Both the position numbers and the translations under genes were made by a program. Shown piece after piece: positions 1-64,000 of a DNA stretch of 64,000 nucleotides (position 1 is the stretch's first letter; each line of letters starts with the position of its first letter). The notes under the pieces are model-generated. The model did no database searches. It worked only from the letters and a program-made list of their open reading frames with translations, and was not told the DNA's origin. This stretch comes from Treponema sp. Marseille-Q4130 (GTDB lineage: Bacteria; Spirochaetota; Spirochaetia; Treponematales; Treponemataceae): NCBI RefSeq assembly GCF_014334325.1, contig NZ_JACSET010000002.1, forward strand, positions 62,001 through 126,000, in the 5' to 3' direction.

Positions 1-211
1 CCGTCATCTTTTCAGGCTTCAGCGCACAGTTCGCACGCGCGGCGGCTTTTTTCAAATGCCCGAACGCTTTTGTGATCTCGCGCGGCATCGTTTCAATGCC
101 GACACCGATACGGAAATTTTCATGGCTGCGCTCGGTTTGCGCTCCCCAATATTTGTCGGCAGGAACTTTTACTTCTCCCATCGAATCGTGTTCAATTCTG
201 AAATCGCCCAT
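1..211 (-). CDS. fumC: Class II fumarate hydratase, N-terminal part (runs off the window)
   Basis: The first 70 codons of a class II fumarase, which interconverts fumarate and malate in the cytosol. The translation opens [14 protein letters not shown] and continues [14 protein letters not shown], the conserved N-terminal signature of FumC. Aspartase shares the fold, but the WGAQT.RS stretch favours fumarase. The start ATG at 209-211 has a GGGG ribosome-binding site about 7 nt upstream and a promoter at 231-259. The catalytic residues lie beyond base 1 and cannot be checked. Confidence 0.88.
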
Positions 212-230
212 CGCTTTTCCCCGTATAATT

Positions 231-259
231 ATTATCGAAAATTAATAATTCAATTTCAA
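231..259 (-). promoter_or_regulatory. sigma70-type promoter of fumC
   Basis: On the minus strand TTGAAA (254-259), a 17-bp spacer and GATAAT (231-236). Predicted transcription starts about 13 nt before the fumC ATG, leaving room for its GGGG ribosome-binding site. Confidence 0.5.
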
Positions 260-390
260 ATTTTATTAAAATCGAAATTGACCGTTCGTTTCGCTTACCA
301 ATCAATGATCTGAAATGATTGCGGGTGAGGGTAGTATTCGGAAAAAGAAACCGATAATCGGGCAGCGGCGCAAGTTGTACAGACAGGTTA

Positions 391-420
391 TTAAAATCCC
401 GTTCTCAGTAAAAACGGGAT
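391..420 (-). terminator. Putative intrinsic terminator of ldh
   Basis: Inverted repeat ATCCCGTT (396-403) / AACGGGAT (413-420), followed on the minus strand by a short T-rich tract (TTTAA). It lies about 65 bp beyond the ldh stop codon. The T tract is short, so it may be weak. Confidence 0.5.
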
Positions 421-485
421 CTTCGTATTCGGCGCATTTTCCGATCCTGCGAACGATCGTCCGCAATCACATCAAAGCACCGATA

Positions 486-1433
486 CTAAAACCGAATTTG
501 CTTGATCGCGTCTTTTAAACAGTCCGCGCTGCGCCGCATCTGTACGATTTCCATATCGGAAAGGGGTGCGAGCAAGTGCCCGTGAAAACCCGTGCGGCCG
601 ACAACGGAAAGCATGGAAAGGCAGACGTCTTTAATGCCGTATTCGCCGTTCGCCATGGCGGAAACGGTGAGCGTCGTATCGGCGGCGTTATTGATGCAGT
701 CGACAATGTGCGCGACCGAAATCGCCACCGCGTAAAAGGTCGCCCCTTTACGCTCGATGATCTTCCCGCCGGAACTTCGAATATAGGATTCGACTTCGTC
801 GTGGACGAGAGGAGAAATGGGTTTGTCGCTGTCTTCACGGCAGGATTTGTATTCGTCGACGGGAATCGTTGCGATATTTGCGAGCGACCACGGAATAAAC
901 GATGAATCGCCGTGTTCTCCGAAAACGTAGGCGTGTACGTTTTGCTGTGCGATGTGATAGTATTCGGCAATGCAGGAGCGAAGGCGGGCGGTATCGAGGA
1001 TCGTTCCGGAACCGAAAATTTGATTTTGCGGCAGTCCCGACATTTTGTAAAATTGATATGTCAGAATATCGACGGGATTCGAAACGATGACGTAGATCGC
1101 CGTCGAAGCGTACTTGACGATTTCGGGGATGATGCTCTTCGTGATGTCGACGTTCGTCTGCGCCAAATCCAGCCGCGTTTGTCCCGGTTTCCGTGCGACG
1201 CCCGATGTCAGAACGACGATATCGGAATCTTTTGCATCGGCGTATGTCCCTGCATAGATGGTTACGGGATCACAGAACGGCGTACCCTGACTGATGTCGA
1301 GCGCTTCGCCCAAGGCTTTTTGCGTGTTGATATCGATCATCACGATTTCAGAAGCTATGCCTTTTACGGTGAGCGCATACGCGATCGTAGAGCCGACTTG
1401 ACCGGCCCCGATGATTGTGACTTTGAATGCCAA
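486..1433 (-). CDS. ldh: L-lactate dehydrogenase
   Basis: A 315-residue NAD-dependent L-lactate dehydrogenase that reduces pyruvate to lactate and regenerates NAD+ in fermentation. Visible are the Rossmann loop GAGQVGS (residues 9-15), the NAD-ribose Asp34, the active-site loop ARKPGQTR (80-87, Arg81 and Arg87), substrate-binding Arg150 and catalytic His174 in GEHGDSS. Gln85 in PGQTR is the lactate-type specificity residue; malate dehydrogenases have Arg there. The start is TTG (1431-1433), supported by AGAGGA seven bases upstream. It is monocistronic, with its own promoter at 1522-1550 and a hairpin downstream. Confidence 0.93.
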   Translation of the reverse strand: MAFKVTIIGAGQVGSTIAYALTVKGIASEIVMIDINTQKALGEALDISQGTPFCDPVTIYAGTYADAKDSDIVVLTSGVARKPGQTRLDLAQTNVDITKSIIPEIVKYASTAIYVIVSNPVDILTYQFYKMSGLPQNQIFGSGTILDTARLRSCIAEYYHIAQQNVHAYVFGEHGDSSFIPWSLANIATIPVDEYKSCREDSDKPISPLVHDEVESYIRSSGGKIIERKGATFYAVAISVAHIVDCINNAADTTLTVSAMANGEYGIKDVCLSMLSVVGRTGFHGHLLAPLSDMEIVQMRRSADCLKDAIKQIRF

Positions 1434-1521
1434 TTTTTGTTCCTCTGCACTGCTACTTTGCTACAGCAAGTCTTGTATGGGGATTGCTCCCTCTTGTGCC
1501 GACGGCACATCCACAAGAAAA

Positions 1522-1550
1522 ATAATAAAGCATTATTCCGAAAATGTAAA
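1522..1550 (-). promoter_or_regulatory. sigma70-type promoter of ldh
   Basis: Minus strand TTTACA (1545-1550), 17-bp spacer, TATTAT (1522-1527). The predicted leader to the TTG start is about 80 nt. Confidence 0.5.
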
Positions 1551-1860
1551 GCGAAAAAATTGACGTAAAAAAATTGACGAAAAATACCGCGAAAAACCGG
1601 CGAAGGGCAGGGGGCGGTGAATATTCCGGTTCGCGATTGGGAAAGCGCGCGGTTTTTGCATGTATTGGACGAAATGGTTGTTTCTGTAATTTCAGGGAGA
1701 ACCGTATCGATACTGTATTTTCGGGCGATGTTGTGGTATAGTAAATAACGTTATATGTCGTATGATTTTTATACGACGATTTTGCCGGATAGGAGGATTA
1801 CGGCGGATACCGAGAAGGGGTGTTATGTGGACTGCTCTCTGAGTAGCATTGAGGTTAAAA
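1551..1860. other. Gene-free stretch at the left edge of the cassette array
   Basis: No coding sequence is supported here. The stretch holds a short hairpin (GTCGTAT 1757-1763 / ATACGAC 1771-1777) and an AGGAGG at about 1791-1796 with no gene behind it. Base composition changes sharply to A+T-rich at about 1850. Confidence 0.4.
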
Positions 1861-2779
1861 TTGGATAAGGAATATTTGTTTCATTATACACGTTCAGAAA
1901 ATTACAGAAAAATATTAGATGAGCAAACTTTATTATTTAATAATATTCACAAAACAAATGACCCCTACGAAAATAAAAAGTTTGATTTTTTTGATATAAC
2001 TGAAATTAGGGAAGATGAGAAGTCTTATGAAACTGATGATGAAAGAAGATGGTTCTTTAATCAATTAAATCGTATAAAAAACAGAATTGTTAGATCATTA
2101 TCTCTTTCTAAAGGAGTTTATAATTTTAATATTTTAAATGAAAAAAATCGTCCTGGGTATTTTTTACCAAGAATGTGGGCTCAATATGGAAATAATTCAA
2201 AAGGCGTTTGTTTCGTTTTTGATAAAGTAAAATTATTAGGACAATTAAAAGCAAAATTGGATAATCGGTATTATTTTTTCGATGGTCCTATTGAATATAG
2301 AGATATTACTGAGGAAACATATTCATTATCATTAGAAAAATTATAAAGAATAGAAAAAAAGAGGTTTTTAGACATAAGAATGCCAATAAACGAGGTATGA
2401 TAAAAATATCATAAAAAATATTCATGATTATTATTTTGTGAAGGATACTGATTGGAAAGGGGAAAACGAATACCGAGTGATAATTATAAATAAAAAAGGT
2501 AATGAAAATACAGAAGCAGAAATAGTAAAAATTGAAATGGATAAAGTTATTGAATGTGTAATTATTGGAGAAAATTTTGGTATAATTGAGGAGAATGATT
2601 ATTATGAAATTGATCAAAAACAAATAGATATGATAAAAAGTTTATGTATTAAACATAATGTGTCATTAAAAAAAATTGGTCGAGATATTTATAGAAGTAA
2701 ATATTTAGTAAAAGATGTATTTACTAAAATCGAAGAGATCAACAATCCCGACGCAGGGCAGGGTATGTTGTTCTTATAA
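1861..2779 (+). pseudogene. DUF2971 family protein, frameshifted
   Basis: The N-terminal part (MDKEYLFHYTRSENYRKILDE...) and a C-terminal part (DTDWKGENEYRVIIIN...) match the layout of DUF2971 proteins, a family of unknown function often found in defence or mobile regions. The reading frame is lost at about 2335-2346 (stop TAA), continues in a second frame to about 2425 (KIIKNRKKEVFRHKNANKRGMIKIS) and resumes in a third frame. Two frameshifts are therefore needed, both near A-rich runs. A TTG at 1861 preceded by GAGG at 1851-1854 is a better start than the TTG at 1849. It is either a true pseudogene or an effect of homopolymer sequencing errors. Confidence 0.65.
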
Positions 2780-2798
2780 GGTGGTTGCTGTCAGGCTT

Positions 2799-2836
2799 TA
2801 ATACCCCTAGTTACGGTGCAGAGTGCCGGGGTATTA
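2799..2836. repeat. Perfect 9-bp inverted repeat
   Basis: TAATACCCC (2799-2807) pairs perfectly with GGGGTATTA (2828-2836) across a 20-nt loop. There is no T tract on either strand, so it is probably not a standard terminator. It directly follows the DUF2971 remnant and precedes the attC-like site. Confidence 0.6.
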
Positions 2837-2856
2837 ACCCCTCCGCATGAATAAAC

Positions 2857-2922
2857 ACATAACACCGTTTTCAAAGCCGACAACTCAGTTAAGCTGCGTT
2901 GCGGTTTAAAACATTGTTATGA
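2857..2922 (+). repeat. attC-like recombination site (best example)
   Basis: The outer arms CATAACA (2858-2864) and TGTTATG (2915-2921) are perfectly complementary and contain the invariant AAC/GTT triplets of attC sites. Inside, GTTTTCAAAGCCG pairs with CGGTTTAAAAC, leaving an unpaired C and an unpaired G in the upstream arm. Such extrahelical bases are a hallmark of attC hairpins and set which strand is recombined. The apical segment is about 22 nt. Confidence 0.6.
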
Positions 2923-2960
2923 CCACACGCCGTTGGCGTGCGATGTTTTGGAGGAAATCT

Positions 2961-3353
2961 ATGAAATTAGATGGATTTGGTGTTTTTGTAAAAGATATGC
3001 CGACGATGGTGCGTTTTTACAGGGATATATTGGGATTTGAAATCAAAGAGGCGGAAGATGCATCGAATGTATTTCTTGAAAAGGACGGCACTCTGTTTCT
3101 ATTTTACAGACGCTCAGATTTTGAAAAGATGACTTCTACAAAATTCAATTATGCAGAAAAGATAAATGGGCATTTTGAAATTGCCTTAGGTGTAGAAAAT
3201 TTTGCGGCAGTGGATAAAGCATATAATGAAATAGTCGCAAAGGGTGGAGAATCTGTAATGCCGCCTACAACAGAGCCTTGGGGACAGCGAACTTGCTACA
3301 TTGCCGCCCCTGAAGGGAATCTTGTAGAAATCGGTTCTTTCGTGAAAGAATAA
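2961..3353 (+). CDS. VOC (glyoxalase/bleomycin resistance) family protein
   Basis: A 130-residue single-domain vicinal-oxygen-chelate protein. The start reads MKLDGFGVFVKDMPTMVRFYRDILGF, the typical first beta-alpha-beta of the fold; the end has PEGNLVEIGSF, the usual C-terminal motif with a metal-site Glu. ATG 2961 is preferred over ATG 2919 because of GGAGG at 2950-2954, and because the longer start lies inside the attC-like site. VOC proteins are frequent cassette cargo. Substrate unknown; it could bind a drug or small metabolite. Confidence 0.82.
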   Translation: MKLDGFGVFVKDMPTMVRFYRDILGFEIKEAEDASNVFLEKDGTLFLFYRRSDFEKMTSTKFNYAEKINGHFEIALGVENFAAVDKAYNEIVAKGGESVMPPTTEPWGQRTCYIAAPEGNLVEIGSFVKE

Positions 3354-3521
3354 GGTGTATTTTTATCAAGATCATATTACTAAAAAAGTAAATTGAACTT
3401 TTAGGTGAAGATAAGGCTGTTGTATTTTAACTTTTAGGAAATTAAAAAGTATTTTCTTACAGAAATGAAAAATATATAAATAGCAAGTTGCTTTATACCT
3501 CAAAAAGGAGAGTAATAAGTA

Positions 3522-3836
3522 ATGGCGTCTACTAAAGAGTACTTAGATTTTGTACTTGACCAGCTTTCTGATTTGGAAGATATAAGGTTTCGACAGATGA
3601 TGGGAGAGTATATAATTTATTATAAGGGTAAAATCATCGGCGGGATATATGATGATCGTTTTCTCGTAAAGCCTACAAAATCAGTGATGAAAAAAATACC
3701 TGATGCATTTGAAGTGCCGTATGATGGTGCAAAAGAAATGATTTTAGTTGATGAGATAGATAACCGTGAATTTCTTCGGGATTTGATTTTGGGTATGTAT
3801 GAGGAACTGCCGGAACAAAAAAGAAAAAAGTCTTAA
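3522..3836 (+). CDS. TfoX N-terminal domain protein
   Basis: A 104-residue protein equal to the TfoX_N domain alone (MASTKEYLDFVLDQLSDLEDI, YYKGKIIGGIYDDRFLVKPT, LVDEIDNREFLRDL). TfoX/Sxy proteins regulate competence in gamma-proteobacteria, but short stand-alone versions are common in other bacteria and uncharacterised. A good AAGGAG lies about 10 nt before the ATG. The gene ends inside an attC-like palindrome, as in many cassettes. A DNA-uptake role should not be inferred from the name. Confidence 0.8.
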   Translation: MASTKEYLDFVLDQLSDLEDIRFRQMMGEYIIYYKGKIIGGIYDDRFLVKPTKSVMKKIPDAFEVPYDGAKEMILVDEIDNREFLRDLILGMYEELPEQKRKKS

Positions 3837-3896
3837 CACCCGCTTCAACCTGATATTGCGGATAAGCCGCAAATGCAGCTTAAGCGAATGGTCATG
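3833..3896 (+). repeat. attC-like palindrome after the tfoX-like gene
   Basis: TTAACACC (3833-3840) carries the AAC triplet. CGCTTCAACCTG (3841-3852) pairs imperfectly with CAGCTTAAGCG with one unpaired C. The apex is a perfect 6-bp stem, TTGCGG (3856-3861) / CCGCAA (3867-3872), with a 5-nt loop. The right core site is degenerate (GGTCATG), so this site may no longer recombine. Confidence 0.4.
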
Positions 3897-3934
3897 GCGC
3901 AACAGTTCCCCTTCTTGCTTGGTAAGAGGAAAAA

Positions 3935-4441
3935 ATGAAAAAATATATAACATTAATTTTGTTTCCGTATTTTGCAACAATAAATATATTCGTGTTTTTG
4001 TTTTCTGGTTATTTGTCGGAACTTCCGAATCTTCTCAATTTATTAATTTGTTTTTTCTTTCTCGTCGCAAACATAATGGAATTATTTTTTGCCGTAAAGT
4101 GTTTAATAAACATTGGAGTGGAAACTTTTAACAATAACTGTAACACCGATTTTATAAAAAATATACTTTATGTAAAATTTCTTCATATACCGGCTTATGT
4201 TTTTATTTTTGTTCTTGGGTTTGCAATGCTTACCCTTCCGCTTGGTTTTATTATTACCATATGTTGTTTTATTGCAGACTGTTGGAGTATATTTTTTACA
4301 GGCTTACCAATGACATTTGCATTGATAGAAAAATATAGACAAAAAGAAATCTCTAAAAAATTTATCGTTATACATAGTATTTTGGCATTCATTTTTTGCT
4401 TAGACATAATTGACGGTGTTTTCTTGAAAAGAAAGCTGTAG
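3935..4441 (+). CDS. Small polytopic membrane protein, unknown function
   Basis: A 168-residue, very hydrophobic protein with four or five predicted membrane segments (about residues 5-25, 30-50, 80-105, 110-130 and 145-163). The ATG has AAGAGG seven bases upstream. No family was recognised. It sits in the low-G+C cassette region. It shares no visible motif with its neighbours, so no function is proposed. Confidence 0.65.
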   Translation: MKKYITLILFPYFATINIFVFLFSGYLSELPNLLNLLICFFFLVANIMELFFAVKCLINIGVETFNNNCNTDFIKNILYVKFLHIPAYVFIFVLGFAMLTLPLGFIITICCFIADCWSIFFTGLPMTFALIEKYRQKEISKKFIVIHSILAFIFCLDIIDGVFLKRKL

Positions 4442-4531
4442 TACACGGCTTTACACTGTTTGGAAAAACCTTAATAATAGAAACGTAGCTTCTTAAAAAA
4501 GAATAGGAAATATTTTTGCGGTAACAAAGGT

Positions 4532-4565
4532 TCATAACCGACACGCAGACAAGCAAATGTTATAG
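4532..4565 (+). repeat. Degenerate attC-like site
   Basis: TCATAAC (4532-4538) and GTTATAG (4559-4565) form the outer AAC/GTT pair. The interior CGACACGCAGACAA (4539-4552) closely matches CGACACGCGGACAA in the site at 5507-5569, so the two are related. It is short (34 bp), suggesting an internal deletion. Confidence 0.3.
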
Positions 4566-4603
4566 GCGAACAGGCCGGAGGTCTGCTTGTTTGGATATAA
4601 AAA

Positions 4604-4927
4604 ATGAATAATGAAGATAATTATAACGAACAGTATCGAGAATTTAAAATAAATGCAATCCATTCATGGATTGTATTTGGATTATTAATAGATATAGGTT
4701 TGGTTTTAAAAAAATTCTTTAATATTGAAGTTTACTTTAAATCAGCAGCATTACGAATACTAGTTTTTTTCATTATTCCTTCTATTATAGGTAGTATAAA
4801 AGTTGTATATATTGATCCTTTTTTTGATAAAATAAGTAGTAAAATAAAATGGTTTTTTGTCTTTGTAGTTGTTGGAGTATTAATTTTTATGGGAGGATAT
4901 TCAATTATATCGAATAAGATACTCTAA
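4604..4927 (+). CDS. Small membrane protein, unknown function
   Basis: A 107-residue protein with a charged N-terminus and three predicted membrane segments (about residues 23-40, 49-70 and 84-102). No family was recognised. The ATG follows an A-rich tract without a clear ribosome-binding site, so the start is uncertain. Codon use is strongly A+T-biased, as in the other cassette genes. Confidence 0.5.
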   Translation: MNNEDNYNEQYREFKINAIHSWIVFGLLIDIGLVLKKFFNIEVYFKSAALRILVFFIIPSIIGSIKVVYIDPFFDKISSKIKWFFVFVVVGVLIFMGGYSIISNKIL

Positions 4928-5032
4928 TTAAAAAAAAGTTAAGAATATATTCTTATCGAGTCAAGCCCGATGAAAATATGAAATTGGACTTTAGGGTTTA
5001 AGCAAAAGAAGCGGTTGTAGGAAAAGAAGAAT

Positions 5033-5067
5033 ATTTCAGAAAGCAAGTTCAACTTGCTTTCTGAAAT
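5033..5067. repeat. Perfect 17-bp inverted repeat with a 1-nt loop
   Basis: ATTTCAGAAAGCAAGTT (5033-5049), C (5050), then its exact complement at 5051-5067. This is a 35-bp near-perfect palindrome in the gap between two cassette genes. No T tract follows on either strand. Confidence 0.75.
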
Positions 5068-5130
5068 GGTATTAAACTTTAGGCAAAACAAGGCAGCCGT
5101 AGAACACGACTTTGCGCCGCTGGGAGAAAA

Positions 5131-5421
5131 ATGATTGTATTAAAAATTTTTAGTGGATTGTGTGCAGTATACTTTTTTATTACACTTATTCGGAGTTTGA
5201 TCTTATGGAGTAATAGATACAAAACTTTCATTGATTTTTGTCGTTTGGAAGGCGATGCAGAAACTATGTCCTATATTGGGTATAAAGAATTTTATGGCGA
5301 AGAATACGGCTTACGAAAGTCTTATTCGCTTGGTGCGGTTTTAGAAAGGCTCAATTCGCAATACGAGAAAACCTGCAAAAAAGAGTATTCTGAATATGGT
5401 GAATATATCCGCCTAATATAG
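5131..5421 (+). CDS. Small protein with one N-terminal membrane helix, unknown
   Basis: A 96-residue protein with a membrane segment at about residues 3-26 and a soluble C-terminal part rich in Tyr and Glu (YIGYKEFYGEEYGLRKSY). The start has GGGAG six bases upstream. No family was recognised. It lies between the 17-bp palindrome and the attC-like site at 5507-5569, as expected for a single cassette. Confidence 0.5.
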   Translation: MIVLKIFSGLCAVYFFITLIRSLILWSNRYKTFIDFCRLEGDAETMSYIGYKEFYGEEYGLRKSYSLGAVLERLNSQYEKTCKKEYSEYGEYIRLI

Positions 5422-5506
5422 ATATAAAAGTATCTTATATGTAATTGTAATTTTTCTATGTATTATTGTTGTAACTGTACAGATGTAATAAATGAAAAAT
5501 TAAAAC

Positions 5507-5569
5507 GCATAACACCGTTTTCAAAGTCGACACGCGGACAAACTGCGTACGGTACACCGGTTGTTGGGC
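5507..5569 (+). repeat. attC-like site
   Basis: The left part (GCATAACACCGTTTTCAAAG, 5507-5526) is almost identical to the left arm of the site at 2857-2922. The right end is GTTGGGC (5563-5569), which fits the integron core consensus GTTRRRY exactly. The inner arms pair poorly, so this may be a chimera of two sites. Confidence 0.45.
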
Positions 5570-5618
5570 GGACACCCGTACCGGGGCGCAAAAAAAATAA
5601 TTGCCGGACTGAAATCTT

Positions 5619-5953
5619 ATGAATGATGAAAAAGAAGTAATTGAATTTTGGAAATTTTTAGAAATTTTACAAACAAAAAAATTTAATCCGCAAAAAGATG
5701 AAAAAGAAAATAAAAGCAGAAAATGTAAAGTTTTAAAAATACTTATTCAAAAGAAGATTATTCTATTACAGTTACGTTTAATGAAAAATGGGCGAATTTT
5801 ATAATTAATGGCAACAAGTTTGGTTGGAATATTGACGATAAGTATTTTGCTAGAACTATACATGATACAGACTTGCCACCGGAATTTATTGATGATTTGG
5901 AAAACTTATTGTCCACTTTATCTGTTGGGCAAATATCAGAATATTGGTTTTAA
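5619..5953 (+). pseudogene. Frameshifted small ORF, unknown
   Basis: The frame starting at ATG 5619 (MNDEKEVIEFWKFLEIL...) stays open to 5804, but after about 5725 the protein-like sequence continues in another frame as YSKEDYSITVTFNEKWANF and ends SVGQISEYWF at a TAA at 5951-5953. The join falls in an A-rich run. The intact protein would be about 110 residues. No family was recognised. It could equally be a sequencing indel. Confidence 0.45.
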
Positions 5954-6140
5954 ATTTTGAAATGGATATAAGGATTATGAAGAACTGTACATATTGAAAG
6001 ACCACTTGTATATTGCAGAAGGTATAAGGATTTATAATACTTGACCATAGTTTCCCTTTCTTTATTTTTCGGGTTTTTAGGTCTGCACTTTTATGATAAC
6101 GTTTCAGCCGTAGGCTAACCGCTTTGAGCGCTTCTTTTCA

Positions 6141-6163
6141 AACAGCCGCCTTTCGCGGCTGTT
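6141..6163 (-). terminator. Hairpin downstream of guaA, possible terminator
   Basis: A perfect 9-bp stem AACAGCCGC (6141-6149) / GCGGCTGTT (6155-6163) with a 5-nt loop, starting 22 bp past the guaA stop codon. The minus strand that follows is only TTTGAAAA, so termination would be weak. Confidence 0.4.
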
Positions 6164-6184
6164 GACTGGGCATGCGCTTACCGA

Positions 6185-8044
6185 TCATTCCCAGCCGAAG
6201 GTCGCAGGCGGCTTATTCGTCGCATCGTAGTAGACCGCATCGACAAAGGGGAGGGCGGCGATTTTTCGTACGATGTCGTCGAGGATATGCTGCGGCAAAT
6301 GCGCAAAGCGCGCGGTCATTACGTCTTCGCTGCACACGGGACGGAGCACGAAGCTCGCGCGGTCGGGAGAGGACGCATAGGGCAAGTCGATCGTCAAATG
6401 CTGGAACACTTTATCGTACCATCCCGATTCGTGAAGCGCTTCGAGAGCGATAGCATCCGCTTCGCGAAGCTCATCGAGCCTTCCTTTGTCGCAATAGCCT
6501 TTTTGCAGATCGAGCGTTGCGCCCGGCCTTTGGTAGAGACGGACGAGCGTGCGGTTTATAAAAGAAGCCTTATTCGTGATGTGAGACGATGCCGCTTCGA
6601 GCGCATCCCAATCTTCGGGTGTGCGGTAAAAACCGTCTGCAAGCGTTTCGAATGAAAGCACTGCCGGAAATCGGTAGGTACGGAAATCTCCCTGCACGCC
6701 GACCGAACGCACCGGAAGCGCATATCGCGCTTCTATGTTTTGTATAAGATGCGGAATGCTCATCGCTTCTATTTCTTTTTCCGCGCTTGTAAAATCGCAC
6801 TTGTCTTTTTCGCTCATAGAGCCGTCAGAGCACAACACGTTGATCGAAAGACCGGGGCCGGGGAAGGGATGGCGGCGGATGAGGGATGGGGCGAGGCCGA
6901 GCTTTTTTCCGATGTTCCGCACTTCGTCTTTGTAAAGATTTTTCAGCGGTTCGACGATCAAGCCTTTTTCGATGAGCGCTTGGATTCCTTCGACGCGGTT
7001 ATGGTGCGTTTTAATGACCTTCGAATTTTTCGTGCCGCCCGATTCGATGATGTCGGGATAGAGCGTTCCTTGCGCGAGCATCCATGATTCCCCGTCCAAA
7101 TGGCGTTCGGCGACGATAGCGTTTCGGACTTCAACAAAGGTTTCTCCGACCGCAACGCGTTTTTTTTGCGGATCCGTAAGTCCGCTCACGGCTTTCAAAA
7201 AACGCTCACTCGCGTCTTCGACGATAAAATTGGTAAAGCCCGCCGCACGGTAGTGTTCTGCAACGGCTTTGCTTTCGTCTTTACGCATAAAGCCGTTATC
7301 GATATGCAGTCCGAGCACGCGATCCTGTCCGAGCGCTTTATTTAAAAGCGCAAAGGTAACGCTGCTGTCGACGCCTCCGCTTAAAAAAAGCAGCACGTTT
7401 TTATCTTCAGCTTCGCGTTGTATGTCGTCTATGATCATTTCCAAAACCGCTTTTTCGTCCCAATTTTTTTCCATACCGCAAAATCGAGCGAAGTTTTCGA
7501 ACACTTCGTTGCCGCACGGCGTGTCGGCAACTTCGCAGTGGAACTGCAGACTGAAACGCTTTTTTGCAAGGTTCTGCAAAGCTGCGTAGTTGCAGTTTTC
7601 GGTGCTGCCCGTTTTTTCAAATCCGTCGGCGATCTTCGTCACTTCATCCTGATGGCTCATCCACACTTGCATAGGAGATGCGATACCCGAAAAAAGCGGG
7701 GACGCGGTGCTTGGGTCGATCGCAAGGTGCGCGATTCCGAACTCTCCCGCCTCGCCTTTTTCCACTTTTCCGCCGTAATGCTGCGCCATGAGCTGGTGTC
7801 CGTAGCAGAGTCCCAAAATCGGAATATCGGTATCCAAAATCGATTTGTTGAAGGCGGGGACATTCGCGTCGTATACCGAAGCGGGACCCCCGCTTAAAAC
7901 GATCCCCTTTGCCCCTTCGATTTCCGAAAGAGAAGCGGAGGGGAGGGCGATTTCGGAATAATAGCCGAGAGCGCGGAAACGCTTTGCGATCAAGTGCGCG
8001 TATTGACTTCCGAAATCGAGAACGATGATTTTTGAGAGAGGCAT
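6185..8044 (-). CDS. guaA: GMP synthase (glutamine-hydrolysing), long form
   Basis: A 619-residue GMP synthase that aminates XMP to GMP using glutamine and ATP in the cytosol. The N-terminal class I amidotransferase domain has Cys80 (GLCYGHQL), His169 and Glu171 (QFHCEV; the usual Pro is Cys here). The ATP-pyrophosphatase loop SGGVDSS is at 222-228. The C-terminal dimerisation domain is about 100 residues longer than in the common 510-525-residue enzyme, with extra sequence after about residue 415 (MSEKDKCDFTSAEK... to ...DKGRLDEL). Eukaryotic GMP synthases also have an insert in this domain. AGGAAA precedes the ATG; the promoter is at 8063-8091. Confidence 0.95.
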   Translation of the reverse strand: MPLSKIIVLDFGSQYAHLIAKRFRALGYYSEIALPSASLSEIEGAKGIVLSGGPASVYDANVPAFNKSILDTDIPILGLCYGHQLMAQHYGGKVEKGEAGEFGIAHLAIDPSTASPLFSGIASPMQVWMSHQDEVTKIADGFEKTGSTENCNYAALQNLAKKRFSLQFHCEVADTPCGNEVFENFARFCGMEKNWDEKAVLEMIIDDIQREAEDKNVLLFLSGGVDSSVTFALLNKALGQDRVLGLHIDNGFMRKDESKAVAEHYRAAGFTNFIVEDASERFLKAVSGLTDPQKKRVAVGETFVEVRNAIVAERHLDGESWMLAQGTLYPDIIESGGTKNSKVIKTHHNRVEGIQALIEKGLIVEPLKNLYKDEVRNIGKKLGLAPSLIRRHPFPGPGLSINVLCSDGSMSEKDKCDFTSAEKEIEAMSIPHLIQNIEARYALPVRSVGVQGDFRTYRFPAVLSFETLADGFYRTPEDWDALEAASSHITNKASFINRTLVRLYQRPGATLDLQKGYCDKGRLDELREADAIALEALHESGWYDKVFQHLTIDLPYASSPDRASFVLRPVCSEDVMTARFAHLPQHILDDIVRKIAALPFVDAVYYDATNKPPATFGWE

Positions 8045-8062
8045 AGTGTTTCCTGTCTATAA

Positions 8063-8091
8063 AAAATAGTGTTTAAAATACGGCATTGCAA
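8063..8091 (-). promoter_or_regulatory. sigma70-type promoter of guaA
   Basis: Minus strand TTGCAA (8086-8091), 17-bp spacer, TATTTT (8063-8068). It leaves a leader of about 12 nt that contains the AGGAAA ribosome-binding site. No guanine riboswitch-like fold was apparent. Confidence 0.4.
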
Positions 8092-8200
8092 AAAATATCG
8101 ATTTTTCAAAAATGCGCCGACCGTTCGCTTATTATATCATATTATCGCTTTTTTGTAAGACGGCGCATATGCGGTTTTCATCATATCTTCCGTCCGGCAA

Positions 8201-8237
8201 TAAAAAAACAAACGCCCCGCGGGAGGCGGGACGTTTT
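8201..8237 (-). terminator. Intrinsic terminator of the 16.1-8.3 kb ABC transporter operon
   Basis: A G+C-rich stem AAACGCCCCGC (8210-8220) with GCGGGACGTTT (8226-8236), followed on the minus strand by GTTTGTTTTTTTATT. It lies about 60 bp beyond the ATPase stop codon. Confidence 0.75.
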
Positions 8238-8294
8238 ACTGCAACGCTTAACGCGCCCGCGTTTTTATCAAAGCGCGGAACGCATACGAGTTGT

Positions 8295-9749
8295 TTAATT
8301 TCCGGTAAACTGACCGACCAGTTCGGGGAAATCGAAGCTCTTTTCTACAAAGTAGCGGAGGTCGAAATCCTCGTGCGTAACGATAACCAAAATCGTCGCA
8401 TGTTCGGCGAGGTATTCGGAAATCGCCTGCATGACTTTGAGGCGCGTTTCGAAGTCGATGTGCGCGAAGGGTTCGTCGAGAAGGAGGATATCCGGCTTTG
8501 CGGTCAGCGCGCGCGCGATGTCCATGCGCTTCATCTCTCCTGACGACAGCTGCTGAGGTCGCTCGTCGAGGTTTGCACTCGTGAGGCCGACCTTTTCGAG
8601 GTTCTTTTCGAGCTCTTCGATCGTGCCGCCTTCACTTGACGCGGAAATCTGTTTGAACGAATCGCGGATGCTCAAGTCGGGGAAAAACGAAAAGCGCGAG
8701 TCCTGCTGTACGACCGTCATGCGGCGGCGGAACGGCTTAAACGCTTTCGGATCTCTTCCCGTTTCTTTCGGCTTTAAGGCGACCAAATCGGAACCTTCCA
8801 TGAGGATCTGTCCCTTGGTGCTGTCGAGCAGACGGAGGATCGCTTTGATCGTTGTGGACTTTCCGCAGCCTGAAGGACCGGTGAGTCCGTATACGGTCGA
8901 GCGTTCGAATTTGAGATTCAATCCTTTGAATGCGGTGAAAGTGCGTTCTCCGAAGATACCGCGCTTGAAATACGTTTGCGACACGTTTTTCAATTCGATC
9001 GCAGTCCCCGACGCACCTTTTTTCGCTTCGGGTTTTTCGTAGCCTTCCATTTCGGGAAGCTCTTTCATCTGTTCGATAACGCCGTCTTTGAGCATAAAGG
9101 CTTTATCGAGCGTCAGGCGCTTTATGAAGTCGAGGTCGTGGCTGACCATGAGAAAGGTTTTATCTTTCGGGCCGAGTATTTCGTTGTTCAAAAACGTTAC
9201 GAAATGCTTTCTGAGGTTTCGATCGAGGTTTACGGTCGGCTCGTCCAAAAGGATGAGATTCCCTTTTCTCGACAGGAGGATCATGAGCGTGATGCGCTGC
9301 ATTTCGCCGCCCGAAATTTCGTCGGGGTAGAGGCGCGCAAACGCTTCAAAATCGAGTGAAAAATATTTTGTCAGGCGCTCGACGATGACCGGCCGCTGAC
9401 CGGGAGCGAGCAGGGCGAGGTTTTGATCAAGCGTCAAAGCAGGGTTCATAACCTGTGCGGTTTCCGCGGGTATGAACATCAGCCCCGACTGTGCGATCTG
9501 CGACCATTCGCTGAAGCCGAGCTTGTGGTTGAAATACGCGGGGATCCCGTTTACTTTCATGCCTCCTTCGAACGTAAAAATCTTCGTAGAGAGAATGCCC
9601 GCAACGGATTTCAAAAATACCGATTTGCCGGTGCCCGTCGGCCCCATGATGACGGCCGAAGCATGCGCTTCAAGTGAAAAGTTGCAATTTTTGAGGAGCA
9701 CGCGCTCACCGAGACGGATCGAAAAATTATCAAGCGAAATGGGTGTCAT
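8295..9749 (-). CDS. Double ABC ATPase of a peptide/nickel-type (Dpp/Opp) importer
   Basis: A 484-residue protein with two complete ATPase cassettes, equivalent to fused DppD and DppF. Cassette 1 has Walker A GPTGTGKS (36-43), signature SGGEMQR, Walker B LILLDEPT and switch His in MVSHD. Cassette 2 has GPSGCGKST, signature LSSGEMKR, LLLDEPF and IVTHED. Residues about 265-280 form a charged linker. The start ATG (9747-9749) overlaps the permease stop as ATGA and has GGGAGG upstream; a longer upstream frame exists but lacks such support. It powers the two permeases encoded just upstream. Substrate not readable from sequence. Confidence 0.88.
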   Translation of the reverse strand: MTPISLDNFSIRLGERVLLKNCNFSLEAHASAVIMGPTGTGKSVFLKSVAGILSTKIFTFEGGMKVNGIPAYFNHKLGFSEWSQIAQSGLMFIPAETAQVMNPALTLDQNLALLAPGQRPVIVERLTKYFSLDFEAFARLYPDEISGGEMQRITLMILLSRKGNLILLDEPTVNLDRNLRKHFVTFLNNEILGPKDKTFLMVSHDLDFIKRLTLDKAFMLKDGVIEQMKELPEMEGYEKPEAKKGASGTAIELKNVSQTYFKRGIFGERTFTAFKGLNLKFERSTVYGLTGPSGCGKSTTIKAILRLLDSTKGQILMEGSDLVALKPKETGRDPKAFKPFRRRMTVVQQDSRFSFFPDLSIRDSFKQISASSEGGTIEELEKNLEKVGLTSANLDERPQQLSSGEMKRMDIARALTAKPDILLLDEPFAHIDFETRLKVMQAISEYLAEHATILVIVTHEDFDLRYFVEKSFDFPELVGQFTGN

Positions 9750-10552
9750 GCGTTTCCTCCCTCTTTTTCGTTCAGCACGATCAAAAAGGCGACGCTGATC
9801 GCGATGAGCACGACGGACGGGATCCAAAAGAGGATCGGGTCGCCTCCTTCAAATAGCGCATCTCGGTGCGCGGCAATCAAAGCGCCCGGGCTCAAGTGAG
9901 CAGGGGTACCGTAGCTGCCGAAGCCGAGCTGAATGATAAAACCGAACGAACAGTCGAGGACGAGCGTTTTCAGCAAAATGCCCGCGGCAACGCGGCGGAA
10001 CGTACTGCGCATCAGATCGGTCGTCATCAAAATGGCGAGAATACGCATCTTCGGAAATCCGTATGAACGGAACGACAAGCTGTATTTTCGGTTGTACAGA
10101 TCGATGAGCGGGATCGCGATGCTCCGCACGGCTTCCGGCAGCGTCGTCACCGTGGCGGCGAGCACGAATACGACGAGCGACATCATCGTCGATGCCGCAC
10201 TCGTGTGCCGCGCAAGGTAACCCGATACCGGAGCGTAGCAAAAGAGCGCTACGAGGATCGCCGGAATCGATTCCACAGCGTTGAGGATATTTGCAAAACT
10301 TCGTCCGACGTGCATATTAAGCACGCTTATGTAGCCGAGTATAAAGCTCAGCAACATCGCGAAAAGCACGGTCGCCGCAAGGGTAATCGAAAGCTCTTTG
10401 AACGACGAGACGAGAGACGTAAAATAACCGGAGTCGACAATCCTTTGGGGCGCGAGACCTGCAAAATACGACGACGGAAGCCATGAAAGTGCGAGAGGCG
10501 ATATCAAAACAACGATGCACAGTATTTTGAGGATATTAAATAGCTTTTTCAT
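9746..10552 (-). CDS. ABC transporter permease, DppC-like
   Basis: A 268-residue inner-membrane permease with about six membrane segments. The conserved loop appears as LPEAVRSIAIPLIDLYNRKYSLSFRSYGFPKMRIL, in the place of the EAA motif that docks the ATPase. It overlaps the upstream permease by 17 nt and the ATPase by ATGA, so the operon is translationally coupled. GAGGTGG precedes the ATG. Sequence similarity to classical DppC is modest; the assignment rests mainly on gene order. Confidence 0.8.
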   Translation of the reverse strand: MKKLFNILKILCIVVLISPLALSWLPSSYFAGLAPQRIVDSGYFTSLVSSFKELSITLAATVLFAMLLSFILGYISVLNMHVGRSFANILNAVESIPAILVALFCYAPVSGYLARHTSAASTMMSLVVFVLAATVTTLPEAVRSIAIPLIDLYNRKYSLSFRSYGFPKMRILAILMTTDLMRSTFRRVAAGILLKTLVLDCSFGFIIQLGFGSYGTPAHLSPGALIAAHRDALFEGGDPILFWIPSVVLIAISVAFLIVLNEKEGGNA

Positions 10553-11420
10553 ACCACCTCGGATAAATCAGGAATAGAACGGTCTTTACCAAAAAGGCTA
10601 CGACCGCGTTGACGCACAAAAGGATAAACACCGACGCTACGAGCAAATCGGTATTCGTCGCGAGCAGCGCGTCGAGCAGCGTACTGCCGAGTCCCGGGAA
10701 TGAAAATACGATTTCCGCGATCGTAACTCCTCCGATGATCGCCGGCACTTTACCCGCAAGGTAGGGGATAAAACGCGGCAGACTCGAAGAGAAGAGGTAG
10801 CCCGAATAGGTTTCCGGCAGCGGAAAAAATCGTCCCAAATTGCGGCCGAGCGTTGAAAACACGACCGCGTGTGTGGAATTGACCTGCCTAAGCATGTCGG
10901 CTTTGAGGAAGTTCGTTGCATCCCATGAAAGCCCGCCGAGCACGACCGTGATAAGCGCGATGATGATAAACGGGGCGTCGCTTCCGAAAGCATTTGCCAA
11001 AACCCAAAAGCCGACGAACAGCGGTACCGCTGCGAGAACGGACGTGACCAAGCCCAAAAATCCGCTGAAGCGTTCGGCTCCGGCATATTCGTGGTGCTCG
11101 GCCATGTACTGTCCCGTTACGGCGTACGCGGAAGAGGCGAGGGCGATGACGGTCAAAATAAAGAGCGCGAGCAGAGTCAGCGGTAAGGTGACGGCCGCTC
11201 CCGACGCGATAATCTGACCTGAGCTGAAACCCGGATGCGCTATGGAAAAATCTTCCGATCCCGAAATAAGCAGTAAGAACGACCGTGCGGCTTCGGCATA
11301 GCTTTCAGGTGAGGCACCGATCGAAAGCAGGTAAAATGCCGAAAGCACGAGTGTTCCCGCCACGGCAAATACGATGCCGTGGATGATGAATTCTCGAATT
11401 AAAAAGCGCAGAAAACGCAT
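10536..11420 (-). CDS. ABC transporter permease, DppB-like
   Basis: A 294-residue permease with an N-terminal membrane segment, a long external loop and five further segments. The cytoplasmic loop near residues 170-190 (NFLKADMLRQVNSTHAVVFSTLGRN) fits an ATPase-docking EAA loop, and PAIIGGVTIAEIVFSFPGLG is the typical DppB C-terminal motif. GGGAG precedes the ATG, 8 bp after the binding-protein stop codon. Confidence 0.85.
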   Translation of the reverse strand: MRFLRFLIREFIIHGIVFAVAGTLVLSAFYLLSIGASPESYAEAARSFLLLISGSEDFSIAHPGFSSGQIIASGAAVTLPLTLLALFILTVIALASSAYAVTGQYMAEHHEYAGAERFSGFLGLVTSVLAAVPLFVGFWVLANAFGSDAPFIIIALITVVLGGLSWDATNFLKADMLRQVNSTHAVVFSTLGRNLGRFFPLPETYSGYLFSSSLPRFIPYLAGKVPAIIGGVTIAEIVFSFPGLGSTLLDALLATNTDLLVASVFILLCVNAVVAFLVKTVLFLIYPRWYEKAI

Positions 11421-11428
11421 AGCACTCC

Positions 11429-13021
11429 CTATTTAATTTTCCAATTTTCCGCTGAAAGGAACGGATTGTCCGTAGCGATCGCAACGTTATCCAAACTGCG
11501 GGAGTAAACGTCTTTTTCCAGAGAACACAGATACAGCGCGGGCGAAAGTTCGCAGATGCGCTTATCGATTTGGAGCGTGAGATCGATCCAATTTGCGGTG
11601 ACGATCTCTTTTTCCCATGCGTCGAAGAGGCTGTTCAATTTGCTGTCCGCGATCCCGGTGACATTTTTCGAACCGTTCGATCGGTACCAATCGCCCAAGC
11701 TTGAATAGAGGTTGTCGAAGCCTTCGCAATACATGAGCGCGAGTTCGAACGATTTTTCGGTATGTACCATGCGGTCGAAGACCCTGTCGCCGGTACGCTT
11801 GGCTTCAACGTTCAAGCCGATTTCCGCAAGCTGTTTGACGATACCTTCCGCCATTTTGGTACCGAATTCGCCCATGGAGTCGGGGTAGAGGAGGATCGCG
11901 TTTTGTCCGGAAATACCGCCCGAAGAAGCGAGGCTCTTTGCCTTTTTAATATCGTATGCAAGGAATGTCGGCATGGGTTTGTCGACATATTCGGGGATAT
12001 TCGCCGAAAAGAGATTCGACGGGAACGGACCGTAGTTTAAAATGACGCCCGATTTTTGATCGGTGATCGACGGAATGAGCACTTCGCGGTCGAGCGCCAT
12101 TGCCATAGCCTGGCGTCCTTCGGCATTCGGAAACAACTTCGTATTGATCGCGACTTCATAGAATGCGTACGGAATGTACGAATTGATGTCGACGTTCGGA
12201 ATCTTTGCAACTTCGGCTCTGTCCATCGGGTTCGTTTCGAGGATGACGTTGACGCGACCTTTGCGCATTTCGTTCATGCGGATGATCGGGTCGATGATGC
12301 GCTTCATGACGAGGCTCGATGTCTGGGGCTTCGATTTGAAATAAGTGCCGTTCGCATCGAAGGTGACCCATTTGCCGATTTCCCACGAAGCGAGTTTAAA
12401 GGGGCCCGTTCCGACAGGTGCGGTTGCGAATTTACGCTCGTTTTCGCCCGAACGCATATTGACCTGCATTTTCTGTCCGTTGTATTTCGACGGAACGATC
12501 TTAAACGTGAGTACGGGATAGGCGCGGAATTCCGGTATCGGATTGACAAATTCGATCTTTACCGTTCTGTCGTCTTCGGCGGTAACACTTTTGATAAACG
12601 ACATGAGGTAGTCACGCTTCGGAGAATTGTTCGCTTCGTCCGTATACGCTTCAAACGAATACACGACGTCGTCCGACGTGACGGGATTACCGTCGTGCCA
12701 TTTTACATCGTTGAGGGTAACCGTATACGTTTTTTTGTCTCCCGGATTCTGCACGATACTTTCGGCAAGCGCGAGATCTGAGTAAAGCGAACCGCTGGCT
12801 TTATCGACTTCAAAGTTGACCAAACCGTCGAACAGGAGTTCGGCGGCGTTCAATCCCGACGTATTCTGCTCAAGCACGGGGTTCAAAGAATCCGGCAGCG
12901 TAGACACGGCGATGACCGCGCCCTTCGGCTGAGCTCTCCACACGATAAACGCGCCCGCCGATATGAGTACGATAAGCGCGATGATAATAATAGCAATAAT
13001 GCCTTTTTTGTTGACCTTCAT
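11429..13021 (-). CDS. Extracellular solute-binding protein, family 5 (DppA/OppA type)
   Basis: A 530-residue periplasmic-side binding protein for peptides or a similar ligand. The motif TYTVTLNDVKWHDGNPVTSDDVVYSFEAY (about residues 98-126) is the family 5 signature. The N-terminus is a membrane helix (residues 7-28) without a lipobox Cys, so it is anchored as an uncleaved helix or cleaved, not lipidated. The start overlaps the preceding lipoprotein stop as TAATG. It feeds the two permeases and the double ATPase downstream. Confidence 0.88.
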   Translation of the reverse strand: MKVNKKGIIAIIIIALIVLISAGAFIVWRAQPKGAVIAVSTLPDSLNPVLEQNTSGLNAAELLFDGLVNFEVDKASGSLYSDLALAESIVQNPGDKKTYTVTLNDVKWHDGNPVTSDDVVYSFEAYTDEANNSPKRDYLMSFIKSVTAEDDRTVKIEFVNPIPEFRAYPVLTFKIVPSKYNGQKMQVNMRSGENERKFATAPVGTGPFKLASWEIGKWVTFDANGTYFKSKPQTSSLVMKRIIDPIIRMNEMRKGRVNVILETNPMDRAEVAKIPNVDINSYIPYAFYEVAINTKLFPNAEGRQAMAMALDREVLIPSITDQKSGVILNYGPFPSNLFSANIPEYVDKPMPTFLAYDIKKAKSLASSGGISGQNAILLYPDSMGEFGTKMAEGIVKQLAEIGLNVEAKRTGDRVFDRMVHTEKSFELALMYCEGFDNLYSSLGDWYRSNGSKNVTGIADSKLNSLFDAWEKEIVTANWIDLTLQIDKRICELSPALYLCSLEKDVYSRSLDNVAIATDNPFLSAENWKIK

Positions 13022-14463
13022 TAACGCATCCTCACAATGAATGAACTGTAGACGACCACTTCGCCTTCATAGTCGGGCGTTTTGCCCTTTTGTATTTCAA
13101 AGAAATATTTGTTGCTCGTCAGCTGTCCGCCCGCGTTGAGAACCGGCCATGAGTTTCCGATTTTGGCGCTGCGGTTGACGAGGTCTTTCATATTGTTTTT
13201 TTCGATGAGTTTTCCGCTCTTCGTGTTTTCGGCGAAAACGCGGACGGTGCGGTTATCCTTCAGCGTGACGACGAGGTCGTTCATCTGTCCTTTCGGAATG
13301 GAAACCATACCCCACCAGTATTCGTTACCTTTTGCGTTCTTCGCGCTGAATTTCGCAGGGCGGCTCCTTTTGCTTTCCGCCGTCGAACGCGGATCGGGGT
13401 TGAACAGACCGATCATGAGCGGGAAGACGACTTTGCCGCGGCTCGCGATTTCCTGTGCAGTGCGGATTTCCGAGTTGACCTGTGCGATCTTCGCTTCGAG
13501 GTCTTTTTTCTGCGCGTTTATATCGTCAAGAATATCCTGTCCGATATCGTTCGGATATTTTGCGGCGAAGCCGAGCAGGTTTTGATATATACCGTCGATA
13601 TTTTTTTGAACCGACTGATAGTGAGCGAGGATCGCTTCAAGCGGCATCTTACCGTTTTCGCCCGCGTTTTCGGGAGTGCGCGCGAATTCTTCGTTGATTT
13701 GCGTTTTGTATTCGTATGCGCGATCGCGGATAACCGAAGCGCGTTCGATCGCCAAATCCTGGCGCGTCTTTTTGAAAGAGCGAACGTTTGCGGAAACGCC
13801 TTGTGTTTTTGCGACGCCCGCATTGTTCGCCGCAGCGTCGATTTCTTTTTCGGCACTCGCATAAGAAGCCAATACGGAATCGTAAGCTGCAACTTTTTCT
13901 TCAAAAGTCGGAATAGCACGGACTTTTTCGATTTCACTGTTGAGCGCGGAACTCTTTGCAAAGAGTGAGCTTACGACATCGGCTTCTTTGTTCGCCTGCG
14001 TGAGTTCGTCCGTACTTCCGTATACTTTTACTGCGGACGCATAGAGTTTTTTCGCAGCGGTGATTTTTCCTCCTGCAACCAAAGCGTCGATACGTTTTGC
14101 CGAAAGCGAAGCGCCTTTTTCGGCGACGTCCGACGGAAGTTTCAGCGCGGGATCGAGCGAGCCGAATTTGTCGAGAGCCGTATTGCAGGCTGCAAGCAGT
14201 TTCGCTTCGTTTTTCGTCGAATCGGTACTTTCAAGAGCATCCGATCCGGCTTTGTATGCGGCGACATAGTTCTGATATTGCTTTTTTACTTTTTCGTCTT
14301 TAATTTCGTTCCAATACGGAGCTGCCGCTTCGGGCTCGCGATCGTTCCACGCTTTGACACCGGCAGCGATAGCCCTGTCATCGGGATTTTCTTTACTTCC
14401 CGTGGCGCAGGAGACGAGCATAACGGCTAAAATTGCCGAAACGATAAGAGCGTATTTTTTCAT
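13021..14463 (-). CDS. Lipoprotein of unknown function with helical repeats
   Basis: A 480-residue lipoprotein. The signal peptide ends in LVSC (Cys19), so the mature protein is lipid-anchored. Residues about 30-350 are almost entirely helical and Ala/Lys/Glu-rich, compatible with TPR-like or coiled-coil structure. The C-terminal about 120 residues look like a beta-rich domain (VVTLKDNRTVRVFAENTKSG). No family was recognised. It is translationally coupled to both neighbours (ATGA with the upstream gene, TAATG with the binding protein), so it probably works with this transporter. Confidence 0.7.
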   Translation of the reverse strand: MKKYALIVSAILAVMLVSCATGSKENPDDRAIAAGVKAWNDREPEAAAPYWNEIKDEKVKKQYQNYVAAYKAGSDALESTDSTKNEAKLLAACNTALDKFGSLDPALKLPSDVAEKGASLSAKRIDALVAGGKITAAKKLYASAVKVYGSTDELTQANKEADVVSSLFAKSSALNSEIEKVRAIPTFEEKVAAYDSVLASYASAEKEIDAAANNAGVAKTQGVSANVRSFKKTRQDLAIERASVIRDRAYEYKTQINEEFARTPENAGENGKMPLEAILAHYQSVQKNIDGIYQNLLGFAAKYPNDIGQDILDDINAQKKDLEAKIAQVNSEIRTAQEIASRGKVVFPLMIGLFNPDPRSTAESKRSRPAKFSAKNAKGNEYWWGMVSIPKGQMNDLVVTLKDNRTVRVFAENTKSGKLIEKNNMKDLVNRSAKIGNSWPVLNAGGQLTSNKYFFEIQKGKTPDYEGEVVVYSSFIVRMR

Positions 14464-16073
14464 TCTGAAACCTCCTTAACTAAACGGAAGCCGACGTCGG
14501 CATATCCGTTTTTGCTGTTGATATTGCGGTAATTGGAAATGCGTAATTCCGTCGGACCGTCCATCCACGATCCGCCTTTGACGGTACGAAGATTCGTTTC
14601 GCCTTCGATACCGTGATTCGACGATGTCCATTCGGCGACGTTGCCGGACATATCGACAAGACCCCATGCGTTGTTGCCGTTTTCAAACGAACCTACGGGA
14701 GAAGTCTTTGTAAATTTACCGTTGCCTTTGTAATTCGCCCGCTTTCCGTCCGTCGGATTTTCATCACCCCACGGATAGATGATATCGGCACCCGCGCGGG
14801 CGGCTTTTTCCCACTCTTCTTCAGTCGGAAGGCGATAGGTCGAACCCGTCTGTTCTGAAAGCCATGCGGCGTATGCTTCGGCATCGCTGTAGCTGACGGC
14901 GACGACCGGCTGTTTTCCCTGATTGTAATCGGAATTGTCGAAATAATCGGGGGCGTTTTCGGCTCTCGTCGTGTGAATAAAAGAGGCATACTGGGCATTC
15001 GTCACTGGTGTTAAGCATATGGCGAATGAAAGGGTCGAAGCCGTGTGAGCGGCTTCTGTTTTCTGTGCGCGGGTGTCCTGAGGAACGGCTCCCGCATTGA
15101 ACTCGCCTTCGGGAACGACGACCGACGGAAATGCCGCGTCGATGTCGTCAAATCGCACATAGCGCGCGTCGGCGGTTATCTGCGAGTCGAGCTTTTTCAA
15201 AACGACCGATGACGGGACGGACTTTGCCAATGCGGTCTGTACCGTAAGCGTTACCGGACGGCTTCGGAAATTTTCATCGGAAGGGAAATCGATCGCAATA
15301 TTTCCGAGCGCGTCTGCTTTGGTCAGTACGCGAACGTCTGCGACTTCCCCTGCATCCGTCGGAAGGTCTGCAGCTTCCCACGTGACGGCAACCGGAAGTC
15401 CTCCTGCCGCGTTGCCGGAAGCATCGGCGACTTTTACCGAAAATTTCGTGGATGCGTTCACGATGCCGTCTTTTACCGAAAACGTAAAGCCCAGATTTTT
15501 GGCGACATCGGTACACAGCGTTTCCGCTCTGCGCGAAAGCAGTTCCGTGCCGTCGGGCACGGCCGAAAGCAGCTCCGTTTCACCTTCATCGACCAGTTTT
15601 GCAAGGATCGCGATCGCGCCTGCAAGCTGATCGGCGGGATTTTTCTTGTTCTTGCTCGCGGCGAGGCGTGCACTCAAATCGGTGCGAAGCGCATCGGTAT
15701 AGAGCTTTTCCTTTTTATCCCAATCGACTATTTTCATTCGATAGGTGACAGCAGGCGGCTCATTTTTTTTCGATTGAGAATAGGGCTTGATGTCGGTAAT
15801 GCGGGCATTGACCGATGCGTCGCTTACCTGTACCCTCGGCGCTTTCGGATTTACGGAGCGAAGCGCGGCTGTCAGCGCGCTTTCGACGAGGTCGCGTTTT
15901 CCCGCAAACTCCGCTTCCGCCGCGGTAGCTCCTTTACCGTAGCCGTAGTAATAACCTTCTTCCTGTTTTACCAGTTCGGGTTCCGCCTTTTTGGCAAAAG
16001 CCGACCAGTTTGTTAAAACAAAAAAAACGGAAACCGAAAGGATCGCAATGCGATTTCGTTTCATTGTACTCAT
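14460..16073 (-). CDS. Exported protein with C-terminal formylglycine-generating-enzyme (SUMF1) fold
   Basis: A 537-residue protein with a signal peptide (cleavage after about AFA, residue 27). The N-terminal region has YGYGKGATAAEAEFAGKRDLVESAL, resembling LPP20-type domains of envelope proteins. A middle beta-rich region is at about 210-310. The C-terminal domain from about residue 320 is SUMF1/FGE-type: TPVTNAQYASF, YRLPTEEEWEKAARAG, YPWGDENP, GNVAEWTSS and GGSWMDGP. The two catalytic Cys of true sulfatase-activating enzymes are not evident, so it is more likely a structural or ligand-binding member. First gene of the transporter operon; GGGAG supports the MSTMKRN start. Confidence 0.8.
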   Translation of the reverse strand: MSTMKRNRIAILSVSVFFVLTNWSAFAKKAEPELVKQEEGYYYGYGKGATAAEAEFAGKRDLVESALTAALRSVNPKAPRVQVSDASVNARITDIKPYSQSKKNEPPAVTYRMKIVDWDKKEKLYTDALRTDLSARLAASKNKKNPADQLAGAIAILAKLVDEGETELLSAVPDGTELLSRRAETLCTDVAKNLGFTFSVKDGIVNASTKFSVKVADASGNAAGGLPVAVTWEAADLPTDAGEVADVRVLTKADALGNIAIDFPSDENFRSRPVTLTVQTALAKSVPSSVVLKKLDSQITADARYVRFDDIDAAFPSVVVPEGEFNAGAVPQDTRAQKTEAAHTASTLSFAICLTPVTNAQYASFIHTTRAENAPDYFDNSDYNQGKQPVVAVSYSDAEAYAAWLSEQTGSTYRLPTEEEWEKAARAGADIIYPWGDENPTDGKRANYKGNGKFTKTSPVGSFENGNNAWGLVDMSGNVAEWTSSNHGIEGETNLRTVKGGSWMDGPTELRISNYRNINSKNGYADVGFRLVKEVSE

Positions 16074-16195
16074 ACTTCATCTCCCAAAATTTATTATCCG
16101 TTATCGTAATAAATTTAATAATAAATAATTCCGTTTTGCCGTGTGCACCTGTACATCGCTTGAAATACGATGTACATTACGGGCAAATCAAATAA

Positions 16196-16224
16196 AGGAT
16201 AGCATACGGCTGTAACTAAGTCAA
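16196..16224 (-). promoter_or_regulatory. sigma70-type promoter of the SUMF1-lipoprotein-ABC operon
   Basis: Minus strand TTGACT (16219-16224), 17-bp spacer, TATCCT (16196-16201). The leader to the ATG at 16073 is about 115 nt. Confidence 0.55.
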
Positions 16225-16479
16225 TATTTGCGAAATTCTATTTTTGCAGTATAGGTTACAAAATTCCGTACGTTTTATAACAACATTTGATCGCGAAGGT
16301 TATATACAATATCGTATTGATTTTAAAATTGTTTTTCATTGTTTATTATTAATTAATAAACTGTTTACGCGATCGTCGCCGCTTATACATATGCCATACA
16401 CAGCACGGATAGCGCCTCCGATGTGAGAACGGATTTTTTTTATGAAATGAACATATTCGATCAGACTTGTTTTTACGAT
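16225..16479. other. A+T-rich intergenic stretch
   Basis: No gene or RNA was recognised between the operon promoter and the pyrG stop codon. The only structure noticed is a short palindrome CAATA-tcg-TATTG near 16308-16320, which could be an operator or chance. No clear terminator for pyrG was found. Confidence 0.35.
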
Positions 16480-18087
16480 CTATTTTTTTGCCGAATACTC
16501 GCACGCGGCTTTAATAAATTCGCGAAAGAGCGGACCCGCGCGGTTCGGGCGGCTTTTGAATTCCGGATGAAACTGCACGCCGACCATCCACGGGTGATCG
16601 GGAGCTTCGCATATTTCCACTAAATCGCGCTCGGGATTTACGCCCGAGACGACGAGACCCGCTTGTATCAATCTGTCGCGGTAGGCATTGTTGAATTCGT
16701 AGCGATGGCGGTGGCGCTCCCAAATCGTTTCAGCCCCGTACGCTTTTTCGGCAAGCGTACCCGGCATTACTTTGCATTCGTATTTTCCGAGACGCAGCGT
16801 ACCTCCGAGAATCTTTCCGTTTTGATCGGGCATCAAATCGATGACGGGATCGCTCGTCGATTTATCCATCTCCGAAGAGTTCGCGTCTTTTAAGCCGAGC
16901 ACGTTTCTCGCGTATTCAATGACTTGAATCTGCATGCCGAGGCATATGCCGAAGTAGGGCACTTTGTGAGTTCTCGCGTACTTCGCGGCGTAGACCATAC
17001 CTTCGATACCGCGTCCGCCGAAGCCGCCCGGAAGGATGATGCCGTCGGCGGCCTTTAAACGCGCGAGGGCGGCTTTATCGTCGGGGAGCGTTTCGGATCC
17101 GATCCAATCGATCGTTACGTCCGCTTCGTTGTGGATGCCGCCGTGCACGAGCGATTCGGCAACCGAAAGGTATGCGTCGTGGAGTTCGACGTATTTTCCG
17201 ACGAGCGCTACGGTCACTTTGCGTTTCGGGTTGTTGAATTTGTCGACCATCTTTTGCCAATCGGCGAGATCGGGTACCGGGTTTTTAAGGGAGAGCGCTT
17301 CGCATACCGCTTTGCCGAGTCCTTCGTTTTCCATTTGAAGCGGCACTTCGTAGATGGATCGCGCGGTAAGATTTTGTATGACGTGATTCGTGTCGACGTT
17401 GCAAAAAGATGCGAGCCGTTCGCGGGTCGCCGTATCGATCGGCTCTTCGGTTCGGAGCATAATGATGTCGGGCTGGATGCCGAGCTCCTGCAGCTCTTTT
17501 ACCGAGTGCTGCGTCGGCTTTGTTTTGAGCTCATGCGATTTTTTCATGTAAGGCACGAGCGTCAAGTGAATGTAGCAGCAGTTTTCTTCGCCGACTTTAT
17601 ATTTCATCTGGCGGATCGCTTCCATAAACGGCAGCGATTCTATGTCGCCGACGGTACCGCCTATTTCCGTGATGATGACGTCCGCTTTCGTCTCTTCCGT
17701 CGAAAGCATCATGCGGCGGAGGATCTCTTCGGTGATATTCGGAATGACCTGCACCGTGCCGCCGTGAAATCCGCCTTCGCGCTCTTTGTTTAAAACGGCG
17801 AGGTAGACGCGACCTGCGGTCGTATTCGATGATTGGGAAAGAGAAGCGTCGGTAAAGCGCTCGTAGTGCCCCAAGTCGAGGTCGGTTTCGGCTCCGTCGT
17901 CGGTGACGAAAACTTCGCCGTGCTGGTAGGGATTCATCGTTCCCGGATCGATGTTCAAGTACGGGTCGAATTTTTGATTGACGACTTTGTAGCCTCGGCT
18001 TTTTAAGATGAGCCCGATAGATGCCGCAGCGATGCCTTTGCCGAGTCCCGAAACGACTCCGCCGGTGATGAATATATACTTAGCCAT
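16480..18087 (-). CDS. pyrG: CTP synthase
   Basis: A 535-residue CTP synthase that aminates UTP to CTP with glutamine and ATP. The N-terminal synthetase domain begins [25 protein letters not shown]; the C-terminal amidotransferase has the nucleophile Cys in [11 protein letters not shown] and His/Glu in FHPEFKSRP. The ATG at 18087 matches family starts; the longer open frame to 18282 lies in brkB. There is no ribosome-binding site. A TATAAT lies 7 nt before the ATG inside the end of the upstream gene, so a leaderless transcript is predicted in addition to read-through from brkB. Confidence 0.95.
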
Positions 18088-18094
18088 TTTTATT

Positions 18095-18123
18095 ATTATA
18101 GCAGGAAAGTTTCCGTTCGTCCA
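18095..18123 (-). promoter_or_regulatory. Promoter of pyrG inside the 3' end of brkB (leaderless type)
   Basis: Minus strand TGGACG (18118-18123), 17-bp spacer, TATAAT (18095-18100), then 7 nt and the pyrG ATG. The predicted transcription start coincides with the start codon. No Shine-Dalgarno is present. Confidence 0.5.
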
Positions 18124-19394
18124 TAAACTCGCGAAACATATTCGGATATGTGCGACAGCGCTTTTTCGGCCGTTTTGTGATTTATTTCGAGAAGGCTCCG
18201 AAACTCTTCGGCCGAAATCTTCATCAGTTTGCAGTCGGTTTCCGCTTTTGCTTCCGATGTGCGCACCTGATCGAGTATGCACGTCTCTTCTCCGAAAAAA
18301 GATCCCGTATCGCAGTAGGAAAGGTTTCCGTTTCTGTTGATTCGCACTGCGCCGCTGACGACGTAATACGAATCGTCGGAGCGGTCGTTCTTTGCATAGA
18401 TGATCGAACCCGCTTTATAATTTTCGACGTTATTCTTGTTCATAATCGCCGACGGCGTGATAAAGAGGGTGCGCTTTACGATCGAATTGAGTTTCGTGTC
18501 GTCGCGGTCGGGCAGAAGATATAATTCGCTTAAAAGCAGCGGATCAAAAAATTGTACTATATATACCACTTGCGCGAAGATAAAAAACAGCGTAAAGAAA
18601 ATATACGTTTGAAATAAAAAAATCATAACCCCGCTCAAAACGCCGTAAATGATATTGTAATTCGCTATGTTTAAAAATTCATTCGTCAATTTTGCCGCTG
18701 CAAAAAACGAAAGCGTGCACAGCGCGGAGCAGGCTGCGCAGAGTTTTGCACGGGGTTTCGTTTCCGACGCATAGCGGTAGGCGAGCAGCACGATGATAAA
18801 GATGAGTGCGAACTCGGCTGCGGTGATGAATGTGCCGGGCGCGACTCCGAAAAAGGGATGAAGCGTTTCAGACAGCGATGCAAGAGGGGAAAGCATAAAA
18901 AAATTTCTGAACGCAAAAACCGCAAGTACGATGATCGTCGCGATGACGACGAGCGCAAGCTCTCCGGTGACGATGAGCGCATGGTTGAAGATCGCGCGGG
19001 ATTTTATTTTTTTATGAAAAATGCGGCGCATGCCCTGCATGACCGCTGCGAATGATTTTCTCGACATCAGCACGATAAAAAGGGCGAGTACGAATTCGAT
19101 CCGGCCGAAGGTTTTTACTTTCAGTATACCGTCGATAAAGGATTCGGCGTCGAACATCGTTTTGTATTCGGAAATACGCGATAAAACCGAATCGATGATT
19201 TCCGGCGAGGCATGGGTGATGCGCACGAGGACGGCGAGTACCGTCATCACGATCGGGATAAACGAAAAGAGAAAACCGAACGCACAGGAAGCCGCGCACG
19301 TGTAGAGATTGTTCCGCGCGTAAAACGACGCCGTCAAATAGATGAGCTGACCGACCGTATTTTTTGCCGAGCGTTTTTTATGCCGTCTTTTCAT
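18096..19394 (-). CDS. BrkB/YihY family membrane protein fused to a cyclic-nucleotide-binding-type domain
   Basis: A 432-residue fusion. Residues about 15-285 are a BrkB (YihY) domain with about six membrane segments ([35 protein letters not shown] is the typical late motif). Residues about 310-425 are a CRP/PKA-type cNMP-binding fold: [25 protein letters not shown] and the phosphate-cassette-like [19 protein letters not shown]. The BrkB family has no settled function. The fusion suggests gating by a small ligand on the cytoplasmic side, which is inference. It lies 8 nt before pyrG and 24 nt after asnS on the same strand. Confidence 0.85.
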
Positions 19395-19403
19395 GAACGG
19401 CTT

Positions 19404-19432
19404 ATTATAGCGCGCTTTTTAAAAATCCGCCA
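19404..19432 (-). promoter_or_regulatory. Possible promoter of the brkB fusion gene
   Basis: A perfect TATAAT (19404-19409, minus strand) lies 9 nt before the ATG. The element at the -35 position (GGCGGA) is poor. No ribosome-binding site is seen. A weaker example of the leaderless arrangement. Confidence 0.3.
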
Positions 19433-20870
19433 GCTTCGGCGCGCGCGGATAGGGGATGACGTCGCGGAGGTTCGACATACCGGTAACGTAGCGGAGGAGG
19501 CGCTCGAATCCGAGGCCGAAACCCGAATGCGGTACCGTGCCGAACCTGCGCAAGTCGAGATACCACGTATAATTCGACATATCCATATTGCGCTCGTTAC
19601 ATGCAGCCAGCAGTTTGTCGTAATTTTCTTCGCGCTCGCTTCCGCCGATTATTTCGCCGATGCCCGGAACGAGGACGTCGAGGGCTTTTACCGTTTTGCC
19701 GTCGTCGTTTTGTTTCATATAAAACGCTTTGATCGCTTTTGGATAATTGTAAACCATGACGGGGCATTTGTAGATTTGCTCGGTGAGGTAGCGCTCGTGT
19801 TCGGTTTGAATATCGCAGCCCCAAAACGGCTTGTATTCGAATTTATCGGCGTGTTTTTCGAGCGCTTCGATCGCTTCGGTGTACGAAATCCGCTTAAACG
19901 GCGTTTCGGCGACGTGTTCGAGCATTGCGATGAGACCGTTTTGAATACGTTTGTCGAAGAATTCCAAATCGCTCCGGCACTTTTCGAGCGCCCAGCGCAA
20001 AAGGTATTGGATAAAGCTTTCGGCCAAATCCATATCGTCGTCCAAATCGAAAAAGGCCATTTCGGGTTCTATCATCCAAAATTCGGACAAGTGGCGCGGA
20101 GTATTCGAATTTTCTGCGCGAAACGTCGGTCCGAATGTGTACACGCGCGAAAGGGCGGTCGCAAGCGTTTCCGCTTCGAGCTGTCCGCTCACCGTGAGGC
20201 TCGCTTTTTTGCCGAAAAAGTCTTTCGAATAATCGACGAGGGATGAAGCGCTTTCGGCCTTTTTGCCGGCATTCCCCGCTTTGACACCGATCTCCGCGAT
20301 CTTTTCGAGAGACAGCGTTGTCACTTGAAACATTTCGCCCGCGCCTTCGGCGTCGCTGCACGTGATGATCGGTGCGTTGATATATTGGAAGCCGTTTTCC
20401 TGAAAAAATGAGTGAACGGCGAAGGCCATCTGATTGCGCATACGGAATACCGCACCGAAAGTATTTGTCCGCGCTCTGAGGTGAGCGTTTTCGCGGAGAT
20501 ATTCCATCGACATCTTGTTTTTTTGAAGCGGATAAGCGTCGCTTGGACATTCTCCGAGAACGATAAGCTTTTCGAGCGTCACTTCGACGGCCTGTCCCGA
20601 CGCGGGCGAAGGGACGAGGAGCCCTTCGGCGCGCACCGAAGCGCCGGTATTCGCTTTTGCAATATTTTCTTCTATCGCTTTGACGTCGGCTCCGGCGGAA
20701 GGGGACGTACGGTCGAAAGTCAGCTGGATCGATGCAAACGAGCTGCCGTCGTTTACTTGAATGAATACGAGATTTTTCGAATCGCGCACGGTTCTCACCC
20801 AGCCGCACACGGTGACGGCTTTTCCGTCGGGCTTTGATGCAAGCAGATCTTTTATGAGCGTCGGTTTCAT
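19419..20870 (-). CDS. asnS: Asparaginyl-tRNA synthetase
   Basis: A 483-residue class IIb aminoacyl-tRNA synthetase that charges tRNA-Asn. The N-terminal OB-fold anticodon domain has VTVCGWVRTVRDSKNLVFIQVNDG. Class II motif 2 is seen as FGPTFRAENSNTPRHLSEFWMIEPEM and motif 3 as GFGLGFERLLRYVTG. The ATG at 20870 fits family starts; an in-frame extension to 21008 has no support. There is no ribosome-binding site, but a promoter with its -10 only 7 nt upstream predicts a leaderless mRNA. Confidence 0.95.
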   Translation of the reverse strand: MKPTLIKDLLASKPDGKAVTVCGWVRTVRDSKNLVFIQVNDGSSFASIQLTFDRTSPSAGADVKAIEENIAKANTGASVRAEGLLVPSPASGQAVEVTLEKLIVLGECPSDAYPLQKNKMSMEYLRENAHLRARTNTFGAVFRMRNQMAFAVHSFFQENGFQYINAPIITCSDAEGAGEMFQVTTLSLEKIAEIGVKAGNAGKKAESASSLVDYSKDFFGKKASLTVSGQLEAETLATALSRVYTFGPTFRAENSNTPRHLSEFWMIEPEMAFFDLDDDMDLAESFIQYLLRWALEKCRSDLEFFDKRIQNGLIAMLEHVAETPFKRISYTEAIEALEKHADKFEYKPFWGCDIQTEHERYLTEQIYKCPVMVYNYPKAIKAFYMKQNDDGKTVKALDVLVPGIGEIIGGSEREENYDKLLAACNERNMDMSNYTWYLDLRRFGTVPHSGFGLGFERLLRYVTGMSNLRDVIPYPRAPKLADF

Positions 20871-20877
20871 GCGTACG

Positions 20878-20906
20878 ATTGTAGCGATTTTATGTTGTTT
20901 GAGCAA
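20878..20906 (-). promoter_or_regulatory. Promoter of asnS (leaderless type)
   Basis: Minus strand TTGCTC (20901-20906), 17-bp spacer, TACAAT (20878-20883), 7 nt, then ATG. Transcription is predicted to start at the A of the ATG. Confidence 0.55.
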
Positions 20907-20970
20907 TGTGCCGCGCAAGTCAACGTTCGCATGAGCGTCGCATTCGCTTCGTTGCTGAAAATCCTCGCCG

Positions 20971-20998
20971 TCAATCCCTCGAAAATAAATCGCGCGTA
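20971..20998. repeat. 28-bp direct repeat, left copy (copy of the ugd 3' end)
   Basis: Identical over 28 bp to 23055-23082, which is the last part of ugd (begins TCAATCCCTC on the plus strand). The two copies flank the GT-C gene at 21074-22900. Confidence 0.85.
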
Positions 20999-21073
20999 CG
21001 GTTTTCAACTGCGAACTGTTGCGCGGCAGAAAATATCGCTCATCCTAATTCCGAAGCTTTTTTATCAGACTTA

Positions 21074-22900
21074 TTAAAACGCATCGATAAACGCTTTTTT
21101 GTTTTTGAATTCGAACACACGATAAAAATTGTCCGAATAGACCTGAGTCCCGTTTTTAAATACGGCACGCTGGGAAGCATCGTTGTATTGTTTTTGAGTT
21201 ACAAGGAAAAAAATCGGCTCATTCGCTTTGTAATCATCGCGATAAAAACGCTCGGGTGTCAGCCATAAATCGCATTTAAATTTAGTTGGAATATATTTGA
21301 CGCCGTCTATCGTATCATAATAAAGATTTCCGAATTCAACTCTGCCGTCCGTCATCATCGTAAAAACATTTGCATTCCAAAACGTCGCATAACCGAAATC
21401 GTAGTTGTCGTCGAGAAAGCGGCATACGGCGCGCTTATCAAGATTCCCATCTGAAGTTAAAACATCGATATAAGTGGTAAATGCCCCTAAAATGAGGGCA
21501 ACAGAAAACGACACGCCGACAAGGTATTTTTTCAGCACGGAAAGATTTGGGCTTTCTAGAAACAGCGCAAAGCATGGGACACAATAAACAAGAGACGGAA
21601 TAAAATATCGATCCTTGTATTCTGTATGAATTATTGCAAATGAATTTAAAACAATCATAACTGCAGCTATGATAAAGAAAAATCGTTTATGTTCCGATTC
21701 ATGTTTTTTTATGCATACGACAAAACACACGATAAAAAATATAAACGCGCTATATAGCATAACGTTGTTTATCCCTGCAGGTCCGAAAACAAGCACACCG
21801 TTATGATAACCGAATATCTCAAATATCGATCGATGAACATCTGAAAAACTGACGTCTCCGATAGTATTGAATCGTATATCGTTCCATGTTGAAAATGAAA
21901 AAAGCCTCTTCAGCACCAATGAATTTACAATATATCCGAAACCGCTTAAAAAAATATTCATCACGGCATAGAACGTCGGCCTGTCTTTTATAAAAAAATG
22001 GGAAAAATCAAATGCTTCTTTTCGGTTTACAAGACGATAAACGGAAAAAGCGACAATTGCAAGTGCAATAGGAAACTGAAAATTCAAAATGTATCGTATA
22101 CCCGACGCTCCTGAAATAAAGGCAAGCGTGAAAAAAACTATCGCAAACGTTTTTCTTTTTTTTGCCGAAAGCTCCGAATATGCGAGTGACAGAAAAAGCC
22201 CCGTATATATAAAACTTATCGTGATGTGCGGAATATAATAATTTCCGAATTGCACAATATTCCACATCGTACGCGACCAAGGTATAAAAATAAACAGTGC
22301 ACACAGAAGCTTTATCCATCGGTTTTTTACACCGAGAGTTCCGAGCAAAAACCACAACGAGAGCGGCAACGCGAAACACAAAATAATCGCAGAGACGGCT
22401 TTTACCGTAAGCCAACTCGACGTAAATGCAAAGAGGAACGATGTAACAAGCTGCGTGTTTAAAAGGCGCAATTCCGTCGAATAATGCCATGAGCGCGGCC
22501 AAAATGTTTTATGCGTAAAGCATTCTTTGGCAAGCATGAGTTCAGATGCCATATCGCTGTCCATGTTTTGTATGCAGCGCGCAAAAGCACAGAATTCTGT
22601 CAAAATCACAGCTGCGATAAAAAACTGCACGATCAAAATTATCTTCGTTTTTTTTGAAAATTTAAGAAAAAACAAAGCGTCAAAAAAAATAACCGTAAAA
22701 ATCGGAAATCCGATAAGCGGAGCAATTGTCTGCCGAACCTTTGCAGGATTTATAGGACGATGTAACATTTGTGTTTCGACAACGGTTTGAATATATGTGA
22801 AAATCTGTGCGGAATATGCGATCAAAGCTACGCTCACTGCAAGAGCTGCTGTAGATACAATTAAAAGGGTTATATCCGTTTTTTTTGAAAAAGCGTTCAT
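21074..22900 (-). CDS. Polytopic GT-C-type membrane protein, probable glycosyltransferase
   Basis: A 608-residue membrane protein with about 11-12 membrane segments and a C-terminal soluble tail of about 110 residues. The first large loop carries CIQNMDSDMASELMLAKE, an acidic motif where GT-C enzymes that use polyprenyl-phosphate sugars keep their catalytic acids. No sequence-level family could be named. It lies between 28-bp direct repeats, and its A+T-rich composition suggests later insertion. AAGGAG supports the ATG; the promoter is at 23011-23040. Likely role: transfer of a sugar to a surface glycan outside the inner membrane. Confidence 0.65.
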   Translation of the reverse strand: MNAFSKKTDITLLIVSTAALAVSVALIAYSAQIFTYIQTVVETQMLHRPINPAKVRQTIAPLIGFPIFTVIFFDALFFLKFSKKTKIILIVQFFIAAVILTEFCAFARCIQNMDSDMASELMLAKECFTHKTFWPRSWHYSTELRLLNTQLVTSFLFAFTSSWLTVKAVSAIILCFALPLSLWFLLGTLGVKNRWIKLLCALFIFIPWSRTMWNIVQFGNYYIPHITISFIYTGLFLSLAYSELSAKKRKTFAIVFFTLAFISGASGIRYILNFQFPIALAIVAFSVYRLVNRKEAFDFSHFFIKDRPTFYAVMNIFLSGFGYIVNSLVLKRLFSFSTWNDIRFNTIGDVSFSDVHRSIFEIFGYHNGVLVFGPAGINNVMLYSAFIFFIVCFVVCIKKHESEHKRFFFIIAAVMIVLNSFAIIHTEYKDRYFIPSLVYCVPCFALFLESPNLSVLKKYLVGVSFSVALILGAFTTYIDVLTSDGNLDKRAVCRFLDDNYDFGYATFWNANVFTMMTDGRVEFGNLYYDTIDGVKYIPTKFKCDLWLTPERFYRDDYKANEPIFFLVTQKQYNDASQRAVFKNGTQVYSDNFYRVFEFKNKKAFIDAF

Positions 22901-23010
22901 TTCTATTTGCTCCTTTATATTTCCATTTGAATTGAACCGGTAAGTTGCGACCGGTCGGCGATTGTTTTACCGGCAAAGCGCCGAACTAAAAGATCATAAT
23001 GTGCCATTCA

Positions 23011-23040
23011 AGTATAATATATACATCGGTCAAAATTCAA
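23011..23040 (-). promoter_or_regulatory. sigma70-type promoter of the GT-C gene
   Basis: Minus strand TTGAAT (23035-23040), 18-bp spacer, TATACT (23011-23016). The leader of about 100 nt contains a hairpin (CCGGTAA 22937-22943 / TTACCGG 22967-22973) with the palindrome CGACCGGTCG in its loop. Confidence 0.5.
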
Positions 23041-23054
23041 TTGCGGCTTTATCA

Positions 23055-23082
23055 TCAATCCCTCGAAAATAAATCGCGCGTA
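23055..23082. repeat. 28-bp direct repeat, right copy (3' end of ugd)
   Basis: The terminal codons of ugd, identical to 20971-20998. See that entry. Confidence 0.85.
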
Positions 23083-24239
23083 TAGACTTTTTCTTTTACA
23101 TCGTCCAAATCGTGCGCCGATCGGTTTGCGATTATGATGTCGCATTGCTTTTTAAATTCGTCGAGGTCTTTAATTATTTCCGAATTAAAAAAATCGCCTC
23201 CGCTGTACGTCGGTTCGTAGACGACGACCCGTATGCCCTTCGCTTTGATGCGCTTCATAACGCCTTGAATCGACGATTGACGGAAATTATCGCTGTCCGC
23301 TTTCATCGTCAGACGGTACACGCCGACCGTTTTCGGCTTTTTTGCGATTATCCGATCGGCGATAAAATCTTTGCGCGTCCTGTTCGATTCGACGATCGCG
23401 CCGATTAAATTGTTCGGAACGCGGTCGTAATTTGCGAGCAGCTGCTTCGTATCTTTCGGCAAACAATATCCGCCGTAACCGAACGACGGATTGTTGTAAA
23501 AGTCGCCGACGCGGGGATCGAGACATACGCCGCGTATAATCGATCGCGTGTCAAGCCCGCGGACTTCCGCGTACGTGTCGAGTTCGTTGAAATACGCGAC
23601 ACGCAACGCAAGAAAAGTGTTTGCAAACAGTTTAATTGCTTCCGCTTCGGTACAGTGCGGATAAAGCACGGGAATATCCTTTTTAATTGCGCCCGCTTTT
23701 AAAAGCGAAGCGAAGGTTTCAGCTTTTTCTTTGAGCGCTTCACAGTCTTTGGGATAGCTTACGACGATACGCGACGGGTAGAGGTTGTCGTAGAGCGCAT
23801 GACCTTCGCGTAAAAATTCAGGAGAAAAGAGTATGTTCGGGAATTCTTTTTCTTTTCTGATTTTTTCCGTGTAGCCGACGGGAACCGTCGATTTTATGAC
23901 GATCACCGTGTCGGGATTTATTTTTTTTACAAGGTCGATGACGGCTTCGACGGACGACGTATCGAAATAATTTTTTTCGGGATCGTAATTTGTCGGCGTC
24001 GAAACAATGACAAAGTCGGCTCCTTCGTATGCGAGTCGGGCATCGAGCGTCGCCGTGAGCGAAAGATTCCCTTTTGCAAGATAGGTTTCGATTTCTTTAT
24101 CGACGATCGGAGATTTTTTGTTATTGAGCATATCGATCTTTTCCCGAACGATGTCGACGGCATATACGTCGTTGTGTTCGGCCAAAAGTATCGCGTTTGA
24201 AAGCCCTACATATCCAGTTCCTGCAACAGCTATTTTCAT
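23055..24239 (-). CDS. ugd: UDP-glucose 6-dehydrogenase
   Basis: A 394-residue NAD-dependent dehydrogenase that oxidises UDP-glucose twice to UDP-glucuronate, a precursor for acidic surface polysaccharides. The N-terminal NAD fold begins [29 protein letters not shown]. The central helix has [23 protein letters not shown], and the catalytic Cys is in [15 protein letters not shown]. Length fits the short bacterial type. GGGAGG precedes the ATG; the promoter is at 24283-24311. Confidence 0.95.
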
Positions 24240-24282
24240 AGCAAAAACCTCCCGTAAAAAAATCTTTCAAAAAATACGGATA

Positions 24283-24311
24283 AAAATATCCTGCTCGGCG
24301 CCGCTTTGCAA
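24283..24311 (-). promoter_or_regulatory. sigma70-type promoter of ugd
   Basis: Minus strand TTGCAA (24306-24311), 17-bp spacer, TATTTT (24283-24288). The leader is about 37 nt with GGGAGG. It starts at the end of the GT8 gene. Confidence 0.45.
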
Positions 24312-24322
24312 CAGCATACACA

Positions 24323-25321
24323 TTATCGTTTGAGTCGTTTTACTTTTTTTGCCAATGCACGAATGCCCCCTGCCAGCATTTCGAAGAATTTAAAGACGTG
24401 CGGTGCGTGGGCTTTCATATCGGCGATGGTAAACAAAAGCGGCGACTGCATGATGCTTACGATGCGCTTGTCGTTTACGAGATGCACTTTATTAAATTGA
24501 AACTTCGGAGATTCGATCATGGTTTTTATATCGTCAGGAATCGTTCCCGCCTCTTTTATTCTTTTGAGAAGAGATGCGTCCGCAAGTTTGTAGTAGGGAA
24601 CGTAATTTTTTCCGCCGAATTCGGACGAATAGTAGTGAATGATTTTTGCGTCTTTCAGATACGCGAGCCCCCCGTGGCTCAGCTGGCAGTTCCATTCGCC
24701 GTCCAAAAACGCATTTCCGAATCGCATCCGATACCATGCTTCATTAAATGCGCTTTGGTCGTGATGATCTTTTTTTACCGTATAGCCGTATTTCCACAGT
24801 TCGTGCCATAATTTAAAAAATTGCTTACTCGTTTCGGTATTTTTAACGAAGAATACGCCGCTGTTTATATGGAAACCGTTTTTTTTCGTTCCGCAAAAGC
24901 CGAGTTTTTTATCGCGTTTTAAAAAATAATCTTTGTGCACATGGTCGCCCAGCATAACGTGACCGTCGAGTACGCCGGCTATATCGGCTGTATGCTTTTC
25001 AACTGAAGATAGTTCGCCGGTTATTACGGTATCGCAATCGATATATAAAAAATCGTCGTGAATATAATCGGGAATCGTCGTCTTCAATATACGCGAGCGG
25101 GCGACGCCGTTCACGGTATCGTCGAATGAAACGGGGATGACCGACGCTGCGTAGGATTTGAGCTCGGAACGCTTGCCGAAAAAAGAAGCGGCCGTTGTAT
25201 CGTCGACAAGAAAAACGACGTCGGCATCTTTCATGTGACGCCTGAGCGAATAGACGGACATAAGCGCCTGTTCGTAATAGAGATCGTTCGGACTCGATAC
25301 CAAAACGTATACATACTTCAT
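24323..25321 (-). CDS. Glycosyltransferase family 8
   Basis: A 332-residue cytosolic retaining glycosyltransferase of the GT8 (LgtC/galactosyltransferase) type. It begins YVYVLVSSPNDLYYEQALMSVYSLRRH, has the metal-binding DXD motif as DFLYIDCDTV, then FHINSGVFFV and a C-terminal KIIHYYSS. ATG 25321 overlaps the upstream stop as ATGA, so it is coupled to the preceding GT-C gene; the longer frame to 25414 overlaps that gene and is not needed. Donor and acceptor are unknown. Confidence 0.9.
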   Translation of the reverse strand: MKYVYVLVSSPNDLYYEQALMSVYSLRRHMKDADVVFLVDDTTAASFFGKRSELKSYAASVIPVSFDDTVNGVARSRILKTTIPDYIHDDFLYIDCDTVITGELSSVEKHTADIAGVLDGHVMLGDHVHKDYFLKRDKKLGFCGTKKNGFHINSGVFFVKNTETSKQFFKLWHELWKYGYTVKKDHHDQSAFNEAWYRMRFGNAFLDGEWNCQLSHGGLAYLKDAKIIHYYSSEFGGKNYVPYYKLADASLLKRIKEAGTIPDDIKTMIESPKFQFNKVHLVNDKRIVSIMQSPLLFTIADMKAHAPHVFKFFEMLAGGIRALAKKVKRLKR

Positions 25322-27069
25322 TCGGCATATCCTTTGCGTTTCGCCGCATATAAAATACCGCAGGCGACCGATGTCTGTACGTAACCGCATTCGTTTAATC
25401 GCCGAATAATCCATTCGTTTCCCGATATCTCGTTATCGTTATCGCGTATCGATTTGTCGAGAAAGAGGATGTAATCCGGCAGTCTGTGACCGGCGAAATC
25501 TTCGTAATACGGCTCGATTCTGTAGTCGCTCGGCGGCAGCCGCCACGTTGTCGGTGCGCCGCATGCAAGATTCTTATCGACCAGATACGCCCACGGCGCA
25601 AGCTGCGAAATAAAAATTGTATCGCCTTTTTCGGTATCGATACGTTCAAGCGTATGCAGGATGCTGTCGTATTGCCGTTTGTATATACTGCCGGTATAGA
25701 GCCCACTTGCCGGCCCCTGTGTTATTTTTTCTGTTGCCGGATGGCGTGAGGGAATAAACGCAATATGCGGAAAAAGGCGGATATCTCTATACGTCAGATT
25801 GACTCGATAAAAAAAAGTACCGCACACGATAATCGCAAGCGGAAGATATTTTAATAATCGATTGGAAAGTTTTTCAGACGGAAAAGCATTTTCGAACGAT
25901 TGTATATAAACGGATGCTATGCCGCCGGAAACTACAACCATTCCTATGGAACAGACACCGAAACTCGTATCGGATGCGTAACAAAAAAAATACGATAAAA
26001 TTAATCCGGGGATGATAAAGTACAGTAATTCTCTTTTGTATTCGACGGCGGCTTTTTTTAGGGTATACGGAGAAAACAGCAACGCCGTAAAGATACCGTA
26101 ATGAAAAAATGCCATGATAAAAGCTCCGCAATCTTTTTCGATTACGATACCGTTTACGACGAGCAGGATGGTATTAAGTAAAAATAAAAGCGGTTTTGTC
26201 TTCGGCGTCAGCGCGATACGTTTTTTTAAAACGGCAATATATGCGGCGATTATCGGCAGATTCGTGATTACATACGGAAAGAGAATGAGACGCGGACATT
26301 TATAGAGGCGCTTTATCGTGTGGATCGGCTTTCGTCCGTATGCCGGATCGTTGAAAATATATTTTAAAGATTTCAAAATGCTTACAGGATCCGTTTTGTA
26401 CAGTACCGCAGCGATATATATCACGGCTACGAAAACCGTACCTGCCCAAATACAAAGCCAGAGTTTCCATCTTTTTCTCGTCGCAGAAAAGATCAGCAGC
26501 GCAGCCGATACTGTAATGTATACGAGCGCAAGGTAAGGATTGCACAGTACCGCCAGCGCAAAAAAAATGCCGGATATAAAAAGAAACAACCTATGCCGGT
26601 GCAGCTCAAAGAATGCGTATAACGCGACGATACCCAAAAGATAGGTTTCGCAGCCGATCACATAATACGACGGTCCGTTTATACACGCGCGTGCAAAGAT
26701 CAAAGCGACAAGCGCTAAAGTCAATGAAGCCGAACGGCGCATTTTTTTTGAAAAAATACAATACGCCGCGACTGCCGTCAACGCTTGAAAGAACAACGTT
26801 GCGATTCTAAAAAAAAGATATATTCCGTCCGTACTTCCGACGATTTTAATAAAAAGCGCATACAGCGGATATAAAAGCGGTTCATAGCTTTGCGTCGGCG
26901 ACCAATCGTCGATGAACAGCCGTTCGCCGGTCATCATACGGTTTACCGTAGACAGGTAAAACCCTTCGTCAGACCAGCAAAAACTGTAAAACAGATTGTT
27001 AAAAAGCAGCAAAGCGGTTATAGCGATTACGGCGTACGCAAATAACACGGTTTTATGTTTTACCGTCAT
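25318..27069 (-). CDS. GT-C membrane glycosyltransferase (GT39/ArnT-like)
   Basis: A 583-residue protein with 11-12 membrane segments. The first external loop has FCWSDEGFYLSTVNRMMTGE, the acidic DEG motif typical of GT39/ArnT-type enzymes that take sugars from polyprenyl phosphate. A soluble C-terminal domain follows from about residue 440. There is no ribosome-binding site; a strong promoter has its -10 8 nt before the ATG, so a leaderless mRNA is predicted. It is coupled to the GT8 gene by ATGA. Confidence 0.75.
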   Translation of the reverse strand: MTVKHKTVLFAYAVIAITALLLFNNLFYSFCWSDEGFYLSTVNRMMTGERLFIDDWSPTQSYEPLLYPLYALFIKIVGSTDGIYLFFRIATLFFQALTAVAAYCIFSKKMRRSASLTLALVALIFARACINGPSYYVIGCETYLLGIVALYAFFELHRHRLFLFISGIFFALAVLCNPYLALVYITVSAALLIFSATRKRWKLWLCIWAGTVFVAVIYIAAVLYKTDPVSILKSLKYIFNDPAYGRKPIHTIKRLYKCPRLILFPYVITNLPIIAAYIAVLKKRIALTPKTKPLLFLLNTILLVVNGIVIEKDCGAFIMAFFHYGIFTALLFSPYTLKKAAVEYKRELLYFIIPGLILSYFFCYASDTSFGVCSIGMVVVSGGIASVYIQSFENAFPSEKLSNRLLKYLPLAIIVCGTFFYRVNLTYRDIRLFPHIAFIPSRHPATEKITQGPASGLYTGSIYKRQYDSILHTLERIDTEKGDTIFISQLAPWAYLVDKNLACGAPTTWRLPPSDYRIEPYYEDFAGHRLPDYILFLDKSIRDNDNEISGNEWIIRRLNECGYVQTSVACGILYAAKRKGYAE

Positions 27070-27077
27070 AACGTATA

Positions 27078-27106
27078 ATTTTAATTTGGAATTATATTGT
27101 TGTCAA
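27078..27106 (-). promoter_or_regulatory. Promoter of the second GT-C gene (leaderless type)
   Basis: Minus strand TTGACA (27101-27106), 17-bp spacer, TAAAAT (27078-27083), 8 nt, then ATG. It overlaps the last codon of the upstream gene. Confidence 0.6.
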
Positions 27107-28047
27107 TTCGGGTTTTCATACATACACATAATATGGTCAAAAAACGTTTTTTCGGCAGATTTTTTTTCAGACAGTTTATATGAAAGTTTATGTATGTCCG
27201 ACATTCTTTGTATTTGATTAAAACGTGTTTCCGAATACGGCGTACTCAGTTCTCTTTGAAGGATATGCGGCGGCAAATCGGGAAACCACGGAACGGCTTT
27301 CCAGTTTTTCGGATATCGTTCGGTTGCCAGTTTGAAAAAGAAATAAAAGACAAAATAATGCAGTAAAAAATTATGACTTTTCCAATAATCGAATAGATAG
27401 TCTCTGGTCAACGTTAAGATAGGGTTGTTTTTTTCAGAATGGATAAACCAGTTCTGTGCTGCAATACCGGGATCATTTCGCTCTCGTGTTTGAAATACAA
27501 AAAGCGGTACATTAAATGCATATTCAGGATATTTTGTACAAAATACGGTTGCATCGATCCATGTTCCGCCGTAGGTTATCAATAACTGTAATCGTAAAAG
27601 GTCTGAAAAATGAGTATCGGATATAACCCCCTTTCGATATTTTTCTTTTATATATTCCGGAAAATCGACGTAGTCGTATATGTTCTTATAGGTAATTATA
27701 ATAATTTTATTATTCGGCATATTTTTATGTAACGATTTTAGACAACATTTACAAAGCGGCGGCGCATTTTCAATTCCTTGCAGCCAACACCACCAAATTA
27801 TATTATTTTGCTCAGTACCTGTGCCGGGAACAGGAGAGTTTACGGTAAAATTTTTATATTTATACTTAAGATAGGTGAATATAATCCAATCTTTATTGGT
27901 TTTTTTCAAATCGGGATCGAGCGATTTGCCGGTGAATATAAACCAGCATTTTAAACAAAGAAAACGCAGATAAGCGATTATTTTTTGAATCAGATCTTTG
28001 TAGTTCTTTTGTTGAAACAGTATCTTCGATTTCGTAATTAAATTCAT
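27103..28047 (-). CDS. Capsular polysaccharide synthesis / GT32-type glycosyltransferase
   Basis: A 314-residue protein of the capsular polysaccharide synthesis family, related to GT32 sugar transferases. NNIIWWCWLQGIENAPPLCKCCLKSLHKN is the family opening (I.W.CW.QG...P) and SDLLRLQLLITYGGTWIDATVFCT carries the DXD-like metal motif. It probably adds one sugar to a surface glycan on the cytoplasmic side. The start ATG at 28047 has only a weak ribosome-binding site; the 10-nt gap to the upstream SMR gene suggests operon transcription. Confidence 0.8.
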   Translation of the reverse strand: MNLITKSKILFQQKNYKDLIQKIIAYLRFLCLKCWFIFTGKSLDPDLKKTNKDWIIFTYLKYKYKNFTVNSPVPGTGTEQNNIIWWCWLQGIENAPPLCKCCLKSLHKNMPNNKIIIITYKNIYDYVDFPEYIKEKYRKGVISDTHFSDLLRLQLLITYGGTWIDATVFCTKYPEYAFNVPLFVFQTRERNDPGIAAQNWFIHSEKNNPILTLTRDYLFDYWKSHNFLLHYFVFYFFFKLATERYPKNWKAVPWFPDLPPHILQRELSTPYSETRFNQIQRMSDIHKLSYKLSEKKSAEKTFFDHIMCMYENPN

Positions 28048-28057
28048 ATTTATTCCA

Positions 28058-28402
28058 TTATAAAAAATAGATTACAACACCCGCAAAGATTATGCTCATT
28101 GCGATCAGTTTTCGTTTGCTCAAGTGTTCTTTTAAAAAAAGTTTACCGAGCAGAATGACAAATATATAACTTGACGCTTCAACGATGGGAATATACGAGA
28201 CGGGTACCTTTTTCAGTGCGATTAAATCGATGCAAACGGCAATAAAATAAATCGTATATGCGGAAATGACGGGAACGTTAAAATATTCGGCAAATACGGA
28301 ACCGTATTTTTTCCCGGCGGCTTTTTTTAAAATAATTTGAGAACACGCCGAAATGAAAACCGATATAAAAAGCAGGGCTATATAAAAGATCATGTCATGC
28401 AT
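28058..28402 (-). CDS. SMR/EamA-type four-helix membrane protein, ArnF-like half-flippase
   Basis: A 114-residue protein with four membrane segments of the small multidrug resistance/DMT type (FISACSQIILKKAAGKK, YIPIVEASSYIFVILLGKLFLKE). It overlaps the next SMR gene by 8 nt and lies two genes after a polyprenyl-phosphate GT2. In ArnE/ArnF and similar systems, two such halves form a flippase for polyprenyl-phosphate sugars. That role is inferred from the pairing and context; drug export is the alternative. Confidence 0.75.
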   Translation of the reverse strand: MHDMIFYIALLFISVFISACSQIILKKAAGKKYGSVFAEYFNVPVISAYTIYFIAVCIDLIALKKVPVSYIPIVEASSYIFVILLGKLFLKEHLSKRKLIAMSIIFAGVVIYFL

Positions 28403-28754
28403 CGTTTTTTTCCATGCATAAGACTACGATGCCGCACAGTATCATAACGGCGCCGATGATCATCGTATAGGAAATCTTTTCTTTGAAGATCAAGGAGCCG
28501 AAGACGATTCCCCAAATGATCGTCGCCGTTTTATTTGCCGTCGCAATCGACAGGGGGATCGCTTTCAATACTTGCTGCCAGATAATCGCATAGACACATA
28601 AAATAAAAAATATAAGGCAATATAACAAAATAAATTTTGTTGAAAGAAAAGTTTCCCGTACGGCGAATTTTCCGATAACGGCATAGAGACTGTATATGAG
28701 GAAAGCAAAGTGCATCAATAAGATGTAAATTATATTATTCTTTTGATGCTGCAT
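28395..28754 (-). CDS. SMR/EamA-type four-helix membrane protein, ArnE-like half-flippase
   Basis: A 119-residue paralogue-like partner of the gene downstream, again with four membrane segments (SIATANKTATIIWGIVFGSLIFKEKISYTMIIGAVMILCGIVVL). It overlaps the GT2 gene upstream by 20 nt. Order GT2-SMR-SMR equals a sugar-phosphate-lipid synthase followed by a two-part flippase. Confidence 0.75.
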   Translation of the reverse strand: MQHQKNNIIYILLMHFAFLIYSLYAVIGKFAVRETFLSTKFILLYCLIFFILCVYAIIWQQVLKAIPLSIATANKTATIIWGIVFGSLIFKEKISYTMIIGAVMILCGIVVLCMEKNDA

Positions 28755-29694
28755 GGGTATTTTCCGATTTTATTTCTTTTATAGTAAATTTCGGAGTAGC
28801 ATTTACAGTCAAATATATCCGGCCGACGTATGTTCCGATTATACCCAACGAAACAAGTATCATTCCTCCAAGTATAAGTAAAAGGATGACAATCGTTGTC
28901 CAGCCGGCAACATCGGCTTTACCGCGTAGATATACGACCGCATAATAGACAGCCAAAATCAATCCGATAAATGCAGAAATAAATCCCAAACAAGATGCTA
29001 TGTTGAGCGGGACGGTAGAGAATCCGAATAGCATACGGAAAAATACTTGTATGGACTTTATTAAATTGTAATTGCTTTTTCCTGTTGTACGCTTGTGATG
29101 TTTAATCGATATCTGTGTAATATTTCTCGTTATTTGAAAGATAAGGCCGTCGATGTACGGAAATAGATTGTTAAATTTTATTATTTCTTTTACGACTGAT
29201 GAATGAATTATTTTAAAAGGTGAAAGATAGATATCTTTCGGTTTTTGAATCGTAATTTCGCTTATTTTTCCGTTAAGCCAGCTGCCGATGTTTTTCCAAA
29301 GTTTTTGTTCTTTTACAGAGAAGTTTGCATAGCAGACGTCATAGCCCTTTTTCGCTTCATTATATAATTTTAAAATATCATACGGCGAATGCTGCAGATC
29401 ATCATCCATGACAATGATCCATTTGCCGCTTGCATAATTGAGACCTGCCAGAATGGCACTGTCCTGTCCTGCGTTTTTTCTTAAATTGATACCGATCATT
29501 ACGGGGTTTGTTTTTATTATTTTTTTTATCTCATCCCAGCTGTTATCGTGACTGCAGTCGTTGACCATAATCTGCTCGTAATCGATTCCTTTTAACGCGT
29601 CTGCAATTTGTGAGGTGAGTTCTGCAATACAATCTTTGCTGTTATAAACGGGAATAACAATACTGATTTCTTTTTGGAACATTTCTTCTGCCAT
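28735..29694 (-). CDS. GT2 polyprenyl-phosphate glycosyltransferase (DPM/ArnC/GtrB type)
   Basis: A 319-residue GT2 enzyme expected to join a nucleotide sugar to undecaprenyl phosphate. The catalytic domain has SIVIPVYNSKDCIAEL, YEQIMVNDCSHDNSW, GINLRKNAGQDSAILAGLNYASGKWIIVMDDDLQHSP (DXD) and the HKRTTGKSNY motif near the acceptor site. Two C-terminal membrane helices (about 232-255 and 267-292) are typical of the ArnC/GtrB group. It is followed by two SMR genes, and two GT-C enzymes in the locus are candidate users of the lipid-linked sugar. AAAGG precedes the ATG. Confidence 0.88.
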   Translation of the reverse strand: MAEEMFQKEISIVIPVYNSKDCIAELTSQIADALKGIDYEQIMVNDCSHDNSWDEIKKIIKTNPVMIGINLRKNAGQDSAILAGLNYASGKWIIVMDDDLQHSPYDILKLYNEAKKGYDVCYANFSVKEQKLWKNIGSWLNGKISEITIQKPKDIYLSPFKIIHSSVVKEIIKFNNLFPYIDGLIFQITRNITQISIKHHKRTTGKSNYNLIKSIQVFFRMLFGFSTVPLNIASCLGFISAFIGLILAVYYAVVYLRGKADVAGWTTIVILLLILGGMILVSLGIIGTYVGRIYLTVNATPKFTIKEIKSENTHAASKE

Positions 29695-29706
29695 ATTATA
29701 ATACCT

Positions 29707-30837
29707 TTATCGGTTGCTGCCGTATTGTCGTATTGCTGTAATAACCGCGTCCTGTTCTTCAGGACGGATACCGTAATATAAGGGTAAGCGTATAAGCCGT
29801 TCGCTGTATTGTGTCGTATAGATGTCTTTCCCGTCAAAACGACCGTAAATTATCCCTGCAGGAGCACTGTGCAACGGAATATAATGAAAAACAGATTGAA
29901 TTTCTTTTTTCCTAAGATATGCTATGAGGTCATTTCGCATTACAGGATCTTTTGCGATGAGGTAAAAGATATGCGCATTATGTTTACATTCAGAGGGCAC
30001 TAAGGGCAAGCGGAGTACGGACTCTACGGCGTCACCTGTAAACGCATTAAAATAGGTATTCCATACGTTCATGCGATAATTTTGTATTATCTCTGCACTT
30101 TCTAGTTGGCCCCATAAATAAGCGGCATTTAAATCACTCGGTAAATAAGAAGACCCGTAAGTGCGCCACGTGTATTTATCTACTTCACCGCGGATAAATT
30201 TACTTCTATCTGTTCCTTTTTCACGGATCATTTCCGCTTCTTCCGAATCTTTGTCATGATTGATGATGAGAGCACCGCCTTCGCCCATACTAAGGTTTTT
30301 TGTTTCGTGAAACGATAGACAGCCGAAATCACCGATCGTGCCTGCAAGCCGGTTTTTATATGTGGAAAATATTGCCTGTGCCGCATCTTCAATAACAAAA
30401 ATGTTGTGTCGGCGCGCTATATCCATAATAGTATCCATTTCGCAGACGACACCGGCGTAATGTACGACTACGATAGCTTTTGTCTTTGGCGTAATTGCTT
30501 TTTCGATTTTATTTTCATCGATATTCAACGTGTCGGGGCGGATATCAACGAAAACGAGCTTCGCTCCGCGTTGTACAAATGCATCGGCTGTCGAACAGAA
30601 TGTGTAAGAGGGAAGGATCACTTCATCGCCGTTTTTAACATGACAAAGCAGAGCCGCCATTTCAAGCGCGGAAGTACAGGATGTTGTGAGTAATATTTTT
30701 CTGTTAAATTTTTTTTGAAGGTATTCGGTACATCGTTTAGTAAACGGGCCGTCGCCGCAAAGTTTACGATTATGTATCGCCGCTTGAATATATTTTATTT
30801 CAGTTCCAACTACCGGAGGAATATTAAATGGAATCAT
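29707..30837 (-). CDS. wecE: dTDP-4-amino-4,6-dideoxygalactose transaminase (WecE/RffA type)
   Basis: A 376-residue PLP enzyme of the DegT/DnrJ/EryC1/StrS family. The start MIPFNIPPVVGTEIKYIQAAIHNRKLCGDGPFTKRC is characteristic of the WecE/RffA subgroup, which aminates dTDP-4-keto-6-deoxyglucose. The PLP Lys is in SFHETKNLSMGEGGAL and the PLP-phosphate region is TTSCTSALEMAAL. ATG 30837 is preferred over the ATG at 30849, because the latter lies within the -10 element. There is no ribosome-binding site, so the mRNA is probably leaderless. The product sugar may be the one carried by the GT2/SMR module. Confidence 0.88.
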   Translation of the reverse strand: MIPFNIPPVVGTEIKYIQAAIHNRKLCGDGPFTKRCTEYLQKKFNRKILLTTSCTSALEMAALLCHVKNGDEVILPSYTFCSTADAFVQRGAKLVFVDIRPDTLNIDENKIEKAITPKTKAIVVVHYAGVVCEMDTIMDIARRHNIFVIEDAAQAIFSTYKNRLAGTIGDFGCLSFHETKNLSMGEGGALIINHDKDSEEAEMIREKGTDRSKFIRGEVDKYTWRTYGSSYLPSDLNAAYLWGQLESAEIIQNYRMNVWNTYFNAFTGDAVESVLRLPLVPSECKHNAHIFYLIAKDPVMRNDLIAYLRKKEIQSVFHYIPLHSAPAGIIYGRFDGKDIYTTQYSERLIRLPLYYGIRPEEQDAVITAIRQYGSNR

Positions 30838-30844
30838 ATTATTT

Positions 30845-30874
30845 ATCATAATAGTTGCATATTATTGATGTCAA
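30845..30874 (-). promoter_or_regulatory. Promoter of wecE (leaderless type)
   Basis: Minus strand TTGACA (30869-30874), 18-bp spacer, TATGAT (30845-30850), 7 nt, then ATG 30837. The -10 element contains the upstream alternative ATG, which therefore cannot be the start of this transcript. Confidence 0.6.
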
Positions 30875-30900
30875 GTAGCCGAAATTTTTTTATATTTTTA

Positions 30901-32355
30901 TTATCTTTTATGTATCCTTCGAGAGACGGATGCGAGCAAAAGTTTTGCCGTGTCGTTTTGCAGTAGAATTTCCACTGCAGCATATATTGCCGAGCCTGTT
31001 GCAAGACCGGCTGCTATCTGAAGCAGTGCGCTTGGAATTATCTTAATTAAAAAACAGACGGAAACGTACATAGCGATTGTTCCGATAGCGCTTTGAAGGA
31101 TCTGTTTCCCTAAATATGAAAGAAGTTTTTTTAAATGAGAAAATGAGCAGAATAATTGAATGACGGTGATCGAGAATTCAACGATCAGCGTTGAGATGCC
31201 CGCACCGAAAACGCCCCAGAGCGGAATAAAGATATAATTCAAGACGATGTTGAGAATGGTACCGAAAATCTGCGAATATAAAATAAAACGCTCTTTGCGG
31301 TTCGGCGTTAGGATTACATTATTTAAAAAAGACGCAAACGAAACGGCGATGATTATCGGCGCCATGCAATACAAAACAGGGAGCGCCGGCAAATACTGTA
31401 CACCGCTGAACACTGTTATAAGCGGTTTTCCGATGACGATAAGACCTGCGGTCGCCGGAAACGAAAAAAACGATACGACGCCTATAGCTTTTTTTACCAT
31501 ATCGTCGTATTTTTGCATTTGCCCCAGTTCTATATAGTAGGAGCTGCGCGGAAGCAGCGTGCCGGTAATCGCGGTGATCATCTGCACGACCAATCTGCGT
31601 ATTTTACTTGCTGCGGTATAATAGCCGACGGAGCTGTCGTCCATCATAAAGCCGAGCATAACGGTATCCATAGCCGAATGAATTTTTACTGCACATACCA
31701 TACCGAAAAAAACCGATATTGGTTTAATATGTTTTTTTATTTCAAGCGTCGTTTTTTCAAAAATATTGATAAATTTTCTTGCATATACAATATTACAGAC
31801 ATTCATGCCGGCGTTTGAAATGATGCCCATAACCGCATACGCTACATAATCGTTTTTGCTGCGCACGAAGATAAATAAAAAGGCTAAGCTCACTATTTGA
31901 AAAAAAGCGGAGCGGAGTGTTATATATCGGTATTCTTCTTCAACGGCATACAGCCACTCCAAACCCATGGTGATAAACAGTATTTTGGAAGAACAGACGA
32001 TAAGCAAAATTTGATAGTCATGAAATTTCCGGATGCACAAAAGGCTTACCGCGAACAAAATATAGGCGATGATCGTTGAAACGCCGTTTATGAGGAGAAT
32101 TTCACGCGAGAATTTATTCAGCTTGAAAGGATCGTCCCGTATTTTTGCCGCTTCCCGTGCCGCATAGGAGCTGATGCCGAGTCCCGCGAGCATGACGAGA
32201 TAATCGATGACGGAGTTCGCAAAATTTATTTTACCGATTCCATCCGGCATCAATATGCGCGATGCATACGGAAATGAAATAATCGGAAATGCGAGATTCA
32301 TAAACGAACGTATGAAATTATAAAACGCATTCTTTTTCAACGATTTTTGCGTCAT
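30901..32355 (-). CDS. wzx: Polysaccharide flippase (Wzx, MATE-fold)
   Basis: A 484-residue polytopic protein with about 12-14 membrane segments, of the polysaccharide transport family that flips lipid-linked oligosaccharide units across the inner membrane. It begins NAFYNFIRSFMNLAFPIISFPYASRILMPDGIGKINFANSVIDY, the typical Wzx N-terminus, and has GMVCAVKIHSAMDTVMLGFMMDDSSVGYYTAASKI. No Wzy polymerase was found next to it. There is no ribosome-binding site; a promoter with its -10 8 nt before the ATG predicts a leaderless mRNA. Confidence 0.88.
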   Translation of the reverse strand: MTQKSLKKNAFYNFIRSFMNLAFPIISFPYASRILMPDGIGKINFANSVIDYLVMLAGLGISSYAAREAAKIRDDPFKLNKFSREILLINGVSTIIAYILFAVSLLCIRKFHDYQILLIVCSSKILFITMGLEWLYAVEEEYRYITLRSAFFQIVSLAFLFIFVRSKNDYVAYAVMGIISNAGMNVCNIVYARKFINIFEKTTLEIKKHIKPISVFFGMVCAVKIHSAMDTVMLGFMMDDSSVGYYTAASKIRRLVVQMITAITGTLLPRSSYYIELGQMQKYDDMVKKAIGVVSFFSFPATAGLIVIGKPLITVFSGVQYLPALPVLYCMAPIIIAVSFASFLNNVILTPNRKERFILYSQIFGTILNIVLNYIFIPLWGVFGAGISTLIVEFSITVIQLFCSFSHLKKLLSYLGKQILQSAIGTIAMYVSVCFLIKIIPSALLQIAAGLATGSAIYAAVEILLQNDTAKLLLASVSRRIHKR

Positions 32356-32363
32356 AGTATTTT

Positions 32364-32392
32364 ATGATAACAGATTTTGCGTGAGCCGACAA
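32364..32392 (-). promoter_or_regulatory. Promoter of wzx (leaderless type)
   Basis: Minus strand TTGTCG (32387-32392), 17-bp spacer, TATCAT (32364-32369), 8 nt, then ATG 32355. Confidence 0.55.
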
Positions 32393-32499
32393 GTTTACGC
32401 TTGACAGCTTTACGGCTGAAATTTACTCGGTAAAAATCGGTCGGTCTTATAGCGCGATAAGAAACCTCCGAATATATACACAGTACGCAATGCGGAGTA

Positions 32500-32528
32500 T
32501 GTACAAAGCCAAATTTAGTTGGTATACT
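32500..32528 (+). promoter_or_regulatory. Promoter of licD (short-leader type)
   Basis: TGTACA (32500-32505), 17-bp spacer, TATACT (32523-32528). The ATG is 13 nt further on, so the leader would be only about 6 nt. No ribosome-binding site is present. Confidence 0.45.
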
Positions 32529-32541
32529 ATTTGAACAGAAA

Positions 32542-33348
32542 ATGAAAGAGATACCTATCGAAACATTACGACAGATACAGTTGCGGCTTCTCAAATGTAT
32601 AAACACTATTTGTGTTGAGAATAATTTACACTATTCTCTGTGCGGCGGAACGCTTATCGGTGCGATTCGTCATAAGGGATATATACCGTGGGATGATGAT
32701 ATTGATGTTATTTTCCCGCGCGGTGATTATGAACAATTTATTGAAATTGCTGAAAAGCGTTTGCCGGATAATCTTGCGGTATATACATGTTTTAATAAGC
32801 CTGATTACTATTACCCGTTTGCCAAACTTGTAGATACGACGACGATTCTGGAAGAACGCTGTGACAGGCTTTTTGACGGGTTGGGTATATATGTCGATCT
32901 GTTTCCCTGTGACGGGCTCCCGAACGATGAAAAAAAACGTAACGCGTATTGGAATGTAATCCGTATTTGGAAACGGCTTAATACTATGGTATATCAGAGA
33001 ACGGTGGATGGCGAATCATTGCCGAAACGTCTGCTTCGCAAATCGGTTTTCTTTTTATATCGATTCAAATCAAAATCTTCGCTTGCAAAAAAAATCAACA
33101 ACTTGGCGATGCAAAACCCTTTTGCGACATCCGAATATGTCGCCTGTTCCGTAGCGGGTTATGGAATAAAGGAACAAATCAGGAGAACAGTTTTTGATTC
33201 GTACATCGATGTTCCGTTTGAAGGCGAATTATTTAAATCTTTTTCAGGATACGATGAGTATCTTTGCAGCCTTTATGGCAATTATATGCAATTGCCGCCT
33301 GAAGATAAACGAGTTTTACGCCATCAATTTAAAGCATGGTATAAATAA
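32542..33348 (+). CDS. LicD family phosphotransferase
   Basis: A 268-residue LicD protein. The family transfers phosphocholine or another phospho-alcohol from a CDP-linked donor onto glycans. Key motifs are YSLCGGTLIGAIRHKGYIPWDDDIDVIFPRGDYEQF with the metal-binding DDDID, and LGIYVDLFPCDGLP. It is the first of three plus-strand genes (licD, ispD-like, SDR) with small spacing, which suggests the CDP donor is made by the two downstream products. No choline kinase (LicA) or cytidylyltransferase (LicC) is seen, so the group may not be choline. Confidence 0.88.
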   Translation: MKEIPIETLRQIQLRLLKCINTICVENNLHYSLCGGTLIGAIRHKGYIPWDDDIDVIFPRGDYEQFIEIAEKRLPDNLAVYTCFNKPDYYYPFAKLVDTTTILEERCDRLFDGLGIYVDLFPCDGLPNDEKKRNAYWNVIRIWKRLNTMVYQRTVDGESLPKRLLRKSVFFLYRFKSKSSLAKKINNLAMQNPFATSEYVACSVAGYGIKEQIRRTVFDSYIDVPFEGELFKSFSGYDEYLCSLYGNYMQLPPEDKRVLRHQFKAWYK

Positions 33349-33366
33349 AATTAGAGTGAGGATGTA

Positions 33367-34086
33367 ATGGGTGTAGTGGCGCTAATCATAGCCGGCGGAT
33401 CCGGACAGCGGATGGGACAAAGTATTCCGAAACAATTTATCGTCGTAAACGGAAAGCCGGTAATTGTATATACGCTTGAAACGTTTCAAAATCACAACGG
33501 TGTCGATGCGATTGCGGTAGTCTGCATTAAAGGGTGGGAACATACACTCGAAGAGTATGCAAAGCAATTCAATATTACGAAATTGTACCATATTGTATCG
33601 GGAGGCAATTGCGGACATGAATCGATAAAAAACGGCGTTTTTGAACTTGAGCGCCATTATGCAGGAGATACCGTTGTTTTAATTCACGACGCTATTCGTC
33701 CGTTGGTTTCAAGTGAGATAATTTCAGACTGTATAGCAAAGACAAAAGAATATGGGTGTGCTGTTGCCGTTATTCCCTGTGCCGAAGCAATGCTTGTAAC
33801 GGAAGACGGATTGGTTTCGGACGCAAGTTATCCGAGAGATAAATTAAAACGGACACAGACGCCGCAAGGTTTTTATTTGGAAACTATCTGTGCCGTACAT
33901 AGACTCGCGCAAAAAAAAGGAATTACCGACAGTATTGCATCGTGTACTTTGATGATTGAAATGGGAAAGAGAATATTTTTTTCAAAAGGATCGGAAAAAA
34001 ATATAAAACTGACGACATTGGAAGATATCGATATCTTTAAAGCGCTGTTAAATGAACAGAGCGCCGCACGGTTAAAAGACACATGA
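33367..34086 (+). CDS. IspD/TarI-type cytidylyltransferase
   Basis: A 239-residue nucleotidyltransferase that makes a CDP-linked alcohol from CTP. It has the nucleotide-binding ALIIAGGSGQRMGQSIPKQFIVVNGKPVIVYTLETF, then VLIHDAIRPLVS and RTQTPQGFYLETI. The fold fits both IspD (isoprenoid) and TarI (CDP-ribitol) enzymes. Placement between licD and an SDR gene favours a role in making the CDP-linked donor for LicD. AGTGAGGA lies about 7 nt before the ATG. It overlaps the next gene by 4 nt (ATGA). Confidence 0.85.
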   Translation: MGVVALIIAGGSGQRMGQSIPKQFIVVNGKPVIVYTLETFQNHNGVDAIAVVCIKGWEHTLEEYAKQFNITKLYHIVSGGNCGHESIKNGVFELERHYAGDTVVLIHDAIRPLVSSEIISDCIAKTKEYGCAVAVIPCAEAMLVTEDGLVSDASYPRDKLKRTQTPQGFYLETICAVHRLAQKKGITDSIASCTLMIEMGKRIFFSKGSEKNIKLTTLEDIDIFKALLNEQSAARLKDT

Positions 34087-35132
34087 ACTATACTGCATCA
34101 TATTTGAACGATATCGATACGGCGATTTCTGCAATAAATTGCAAAGAAAAATTGTTTCACCGAAGCATATTGATCACCGGCAGTTCCGGTATGATCTGTT
34201 CGCCGGTGATAGATATATTATTTGCGTTGAATAAAAAATACGATGCTCACATAAAGATTCATATTGCAGGAAGAAATCGAGAGCGTATAGTAAAGCGATT
34301 TGCACCGTTTAAATGCAGTACCGATTTCGAATTCATTCGATTTGATGCGACGATGGATGTTTCTCTTGATACCGCTACGGATTATATCATTTACGGTGCA
34401 AGCAATGCCGATCCGGTTTCACTTAATAGATATCCCGTGGAAACGGTTTTAACAAATATTATCGGATTGCATTCGCTTTTGAAATACTCGTTTGAAAAAA
34501 AAATAAAACGTTTGCTGTATATTTCTTCCGGCGAAATTTACGGGATAAAAAATAACGGCGAGCCGTATCGAGAAGACGATTACGGTTATATCGATGTTTT
34601 AAATGCGCGTGCATGTTATCCGTGCTCAAAGCGTGCCGCTGAAAATTTATGTATTTCATATACAAAAGAATATGCCGTTGATACGGTCATTGTACGACCC
34701 GGACATATTTACGGTCCGACTATCACTGAAACCGACAGCCGCGCTTCGGCACAGTTTACCCGGGATGCGCTTGCAAAAAAAGATATCGTAATGAAAAGCG
34801 GAGGAGCGCAGTTGCGTTCGTATTGCTATGTAATGGATTGTGCATCGGCTCTATTGACGGTTTTATTGGCGGGGAAAACGGGAAACGCATATAATATCGC
34901 AAATCCGAATTCAACGGTTACCGTTCGGCGTCTCGCGCAGGAATTCGCCGATGCGTCGGGAACAAAAATCATCTTTCAAAATGCGACGGATGCGGAGAAA
35001 AAAAGCTATAATCTTATGGAAAATTCGTCCCTCGATTCGACAAAATTGGAAGCGCTTGGCTGGAAACCGCGCTTTAGTCTAAAAGACGGCGTATCCCGAA
35101 CGCTTGAAATACTTCAGGAGAACGGTAATTAA
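34083..35132 (+). CDS. NAD-dependent epimerase/dehydratase (extended SDR)
   Basis: A 349-residue extended short-chain dehydrogenase. The dinucleotide loop is ILITGSSGMICSPVIDIL, where the last Gly of GxxGxxG is replaced by Cys. The catalytic Tyr-Lys pair is YPCSK, with SSGEIYG upstream and VRPGHIYGP downstream. It is coupled by ATGA to the cytidylyltransferase. In TarI-TarJ systems a reductase makes the polyol phosphate; here an SDR takes that place, so the CDP-linked product may be different. It ends tail-to-tail with the wzi-like gene. Confidence 0.85.
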   Translation: MNYTASYLNDIDTAISAINCKEKLFHRSILITGSSGMICSPVIDILFALNKKYDAHIKIHIAGRNRERIVKRFAPFKCSTDFEFIRFDATMDVSLDTATDYIIYGASNADPVSLNRYPVETVLTNIIGLHSLLKYSFEKKIKRLLYISSGEIYGIKNNGEPYREDDYGYIDVLNARACYPCSKRAAENLCISYTKEYAVDTVIVRPGHIYGPTITETDSRASAQFTRDALAKKDIVMKSGGAQLRSYCYVMDCASALLTVLLAGKTGNAYNIANPNSTVTVRRLAQEFADASGTKIIFQNATDAEKKSYNLMENSSLDSTKLEALGWKPRFSLKDGVSRTLEILQENGN

Positions 35133-36832
35133 AAATTGTATTTCGCTCTCAGCGAAAATTCAAAGCCGTATACGTAGTTTTTCCGTATATAGTTCCGATT
35201 GGAAATATACGTATACCCGATGGTACCGGTGAGACACAGCGATTTGAAAAAGAAAAACGACGTTTCGGCACCCCACGTGAGATAGGCTTCGTAATTTGCC
35301 CAATAATCTTTTTTTATTGTGCTGTCACCGGGTTTGGCACTCTTATATACGGCTTTATTGAGAATGTAATTTATATCGGGGCAGTAGCGGTGAAAAAACA
35401 CCATCGTGCTTCCGCGCGGATAATATACCCGGTATCCTAAAAATTGACTGTTCCCGAAGTACCCGGATCCTGCGCCGAGCGACTGTCCGCGGTTCGTATA
35501 CCCGTGCTTCATCTGGTGATGTGCATAATAGCCCATGTATTCCCATTGCAGTTGAAAATCCTGCGACATTTCGAAATTGTTCCATTCGAACAAAAGCTCG
35601 CTGTGCAGATTTACGCCCGCGAGTTTGTTCGGAAACAGTTTATAGAGCGGCAATGGAATATATTGATGAAGCCCGACGGTATAGACAGCCGTGTGGAAGG
35701 GATTTCTTGTTTCACTTGTTGTATAATCGTCAATGCCGAGTTCACCGTAGACTGTAAAACCGATTTGCGGAAAACGCCACGCAGCATTAAACGCGATCTT
35801 TTGATCTTCTCCGTCACCGCTTACGTCGTTTGCGTGTGATGTCGTAAACAGTCTGCCGATATATTTGAGATTTTTCCAATTCCATTTTGTCAAAAAAATT
35901 CTGTTGAGTCCGACCGTAAGACCCGGTATAAACGACGGCGCATAGCTCAATGAAATACCGTTTATCATCGTATGATCGTTCGAAGCATCTTTATCGAAAT
36001 AATCCGATTCGGTCAGCATCCCGGTCCACATACGCGCTTCGATATCGCCGACGTACCATTTGAGCCACGGCAGCCGTATGCTCGTGCGGCGCACACCGAA
36101 ATCGATTTTCGGATAGCTTGCGGCATTGTTGCTGCCGAGCATGGGATTGAGGAGGGCGGGGCCGAGCCACGGCGACTGCGTCCCGAAGCCTACGGTTAGG
36201 GTTTTCCACGTATAGCGGATTTCCGTATCTCCCCAATCGAACGTAAAAAACGGTGCGTCTCCGAACCGCTGTGGCGCATCTATGCCGGCATAGCTTCCGT
36301 CGGATAATTTATATCCCCAAAAATAGCCGTATTCACTGGCATTCGGATCGGTAACTTCACGATTTTTGAGTTCAAACGCCGCATTTTGCGAAAAAGAAAG
36401 CTGCGGCTTTAGCGTGAGCTCGACACCGTACGCTTGCAATCGCGCACCGCCGGTCAACGATGTATTATAGCCGCGCCCTTGCCACAGTGCGCCGTCGTTT
36501 TGCCCGTAAGGAGCGGCCGTATTGACACTCTGGTACCATTCGGGACCGTAGATTTTCCACGAAAGGTTTTTATTTCCGTTGATAAAGCGAGTTGTCCCGA
36601 GATTGTTGTTTTGCCATATATTGCGCGCATCGTTTTGCGCTTCTTCGGAAAGTTCCCATACCGAATCGCTTAAAGTTCTGTAGTTTAGGGTAGGGCGCTC
36701 GACGAGACCCTGCAGCGAGAGAAAATCGTAATAGTTTTCTTCGATCGATTTTAACGTCTCTTGTGCGGATATGCTGCCGTATGCAAGCGCAAAAACGAGC
36801 GGCAACGCCGAAAGTTTTTTTGAGATATTCAT
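35129..36832 (-). CDS. Wzi-like outer membrane capsule assembly protein
   Basis: A 567-residue exported protein with a signal peptide (MNISKKLSALPLVFALAYGSISA, cleavage near residue 23) and a beta-barrel-like body with many alternating aromatic strands. FGTQSPWLGPALLNPMLGSNNAASYP resembles the Wzi family loop, and the protein ends in an aromatic residue (KYNF), as outer-membrane barrels do. Wzi anchors capsule at the cell surface, which fits the neighbouring glycan locus. ATG 36832 is chosen over 36883 because of the signal peptide and because the -10 element lies between them. Leaderless mRNA predicted. Confidence 0.8.
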   Translation of the reverse strand: MNISKKLSALPLVFALAYGSISAQETLKSIEENYYDFLSLQGLVERPTLNYRTLSDSVWELSEEAQNDARNIWQNNNLGTTRFINGNKNLSWKIYGPEWYQSVNTAAPYGQNDGALWQGRGYNTSLTGGARLQAYGVELTLKPQLSFSQNAAFELKNREVTDPNASEYGYFWGYKLSDGSYAGIDAPQRFGDAPFFTFDWGDTEIRYTWKTLTVGFGTQSPWLGPALLNPMLGSNNAASYPKIDFGVRRTSIRLPWLKWYVGDIEARMWTGMLTESDYFDKDASNDHTMINGISLSYAPSFIPGLTVGLNRIFLTKWNWKNLKYIGRLFTTSHANDVSGDGEDQKIAFNAAWRFPQIGFTVYGELGIDDYTTSETRNPFHTAVYTVGLHQYIPLPLYKLFPNKLAGVNLHSELLFEWNNFEMSQDFQLQWEYMGYYAHHQMKHGYTNRGQSLGAGSGYFGNSQFLGYRVYYPRGSTMVFFHRYCPDINYILNKAVYKSAKPGDSTIKKDYWANYEAYLTWGAETSFFFFKSLCLTGTIGYTYISNRNYIRKNYVYGFEFSLRAKYNF

Positions 36833-36839
36833 TGCTACG

Positions 36840-36868
36840 ATAATAATCGATTGCATGGGGATCGTCAA
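36840..36868 (-). promoter_or_regulatory. Promoter of the wzi-like gene (leaderless type)
   Basis: Minus strand TTGACG (36863-36868), 17-bp spacer, TATTAT (36840-36845), 7 nt, then ATG 36832. It is back to back with the tRNA-Phe promoter, the two -35 elements being 8 bp apart. Confidence 0.6.
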
Positions 36869-36876
36869 CAATGCGC

Positions 36877-36905
36877 TTGACATAAAAATGCAAATCGAGT
36901 AAAGT
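36877..36905 (+). promoter_or_regulatory. Promoter of tRNA-Phe
   Basis: TTGACA (36877-36882), 17-bp spacer, TAAAGT (36900-36905), about 9 nt before the tRNA 5' end. Confidence 0.65.
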
Positions 36906-36914
36906 AGTCGATAT

Positions 36915-36987
36915 GCCGCTATAGCTCAGTTGGTAGAGCAATGGACTGAAAATCCATGTGTCGTTGGTCCGATTCCAACTGGTGGCA
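36915..36987 (+). tRNA. tRNA-Phe (anticodon GAA)
   Basis: A 73-nt cloverleaf. The acceptor GCCGCTA pairs with TGGTGGC (with two G-T wobbles) plus discriminator A. The D arm is GCTCAGTTGGTAGAGC, the anticodon stem ATGGA/TCCAT with GAA at 36948-36950, and the T arm GTTGG-TCCGATT-CCAAC. The CCA end is not encoded. It has its own promoter and terminator. Confidence 0.96.
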
Positions 36988-36991
36988 TACG

Positions 36992-37019
36992 AACGGCAGC
37001 ACGGCTGCCGTTTTTTTTA
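36992..37019 (+). terminator. Intrinsic terminator of tRNA-Phe
   Basis: Perfect stem AACGGCAGC (36992-37000) / GCTGCCGTT (37004-37012) with a 3-nt loop, running into a T8 tract. Confidence 0.9.
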
Positions 37020-37071
37020 TTCGTGCGGAGGGTTATCTCGCGATCTTATGCATACGCTCGCTTAAAACTAT

Positions 37072-38217
37072 ATGAAAAACGATAAATCGATTACAGCGGT
37101 ATTTACGGGCGGCGGTACGGGCGGACACATCTATCCGGGACTTGCAGTCGCGGACGAGCTGCGCAAAAAGGCTGCGGCGCGAGGAGCTGCCCTTACCATC
37201 TGCTGGATCGGATCTTCTTCCGGCATGGATAAAACTGTCGTCGAAAAAAACGTCGACGAAGCGGGGCGGAAAAGTGCGGACGCGTTTTACGGAATTCCTG
37301 CGGGAAAACTTCGCCGCTATTTTTCTCTGAAAACCGTTTCCGATATGTTTAAAGTCGTCGGAGGATTTTTTGCTTCTCTTGCGATTTTAATAAAATTAAA
37401 ACCCGCCGTCCTCTTTTCCAAAGGCGGTTTTGTGAGCGTCCCGCCGTGCGCGGCTGCAAAGCTGCTCGGCATTCCCGTGTATACGCACGAATGCGATTTT
37501 ACGCCGGGGCTTGCGACGAAAATCAACAGCATCGCGGCAAAGCGCATCCTCGTGTCGTATAAAGAAACCGAAAAATTTTTTAAAGTGGCATATCGCAAAA
37601 AGATAATCGTAACGGGGAATCCCGTCAGGGAAGCTTTTTACCGCGCTTCTTCCGAACGCGGCCGCGCGTTTTTAAATAGCTCCGGCAATACAAAGCCCGT
37701 TCTCCTCGTACTCGGCGGAAGTTCCGGAGCCGTGCAGATAAACGAACTTGTCAGAGAAAATCTCGACCGCTTGTGTGCGTCATTTTTCGTCGTACATCAG
37801 ACGGGAGTAAAAAACGCCGACACTGTCCGGCACGCGGACTACGTGCAGTATCCGTTTTTGTATTCCGAAATGAGCGACGTCATCGCTGCAAGCGATATCG
37901 TGCTTTCTCGCGCGGGAGCGAATTCGATTTGGGAATGCGCCGTTTTAAAAAAGCCGCTCGTGCTCATCCCGCTTACGGGTTCCGGTACGAGAGGCGACCA
38001 GGAAGACAACGCGCGCTATTTTGCGGAGAGGGGAGCGGCGGTCGTGCTTTCACGGGAGAAAGCGAATTCGGAAGAACTTTTGCGTGCTCTTGAAAAACTT
38101 TTGTCGAGCGAAGAGCGGCGTCTCATGAGCGAAAACTGCGCCGCTCTTGCCGGATGCGGAAAGCCTGGTGAAAATATTGCCGAAATCGTGTATACTGCGA
38201 TGTTCGGAGGATCATGA
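37072..38217 (+). CDS. murG: UDP-GlcNAc:lipid I N-acetylglucosaminyltransferase
   Basis: A 381-residue GT28 enzyme that converts lipid I to lipid II on the inner face of the cytoplasmic membrane. The N-terminal FTGGGTGGHIYPGLAVADEL is the acceptor-site glycine loop; VLGGSSGAVQINE and SRAGANSIWECAVLKKPLVLIPLTGSGTRGDQEDNA form the UDP-GlcNAc site. No good ribosome-binding site was found near the ATG; GGAGGG at 37027-37032 is too far. The next gene, cvpA, starts 3 bp after its stop codon. Confidence 0.95.
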   Translation: MKNDKSITAVFTGGGTGGHIYPGLAVADELRKKAAARGAALTICWIGSSSGMDKTVVEKNVDEAGRKSADAFYGIPAGKLRRYFSLKTVSDMFKVVGGFFASLAILIKLKPAVLFSKGGFVSVPPCAAAKLLGIPVYTHECDFTPGLATKINSIAAKRILVSYKETEKFFKVAYRKKIIVTGNPVREAFYRASSERGRAFLNSSGNTKPVLLVLGGSSGAVQINELVRENLDRLCASFFVVHQTGVKNADTVRHADYVQYPFLYSEMSDVIAASDIVLSRAGANSIWECAVLKKPLVLIPLTGSGTRGDQEDNARYFAERGAAVVLSREKANSEELLRALEKLLSSEERRLMSENCAALAGCGKPGENIAEIVYTAMFGGS

Positions 38218-38220
38218 GCG

Positions 38221-38709
38221 ATGCCGTATTCCTATGCGCCGGTCGATATCGTTTTTTTATTGATTTTGCTTTTTTTCGTCATAACGGCGGCTTCCCGCGG
38301 TTTGATAAAAGAATTTTTCGATAAAGCCGCCTTTGTCGCAGGCATCGTCGCTGCGGTTTTGTGTACGCCGCTTCTCGAGCCCTTTGTCCGCGACGGCATC
38401 CGTAACGCGCTTTTGGCAAAAGTCGTTTCGTTTTTATTGATTTTTATCATCGCATTCCTCATCGTAAAGATCGTTCAGGAAATCGTCAGCCGTATTTTTT
38501 CCGGTGAAATTTTGCAGGGACTCGACCGCGCGCTCGGATTCGTGTTCGGCATCGTCGAAGGGCTCGCAGTCATCTCCCTCATCATCGTCGCACTCAAAGT
38601 GCAGCCGTGGTTCAACATCCGTCCGCTTTTCGAGTCGAGTATCTTTTACCGGCTGCTCGACGGCATTATCAGAGTTTCGGAAACGAAGCTTCAGGAGCTG
38701 CCTGCCTGA
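38221..38709 (+). CDS. cvpA: CvpA family membrane protein
   Basis: A 162-residue protein with four membrane segments, of the CvpA family (named for colicin V production; real role unsettled). The typical opening is VDIVFLLILLFFVITAASRGLIKEFFDKAAFVAGIVAA and the later part is LDRALGFVFGIVEGLAVISLI. It overlaps holB as TGATG, so both are translationally coupled. Confidence 0.85.
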   Translation: MPYSYAPVDIVFLLILLFFVITAASRGLIKEFFDKAAFVAGIVAAVLCTPLLEPFVRDGIRNALLAKVVSFLLIFIIAFLIVKIVQEIVSRIFSGEILQGLDRALGFVFGIVEGLAVISLIIVALKVQPWFNIRPLFESSIFYRLLDGIIRVSETKLQELPA

Positions 38710-39938
38710 TGTTTGAAAACATTATCCGACAGGAAGCATCTTCGCTTCTTGAAAACGACATACGTTCATCGTCCCTTCCGGGTGCCCTTCTTTTTTACGG
38801 TCCCTCGTCGTCGGGAAAACTTTCGTGCGCGCTTGAGTGTGCCCGCGTTCTTTCGTGCACGGGAGAAGAAAAAGGCGCGTGGCAGTGTACGTGTCCTTCG
38901 TGTCTCCGTCATAAAGCCCTCGTTCATCAAAATACGATACTCGCAGGCCCGCGCGACTGCACGCTTGAAATCGCTTCGTGCCTTTCGGTTTTCCTTTCGG
39001 CGCACAAAAAGAGCGCACCCTATGAACGAAGCGCCCGCTATCTTTTTTTGCGCAGCGTGAGAAAATTGACTATGCGATTTAATCCCGTCGTGCTGCAGGA
39101 TGATGACAAGCTTTCGAAAATCGCGCCCATCATCGCTTCCATAGACGAATACATGGAGACGATCGATTTTCCGCACGAATTACCGGACGCCGAAACGCTT
39201 GAAAAGACGTGCGGAGAAATACAAAAGCTGTGCCGAAAACTCGAATCCGATTTTTTGCCGGACGCGATTCCGATCAAACACATACGCGCCGTATCCGCAT
39301 GGGCGCATATAAAATCGTCCGAAGGAAAAAAGACGATCGTTTTGGAAAACGCCGAGCGCATGAACGAAAGCGCGCGGAACGCGCTGTTGAAAATTCTCGA
39401 AGAGCCGCCGGAAGACGCGGTTTTTATTTTGACGACGGAAAAACGTTCGTCCGTTATGCCGACGATCCTCTCCCGCGTAAGACCGTATCGATTCCGCGAG
39501 CGGACGAAAGCCGAACAGCTTGAAGTCGTGCGCCGTATTTTTCACGACGATGCGTGGAACGGAACTCTCGGCGAATACTTTGAAACTTTTCTTCCCGTCG
39601 CTCCCGAAAAAATCAGAGACTGTGCGGCATCTTTTTTTAAGAGCGTTGCATCGAACGCGATTCCCGACTGCGCAAAGATATTAAAAGACTGCGCTTCATT
39701 CGAAGTGCGTCTCATGTTCCGCATCTTCCTCGACGGCATCGCGCGGACGCAAAGACCGCTTGTAAAAAGCGCTTCGGGCGCCGAAAGTTCTGCCGAATGT
39801 ATGGCATCTCTCAGGGAGTGCTGGCTCGCCGTTTCCGTCTACAACGAGTCTCCTCTTGCCGCATTGGAAAACCTCACGCGGACGTTTTTTAAAATTAACA
39901 AAACGCACGATTTCGTCTTCAAGGCCGCCTATGAGTGA
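38709..39938 (+). CDS. holB: DNA polymerase III clamp-loader subunit (delta prime/gamma-tau-like ATPase)
   Basis: A 409-residue AAA+ protein of the clamp loader. It has GALLFYGPSSSGKLSCALECARVL (modified Walker A), a zinc-type Cys cluster (CTGEEKGAWQCTCPSCLRHK) and the clamp-loader motif SEGKKTIVLENAERMNESARNALLKILEEPPEDAVFILTTEKRSSVMPTILSRVRPYRF. An insertion (about residues 120-175) is longer than usual. ATG 38709 overlaps the cvpA stop codon. The SRC motif is SRV here, as in some delta prime subunits that lack ATPase activity. Confidence 0.85.
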   Translation: MFENIIRQEASSLLENDIRSSSLPGALLFYGPSSSGKLSCALECARVLSCTGEEKGAWQCTCPSCLRHKALVHQNTILAGPRDCTLEIASCLSVFLSAHKKSAPYERSARYLFLRSVRKLTMRFNPVVLQDDDKLSKIAPIIASIDEYMETIDFPHELPDAETLEKTCGEIQKLCRKLESDFLPDAIPIKHIRAVSAWAHIKSSEGKKTIVLENAERMNESARNALLKILEEPPEDAVFILTTEKRSSVMPTILSRVRPYRFRERTKAEQLEVVRRIFHDDAWNGTLGEYFETFLPVAPEKIRDCAASFFKSVASNAIPDCAKILKDCASFEVRLMFRIFLDGIARTQRPLVKSASGAESSAECMASLRECWLAVSVYNESPLAALENLTRTFFKINKTHDFVFKAAYE

Positions 39939-41217
39939 TTATTTCAGGCGCGTCAGCGAAAAAATCGCAAAGCTTCCTTCCGAGCAGGTAAAAGAATTCT
40001 TAAAAGACGTATGCAGCGAAAACGAAATTTTCGATTCGGTTTTGGAGTCTCTTTCGACGGGACTCGTCATCGTCGATAAAGATTGGAAATTGATCTTGAC
40101 GAATAAAGCGGCCGAACGCTACGTGCCCTTTTCGATCCGCCCGGACGATCCGAAAGCGGAAAGCATTCCGCTCCCGCGCCTCGTCGACAACGCCGAAATC
40201 GCCGATTTTTTAAATGACTGCAGAGAACACAACCGCTCGAACGTTTCCGACGAATTTACGACCGAGACGGCGGGCGGCAGCGTGCGTTTTATAACGCTTA
40301 CTGTTTTGCCTCTTGTTAAAAAGAGAGAAGTGTCCGGTTCCATCGTTACCGTGCGCGATATCACCGAAAAACGCAATCGGGAAATACTGCTTCGCCGCAT
40401 GGAAAATCTTGCCGGCTTGACGAACCTTGCGGCGGGCATGGCGCATGAAATCAAAAACCCGCTCGGCGCCATCGGCATTCACGTACAGCTCGTGCAAAAA
40501 GCGGTAAAAAGAGAGAGAGAGGGAAGCGGCATGCTGCCCGATAAAAAATTCCTCGAAGCGCACCTCGATATCGTAAACGAAGAAATCGACAACCTCAATA
40601 AAAAAGTGACCGACTTTCTCATGGCAGTCCGTCCGGTGAACGCAAAGCTCGAACTTATCGATATCGGAAAACTTGTTAAAGAAGTGTCCGCTTTTATCGC
40701 GCCGGAATTTCACGACAGCTGCATTACGGTGAGCGTCCGCGTAAGTGAGAAAACGGTGCGCCTTCTTATCGACGAAAAACTTTTTAAAGACGTGTTTATC
40801 AATATGGCGCAAAACGCTCTTTCGGCGATACGGGAAAAATATTCCGACTGTACATCGGCAAGATCGGATGCTCAATGTCCGGGACTCTTTGCCGTCGAAA
40901 CCTTTGTAAAAGACGACGCTTATATCATAACGATTTCGGACAACGGGATCGGCATGAGCGAAGAAACCGCTTCTCACATCTTCGAACCCTATTTTACGAC
41001 GAAAGCGAAGGGGACGGGGCTCGGCATGACGATCACGTATAAAATTATTAAGGAATTTTCAGGCGATATTCAAGTTTCATCCGTCGCGGGCGAAGGTACC
41101 GTTTTTACGATAACGCTTCCCGTGCCGCAGACGGACAGAAAACTGCTCGGCGAACATAAAACGAAACGGATCGAAGACGATTCGGCAAAGATTGCGGACA
41201 AGATGGCGAAAAAATGA
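39931..41217 (+). CDS. Soluble NtrB/AtoS-type sensor histidine kinase
   Basis: A 428-residue kinase with no membrane segment. A PAS-like domain lies at about 34-150 (FDSVLESLSTGLVIVDKDWKLILTNKAAERY). The phosphoacceptor His172 is in AAGMAHEIKNPLGAIGIH. The ATPase domain has the N box FINMAQNALSAI, DNGIGMSEE and KGTGLGMTITYKI. It overlaps holB by 8 nt and the regulator gene by 4 nt (ATGA). It phosphorylates the sigma54 activator encoded next. The signal must be cytoplasmic; in treponemes this pair is the usual sigma54 control system. Confidence 0.9.
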   Translation: MSDYFRRVSEKIAKLPSEQVKEFLKDVCSENEIFDSVLESLSTGLVIVDKDWKLILTNKAAERYVPFSIRPDDPKAESIPLPRLVDNAEIADFLNDCREHNRSNVSDEFTTETAGGSVRFITLTVLPLVKKREVSGSIVTVRDITEKRNREILLRRMENLAGLTNLAAGMAHEIKNPLGAIGIHVQLVQKAVKREREGSGMLPDKKFLEAHLDIVNEEIDNLNKKVTDFLMAVRPVNAKLELIDIGKLVKEVSAFIAPEFHDSCITVSVRVSEKTVRLLIDEKLFKDVFINMAQNALSAIREKYSDCTSARSDAQCPGLFAVETFVKDDAYIITISDNGIGMSEETASHIFEPYFTTKAKGTGLGMTITYKIIKEFSGDIQVSSVAGEGTVFTITLPVPQTDRKLLGEHKTKRIEDDSAKIADKMAKK

Positions 41218-42572
41218 AATTCACGATCCTTATCATCGACGATGAAAAAAATATCCGCGAAGGTCTCGGCGCCGCCTTCGAAATGGAAGGCTATGAAGTG
41301 CGACTCGCGGCAAACGGAAAAGAAGGGCTCGACCTTATTGCAAAGGGCGACATCGATTTGGTCATCACCGATCTCCGCATGGACGGTATTTCAGGCGAAG
41401 AAGTGCTCCGCCGCGTGACGACGGAAACGCCCGGCATACCGGTCATCGTGCTTACGGGACACGGAAGTATCGATGCGGCCGTCGATGCGATGAGAAACGG
41501 CGCTTACGATTTTTTAACAAAGCCGCTCAACCTCGATCGCCTTTCGATCCTCGTCAAGCGCGCGCTCGAACGGAGAGAGCTTTCGCTTCAGCACACGCAG
41601 CTGAAAGCCGAAGTTTCAAGCGCCCATACGCTCGACAATATGATCGGTAAAAGCGGCGAAATGCAAAAAGTGTTTACGCTTATTAAAAAAGTCGCACCGA
41701 CGAAAGCGTCCGTTTTGATAACGGGCGAAAGCGGCGTGGGAAAAGAGCTCGTCGCAGACGCGATCCACAATCTCTCTCCGAGAAGCGCTCACGAAATGAT
41801 AAAAGTGCACTGTGCGGCTTTGAGCGAAACGCTGCTCGAAAGCGAACTGTTCGGTCACGAAAAAGGCGCGTACACCGGAGCCGAAAAAATGCAAAAGGGG
41901 CGTTTCGAACTCGCGCACGAAAGCACGATCTTTCTCGATGAAATAGGCGAAGTCAACGCGAACGTGCAGGTAAAACTTTTGCGCGTTCTGCAGGATCATA
42001 AAATCATCCGTGTCGGCGGAGAAAAAACGATCGACATCGACGTGCGCGTCATCGCCGCGACGAACCGCGATATGGAAAAAGAAGTAAAAGAAGGAAGATT
42101 CCGCGAAGATTTGTATTACCGGCTCAACGTCGTGCACATCGCCGTGCCTCCGCTTCGCGAACGACGTGACGATATTCCGCTTTTATTGAATGCGTTTTTA
42201 AAAGAATACGCGAAGGAAAACGGCAAAAACGTCACGGGCATCGACAACCGCGCCCGAGCGCTTTTATACAAATACGATTGGCCGGGCAATATCCGAGAGC
42301 TTCGCAACTGTATCGAAAGCGCCGTCGTTATGTGCGGCGGAAACGAAATCACTCCGGAAGATTTACCGCCGACGGTGAGCGCATCGATCGCCGCGCCTTC
42401 GATTACGATACCGGTCGGTACGACGCTCGACGATGCGGAAAAAGCGATCATCTGCGAAAACCTCGCGGCGAACAAGGGAAACAAAAGCAAAACGGCCGAC
42501 ATTCTCGGCATAGGCCGGAAAACGCTGCATCGCAAATTGCAGGAATACGGCATAGGGGAAAGCGAAATCTAA
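41214..42572 (+). CDS. NtrC/AtoC-type sigma54-dependent response regulator
   Basis: A 452-residue regulator: receiver domain with phosphoacceptor Asp53 (ITDLRMDG) and Lys103 (FLTKPL), then AAA+ domain with Walker A GESGVGKE (171-178), the sigma54-contact loop GAYTGA (218-223), Walker B TIFLDEIGEV and the arginine region, then a Fis-type helix-turn-helix (NKGNKSKTADILGIGRKTLHRKLQEYG). GAYTGA in place of GAFTGA is a common variant. The partner kinase is encoded just upstream. Its targets would have -24/-12 promoters; none was identified here. Confidence 0.93.
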   Translation: MKFTILIIDDEKNIREGLGAAFEMEGYEVRLAANGKEGLDLIAKGDIDLVITDLRMDGISGEEVLRRVTTETPGIPVIVLTGHGSIDAAVDAMRNGAYDFLTKPLNLDRLSILVKRALERRELSLQHTQLKAEVSSAHTLDNMIGKSGEMQKVFTLIKKVAPTKASVLITGESGVGKELVADAIHNLSPRSAHEMIKVHCAALSETLLESELFGHEKGAYTGAEKMQKGRFELAHESTIFLDEIGEVNANVQVKLLRVLQDHKIIRVGGEKTIDIDVRVIAATNRDMEKEVKEGRFREDLYYRLNVVHIAVPPLRERRDDIPLLLNAFLKEYAKENGKNVTGIDNRARALLYKYDWPGNIRELRNCIESAVVMCGGNEITPEDLPPTVSASIAAPSITIPVGTTLDDAEKAIICENLAANKGNKSKTADILGIGRKTLHRKLQEYGIGESEI

Positions 42573-42578
42573 GCGGCT

Positions 42579-42668
42579 CGTCGTTCGTGCGGTGCGTTTA
42601 ACGGGACGCGGCTGTCGAAAAACTAAGCGGTTCAAGGGGCTGCGTCGTTCGTGCGTCGCGTTTAACGG
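42579..42668. repeat. 26-bp imperfect direct repeat between regulator and J-protein genes
   Basis: 42579-42604 and 42643-42668 match at 24 of 26 positions (both begin CGTCGTTCGTGCG and end GCGTTTAACGG). The second copy covers the 3' end of the J-domain gene, so the first looks like a duplicated gene end. Confidence 0.7.
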
Positions 42669-43216
42669 ATCGAATTTTTATACGCGAGTATCGCTTTATA
42701 CGCTTCGACGATTTCTTCGGTCTTTTTGTGCGCGACGCGCTGCACCGTTTCGTTTTCGGTATTCGAATCGGGATGAAAAAGCTTGAGCTTTTTACGATAC
42801 GCGCTCCGTATTTCGTTTTCATCCGCACCCGCTTTTACGCCGAGCGTTTCACAGGCTTTTTTGATGTGATCCGGCAGCACTTCGAACGGACGCGCCCTCT
42901 CGGCTCCGTTTCCGCTTTTGAACACTTCGCCGATATTTTTTTTATCTTTTGTACGTAAAATATTTTCGAGCTTGACCTTTGTGCCGCCTCTTTGCCCGCT
43001 GTGCATTGTCTTACGCCGCGCTTCCGTTTTGTTTTTTGTCTGCGCGCTGCCGTTTGACGCACGAAGCATATCCTCCGCGCCGGCTTTGCTCCTCGTTTTG
43101 AAAGTGTACGAACGCTCGTCCGTAGCTGCATTCGTTTCGGCTTTTTTTTCACCGCTTTTCGGGATATCCCCCTTTTCGAGCGCGGCTTTGAGCAAATCGC
43201 CGAGCTTATCGTACAT
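42662..43216 (-). CDS. J-domain (DnaJ-like) protein with C-terminal J domain
   Basis: A 184-residue protein. Residues about 1-110 are charged, low-complexity and probably disordered. The J domain is at the C-terminus (about 118-180): ACETLGVKAGADENEIRSAYRKKLKLFHPDSN, with the HPD motif that stimulates Hsp70 ATPase. No zinc-finger or substrate-binding DnaJ domains are present, so it is a class III J protein. The start is uncertain (ATG 43216 or GTG 43228). It follows glgC by 26 bp on the same strand. Confidence 0.8.
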   Translation of the reverse strand: MYDKLGDLLKAALEKGDIPKSGEKKAETNAATDERSYTFKTRSKAGAEDMLRASNGSAQTKNKTEARRKTMHSGQRGGTKVKLENILRTKDKKNIGEVFKSGNGAERARPFEVLPDHIKKACETLGVKAGADENEIRSAYRKKLKLFHPDSNTENETVQRVAHKKTEEIVEAYKAILAYKNSIR

Positions 43217-43242
43217 CGAATCCGTCACGAAAACGAGCCGCC

Positions 43243-44532
43243 TTAAATCACCGTACCCGAAGGGATGACCGCGCCCTTTCTGATGACGATGATGCCGTCT
43301 GCGCAATGGAATAATCCGTGGTCGCCTTCTTCGTATTGCTTTCCGCTGACGTTGATGGAGCAGTTGTCGCCGATGTGCACGTCTTTATCGATTATAGTGC
43401 GCGCGATGCGGCAATTTTTTCCGATGCCGAGATCCGGTATATTGTGTTCGGCATTCCAGCGTTTGGACGCTTCGGTTTCGTAGGCATCGGCGCCCATCGT
43501 GACTACTCCGTCGAGCGTGCTTCCTTTTTCGATGATCGAACGGATGCCGATGACGCAGTGATTGAGGCTGCTTTCGGTGATGATACATCCTTCCGCAGTG
43601 ATCGAAGCGTTTATATCGGCTTTATTGATTTTCGACGGCGGGAGATTCGGAATGTGCGTATAGATCGGCTCGTTTTCGTCGTAGATGTTGAACTGCGGAG
43701 TCGTTTCGGTCAAATTGATATTCGCTTCGTAAAAACTGCCGATAGTTCCGATATCTTCCCAATAACCGTCGAAGATATACGAATTGATTTTTTTCGTTTT
43801 TATCGCTGCGGGAATTATCTCTTTTCCGAAATCGGTCATATCGTTGTCGAGCATTTCATCCATGACGGGAGCGTTGAATATATAGATACCCATCGACGCG
43901 AGGTATTCTTTTTCCGGCGGCAGATTGCCGCGCGAGTTTTCCGGAATTTTCCAATCGTCGATATTCATATCCCGTGCAGGCTTTTCCATGAATTCAGTGA
44001 TGCGGTTTCCGCCGTCGATCTTCATAATGCCGAAGCCCGACGCGTCGCTCCTGTTTACCGCCGTCGTCGCAATCGTCACGTCGGCACCGCTTTCGAGGTG
44101 AGACGCCATAAAGGCGCGCAAGTCCATGCGGTACAGCTGATCGCCTGAAAGGATGATATAGTGCGTCGGATTTTGCGGCTTAAAGTGCGGGAAATTTTTC
44201 CGCACCGCATCGGCGGTTCCTTCGTACCAGCCGGTGTGTTCGAGCGTCTGTTCGGCGGCCAGTATTTCGACAAAGCCGTGCGAAAAGCGGTCGAAGTTGT
44301 ACGAATTGCTTATGTGCATGTGCAGCGAAAACGAATTGAACTGCGTGAGCAGGTATATTTTTTTATAATCCGAATTGATGCAGTTCGAGATCGGCACGTC
44401 GACGATACGGAATTTTCCGCCGAACGGAACGGCCGGCTTCGAGCGGACTTTTGTGAGCGGGAAAAGCCGCGTTCCCTTTCCGCCTCCCAGAATAATCGAA
44501 AGAACGCATAAATCTTTTTTGTTATCCGACAT
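43243..44532 (-). CDS. glgC: Glucose-1-phosphate adenylyltransferase
   Basis: A 429-residue ADP-glucose pyrophosphorylase, the committed step of glycogen synthesis. The N-terminal catalytic domain has SIILGGGKGTRLFPLTKVRSKPAVPFGGKFRIVDVPISNCINS, then WYEGTADAVRKNF, ILSGDQLYRMD and FMEKPA. The C-terminal left-handed beta-helix is at about 300-429. ATG 44532 is chosen because of GGGG eight bases upstream and the family start. The promoter is at 44558-44586. Confidence 0.94.
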   Translation of the reverse strand: MSDNKKDLCVLSIILGGGKGTRLFPLTKVRSKPAVPFGGKFRIVDVPISNCINSDYKKIYLLTQFNSFSLHMHISNSYNFDRFSHGFVEILAAEQTLEHTGWYEGTADAVRKNFPHFKPQNPTHYIILSGDQLYRMDLRAFMASHLESGADVTIATTAVNRSDASGFGIMKIDGGNRITEFMEKPARDMNIDDWKIPENSRGNLPPEKEYLASMGIYIFNAPVMDEMLDNDMTDFGKEIIPAAIKTKKINSYIFDGYWEDIGTIGSFYEANINLTETTPQFNIYDENEPIYTHIPNLPPSKINKADINASITAEGCIITESSLNHCVIGIRSIIEKGSTLDGVVTMGADAYETEASKRWNAEHNIPDLGIGKNCRIARTIIDKDVHIGDNCSINVSGKQYEEGDHGLFHCADGIIVIRKGAVIPSGTVI

Positions 44533-44557
44533 GGTATTCCCCTTTTGCTTTTTTATC

Positions 44558-44586
44558 AGTATAAAGCATGAATGTCTATTTGGCAA
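44558..44586 (-). promoter_or_regulatory. sigma70-type promoter of glgC
   Basis: Minus strand TTGCCA (44581-44586), 17-bp spacer, TATACT (44558-44563). The leader is about 20 nt and contains the GGGG ribosome-binding site. Confidence 0.6.
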
Positions 44587-44637
44587 ATTATTTTTGCTAA
44601 ACACGGCCTTTTTCCCCGCCGATACAATAAGAGAGGA

Positions 44638-44850
44638 ATGATAAAAAGCACCGTCTGAAATATCGCCGTCGCTTTTTATCTCGAGTTTGCGCGGATGTTT
44701 GCAGAAAACGTGTATATATCGTTTTGATACAAATTATATGAATACGATACACTTTATTTTGCAAACTCGATTATTTAACATGTGCGCTCTCGCGCACGGC
44801 CAAAAACTTTTTCGGAAGTTGCAACTTCCAAAAAAGTTTTTATGAGAGGA
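44638..44850 (+). repeat. Multi-hairpin intergenic element, copy A (before flgF)
   Basis: Four successive hairpins: GATAAAAAGC...GCTTTTTATC, CGAGTTTGC...GCAAACTCG, GTGCGC...GCGCAC and AAAAACTTTTT...AAAAAGTTTTT. The same order recurs at 46605-46746. This copy has about 69 extra bases between the two arms of the second hairpin, which hold a promoter. Both ends carry GAGAGGA (44631-44637 and 44844-44850); the second is the flgF ribosome-binding site. Confidence 0.75.
44724..44753 (+). promoter_or_regulatory. Candidate promoter of the flgF-flgG-flgJ operon
   Basis: TTGATA (44724-44729), 18-bp spacer, TACACT (44748-44753), inside the repeat element. It is sigma70-like. No sigma28-type site was recognised. 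Confidence 0.45.
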
Positions 44851-44855
44851 TATTT

Positions 44856-45656
44856 ATGATACGCGGTTGGTATATAGGCGCAAGCGGCATGAACGGCGAG
44901 CAGAACAGACTCGATGCGATTTCGAACAATCTTGCAAACGTGGATACGACGGGCTATAAACGTGATGTCCGCGTGAGCAAATCGTTTTCGGAACTCCTTT
45001 TACGGCGGACGAACGCTGACGGCGTTTACGAAACGCCCTTCGGCAGTGCGGACGCCGCTCCGATTATCGGGAAACTCGGACTCGGTATCGAAACGAACGA
45101 ACAGTTTACCGATTTCGAGCAGGGTTCATTTAAAACGACGGGTACGAAAACCGATTTTGCGCTCGGCGGCAAGGGATTTTTTACCGTGCAGACGCCGATC
45201 GGCGAACGCTATACGCGCAACGGAAACTTTTTTATCGGGAAAGAGCGCATCCTCGAAACGAAAGACGGCTATCCCGTTATGGGCGAAAAAGGCATCATCA
45301 CGCTTGAAAACGATCGGTTTACCGTGCGGGAAGACGGAAAGATAATCGACGAAGAGGGCAATGAAATCGACAGGCTGAAAATCGTGCGCTTCGACAATGA
45401 GCGCTATTTGAAAAAGATGGGAGAAAGCCTGTACAACACGAACGATATCGCAGGTCGTGCCTATATCGCCGAAGGAAACGAACGCCCTCGCGTTTTGCAG
45501 GAATACGTTGAAACGTCGAACGTAAACGTCGTCAACGAAATGGTGCGGATGATCGAAGTGAACCGCGCGTACGAAGCGAATCAAAAGACGATTCAAAGCG
45601 AAGACTCGATGATGGAAACGCTGTGGTCGCGCGTCGCGCTCTATCAGCACGGATAA
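44856..45656 (+). CDS. flgF: Flagellar proximal rod protein FlgF
   Basis: A 266-residue rod protein of the periplasmic flagellum. The N-terminus GWYIGASGMNGEQNRLDAISNNLANVDTTGYKRD has the flagellar basal-body rod motif (ANVDTTGYK). The C-terminus YVETSNVNVVNEMVRMIEVNRAYEANQKTIQSEDSMM has the matching coiled-coil segment. It is called FlgF because it precedes a second, more canonical FlgG. GAGAGGA precedes the ATG. Confidence 0.9.
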   Translation: MIRGWYIGASGMNGEQNRLDAISNNLANVDTTGYKRDVRVSKSFSELLLRRTNADGVYETPFGSADAAPIIGKLGLGIETNEQFTDFEQGSFKTTGTKTDFALGGKGFFTVQTPIGERYTRNGNFFIGKERILETKDGYPVMGEKGIITLENDRFTVREDGKIIDEEGNEIDRLKIVRFDNERYLKKMGESLYNTNDIAGRAYIAEGNERPRVLQEYVETSNVNVVNEMVRMIEVNRAYEANQKTIQSEDSMMETLWSRVALYQHG

Positions 45657-45767
45657 GGGGCTGCTGAAAACTACTGTTTTTAGAAGTTCGTAAATATCGA
45701 TTTTGCCGGTACTGCAGGTTTCCGGCGTGTAAAAGTAAAAGCCTTGAGCAAAAAAAGCGAGGACGAT

Positions 45768-46562
45768 ATGGTCAGAAGTTTATGGACGGCTGCGACGGGT
45801 ATGAACGGTCAGCAGACGAATATCGATGCGATTTCTCACAACCTTTCAAACGTCAATACGACCGGCTACAAACAGCAGCGCGTCGAATTCGAAGATTTGA
45901 TATATCAAACGGCAAAGCTCGCAGGTACGCCCGCGACCGAAGACACGGTGACACCCGTCGGCATCCAGCAGGGACACGGCGTCAGAGTCGGCGCGACGCA
46001 GCGCATCATGCACCAGGGATCGCTCCAGCACACCGGAGTTTCCACAGACGTCGCCATCGTCGGAGACGGATTTTTCCGCGTACAAAAATACGACGGCAGC
46101 TACGCCTATACGAGAGACGGTTCGTTTCAAGTCGATTCGACCGGCCAGCTCCTCACATCCGACGGTAACCGCGTTATGCCGGAGATCATTTTACCGGAAG
46201 GCTACGATGTGCAGACCCTCGTCATCAGCCAGGACGGAAGGGTCGGCGTAAAGATAAACGGAGAGACGGAACCGACGGAAGTGGGACAGCTCGAACTCTA
46301 CCGCTTTCCGAATGAAATCGGACTCGAAGCCGACGGCGACAACCTCTTTAAAGTATCGAACGCGTCCGGCGCTCCGATCGCAAGCCGCCCGGGCTTTGAG
46401 GGCATGGGAAAACTCGAACACAAATTCCTTGAAATGAGCAACGTATCCGTCGTCAACGAAATGGTCGCGATGATCGTCGCGCAGAGAGCGTACGAGTTCA
46501 ACAGCAAAGCGATCCAAACGTCCGACACCATGCTCGGCACTGCGGTGAGCTTAAAGCGCTAA
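45768..46562 (+). CDS. flgG: Flagellar distal rod protein FlgG
   Basis: A 264-residue rod protein. It has MVRSLWTAATGMNGQQTNIDAISHNLSNVNTTGYKQQRVEFEDLIYQT at the N-terminus and FLEMSNVSVVNEMVAMIVAQRAYEFNSKAIQTSDTML at the C-terminus, both highly conserved in FlgG. ATG 45768 is preferred over 45744 because of GAGGA seven bases upstream and the family start. It lies 111 bp after flgF. Confidence 0.95.
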   Translation: MVRSLWTAATGMNGQQTNIDAISHNLSNVNTTGYKQQRVEFEDLIYQTAKLAGTPATEDTVTPVGIQQGHGVRVGATQRIMHQGSLQHTGVSTDVAIVGDGFFRVQKYDGSYAYTRDGSFQVDSTGQLLTSDGNRVMPEIILPEGYDVQTLVISQDGRVGVKINGETEPTEVGQLELYRFPNEIGLEADGDNLFKVSNASGAPIASRPGFEGMGKLEHKFLEMSNVSVVNEMVAMIVAQRAYEFNSKAIQTSDTMLGTAVSLKR

Positions 46563-46573
46563 ACCGTGCACTT

Positions 46574-46746
46574 GAAGTTTTCTGCAAAAGTTTTTTGGAG
46601 GAACGATAAAAAGCGGTGTCTAAGATATCGCCGCCGCTTTTTATCTCGAGTTTGCAAGGCAAACTCGATTATTCGACGTGTGCGCTTATGCGCACGTCAA
46701 AAAACTTTTTCGAAAACTGAAGTTTTCTGCAAAAGTTTTTTGGAGG
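46574..46746 (+). repeat. Multi-hairpin intergenic element, copy B (between flgG and flgJ)
   Basis: The same four-hairpin order as 44638-44850 without the promoter insert. It is flanked by perfect 28-bp direct repeats at 46574-46601 and 46719-46746 (begin GAAGTTTTCTGC, end GGAGG). The second GGAGG is the flgJ ribosome-binding site; the first has no gene behind it. Confidence 0.8.
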
Positions 46747-46750
46747 GAAA

Positions 46751-47275
46751 ATGAAAATAAGCAGCGTCAACTCGTCGTTATTGAACGGAACGGAAACGAT
46801 GCAAAAAGCGCGGGAAGCGGGCGAGGGCGCTTCTTTTTCCGATTTGGTAAAACGCATACGCTCCTCCGCTCCTTTTCACAGCGCATCCGTCGCATCCGAA
46901 AAAGTTGTCGAAGAAGGGCGGTTGAACGGAGACTTCGCTTCGGGTTTTGCAAATACGTTTACGAACGAAAGCGATAAAAAAGCGCTTCCCGTAGGAGCTG
47001 CGGCAAACGGCGCGGGTGTTCACGCAAAAAGCGAGACGATCGACAGGACAAGCAAACTCTACGAAAAATCGCTCGAACTCGAATCCTATATCGTTAAAAT
47101 CATGGTATCGTCGATGCGCAGCACCGTTACGAAAACCTCTCTTTTCGGCGGCGACAGCTTTGCTTCTCAAATGTACGAAGACATGATGTACGACGAATAC
47201 GCGACACAGCTTACGAAAAACGCTGGTTTCGGTTTGGCGGATCAAGTGTACTTGCAGCTCAACGTGCAGGCGTAA
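46751..47275 (+). CDS. flgJ: FlgJ-like rod-binding protein
   Basis: A 174-residue protein homologous to the N-terminal rod-binding domain of FlgJ, without the muramidase domain. The conserved part is at about 105-170: KSLELESYIVKIMVSSMRSTV and GGDSFASQMYEDMMYDEYATQLTKNAGFGLADQVYLQL. Residues 1-100 are variable and probably disordered. It caps or chaperones the rod during assembly. It is the last gene of the flgF-flgG-flgJ cluster. Confidence 0.88.
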   Translation: MKISSVNSSLLNGTETMQKAREAGEGASFSDLVKRIRSSAPFHSASVASEKVVEEGRLNGDFASGFANTFTNESDKKALPVGAAANGAGVHAKSETIDRTSKLYEKSLELESYIVKIMVSSMRSTVTKTSLFGGDSFASQMYEDMMYDEYATQLTKNAGFGLADQVYLQLNVQA

Positions 47276-47286
47276 GCGCAATTAAA

Positions 47287-47315
47287 TTGTCATACAGTTA
47301 ATTATAAGATACTGT
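47287..47315 (+). promoter_or_regulatory. Possible promoter of the restriction-modification genes
   Basis: TTGTCA (47287-47292), 17-bp spacer, TACTGT (47310-47315). A 6-bp inverted repeat (TACAGT/ACTGTA) overlaps it and could be an operator. The leader would be about 140 nt. Confidence 0.35.
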
Positions 47316-47459
47316 AGTTATATAAAAGCTATTTACCAATAATATAATTTTTCAAAATCTAATTTCCGCATACTGATAATTACTAATAGTCAAAAATCCG
47401 GAAAAATGATATAAATAGATCAACATTTAAAGAAATATTTACTCGAGGTGGGATGAGAT

Positions 47460-48230
47460 ATGGATATACTGTATAGTATTAATAATTTGAATCTTACGGC
47501 GATTCTTGATACCATTATTAATGGTGACTGCTTAGAAATAATGAAAAAATTACCCGCTAAATCTATAGATGCCATTATTACTTCTCCTCCGTATAATTTA
47601 CTTAATAGTACCGGTAATGGTTTCAAAAAAAACACTCGTACAGGAAAGTGGGTTAATGCAGCAATAAAAGACGGATATAAAGATTATGACGACAATATGC
47701 CGTATGATGAATATATTAATTGGCAAAAAGAATGCATTTCTGAAATGTATCGGCTAATAAAAGATGATGGGGTAATTTTTTACAATAATAAAAATCGCGT
47801 TCAAGCCGGATTGCTTCAAGATAGAAGCATTATTGTGAAAGACTTTCCTCTTAGACAAATAATTACATGGAAAAGAAGTGGAGCAATCAATTTTAATCAA
47901 GGGTATTTCCTGCCGACAACAGAACAGATATATATGATCTGTAATAAGAAATTTAAATTAGCAAAAGGGGCAAATAAATTTACAGATGTATGGGAAATAA
48001 CTCAAGAGATGAAAAATCCTCATCCAGCTCCTTTCCCAGAGGCTCTTATTGATAGGATAATTTCAAGTATTGATGCACAAATAATATTAGACCCTTTTGG
48101 TGGTTCTGGAACCACCGGTGTTTGTGCAAAAAAATTCACTCGAAAATTTATTTTAATCGAAAAATCGGAATTATATTGCCGTATGGCTAAAGCTCGCATT
48201 GAAGGAGAAGATTGGAGAAATGTTAAATGA
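47460..48230 (+). CDS. DNA methyltransferase of a type II restriction-modification system (beta class, N4-C or N6-A)
   Basis: A 256-residue methyltransferase. The catalytic motif IV is TSPPYN (41-46) and precedes the SAM-binding motif ILDPFGGSGTTGVCAKKF, which is the beta-class order. SPPY occurs in both N4-cytosine and N6-adenine enzymes. No separate recognition domain is visible, so the target is unknown. It is followed, with an 11-nt overlap, by a probable endonuclease. Low G+C and atypical codon use suggest horizontal transfer. Confidence 0.88.
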   Translation: MDILYSINNLNLTAILDTIINGDCLEIMKKLPAKSIDAIITSPPYNLLNSTGNGFKKNTRTGKWVNAAIKDGYKDYDDNMPYDEYINWQKECISEMYRLIKDDGVIFYNNKNRVQAGLLQDRSIIVKDFPLRQIITWKRSGAINFNQGYFLPTTEQIYMICNKKFKLAKGANKFTDVWEITQEMKNPHPAPFPEALIDRIISSIDAQIILDPFGGSGTTGVCAKKFTRKFILIEKSELYCRMAKARIEGEDWRNVK

Positions 48231-49302
48231 TAACATACTGATTACCTTTGATGAAAAAATTCAGAAATCTCCTTTTAGAAATATTTATTGGTTTGCTCGT
48301 TACTTAATAGATACGGATAAATACGGTGGAATTGGTAAAAATAAAGAAAAAGAGTTAATAAAAATAGCCGAATATATCGAGAATCTTCTTAAAACTTCAA
48401 CGTTGGCAAATGATGATAAAGTTTTGATGGCGACCTCCTATTGTTTTGAACAAATAAAGTCTTTTTCTTCGCAAAATTCAAAGAGGTATTTGTTGTATGA
48501 GAATTTTATATCGAAAATACAGGAAGAACTTAAAACAACGGATGATTTGATCGTTTTTTGTATGACTATTAAATATGTCATAAGCCCAATTAATAGATCT
48601 TTGGAGAATATCCCGTCTGATGATAAAGAATTTTCTCAAGCAATAGCGTCGTCTTTGCTAAAAAAACAAGGAGAGAAAAAAGTTGGATTAATTATTTCAG
48701 TATGGGATGATTTGGGTATAAAAGGCTGTCTTGATATTGAAAGAAAAGAGGTCGTTGAAACTTTTTGTAATTTGATTGATAAGATTAATTTGCTTGAAAT
48801 TGAGCATGACAGCGTAGACGATAGTATTATTATGACAGCTTTTGTTCAGGAATTTGAAAGGAGATTAGGGCAAAAAAGAAAATCTCGCGGAGGGAAGTCA
48901 TTAGAGGATGTAACAAGTTTTTTGTTTGATTTTTATAAATTTAAGTCTTCAGAAGGACCTAAACATTTGGATTTTGATTTTGAAGTCGATAAATGGTTTA
49001 AATGTAAGGACGGCTGGACTATAGGGATTAGCTGCAAAAGGACATTGCGAGAACGGTGGAAGCAAATTTCATTAAGCACTGATATTTTGTCTAAAAAGAA
49101 AATAAAAGAAATATGGCATTTGATTACCTTAGATAATGACTTATCTGACGACAAAATTGTTACGCTTGGTAGTCAACGACAAAGATTTTATCTTTTAGAT
49201 GACAGTCAAGCATATATAAAGTATTCAAAAAATGAAGGAACAAAAGATTATGTTCGTCCTTTGTCAAACTTAATAAAAGATATAAGAAATAATATAAAAT
49301 AA
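48220..49302 (+). CDS. Probable type II restriction endonuclease
   Basis: A 360-residue protein with a helical N-terminal part (1-220) and a C-terminal part that looks like a PD-(D/E)XK nuclease: HLDFDFEVDKWFKCKDGWTIGISCKRTLRERWKQISL. The combination of an acidic residue, SCK and RERWKQ resembles type II enzymes such as EcoRII, but this is by eye. Pairing with a methyltransferase on the same strand supports a restriction role. ATG 48220 is inside the methyltransferase end, so translation is probably coupled. No other family was recognised. Confidence 0.7.
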   Translation: MLNDNILITFDEKIQKSPFRNIYWFARYLIDTDKYGGIGKNKEKELIKIAEYIENLLKTSTLANDDKVLMATSYCFEQIKSFSSQNSKRYLLYENFISKIQEELKTTDDLIVFCMTIKYVISPINRSLENIPSDDKEFSQAIASSLLKKQGEKKVGLIISVWDDLGIKGCLDIERKEVVETFCNLIDKINLLEIEHDSVDDSIIMTAFVQEFERRLGQKRKSRGGKSLEDVTSFLFDFYKFKSSEGPKHLDFDFEVDKWFKCKDGWTIGISCKRTLRERWKQISLSTDILSKKKIKEIWHLITLDNDLSDDKIVTLGSQRQRFYLLDDSQAYIKYSKNEGTKDYVRPLSNLIKDIRNNIK

Positions 49303-49415
49303 GACATAAAAAACTATTTATAATGTTCATGCATGGATATGAAGATTTTGCGCTGAGGGGCAAGCGTTATTGTACATATATTTTATTCTATTCGCATCTT
49401 CGCATTTTCTCCGCA

Positions 49416-49444
49416 TTGTGCGTTTTTTGCGCTTGTGCTAAAAT
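49416..49444 (+). promoter_or_regulatory. Promoter of murC (leaderless type)
   Basis: TTGTGC (49416-49421), 17-bp spacer, TAAAAT (49439-49444), 6 nt, then ATG 49451. No ribosome-binding site is seen. Confidence 0.5.
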
Positions 49445-49450
49445 AGCGCC

Positions 49451-50947
49451 ATGTCATCGATTTTTCTTCCGAAAGATTTTACCGGCGTTCGCGTTCACTT
49501 CGTCGGCATAAAAGGCACCGGTATGGCGGCCCTCGTCGAAATCCTCAAAAAACGCGGCGCCCTTATAACCGGGAGCGATGTTGCGGAAAGGTTTTACACC
49601 GACGCCGTCCTCGAAAAGCTCGGCATACGCGCCCAAGCGTTTTCGGAAAGTAACATCACAGGCGATATCGATTACGTCATCTATTCGTCGGCATACGATC
49701 CTGAAAAAAATCCCGACTTGATCGAAGCGCGCTCGCACGGCATCCCCTGCCTTTTATACACCGAAGCGCTCGGAGAAGTTTCCGCGCAGTCTTACAGCGC
49801 CGCGATTTCGGGCGTGCACGGTAAAACGAGTACGACCGGAATCGTCGGAACGATTTTCGAAGAAACGGATATCCCCGTGCAAGTGCTTGCGGGCTCGTCT
49901 ATCGCGTCGTTCGGCGAAAGCTGCACGATGACGACGAAAACTTACGACATAAAAAAATCTCGCAATTATTTTGTCGCGGAAACTTGCGAATACCGGCGCC
50001 ACTTTATGTCCTTCCATCCTCAAAAGATAATTTTGACGAGCGTCGAAAGCGATCATCAGGATTATTATCCGACCTATGAAGACATAAAAAACGCCTTTAT
50101 CGATTTTATCTGCAAGCTGCCCTCATGCGGCACCCTCATATACTGCGCGGACGACAGGGGCGCCGTCGAAGCGGCCGAAGCGGCATATAAAAAGAGGGGC
50201 GACATCGAAATGATCCCTTATGGGGAAAGCGCAGAGGGCGATTACCGCTTGACGATCGGTAAAACCGAAAACGAAGCGCAGCATTTTTCGATCGGCTTTT
50301 TGGGAGAGGCTTCACTTTACGTTCCCGGAAAACACGAAGTGCTCGACGCGTGCGCGGCTTCCGCCCTCGTGCGGGAAATTATTAAAAGCGACGGAAAAGA
50401 TCCCGATCTCTATCGCGAACGGATCGTACGCGGCCTTGCAAATTTCAGAGGCGGAAAGCGGCGGAGCGAAGTTATCGGAAAAGCGTTCGCAGGTAAAAAC
50501 TCCGTCGTCTTTATCGACGATTACGGTCATCACCCGACGGCGATCAAAACGACGCTCAAAGGTTTCCGCGAATTTTACGGCGGCAGAAAAATCATCGTCG
50601 ATTTTATGTCGCATACCTATACGCGCACTGCATCTCTCCTCGAAGAATTCGCTTCGGCTTTTTCCGATGCCGATGAAGTGATCCTGCATAAAATATACGC
50701 TTCCGCGCGCGAAAGCGCCGAAGGAAGGAGCGTTACCGGAAAAACGCTTTTCGAAAAAACAAAAGCGCATCACGGAAACGTTCATTATTTTGAAGAAGTG
50801 CTCGACGCGAAAGACTTTGCGCTTTCAGAATTGGCAAAACCGCTTTCAGTCGATTTTCCGAACGGCTGTCTTTTCGTAACGATGGGCGCGGGCGACAACT
50901 GGAAACTCGGTACCGCTCTTTTTGCCGCGTGCAAGGATGCGCTATGA
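49451..50947 (+). CDS. murC: UDP-N-acetylmuramate--L-alanine ligase
   Basis: A 498-residue Mur ligase that adds L-alanine to UDP-MurNAc. It has VHFVGIKGTGMAALVEILKKRG (UDP-binding), the ATP loop SGVHGKTSTTG, ETCEYRRHF and the C-terminal FIDDYGHHPTAIKTTL. The related enzyme Mpl, which recycles murein tripeptide, has a similar layout and is the main alternative. It begins an operon with yicC, cmk and mutY, overlapping yicC by 4 nt. Confidence 0.88.
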   Translation: MSSIFLPKDFTGVRVHFVGIKGTGMAALVEILKKRGALITGSDVAERFYTDAVLEKLGIRAQAFSESNITGDIDYVIYSSAYDPEKNPDLIEARSHGIPCLLYTEALGEVSAQSYSAAISGVHGKTSTTGIVGTIFEETDIPVQVLAGSSIASFGESCTMTTKTYDIKKSRNYFVAETCEYRRHFMSFHPQKIILTSVESDHQDYYPTYEDIKNAFIDFICKLPSCGTLIYCADDRGAVEAAEAAYKKRGDIEMIPYGESAEGDYRLTIGKTENEAQHFSIGFLGEASLYVPGKHEVLDACAASALVREIIKSDGKDPDLYRERIVRGLANFRGGKRRSEVIGKAFAGKNSVVFIDDYGHHPTAIKTTLKGFREFYGGRKIIVDFMSHTYTRTASLLEEFASAFSDADEVILHKIYASARESAEGRSVTGKTLFEKTKAHHGNVHYFEEVLDAKDFALSELAKPLSVDFPNGCLFVTMGAGDNWKLGTALFAACKDAL

Positions 50948-51810
50948 CGAGCATGACCGGCTATGCTTACAGTGAAGCGGAAAATAAAGACTCTTCCGTT
51001 TCGGTCGAAATAAAATCCGTAAACGCGCGATTTTTGGATGTGACGATAAACCTCCCGCCGTATTTGAATCGGCTTGAAAAGTGTTTTCGGGAAGCGATCG
51101 CCGAAAAAGTCGTGCGCGGAAAAGTCGATGTCTTTATCCGCGTAAAAGAAACGGATCCCGATTGCATCGTTACCGCCGATATTCCCGCCGCAAAGTTTTA
51201 TGCCCGTGCGATTTTAGATATTGCATCGGCTGTCGGTGCGCAAAAGAATGACATCCTTTCCATCGTCGCCTCGCAGCCAGGCGTACTCAAAATCGAAATG
51301 ACCTATGACATGGAAAAATATCGGAACATGATTTTTCCGGTCTTTACCGACGCTCTCGAATCCTTTTGCAATGACCGAAAGCGGGAAGGAGAAAACCTTG
51401 CCTGCGACATAAAAGAAAAACTCGAAACGCTTTTCCAAGCCGCGGATTTTTTTAAAAACCGACAGTCGGAAATGGAGTTTCTTTTTAAAAAGCAAATTGC
51501 GCAAAAATTCAACGAGCTTTTGGGAGACGCTGCCGACGAGCAGCGCATCATGACCGAAACGGCCGCCATGATCGTAAAGTATACGATAAACGAAGAAGTC
51601 GTCCGCCTGCAAAGCCATCTCGAAGCGCTTAAAAATGAAATGCTGACGAACGCCGCTCCCGGCAAAAAAATCGATTTTTTGTGTCAGGAAATAAACCGGG
51701 AAATCAATACGATCGGCAGCAAAAGCCAATTTGCCGACGTCAGCGCCCAAGTGATCGCCGCAAAAGACGCCCTCGAAAACATACGCGAGCAGGCGCGAAA
51801 CGTCGAATAA
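50944..51810 (+). CDS. yicC: YicC family endoribonuclease
   Basis: A 288-residue YicC protein. It starts MTSMTGYAYSEAENKDSSVSVEIKSVNARFLDVTINLPPYLNRLE and ends NTIGSKSQFADVSAQVIAAKDALENIREQARNVE, both family signatures. YicC proteins are metal-dependent endoribonucleases linked to stationary-phase RNA turnover in E. coli. ATG 50944 overlaps the murC stop as ATGA. Confidence 0.92.
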   Translation: MTSMTGYAYSEAENKDSSVSVEIKSVNARFLDVTINLPPYLNRLEKCFREAIAEKVVRGKVDVFIRVKETDPDCIVTADIPAAKFYARAILDIASAVGAQKNDILSIVASQPGVLKIEMTYDMEKYRNMIFPVFTDALESFCNDRKREGENLACDIKEKLETLFQAADFFKNRQSEMEFLFKKQIAQKFNELLGDAADEQRIMTETAAMIVKYTINEEVVRLQSHLEALKNEMLTNAAPGKKIDFLCQEINREINTIGSKSQFADVSAQVIAAKDALENIREQARNVE

Positions 51811-51847
51811 ATTAATAATCGACAAAAGGAAAATATAAGGAAAATGT

Positions 51848-52417
51848 ATGGCACGGTATAAAATTAAAGACGGCAGGGAACTCCGCATTGCAGTTTCGGG
51901 AAAATCCGGCTGCGGCAATACGACGGTGAGCTCGCTCCTTGCGCGTTCTCTCGGCATCAAACTTGTCAATTATACGTTCCGTCAGCTCGCCGAAGAAAGA
52001 GGGCTTACGCTCGAACAAGTTATCGAAAACGCGAAAAGCGACGACGGCTATGACAGATATATCGACACGCATCAAGTGGAACTCGCCGAAAAAGAATCCT
52101 GCGTACTCGGCTCTCGCCTTGCGATTTGGATGCTCGAAAAAGCCGACATAAAAGTCTATCTCAAAGCGAGCGACCTCGCGCGTTCTCGGCGCATCTTCAA
52201 ACGCGAAGGAGGCGATTTGCAGAGCATCGCCGATTTTACCGCGATGCGCGACAGAGAAGATACGAAGCGCTATAAAAAAATCTACGGTATCGACAACGAC
52301 GCCTACGAAAAAGTAGCCGATATCGTTATCGACACCGAACGTAAAACTCCTGAAGAGATCGCGGACGATATCCTTTTAGAGCTGGTATCGCGCGGCTTTG
52401 TCGAAAAAATCGATTGA
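51848..52417 (+). CDS. Cytidylate kinase-like protein with altered P-loop
   Basis: A 189-residue protein of the (d)CMP kinase/cytidylate kinase-like family, expected to phosphorylate CMP or dCMP with ATP. The P-loop is SGKSGCGNTTVS (17-28): the usual Lys of GKT/S is Asn24, so the nearest lysine is Lys19. The lid region is SDLARSRRIFKREGGDLQSIADFTAMRDREDTKRYKKIYGID. Archaeal-type CMP kinases have this size. AAGGAAA precedes the ATG. It could have lost ATP use or use another lysine. Confidence 0.75.
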   Translation: MARYKIKDGRELRIAVSGKSGCGNTTVSSLLARSLGIKLVNYTFRQLAEERGLTLEQVIENAKSDDGYDRYIDTHQVELAEKESCVLGSRLAIWMLEKADIKVYLKASDLARSRRIFKREGGDLQSIADFTAMRDREDTKRYKKIYGIDNDAYEKVADIVIDTERKTPEEIADDILLELVSRGFVEKID

Positions 52418-52439
52418 GCGGCTGCGGGACGAAAAACGC

Positions 52440-53267
52440 ATGACATTAACTCAAGACGCGGTCGACGATTTTCGAGCGGCGATTATTAAAAACTATAAAG
52501 AGCGTGCGAGGGTTTTTCCGTGGCGGAAAACGCGCGACGCGTACAAAATACTCGTTTCGGAAATGATGCTGCAGCAGACACAGACGCTTCGCGTCGTTCC
52601 GAAATACGAAGCGTGGATCGAAGCCTTTCCCGATGCGCCCTCTCTCGCTTCGGCGCCTTTTTCGGATGTGCTTGCGTATTGGAACGGACTCGGCTACAAC
52701 AGGCGGGCGAAGTATCTGCAGGAAACGTGCAGGGAAGTGTGTGATTCTTACGGCGGAAAATTTCCGCGCGAGAGAAAACTCCTCGAATCTCTTCCCGGGA
52801 TCGGACCGTATACGGCGGGCGCCGTAGCGGCCTTTGCGTTTAACAAAGCCGAAGTCTTTATCGAAACGAATATCCGCTCCGTGTTTATTTTTTTCTTTTT
52901 CGGAAACACAAACGAAAAAGTATCCGATGCGGAAATTCTTCCTCTCGTCGAACTGACGCTCGACAAAACGAATGTACGCGAATGGTATTACGCTCTCATG
53001 GATTACGGAGCCGAGCTTAAAAAACGCGTGCAAAATCCGTCGCAAAAAAGTACGCACTACGTGCGGCAGTCTCCTTTTCGCGGCTCTCTCCGCGAAGCGC
53101 GCGGCGCCATCGTTCGGCAACTTACCGAAAAAAAATCGGCCACGCTTTCGGAAATCGCGCGCTCGGAGGGCATCTCTCTTTCACGCTTGGAAAAAGCCGC
53201 CCTTCGTTTGCTCGAAGAACGCTTTGTGTGCGAAACGAAGGGCGTGTACCGCGTGCGGGAAGACTGA
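52440..53267 (+). CDS. mutY: MutY-like adenine DNA glycosylase without iron-sulphur cluster
   Basis: A 275-residue HhH-GPD glycosylase. VSEMMLQQTQTLRVVPKYEAW carries Glu41 of MutY type, and LPGIGPYTAGAVAAFAF (118-134) is the helix-hairpin-helix. At the position of the general Asp there is Glu142 (VFIETNIRSV). After MDYGAELKK no C-x6-C-x2-C-x5-C motif exists, so the [4Fe-4S] cluster is absent. There is no NUDIX-like domain; the C-terminal 60 residues look like a winged helix (SATLSEIARSEGISLSRLEKAALRLLEERFV). It probably removes A opposite 8-oxoG, but specificity may differ. Confidence 0.82.
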   Translation: MTLTQDAVDDFRAAIIKNYKERARVFPWRKTRDAYKILVSEMMLQQTQTLRVVPKYEAWIEAFPDAPSLASAPFSDVLAYWNGLGYNRRAKYLQETCREVCDSYGGKFPRERKLLESLPGIGPYTAGAVAAFAFNKAEVFIETNIRSVFIFFFFGNTNEKVSDAEILPLVELTLDKTNVREWYYALMDYGAELKKRVQNPSQKSTHYVRQSPFRGSLREARGAIVRQLTEKKSATLSEIARSEGISLSRLEKAALRLLEERFVCETKGVYRVRED

Positions 53268-53340
53268 GCGGGAGTCGGTTGTTTGGCAATAATATACCGT
53301 AAATTATGTGTCGGCGTTATGTAACTCTACGAGGAAAGGG

Positions 53341-54489
53341 ATGAAAAAAACTATCATTATTATAGCCGCGGCAACGATATTGTCTTCTTGCGGAACGCTT
53401 ACACTGTCGGACGGAGCCGTCGATATCCTTATGAGAGGTGCAAAGACGGCGATCGAAGTTGGAGCCTATGAAGATGCCGTTCATTTCTATTCGAGAATAT
53501 TGTTTCAATATCCGGATGATGATGCGGTACGTTTAAAACGCGCTCTTATTTATTACCGGACATTATATATGCAAAATGCCGTCGATGATTTAAGTTATCT
53601 CTTGAAAAAAAATCCGGATGATAAAAATTTATTGTTAAACAGGGCTCTTATCTTAGCCGATATGCGTGATTACGATGTCGCCCTTCGCGATGTGAAAAGG
53701 ATTCTACAAGATAATGACAACGATGCTGCCGCGATTGAATTGAATGAAGAATTACAAACGCTTCACAATAGAGACGTAAAAACCGTTCTCGGCTATAATA
53801 CGGTTCTTTCCGAAAATCCTGATGATCCGATTGTATTGTATAAACGCGGTATGTTCTTTTTCGATTCCGGCGATACGGAAATGGCAGCCTCGGATTTAGC
53901 AAAATTCGTTTCGTTGTCCGGTGACGCTGTTATGCTGAAAGATGCTTATACGGTATTAGGCGATATCTTCGCTATGAAAAATATGTATAATGATGCGCTT
54001 GTATATTATAAAAAAGCGTATGCGCTGCAAACCGCCGATGCGGAAATTTATAAGCGTATAGGATATATGTATTATTGCAATGCCGATTATGAAACAGCTG
54101 TAACATATTATAATCGCGCAATCAAAATAATAAAAAAATCCGATTTTCTGTATGGCCGGGGATTATGTTATTATGCGTTGGGAAAATATAAAAAAGCGCT
54201 TTCCGATTTCAATGCATGTATTTTTAATTACGACATCAGTTTTAATTTTTGCAATTCCGAATTTTATGAGATTCGTGCATTGACGTATGATAAAATAGGA
54301 GACAAAGATCATGCTAAAATCGAATATCGCAACGCATCTCGGTATATGAACGTTAAAGCTGATTGCGGACATCTCCTTTTTATGAGCATCTCGAAAAACT
54401 CACCTTTAGTGATTTTTCAAGCGAGCAAAACAAAAAGAATTTCGCAAAAAACCGTATATTTATGCAATGGCGTGGATATCAAAAATTAA
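53341..54489 (+). CDS. TPR-repeat lipoprotein
   Basis: A 382-residue lipoprotein (lipobox LSSC, Cys17). It carries about eight TPR-like helical repeats from residue 35 to 330 (YEDAVHFYSRILFQYPDDDAVRLKRAL; YNDALVYYKKAYALQTADAEIYKRIGYMYY; YETAVTYYNRAIKI; YKKALSDFNACIF). It is likely a periplasmic scaffold; partners are unknown. ATG 53341 has GAGG and AAAGG upstream. Confidence 0.8.
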   Translation: MKKTIIIIAAATILSSCGTLTLSDGAVDILMRGAKTAIEVGAYEDAVHFYSRILFQYPDDDAVRLKRALIYYRTLYMQNAVDDLSYLLKKNPDDKNLLLNRALILADMRDYDVALRDVKRILQDNDNDAAAIELNEELQTLHNRDVKTVLGYNTVLSENPDDPIVLYKRGMFFFDSGDTEMAASDLAKFVSLSGDAVMLKDAYTVLGDIFAMKNMYNDALVYYKKAYALQTADAEIYKRIGYMYYCNADYETAVTYYNRAIKIIKKSDFLYGRGLCYYALGKYKKALSDFNACIFNYDISFNFCNSEFYEIRALTYDKIGDKDHAKIEYRNASRYMNVKADCGHLLFMSISKNSPLVIFQASKTKRISQKTVYLCNGVDIKN

Positions 54490-54622
54490 TATTTTTTTCC
54501 GAAATTTGCAAAAAACCGTGCAAAATCGGCCTGTTTTAATGGGGTCGGCGCGATTTTCGCCTGACGATTTAATTGTATAAATATGCGATAAAATAGTATA
54601 TTTATGCATAATTAAAATCGAT

Positions 54623-54651
54623 TTGTAACGCAATACGTTCGCTGATATAAT
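54623..54651 (+). promoter_or_regulatory. sigma70-type promoter of the 54771 gene
   Basis: TTGTAA (54623-54628), 17-bp spacer, TATAAT (54646-54651). The leader is about 113 nt. Confidence 0.6.
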
Positions 54652-54770
54652 AGGGATACTGCGTATATTACGGTTCCGTTAAACATTTCTCAAAATCCGA
54701 CATTGCAGGAAGTATCAGCTTTCGGAAATGCCGCATTAGTGCGCGATCTATTTTACGATGGGGGGCGACT

Positions 54771-55457
54771 ATGAGTACCAAAAAACCGACAGATACCGGC
54801 TGCTTATCCGTAATCATGTTTTTTATCATGATAAGCTATGCCGTCAGCTCGATTCGAAACTGTTTTACCGGCGGAAAGAAAAAAGCGGAAACTCCGCCCG
54901 TGCAAGAGATACAACGAACACCGCCGGTGCGAGAATACGTCGTGCCGCCTGAAATTAAAGGGAAGTATCGCATCGCGTCGACAAAGGACGTGTCGTTCCC
55001 GACGGTCAAACGCTATGTGTATAACGTCGTCGTAACGGGAGAGCCGACAAAGGCGGAGCTGACTGAAATCGCATACGCGGTTTTTGAGGCTGCGAAGCGG
55101 TGGACGCCGTTCAACGCTTTATCGGTCGTGTTTTACGATTACGAGTGCCTTATTTATCACGGCATCGTCATGGGCTATGCCGATTTTGCGCCCGACGGAG
55201 ACTGGGGCAAGGCGATAGATGTGCAAACCGGCAATTACCGGACGATGAAAATTATCAATGAGATCGAAGAACCGTACTGGCCGAATGCGGTTACGAAAAG
55301 AGAAGCGGAGATATACGCCGATTTCGATACCGCATTGTTTAAGGATGATACGGCAGATGAAGATGTCGTTGCTTCGGAGTTCGCGGAAAAATACGGCATG
55401 ACGCAAAAAGAGTTCCATGATCTGTGTATCCGCGTGACTGCGCGACTACGAAAATAA
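54771..55457 (+). CDS. Single-helix membrane-anchored protein, unknown function
   Basis: A 228-residue protein with one membrane segment (about residues 11-30), a Pro-rich linker (TPPVQEIQRTPPVREYVVPPEIKG) and a soluble domain of about 160 residues (YRIASTKDVSFPTVKRYVYNVVVTGEPTKAELTEIAYAVFEAAKRWTPFNALSVVFYDY). The soluble part may be an alpha/beta sandwich. No family was recognised. A G-rich ribosome-binding site (GGGGGG) lies just before the ATG. Core-like base composition. Confidence 0.65.
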   Translation: MSTKKPTDTGCLSVIMFFIMISYAVSSIRNCFTGGKKKAETPPVQEIQRTPPVREYVVPPEIKGKYRIASTKDVSFPTVKRYVYNVVVTGEPTKAELTEIAYAVFEAAKRWTPFNALSVVFYDYECLIYHGIVMGYADFAPDGDWGKAIDVQTGNYRTMKIINEIEEPYWPNAVTKREAEIYADFDTALFKDDTADEDVVASEFAEKYGMTQKEFHDLCIRVTARLRK

Positions 55458-55467
55458 ATCGTGTGAT

Positions 55468-55857
55468 TTACCGTGCGATGCCGAGTTTTTGACACAGGGC
55501 ATCCTGCAGCGTTTGGCTGAAATTGACGGAAGCCCTTTCGGCTTTTGTGTTCAGCCACGCGGGGATCGAAAGCGTTTTTTTTATCGCCCTGCCGTCAAAT
55601 TCTTTTCGCCATTCGTCCGTGTCCGCGAGGATATAAGACACGGTTCCGCGCGTTTTTATTTTATTAATTTTGCTTGCCGGCGGAATCGCCTGCCCGTCGT
55701 CTTCGTAGCTTGCGAGCATCATTTCAATGCAGTCTTTCGCCATTTCGATGGCATCCACCATATTGTCGCCGAAAGTATGACAGTGCGGAATATCGGGAAC
55801 AGTTACGCCGATTTTTCCGTCGTCGTCTTCGAAAATCGCAGGATACACGTATTTCAT
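55468..55857 (-). CDS. hicB: HicB-type antitoxin, orphan
   Basis: A 129-residue HicB protein. The N-terminal partial RNase H-like fold reads YPAIFEDDDGKIGVTVPDIPHCHTFGDNMVDAIEMAKDCIEMMLASYEDDG. The C-terminal DNA-binding part is KKTLSIPAWLNTKAERASVNFSQTLQDALCQKLGI. In typical modules hicA lies next to hicB; here no HicA-like ORF is found on either side, and the upstream DNA holds remnants of a different toxin-antitoxin pair. GGAGG precedes the ATG at 55857. Confidence 0.82.
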   Translation of the reverse strand: MKYVYPAIFEDDDGKIGVTVPDIPHCHTFGDNMVDAIEMAKDCIEMMLASYEDDGQAIPPASKINKIKTRGTVSYILADTDEWRKEFDGRAIKKTLSIPAWLNTKAERASVNFSQTLQDALCQKLGIAR

Positions 55858-55876
55858 ACCAAACCTCCGAAAAAAG

Positions 55877-56008
55877 ACGAATTTTAAGCACTTTTGCGGG
55901 AGTGAGACGCGCTTTAATCTTTTGAAAATAATCCCTCTCTTCGATGTTCTGCGGGGTATTGTCGTCAATGATTTGCACGTCGGGGATATTTTCTTTTAAG
56001 ATACGAAG
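55877..56008 (-). pseudogene. Truncated Xre-type antitoxin remnant
   Basis: In one frame the minus strand reads LRILKENIPDVQIIDDNTPQ and goes on NIEERDYFQKIKARLTPAKVLKIR, which resembles the N-terminal half of HTH antitoxins that accompany RelE/HigB toxins. It stops matching just before the helix-turn-helix, where the hicB leader begins. An in-frame TAG at 56009-56011 cuts off its start. It is the downstream partner of the toxin remnant. Confidence 0.55.
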
Positions 56009-56042
56009 CTATTTCAGAGGTGCTTTTAAACCTTCCTTTTTC

Positions 56043-56252
56043 TCATGTCCGGCAAGCGATCCGGTGGTACTTCAGATGGCAATGATATCGATTTTTGCCG
56101 ATTTCGGAAAAATTTTGCCAATTTTTCCTGATCGCACCGTTTTTCTGTATATCTTCGACGAGAAACGCAAATGTTTCCTGGATTGTCCGCGGTATTTTTC
56201 GGATCATCTTTTTTGTATGAGCTGTCAGGGTGACGGTATATCGCGCTCCCAT
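56043..56252 (-). pseudogene. RelE/HigB-like toxin remnant
   Basis: A 69-codon ORF, MGARYTVTLTAHTKKMIRKI then PRTIQETFAFLVEDIQKNGA and IRKNWQNFSEIGKNRYHCHL, similar to RelE/ParE-superfamily mRNA interferases. It ends early at TGA after HRIACRT, where homologues would continue, and a shifted frame goes on EKKEGLKAPLK. The C-terminal catalytic strand is missing, so it is judged inactive. Confidence 0.6.
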
Positions 56253-56309
56253 GTTTATATACTGTCATATTTGATAGTATATCTCAAGTATTTTTTACCG
56301 CAAAACCGT

Positions 56310-56372
56310 GCACAGTGCCTGACGACGGCATCCTTGCCGTCTTTTCGCGGCGCCTGCCGCGCGGCACTGTGC
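56310..56372. repeat. Nested palindromic element 1
   Basis: An outer perfect 10-bp stem GCACAGTGCC (56310-56319) / GGCACTGTGC (56363-56372) encloses two further hairpins: GACGGCA (56324-56330) / TGCCGTC (56335-56341) and GCGGC (56347-56351) / GCCGC (56356-56360). It would fold as a three-way junction. Confidence 0.7.
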
Positions 56373-56408
56373 CTTCGATTCCCTTTGCTTGCTAGATATG
56401 TGTTCGGT

Positions 56409-56444
56409 AAAAAAAAGACTGACTTGAAAAGTTTCAAATCAGTC
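56409..56444 (-). terminator. Strong intrinsic terminator, second after tRNA-Gly
   Basis: Stem GACTGACTTGAAA (56417-56429) / TTTCAAATCAGTC (56432-56444), 12 of 13 pairs, followed on the minus strand by T8. It lies directly after the partial tRNA-Gly repeat. Confidence 0.75.
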
Positions 56445-56449
56445 TCCTA

Positions 56450-56467
56450 AGCGGTAGAAGGGAGTCG
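56450..56467 (-). repeat. 18-bp copy of the tRNA-Gly 3' end
   Basis: Identical to 56647-56664, the 3' end of tRNA-Gly (acceptor strand and part of the T arm). Copies of tRNA 3' ends are typical of integration sites. The distance between the copies is only about 180 bp. Confidence 0.75.
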
Positions 56468-56581
56468 CCTTCCGGTCGCGTGCCTCCTGCACGCTCCCTA
56501 CAGGCCGGCTCATTCGCTTTCGGCGGCATCCCTGCCGCCTCTCCCTCGCCTTGCTCGGCGCTCATTCGCTTCGACTCCCTT
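56458..56581. repeat. Nested palindromic element 2
   Basis: An outer stem AAGGGAGTCG (56458-56467) / CGACTCCCTT (56572-56581) encloses GCGTGC-ctcct-GCACGC, GGCGGCA (56522-56528) / TGCCGCC (56533-56539) and CGCC...GGCG hairpins, plus a 12-bp direct repeat GCTCATTCGCTT. The design is the same as element 1. Its outer stem is shared with the tRNA-Gly 3' end copy. Confidence 0.6.
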
Positions 56582-56604
56582 ATCTAAAAAACGTACATTA
56601 TATT

Positions 56605-56642
56605 TAAAACAAAAAAAGAGTCTGCAACTCGCAAACTCTTTT
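56605..56642 (-). terminator. Intrinsic terminator of tRNA-Gly
   Basis: Stem AAAAGAGT (56614-56621) / ACTCTTTT (56635-56642), followed on the minus strand by further T residues (TTTGTTT). It starts 5 bp past the tRNA 3' end. Confidence 0.75.
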
Positions 56643-56646
56643 CTTC

Positions 56647-56719
56647 AGCGGTAGAAGGGAGTCGAACCCTCGTCTCCAGCTTGGAAGGCTGGGGTAATGA
56701 GCCGTTATACGACTACCGC
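56647..56719 (-). tRNA. tRNA-Gly (anticodon TCC)
   Basis: A 73-nt cloverleaf. The acceptor GCGGTAG pairs with CTACCGC plus discriminator T. The anticodon stem CCAGC/GCTGG carries a TTCCA-type loop with TCC, and the T arm is GAGGG-TTCGACT-CCCTT. The CCA end is not encoded. Its 3' 18 bp are duplicated at 56450-56467. Confidence 0.95.
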
Positions 56720-56731
56720 AAAAGCGATACC

Positions 56732-56760
56732 ACTATATCGAAAACGGCGTAGCGTGTCAA
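56732..56760 (-). promoter_or_regulatory. Promoter of tRNA-Gly
   Basis: Minus strand TTGACA (56755-56760), 17-bp spacer, TATAGT (56732-56737), about 12 nt before the tRNA 5' end. Confidence 0.65.
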
Positions 56761-56932
56761 CGGCAGGGATTCCGCACGCACGGAAATCAATTTTTGCCTA
56801 AAAGCGGTAACAACGCATAAGGATTCATAAGAGCGCGGAACATAATGCCGTTCTTCCGTTACACCTTTACTCGTCTCAAATCGCGTATGAAGTGCTCCAA
56901 TGTGCCCGCATCGCATACGCGCCTGTGAAGAC

Positions 56933-57176
56933 GAAAAACGGCCGAGCCGTTTTTCTTTTATAGGAGACGCACATAAATTCCTCCGCACTGCTCGGAATTT
57001 ATGCGATAAGTCGAGAGGCGAAAAACGACTGAATCGTTTTTCTTTTATCAGCATATAAATTCCTCCGCACTGCTCGGAATTTATGCGATAAGTCGAAAGT
57101 TGAAAAACGACCGAGTCGTTTTTCTTTTATAGGAGACGCACATAAATTCCTCCGCACTGCTCGGAATTTATGTGCT
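56933..57176. repeat. Three tandem double-hairpin repeats (about 82-87 bp each)
   Basis: Units start at 56933, 57020 and 57102. Each has a bidirectional terminator-like stem (GAAAAACG.C...G.CGTTTTTC, then TTTTAT), followed by a second hairpin ATAAATTCC...GGAATTTAT with the loop tccgcactgctc. Units 1 and 3 share AGGAGACGCAC between the hairpins; unit 2 has a shorter linker. Between 56761 and 56932 nothing was recognised. Confidence 0.8.
57138..57175 (-). terminator. Hairpin directly after the helicase gene
   Basis: A perfect 13-bp stem GCACATAAATTCC (57138-57150) / GGAATTTATGTGC (57163-57175), 2 bp past the helicase stop codon. It is part of the third tandem unit; the T-run stem next to it (57102-57123) would complete termination on the minus strand. 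Confidence 0.6.
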
Positions 57177-57177
57177 C

Positions 57178-59748
57178 TTAACTTTCATACAGCGAGTGGA
57201 GGGAGCGGTATACTTGGTTCGCTTTTTCTTTTTGCGCTTCGGTAAAGTCGGCGTTTACGTCGTCGCTCAAAAGTTCGAGCGATGAAAGACTTTCGTTGAG
57301 CGCCGTGGTAAAGCCGCGCGACACTTTAAACCAATAGGTGCCGTTGCCGTCGGTAAAGAGGCACACGAAGCCGTACTCTTTGCTCTTTTGTTTTGCGACC
57401 GCCACTCCCAGTACGATGTCGAGTGCATCGGAAAGGCGTGCGGACGCGCTTTCATCGGCAAGGCTGATGTTGAGTTTTTTGTCGAATTTGTTTTCCGGCA
57501 TCGGAGAAAGCGAAATCGATTTTGCAAGCTTTAAAGCAAGTTCGAGCTTTTCGCCGTCGAGCAGCGTATAGCCGTTTTCGAAGACTATTTTGCAGCGGAG
57601 TCCTCCGACCTGTTTTACAAGGCTTTCGTCGGTTTCGCTTTTTGCCGCCTTGATAAAAGCTTTGTACGGTAAAAATACGGTTTTTTTGCCTTTTATCTTT
57701 TTAAGGGCGAAGGATTCTCCGCCGAACGAAACGCAATCTTCGTCTTTTATCTCTTTAATGATTTTTTTCGGCTTTGCGCTTTCGCTCTTCGCTTTTTGTT
57801 TTGCAAAAGCGATATCCGTTTCGTACGCTTTGGTTTTCCGTGTACATTTTTTTTCAAGTTTTTCGCGCAGCTCAGGATCGATCGCGTCGAGCAGCGTCCT
57901 CGTCAAGGGAGATACGCTCATGGCAAACATGCGCGACGTGCGCACGATTTCCCCCGCGACAATGTACAGCGGATCGGTTCGGAACATGCTGCTTCCCGGA
58001 TGGATGCAGATGTGTTCGGTCGTCAGCGTTTTGTAATTGTCTTTTCCTTCGCGCACGCATACGAACTGCATCATGCCCGCGGCTATGCAGCACAGATAAT
58101 CGCTCATCGCTCCGCCTCCGGTGATCGGGATCTGCATATCGGCGACGATCTGCGAAAGCTGTATGTCTATATTTTCGATTTCCGCCATGACGCGCTCGTC
58201 AAGGAAACTGTTTTTGCAAAAACGCGCTTTGTTGGAAGCGCCGCGGTACGCGCGGAATATGTGCAGATAGGAAACGAAGTCGCCCTGTACGTCGCGGAAC
58301 GCATGGTGCGCACGTCGCGCTTCAAGTTCTTCTCCGGGAGGAAGTACGAAGGGGGAATTGGCCGAAAGAAAAGAGGCTGCGACGAGCGCTTCTTCGAGAA
58401 CGGAGGGATATTTCATAATCGCTTCGACGATGATGCGGCTTATCCGCGGTTCGAGCGGAAATTCGACCATGAGTTTTCCGACAGACGAGAGTGTATTGTC
58501 TTTCGTTATCGCTTTCAGCATGACGAGCGTTTCGACCGCGCCTGCGATTCCTTCACGGGAAGGAGGGGAGAGAAAGTTGAAGTCGTAAAAATTCGTAATG
58601 CCGAGTTCGGCCATGCGTAAAACGACTTCACTCAAATCGGTGCGGTAGATTTCTTCGGTCGTGTACATTTCACGCGTTTCGTAATCTTTGCGCCGATAGA
58701 GGCGGTAACAGCTGCCGGGGCACGTGCGTCCAGCCCTTCCTTTTCGCTGATTGCACGACGCTTTTGAAACGGCCGTTTCGACGAGGCTCGACGTGTACGT
58801 GTGCGGATTGTAAAAATTGAGCTTTGCGAGTCCCGAATCGATGACGGTCGTAATGTCGCTTATCGTGACGGACGTTTCCGCGATATTCGTGGAAATTATT
58901 ATTTTCTTTTTCCCGAACGGGGGAGGGGCGAAAACGCGCTCCTGCTCTTCTTTCGGAAGCCTGCCGTAGAGCGGCAGCGTGTGGATTTTCCGAGCGAAGG
59001 GCGAGCGGTCGAGACGGAAAAGGCAGTCTTTAATAATTTTTTCTCCCGGCAAAAAAATCAAAATGCCGCCGTCGATTCTGTTGTCGAGAACGCGCTCGAC
59101 CGTGTTTTCGATTTTCGTTAAAAGCGCATCGCATGCGGCATCCGATACGGTGCTTGCCGAGACGGCCGGCGGATCGTAGACGAGGGTAACGGGAAAGGTA
59201 ACCGTATCGATCGTAACGATGGGGCATCCGTCGAAATATGACGAAAAGGCTTCGGCGTTCATCGTCGCCGACGAAACGATGACTTTGAAATCTTTGCGTT
59301 CGGCCAAAACACGTTTTAACAATCCGAGTACGAAGTCGATGTTCAAACTTCGCTCGTGCGCTTCGTCGACCATGACGACCGAATACTTGGACATCCACGG
59401 GTCGAGCTTCATCTCCTGCAGCAAAATGCCGTCGGTCATTATTTTAATCCTCGTTGTCGCATCCGTTTTATCTTCGAAGCGCATTTTATATCCGACCAGT
59501 CCGGGATAGGTCGTGCCGAGCTGCTTTGAAATGAATTCGCTTACGGAAAGCGCTGCGATCCGTCTCGGCTGCGTTACCGCGACGATGCCCGTTTCGGCGT
59601 AGCCCGCTTCGTAGAGGATGACCGGAATCTGCGTCGTTTTGCCGCTGCCGGTCGGGCTTTGCACGACGATCACTTGGTTGTGCGCTAGCGTGTCCAAAAT
59701 ACGCTGCTTTTGTTCGTATACCGGAAGCGATTTGTAATCTATAGCCAT
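57178..59748 (-). CDS. hrpA: DEAH-box RNA helicase (HrpA type)
   Basis: An 856-residue DEAH-box helicase. Motif I is SPTGSGKTT (31-39), motif II DEAH (128-131), motif III SAT, and motif VI NQRKGRAGRTCPGSCYRLYRR. The helicase-associated region follows (VLRMAELGITNFYDFNFLSPPSREGIAGAVETLVMLKAI). The C-terminal about 200 residues are unusual and Lys-rich. HrpA unwinds RNA and helps rescue stalled ribosomes in E. coli; the alternative is HrpB. The start overlaps capA by 10 nt. Confidence 0.9.
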   Translation of the reverse strand: MAIDYKSLPVYEQKQRILDTLAHNQVIVVQSPTGSGKTTQIPVILYEAGYAETGIVAVTQPRRIAALSVSEFISKQLGTTYPGLVGYKMRFEDKTDATTRIKIMTDGILLQEMKLDPWMSKYSVVMVDEAHERSLNIDFVLGLLKRVLAERKDFKVIVSSATMNAEAFSSYFDGCPIVTIDTVTFPVTLVYDPPAVSASTVSDAACDALLTKIENTVERVLDNRIDGGILIFLPGEKIIKDCLFRLDRSPFARKIHTLPLYGRLPKEEQERVFAPPPFGKKKIIISTNIAETSVTISDITTVIDSGLAKLNFYNPHTYTSSLVETAVSKASCNQRKGRAGRTCPGSCYRLYRRKDYETREMYTTEEIYRTDLSEVVLRMAELGITNFYDFNFLSPPSREGIAGAVETLVMLKAITKDNTLSSVGKLMVEFPLEPRISRIIVEAIMKYPSVLEEALVAASFLSANSPFVLPPGEELEARRAHHAFRDVQGDFVSYLHIFRAYRGASNKARFCKNSFLDERVMAEIENIDIQLSQIVADMQIPITGGGAMSDYLCCIAAGMMQFVCVREGKDNYKTLTTEHICIHPGSSMFRTDPLYIVAGEIVRTSRMFAMSVSPLTRTLLDAIDPELREKLEKKCTRKTKAYETDIAFAKQKAKSESAKPKKIIKEIKDEDCVSFGGESFALKKIKGKKTVFLPYKAFIKAAKSETDESLVKQVGGLRCKIVFENGYTLLDGEKLELALKLAKSISLSPMPENKFDKKLNISLADESASARLSDALDIVLGVAVAKQKSKEYGFVCLFTDGNGTYWFKVSRGFTTALNESLSSLELLSDDVNADFTEAQKEKANQVYRSLHSLYES

Positions 59749-60992
59749 GTTTTTCGTACCCGCGTGTTTTCCATGATGATTTTACGTGCGGCGATGTAGC
59801 GCATCCAGTCCCGCCGTCCCGCGTTCTCAAGGTATGCGATAAAATCGTCGTCGAGATATTTTATGACGAATTGATATGCCGTCGTGATGTACGTCGTTAT
59901 GTAGTGCGCTTTCGTTTCGTGCAGGATCGCGATGCCGCCTTTTTCTTTTTTATAATAGATCACTTTGTATAAAAGTCCGTCGCCCGTATATTCGTGCGGA
60001 GCGTCGGGCGTGTCAAAGGCGGGCTTTGTACGCTGCGCGCTTATCGTATTGCCGTTCGCGTAGAGTATGAGCTTCGAAAAACGCCGTTCCGATTTTTTTC
60101 CGATAAACTCGCGTTCCTGTACTACGTGCGGGTGATTTGCCCAAATGATGTCAGCTCCGCAGTCGAGCAGTTTGTAATAATACGCGCGCTGCGAAGCGGA
60201 GACGCTCCGGATGTATTCCGGAACGTTCGCATGAATCGAAAGGATAAAAATATCGCACTGGTTTTCCGCTCTGATGCGCCGTATACGGTTTCCGAACGCT
60301 TCCCTCGCATCGGGCGCGGGCGGCACGTAGTTCATGTATTCGATATAATCTTTTTCGTTCAGCACTTCCGTTACCGCGCAGAAAATGATCGTCCATCCGT
60401 TTTTTTTAATAATTTTATACCCGATCGCATCTCCGCCCGATTTTTTTAATCCCGAAAAAAAGACTTCGCGATCCGTGCCTTTGTGTGCGCTCTCCGTTTT
60501 TTCCGCCCACTCGCGCGTATGCTTCATACCCGAAAGCCCCTGATCGTTCGAGTGATTGTTTACGAGAGAAAAGACATTAAAACCCGCGCTGATCGCCGCT
60601 TCGGGATATTCGGAGTGCATGTTGAAGCGCGGATATGTCGAGTACGGCAGGCTGTCGTCGACGGGAGATTCGATGTTCGCAAAAGAAAAATCACAAGAGA
60701 GGGCGAGCGGGGTGATGTCTTTCCAGATGAGTGAATAATCGCTCATCGAATAGTTCGGCTTATGCGCCATGATATCGCCTGCAAACAAAAGCGTAAGGTT
60801 GTGCTGTATCTCTTCGCGATCGTTTTTTTTGCTTCCGAAAGAAGGTGCGGAATTTTCTTCGGCCGAAACGGAAAGGTTTTGCCCGCTCGGCGTTTCAGGC
60901 GCTTCCGATGCGGGCCTTTGCTTCGGAACAGTTTTACACGAGGCGAGGACGATGATGCAAAAAAGCAGGTAAAAGCTGTTCCTGATTTTCAT
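59739..60992 (-). CDS. CapA family metallophosphatase-fold lipoprotein
   Basis: A 417-residue lipoprotein (lipobox LASC, Cys19). It belongs to the CapA/PgsA family: LLFAGDIMAHKPN, CDFSFANIESPV, GFNVFSLVNNHSNDQG and GADIIWANHPHVVQE are the metal-site motifs. CapA takes part in poly-gamma-glutamate capsule formation in bacilli; other members have unknown roles. It lies between pta and the helicase in one operon. A polyglutamate role cannot be assumed, as no capB or capC is present. Confidence 0.87.
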   Translation of the reverse strand: MKIRNSFYLLFCIIVLASCKTVPKQRPASEAPETPSGQNLSVSAEENSAPSFGSKKNDREEIQHNLTLLFAGDIMAHKPNYSMSDYSLIWKDITPLALSCDFSFANIESPVDDSLPYSTYPRFNMHSEYPEAAISAGFNVFSLVNNHSNDQGLSGMKHTREWAEKTESAHKGTDREVFFSGLKKSGGDAIGYKIIKKNGWTIIFCAVTEVLNEKDYIEYMNYVPPAPDAREAFGNRIRRIRAENQCDIFILSIHANVPEYIRSVSASQRAYYYKLLDCGADIIWANHPHVVQEREFIGKKSERRFSKLILYANGNTISAQRTKPAFDTPDAPHEYTGDGLLYKVIYYKKEKGGIAILHETKAHYITTYITTAYQFVIKYLDDDFIAYLENAGRRDWMRYIAARKIIMENTRVRKTWL

Positions 60993-62258
60993 TTATACGG
61001 CGCTTCCCGCCTGTACGAGCGTGATCGCCGCCGTTATGACGATATCATCGACCGAACAGCCGCGAGATAGATCGCTTATCGGCTTGGCAAAACCCTGCAG
61101 AATCGGACCGTAGGCATCCGCATGGGCGAGGCGCTGCACGAGTTTATAGCCGATATTTCCGGCCGAAAGGTTCGGGAATACGATCGTGTTCACTTTACCT
61201 TTTACCGGAGAGCCGGGAGCTTTTTTGTCGGTGACGGACGGGATAAGCGCCGCATCCGCCTGCAGTTCTCCGTCGAGCAACAGGGACGGCGCTTTTGCGT
61301 GCGCTTTTTGTACCGCTTCCTGTACCGTGAGAACCGAAGGTTGAGCGCCGCCCGAACCCTTTGTCGAAAAGGAAAGGAGTGCGATGCACGGGTCGCAGCC
61401 TAAAAGCGCTTTGCACGATTTTCCCGCAGCGACTGCTATGTCGGAAAGCTGTTCGGCATCCGGTTCGGGGACAACCGCGCAGTCGGAAAAAATCATCAAA
61501 CCCTTATAGCCCCACGACGAATCGTGCATATCCATGACAAAGCACGAAGATGCCGTTTTGCTTTCCGTGCCGATAACTTTTAATCCCGCGCGGAGGAGGG
61601 CTGCCGTCGACGAGCGCGCGCCGCTTACCATGGCGTCGGCATAACCTTTTCTCACCATCATCGCACCGAAGCTCAAATAATCGGAAAGCATATACGCTTT
61701 GCCCGCCGCAGCGTCGCTCACTTCGGGAAGATTCGTTTTTTTGTTGATCTTTCCCTGTCTGAGTTCAAAATAGGTTTGACCGAAATCGTCGAGCCACGGA
61801 GAGGTTGCGGGGTCGATGATGTCGATGCCTGCGAGCGAAACTTTAAGAGCGCGCGCAAGGTTTTCGATTTTTTCACGGGAGCCGAGAAGCGTCACTTTTT
61901 TTGCGATTTTCTTCGAGACGATCTTTGCTGCGGCGCATATCGTGCGCTCTTCATCACCTTCAGGAAGCACGAGCGACTTTTGATACGCTTTCGCTTTTTT
62001 GATCATTTCCGCCGTAAAGTCGATGCCGCTCTTTGCCGCACTCTTTTTCGCTGCAGGCTTTGCGGCGGCTTTCGCCTTTGCCTGAGTCTTTTTTGCGGCA
62101 ACTTTTTTTACCGTTTTTTTCACGGACGCTTTTTTTTCAGCCGTCTTTTTTACCGTTTTCGCAGCGGCTTTTTTTACAGTCGTTTTTTTTGTCGCTTTAC
62201 CGGTGCTTGCCTTTTTTACCGCCGTCTTTTTTGCAGCGGATTTTTTCACAACAGCCAT
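60993..62258 (-). CDS. pta: Phosphate acetyltransferase with N-terminal Lys/Ala-rich tail
   Basis: A 421-residue enzyme. Residues about 80-421 are a complete Pta, which interconverts acetyl-CoA and acetyl phosphate (LVLPEGDEERTICAAAKIVSKK, SGARSSTAALLRAGLKVIGT, VFPNLSAGNIGYKLVQRLA). Residues 1-78 are almost only Lys, Ala, Thr and Val in a KKTA/KKAA pattern, like histone H1 tails. The tail is truly in frame: AGGAGG lies four bases before the ATG, and an internal start would have no support. The tail may bind DNA, RNA or polyphosphate. Confidence 0.92.
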   Translation of the reverse strand: MAVVKKSAAKKTAVKKASTGKATKKTTVKKAAAKTVKKTAEKKASVKKTVKKVAAKKTQAKAKAAAKPAAKKSAAKSGIDFTAEMIKKAKAYQKSLVLPEGDEERTICAAAKIVSKKIAKKVTLLGSREKIENLARALKVSLAGIDIIDPATSPWLDDFGQTYFELRQGKINKKTNLPEVSDAAAGKAYMLSDYLSFGAMMVRKGYADAMVSGARSSTAALLRAGLKVIGTESKTASSCFVMDMHDSSWGYKGLMIFSDCAVVPEPDAEQLSDIAVAAGKSCKALLGCDPCIALLSFSTKGSGGAQPSVLTVQEAVQKAHAKAPSLLLDGELQADAALIPSVTDKKAPGSPVKGKVNTIVFPNLSAGNIGYKLVQRLAHADAYGPILQGFAKPISDLSRGCSVDDIVITAAITLVQAGSAV

Positions 62259-62433
62259 ATTTCCTCCTCTATGCGCCCTTACAGCAAAGAGCGCTGCTTC
62301 GGTATTGCCACAATTACTATAATAGAATATGCGCTTTTATAATAAACCCTCGCACATAAAATAGCAAGGGATAGGCAATTTATTAATAAGGAAAAAAATT
62401 GATCTTTACCCCTGTATGTCATTGCCCGCCGTA

Positions 62434-62462
62434 TTGACCGAGCAATTTTTTCACGTTAAAGT
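62434..62462 (+). promoter_or_regulatory. Promoter of the bactofilin gene (leaderless type)
   Basis: TTGACC (62434-62439), 17-bp spacer, TAAAGT (62457-62462), 6 nt, then ATG 62469. No ribosome-binding site is seen. Confidence 0.6.
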
Positions 62463-62468
62463 GTAGCC

Positions 62469-62828
62469 ATGTTCGATGTAAAAGATATAGATCTGTTCGA
62501 TCTCGAAGAAGAAGCGTTCGATACCGTCATAGAAAGCGATATCGCGTTTACGGGAAGCATCCGTTTTGCAAAGCCGTTTATGATTCGCGGCAAGGTAAAG
62601 GGCAGCATCGATGCGACGAGCGATCTGGTTATAGACAGCGGTGCGTCCGTCGAAGCGGACATAAAGGCGCTCCGCGTACTCGTCAAAGGAAAAGTGAAGG
62701 GCAACGTCGCCGCAAAAAAAATGGTATTCGTTACGGCGACGGGTTCGCTCGACGGCGATATCACGGCGGAACAGGTGGTGCTTGAACCGGGCAGCACTTT
62801 TACCGGCAAATGTACGATGGTAAAATAG
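62469..62828 (+). CDS. Bactofilin family cytoskeletal protein
   Basis: A 119-residue bactofilin (polymer-forming cytoskeletal protein). The body is a short beta-helix with repeated G-X-hydrophobic turns: IAFTGSIRFAKPFMIRGKVKGSIDATSDLVIDSGASVEADIKA, then VLVKGKVKGNVAAKKMVFVTATGSLDGDITAEQVVLEPGSTFTGKC. Bactofilins form nucleotide-free filaments at the inner membrane that shape the cell wall. Mature length fits the family. The TPR protein starts 1 bp after its stop codon. Confidence 0.9.
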   Translation: MFDVKDIDLFDLEEEAFDTVIESDIAFTGSIRFAKPFMIRGKVKGSIDATSDLVIDSGASVEADIKALRVLVKGKVKGNVAAKKMVFVTATGSLDGDITAEQVVLEPGSTFTGKCTMVK

Positions 62829-62829
62829 T

Positions 62830-63693
62830 ATGCAGCGATTTTTACGACGATCGATTATAGGGGCATTGGCTATCGCCTTTGCCGTTCCGCTTTTTTCTCA
62901 AATCTCGGGTGAAGCCGAACCGGCTCCTTCTCCTCAAACCGCTCCCGCTCCGCAATCGTCTTCTCTGCAAGCCGTACCCGGAGATGCTCTCGCTCCCGCA
63001 CCTCAAGCGCAAAACGAAGCGCCTGCTCCACAATCGACTTTGCCGCAGACTTCCTCTGTGCAAACCGTTCCGCCGCAGACGCCTTCCGTGCAGTCGGTAC
63101 CTCCCGCACAGGCGCAGCGCAGGCAAAGCGCGCAAAAACGTGACGCGCTCGTCCTCTATCAAAACGGCGACTATGCGGCGGCGATTCAAATCTGCGAAAC
63201 GGAAATCGCACGCGATCGGACGCGCATCGAATCCTACGTGGTTTTGTGCTGGTCGCTCGTTCGAAACCGGCAATACGCGGAAGCGGAGCAGCGTGCTGCG
63301 GACGGACTTGCCGTCAGTCCCTACGATCTGCGTCTCATCGAAATATTGGGAGAAGCGAAATATTATCTCGGAAAAAATAACGGCGCGCTCGAACAGTTTC
63401 AGCGCTATGTCGCAAACGCTCCCGAAAGCGCTTCCCGCGTCGGAGCGGCATATTATTTTATGGGTGAAATCTATATCCGCCAAGCGCGCTATCAGCACGC
63501 GGATATCTCTCTTTCCGCCGCGGTAAAAAAGGAGCCGCTGCTCGACCGCTGGTGGACGCGGCTGGGCTATGCGCGCGAAATGGCGGGCAATTATTACGAA
63601 GCGGCCGAAGCTTACGACGAAGCGCTCCTGCTCAATGCCGCTTCTTCCGATGCGCAAAGCGGTAAAGCCCGCGTCGCTTCCCGTCTGCAATGA
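62830..63693 (+). CDS. Exported TPR protein with Pro/Ala/Gln-rich linker
   Basis: A 287-residue protein with a signal peptide (about residues 1-24, cleavage after LFSQ), a low-complexity linker (about 28-100, PAPQ-type repeats) and about four TPR repeats from 104 to 285 (VLYQNGDYAAAIQICETEIAR; YAEAEQRAADGLAVSP; NNGALEQFQRYVANAP; YYEAAEAYDEALLLN). It is likely a periplasmic partner of envelope proteins. It is co-transcribed with bactofilin. Confidence 0.82.
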   Translation: MQRFLRRSIIGALAIAFAVPLFSQISGEAEPAPSPQTAPAPQSSSLQAVPGDALAPAPQAQNEAPAPQSTLPQTSSVQTVPPQTPSVQSVPPAQAQRRQSAQKRDALVLYQNGDYAAAIQICETEIARDRTRIESYVVLCWSLVRNRQYAEAEQRAADGLAVSPYDLRLIEILGEAKYYLGKNNGALEQFQRYVANAPESASRVGAAYYFMGEIYIRQARYQHADISLSAAVKKEPLLDRWWTRLGYAREMAGNYYEAAEAYDEALLLNAASSDAQSGKARVASRLQ

Positions 63694-63708
63694 TCGACAA
63701 GGTGTACC

Positions 63709-64000
63709 TTGCCGCAAATCATCTTTGAAACTTTGGGCTGCCGTCTCAATCAAATCGAAAGCGAGTCGGCGGCGCGTTTTTTCGTCGATGCCCGTTTTTC
63801 CGTTTCCATGATACCTCCGACGGCTGCAAGCGAAGTTCTTCACGATGTGCTTGTGTGCGTCGTAAACACGTGTGCGGTAACGCAAAAGGCGGAGCAAAAA
63901 GCGCGGCGCGAAATCCGATTGCTTTTGCAAAAATGTCCGGCTTCTTCCGTCATCGTTACGGGCTGCTATGCCCAGCTTGCCGCGGATAAAATTGCCGAAC
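63709..64000 (+). CDS. MiaB/MtaB-type radical SAM methylthiotransferase, N-terminal part (runs off the window)
   Basis: The first 97 codons of a tRNA methylthiotransferase. The N-terminal UPF0004 domain motifs are IFETLGCRLNQIESES, CVVNTCAVTQKAEQKARREI and VTGCYAQLAADKIAE, holding the three Cys of the auxiliary iron-sulphur cluster. CRLNQIES favours the MtaB type (t6A of tRNA) over MiaB. The start is TTG 63709 with AAGGTG upstream; no in-frame ATG is nearer. The radical SAM CxxxCxxC lies beyond the window. Confidence 0.85.
   Translation, partial: MPQIIFETLGCRLNQIESESAARFFVDARFSVSMIPPTAASEVLHDVLVCVVNTCAVTQKAEQKARREIRLLLQKCPASSVIVTGCYAQLAADKIAE

What the first reader, a model, noticed from the sequence alone, without database searches (positions are those of the whole stretch)
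18087..62471. Recurrent leaderless promoter architecture in a spirochaete
At least eight genes have a -35/-10 pair with 17-18-bp spacing whose -10 ends 6-8 nt before the start codon, with no Shine-Dalgarno: pyrG (gap 7), asnS (7), GT-C at 25318 (8), wecE (7), wzx (8), wzi-like (7), murC (6) and bactofilin (6). brkB (9) may be a ninth. Transcription would start at or next to the ATG. Other genes here with promoters (fumC, guaA, ldh, ugd, glgC, the SUMF1 operon, GT-C at 21074, pta) have longer leaders and good ribosome-binding sites, so two initiation modes seem to coexist. Several leaderless genes are envelope or nucleotide/translation genes.
Basis: partly seen in the sequence, partly recalled or inferred. 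Interest (0 to 1): 0.75.

Follow-up and report, generated by a model that had tools for sequence, protein, structure and literature searches.

The report
Leaderless gene starts in oral spirochaete
In an oral Treponema about one gene in ten seems to be transcribed from the first letter of its start codon, with no ribosome-binding leader, and for some core genes such as dnaA and a bactofilin this layout is kept across most of the family.

Summary
Confirmed and extended. The window lies in Treponema socranskii or a very near relative (asnS 100 % identical). All eight promoters named, and brkB, are present; each scores in the top 0.3 % of in-frame internal ATGs. Genome test, on 31 % of the genome: strong -35/-10 pairs pile up 6-9 nt before ATGs (27, 22, 11, 9 of 575 genes at gaps 6, 7, 8, 9; 1 at gap 5; about 3 per gap elsewhere), 11- to 95-fold above internal ATGs. 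These genes lack Shine-Dalgarno (SD) motifs, tend to begin transcription units, and carry a -35 signal at 17 bp. About 10 % of ATG genes are involved. Orthologues often keep the layout: bactofilin 52 of 59, dnaA 25 of 26, aspS 23 of 29, murC 22 of 30; pyrG only 3 of 30, 19 of the other 27 having an SD. Leaderless mRNAs are known in bacteria, Leptospira and Borrelia included, so this is a new member of a known kind. My searches listed no report for Treponema, nor of such gene-by-gene conservation. No RNA 5' ends were available; start sites are inferred.

The parts
18085..18123 (-). pyrG leaderless promoter: TGGACG, 17 bp, TATAAT with TGn, gap 7, ATG 18087; -10 contains brkB stop
   Evidence: leaderless in 3 of 30 orthologues
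20868..20906 (-). asnS leaderless promoter: TTGCTC, 17 bp, TACAAT, gap 7, ATG 20870
   Evidence: of six other treponeme loci L107-L112, four read as leaderless by eye (L108-L111, gaps 8-9), L112 is weaker, L107 has a leader with SD
   Evidence: no Pfam match; orthologues not compared
30835..30874 (-). wecE-like aminotransferase: TTGACA, 18 bp, TATGAT, gap 7, ATG 30837
   Evidence: orthologues not compared
32353..32392 (-). wzx-like flippase: TTGTCG, 17 bp, TATCAT, gap 8, ATG 32355
   Evidence: orthologues not compared
36830..36868 (-). wzi-like gene: TTGACG, 17 bp, TATTAT, gap 7, ATG 36832
   Evidence: orthologues not compared
49416..49453 (+). murC leaderless promoter: TTGTGC, 17 bp, TAAAAT with TGn, gap 6, ATG 49451
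   Evidence: 22 of 30 orthologues leaderless
62434..62471 (+). bactofilin leaderless promoter: TTGACC, 17 bp, TAAAGT, gap 6, ATG 62469
   Evidence: 52 of 59 family orthologues leaderless
19392..19433 (-). brkB (with cNMP-binding domain): CTGGCG, 18 bp, TATAAT, gap 9, ATG 19394; weak -35
   Evidence: orthologues not compared

Best explanation
Roughly a tenth of the ATG-start genes of this Treponema are transcribed from housekeeping (sigma-70-type) promoters whose -10 box sits 6-9 nt before the start codon, so that RNA polymerase starts at, or one to three nucleotides before, the A of ATG. The mRNA has no SD and is presumably read by direct binding of the ribosome to the 5'-terminal AUG. Many of the other genes use SD leaders. 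For some core genes (bactofilin, dnaA, aspS, murC) the layout is kept in most orthologues examined; for others (pyrG, guaA) orthologues differ between a box next to the ATG and an SD-leadered start. Shown: the position of the boxes, their excess over chance, lack of SD, first-gene position, conservation. Inferred: the actual +1, and translation by leaderless initiation.
For: Peak at gaps 6-9 with a hard edge at 6. -35 signal at 17 bp in genes picked on the -10 alone: TTG in 28 of 70, against 0 and 2 of 70 at spacers 14 and 20. No comparable peak before GTG/TTG starts (0, 0, 0, 2 of 74 at gaps 6-9). SD in 3 of 67 against 259 of 450; divergent upstream neighbour 30 of 67 against 85 of 448. Pyrimidine at -1 in 55 of 64. 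Orthologues: bactofilin 52 of 59, dnaA 25 of 26, aspS 23 of 29, murC 22 of 30. TATAAT at gap 6-8 exceeds gap 16-18 in 33 of 33 family genomes, ratio 1.39, but not in f22, ratio 1.005 over 25 genomes.
Against: No 5' ends, ribosome profiles or N-terminal peptides were available. pyrG is leaderless in only 3 of 30 (identity 96-100 %), and its -10 contains the brkB stop. Seven bactofilin orthologues (six in genus g12), three aspS and two murC orthologues score as SD; three aspS and six murC are unclear. In five of the 22 leaderless murC loci a pair farther upstream scores better than the near one. Outside the family bactofilin is mostly SD-scored (12 of 20; 4 leaderless, 4 unclear). guaA, meant as a leadered control, is not a clean negative: 11 of 28 have TANNNT at gap 5. 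Absence of an SD is partly forced, because the -10 occupies the same stretch. Start codons came from a simple coding-score caller.
Confidence: 0.87

Rival explanations
1. The promoters are real but transcription starts 2-8 nt upstream, giving very short leaders; translation is then non-SD initiation on short leaders rather than on a 5'-terminal AUG.
For: Gaps 8-9 make up 20 of 69 hits. In T. denticola one sigma-70 start was mapped 14 nt before a start codon (PMC9481697, passages read).
Against: Peak at 6-7 and back to baseline (3) at gap 10; pyrimidine at -1.
Confidence: 0.2
2. The start codons are misplaced: the box is an ordinary promoter and the true start is a downstream codon with an SD.
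For: Start calls rest on coding score; in several orthologues other starts are possible (offsets).
Against: The signal is rare at internal ATGs. N-termini are alike from this ATG: second codon Phe in 28 and Tyr in 2 of 30 bactofilins, Glu in 27 of 29 aspS, Lys in 6 of 7 treponeme asnS.
Confidence: 0.05
3. AT-rich sequence before genes gives TATAAT-like matches by chance.
For: Upstream regions give about 3 hits per gap, so some 12 of the 69 hits are expected by chance.
Against: 27 and 22 at gaps 6 and 7 against a maximum of 7 at any gap from 15 to 65; near-fixed gap in diverged orthologues.
Confidence: 0.01
4. A second, more distant promoter with a leader makes most of the mRNA and the near promoter is minor.
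For: The upstream pair scores better than the near one in 5 of 22 leaderless murC loci and 1 of 22 leaderless bactofilin loci (L246); L191 has a second pair scoring 10.5 at gap 49. pyrG could be co-transcribed with brkB.
Against: In none of 25 leaderless dnaA, 23 aspS (one tie) and 30 bactofilin loci does another pair score better; no SD is kept for use by such a leader.
Confidence: 0.1

Closest known systems
TA-led (leaderless) genes of Zheng et al. 2011, PMC3160421 (abstract, passages and section 7 read)
   Same: TANNNT about 10-12 nt before the start codon, taken as leaderless; Spirochaetes listed, 6 of 18 genomes with a mean of 3.9 % (1.8-6.9).
   Different: The word Treponema does not occur in its main text; here about 10 % of ATG genes by a -35/-10 score, and conservation is followed gene by gene.
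Leaderless mRNAs of Leptospira interrogans by dRNA-seq, PMC5243855 (abstract and passages read)
   Same: Spirochaete with 430-450 genes whose start site lies within 10 nt of the start codon.
   Different: Mapped by RNA there; apart from sigma-54 no common promoter motif was found around the mapped starts, while here the promoter is clear but RNA is lacking.
-10 region next to ORFs in Deinococcus-Thermus, PMC12340547 (abstract and passages read)
   Same: -10 motif with a set distance to the ORF, tested by experiment, driving leaderless expression.
   Different: There about 30 % of ORFs and a -35 that enhances when added; here a -35 at 17 bp is part of the signal.
Leaderless transcripts of Borrelia burgdorferi, mentioned in PMC10618245 (one passage read)
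   Same: Same phylum, said there to occur with high frequency.
   Different: A remark in a ribosome-structure paper; primary data not seen.

Membership tests
Leaderless bacterial genes | mRNA 5' end at or within a few nt of the start codon | not testable with these tools
   No RNA data; inferred from -10 position.
Leaderless bacterial genes | -10 element about 6-9 nt before the start codon, above chance | tested here: met
   69 hits (67 genes) at gaps 6-9 against about 12 expected from other gaps.
Leaderless bacterial genes | no SD sequence | tested here: met
   SD core of 4 or more in 3 of 67 against 259 of 450; partly forced by the position of the -10.
Leaderless bacterial genes | start codon AUG preferred | tested here: met
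   Score >= 8 at gaps 6-9: 69 hits in 575 ATG genes, 2 in 74 GTG/TTG genes, where about 1.9 are expected; GTG cases occur in orthologues (L274, L275, L347, L349; L084).
Leaderless bacterial genes | gene lies first in its transcription unit | tested here: met
   Same-strand neighbour within 20 nt: 3 of 37 against 131 of 363. Judged from gene positions only.
Leaderless bacterial genes | translated from the 5'-terminal AUG | not testable with these tools
   Needs ribosome profiling or N-terminal peptides.
Sigma-70 promoters | TTGACA-like -35 at 16-18 bp from the -10 | tested here: met
   Best spacer 17 in 37, 18 in 14 and 16 in 5 of 70 genes picked on the -10 alone.

The most novel reading that the evidence does not exclude
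In Treponemataceae a set of growth genes (replication initiator dnaA, aminoacyl-tRNA synthetases, CTP/UMP synthesis, peptidoglycan precursors, the bactofilin scaffold) is held leaderless by selection, forming a translational regulon: shifts in the supply of 70S ribosomes or initiation factors would move replication, charging of tRNA and wall building together.
Probability: 0.15. Interest if true: 0.85.

Novelty: new member of a known kind. Interest (0 to 1): 0.52.

Why it matters
Gene starts are commonly annotated with the help of an SD site. If a tenth of the genes are leaderless, start codons, promoter maps and expression cassettes for treponemes need another look. The genes that stay leaderless in most of the family (bactofilin, dnaA, aspS, murC) also make an old question testable: whether a leaderless start is an accident of promoter position or is kept by selection, and how a gene gains or loses its leader while its promoter stays (bactofilin inside and outside the family; pyrG and guaA among genera).

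Tried and rejected
Rejected: chance AT-richness; downstream start codons; a special start-codon context, since the first 45 nt fold about equally in leaderless and SD genes (mean -5.61 and -5.91 kcal/mol) and codons 2-6 are equally A-rich (0.39 and 0.40).

Tried without much gain: near-consensus promoter search of the own genome (18 hits); naming functions with NCBIfam, where many proteins had no match. Not pursued: ribosome and initiation-factor genes, 16S 3' end, structure prediction, orthologues of GT-C, wecE, wzx, wzi and brkB.

Dropped rows: 58 ATG genes with scores from 4 to below 8 are in neither group (67 and 450 of 575; two of the 450 had no neighbour to measure). Three of 64 leaderless genes cross a stretch border and were not named. 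One of 20 matched controls (L034:10624-16311) was left out, so 19 were scanned. One search tallied 130 of the 197 genomes. Orthologue rules were applied to the 30 best loci of pyrG (52 of 60 genomes matched), murC (59), guaA (58), dnaA (54) and aspS (56), and for bactofilin to 59 of 60 genomes (G036 had only a weak match). In one search two of 30 dnaA loci were skipped (N-terminus not aligned) and two had too little upstream DNA, as had one of 30 aspS loci. In one search two of 30 guaA loci had no start.
Full report
What was checked. All nine sites are where it says. I scored them with a plain sigma-70 matrix (E. coli frequencies, recalled). Each lies in the top 0.3 % of 4,333 in-frame internal ATGs and the top 0.7 % of 1,481 ATGs lying 40-220 nt upstream of genes. 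One further window gene, ORF 27103-28047, has a similar box at gap 9.

Where it comes from. The asnS protein is 100 % identical to that of Treponema socranskii subsp. socranskii. The window is part of a 2.79-Mb draft genome in 18 contigs.

The genome test. I took 800 kb more of the genome in stretches, called 650 genes with a coding-score model that sees nothing upstream of the start, and tabulated promoter scores by gap. With TANNNT alone, ATG genes peak at gap 6 (32 of 427) and 7 (21 of 427) against about 10 per gap farther upstream, while GTG/TTG genes do not (4, 2, 2 of 223 at gaps 6-8). That table also shows a smaller rise at gap 0 (19) and gap 14 (18), which I did not explain. After starts were re-chosen with a start-codon prior, 575 ATG genes gave 27, 22, 11 and 9 hits with score >= 8 at gaps 6, 7, 8 and 9, 1 at gap 5 and 3 at gap 10; gaps 15-65 average 3.08 with a maximum of 7. 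Against in-frame internal ATGs this is 26-, 24-, 95- and 11-fold at gaps 6 to 9. The excess is about 57 genes, 9.9 % of 575 (63 or 10.9 % at a threshold of 6). By extrapolation that is some 180-200 genes in the genome.

Independent signs that the boxes are promoters with their start at the ATG. Genes picked on the -10 alone show a -35 at 17 bp: mean -35 score +1.7 there and between -1.1 and -3.8 at the other spacers from 11 to 22; TTG in 28 of 70, against 0 and 2 of 70 three bases to either side. The base before the ATG is a pyrimidine in 55 of 64 leaderless genes, 188 of 280 SD genes (p = 0.002) and 130 of 231 others, as expected for a start on the A. SD cores of four or more bases occur in 3 of 67 against 259 of 450 low-scoring genes; part of this is forced because the -10 occupies the SD stretch. 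Thirty of 67 have a divergent upstream neighbour against 85 of 448, and only 3 of 37 with a same-strand neighbour lie within 20 nt of it, against 131 of 363.

Orthologues that keep the layout. The same rule (score >= 6 at gaps 6-9 and no SD core) was applied to orthologues from 60 family genomes. Bactofilin: 30 of the 30 best loci (gaps 6, 7, 8 in 19, 10, 1) and 22 of the remaining 29, so 52 of 59; six of the seven exceptions are genus g12, with an SD and no good promoter pair near, and the seventh (L252) has the promoter at gap 7 but also an AGGA. dnaA: 25 of 26 scorable loci among the 30 best; the one left over (L319) and two unaligned loci (L314, L324) also show TATAAT at gaps 7, 6 and 6 when read by eye. 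aspS: 23 of 29, three SD, three unclear. murC: 22 of 30, two SD, six unclear; in five of the 22 a pair farther upstream scores better. asnS: of six other treponeme loci four read as leaderless by eye, one has a leader with SD, one is weaker.

Orthologues that switch. pyrG: only the 3 nearly identical species of 30 are leaderless; 19 of the other 27 have an SD core, 14 of them with a promoter pair at gaps 24-37. guaA, which I took as a leadered control, turned out not to be one: 15 of 28 score as SD and 1 as leaderless, but 11 of the 12 unclear loci (genera g3, g5, g6, g14) have TANNNT exactly 5 nt before the ATG, each with a TGn in front. That may be another leaderless form with an extended -10; the own guaA is SD-led. 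Outside the family, 11 of 20 bactofilin loci of other families of the class keep an exact TTGACA in the best pair, but 12 score as SD, 4 as leaderless and 4 as unclear; three of the 12 (L276, L285, L289) have both an SD-like match and a strong pair at gaps 6-8. So the promoter can stay while a leader of some 10-20 nt is gained or lost.

Spread in the phylum. Exact TATAAT at gap 6-8 before ATG was compared with gap 16-18 in 197 genomes. In the own family all 33 genomes have an excess (6,688 against 4,823). Weaker excesses appear in f3 (957 against 765, 4 genomes), f12 (504 against 420, 7) and the small-genome family f6 (3,566 against 3,106; 19 of 22 genomes). None is seen in f22 (20,401 against 20,297; 14 of 25), f30 (15) or f20 (5), and f36 is not significant (which tallied 130 genomes).

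Functions. NCBIfam named dnaA, a recQ fragment, rlmD, pth, aspS, proS, ffh, purE, pyrH, rdgB and a dGTPase among 55 leaderless genes outside the window, and uppP, a polyprenyl synthase, murB and alr among genes that serve the wall. With the window's pyrG, information and nucleotide genes make 12 of 61, against 2 of 49 SD controls (Maf, leuS), p = 0.02; adding those four, murC and bactofilin, 18 of 61 against 2 of 49, p = 0.0004. The classes were drawn up after seeing the names, thirty controls were not matched for first-gene position, and E-value limits differed between calls (1e-20 or 1e-40), so this is a hint only.

What is known. Zheng et al. 2011 (PMC3160421; abstract, passages, section 7) predicted leaderless genes in 6 of 18 Spirochaetes, 1.8-6.9 %. 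dRNA-seq of Leptospira found 430-450 genes with starts within 10 nt (PMC5243855, abstract and passages). A Borrelia ribosome paper says leaderless transcripts are frequent there (PMC10618245, one passage). Nakagawa et al. 2017 (PMC5397173, passages) gives six Spirochaetes a mean of -3.25 in the last of three columns, which I take to be the component it links to leaderless or S1 signals when positive. One T. denticola start was mapped 14 nt from a start codon, with a sigma-70 promoter (PMC9481697, passages). Searches for leaderless with Treponema (14 papers), leaderless mRNA with spirochete, Treponema start sites (3 papers, 15 of 24 listed), leaderless with dnaA or spirochaetes (12 of 111 listed) and bactofilin with leaderless listed no report of leaderless mRNAs in Treponema by title or start of abstract. 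The library holds open-licence papers only, and of these lists I opened only the papers named here.

Verdict. It is a known kind of gene start in a genus where I found no description of it, with clear conservation at single genes.

Noticed in passing
dnaA loci L299, L300, L302-L319 and L324; own dnaA L025:2319-3719: 21 of 30 dnaA loci carry AAAAAAGTAAA between -35 and -10 of the leaderless promoter; L295, L297, L298 (own clade) and L301 lack it. It may be an operator.
   Followed up: partly
window 18096-19394: BrkB-family membrane protein with a C-terminal cyclic-nucleotide-binding domain (Pfam PF03631 plus PF00027).
   Followed up: no
window 18095-18100: The pyrG -10 box TATAAT contains the stop codon of brkB (18096-18098), so the end of one gene is part of the promoter of the next.
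   Followed up: partly
G000:C1:1293-2891: A second CTP-synthase gene, 44 % identical to the window's pyrG; at least 15 of 60 family genomes list a second full-length match.
   Followed up: no
guaA loci L227, L230, L232-L234, L238, L239, L241-L244: 11 of 28 guaA orthologues have TGnTANNNT exactly 5 nt before the ATG, one base closer than the peak in T. socranskii.
   Followed up: partly
L274, L275, L347, L349, L084: Leaderless layout before GTG instead of ATG (bactofilin, aspS, murC).
   Followed up: no
L036:3657-3977: Leaderless ORF of 106 aa that matches only the N-terminal 88 residues or so of RecQ; possibly a broken or misassembled gene.
   Followed up: no
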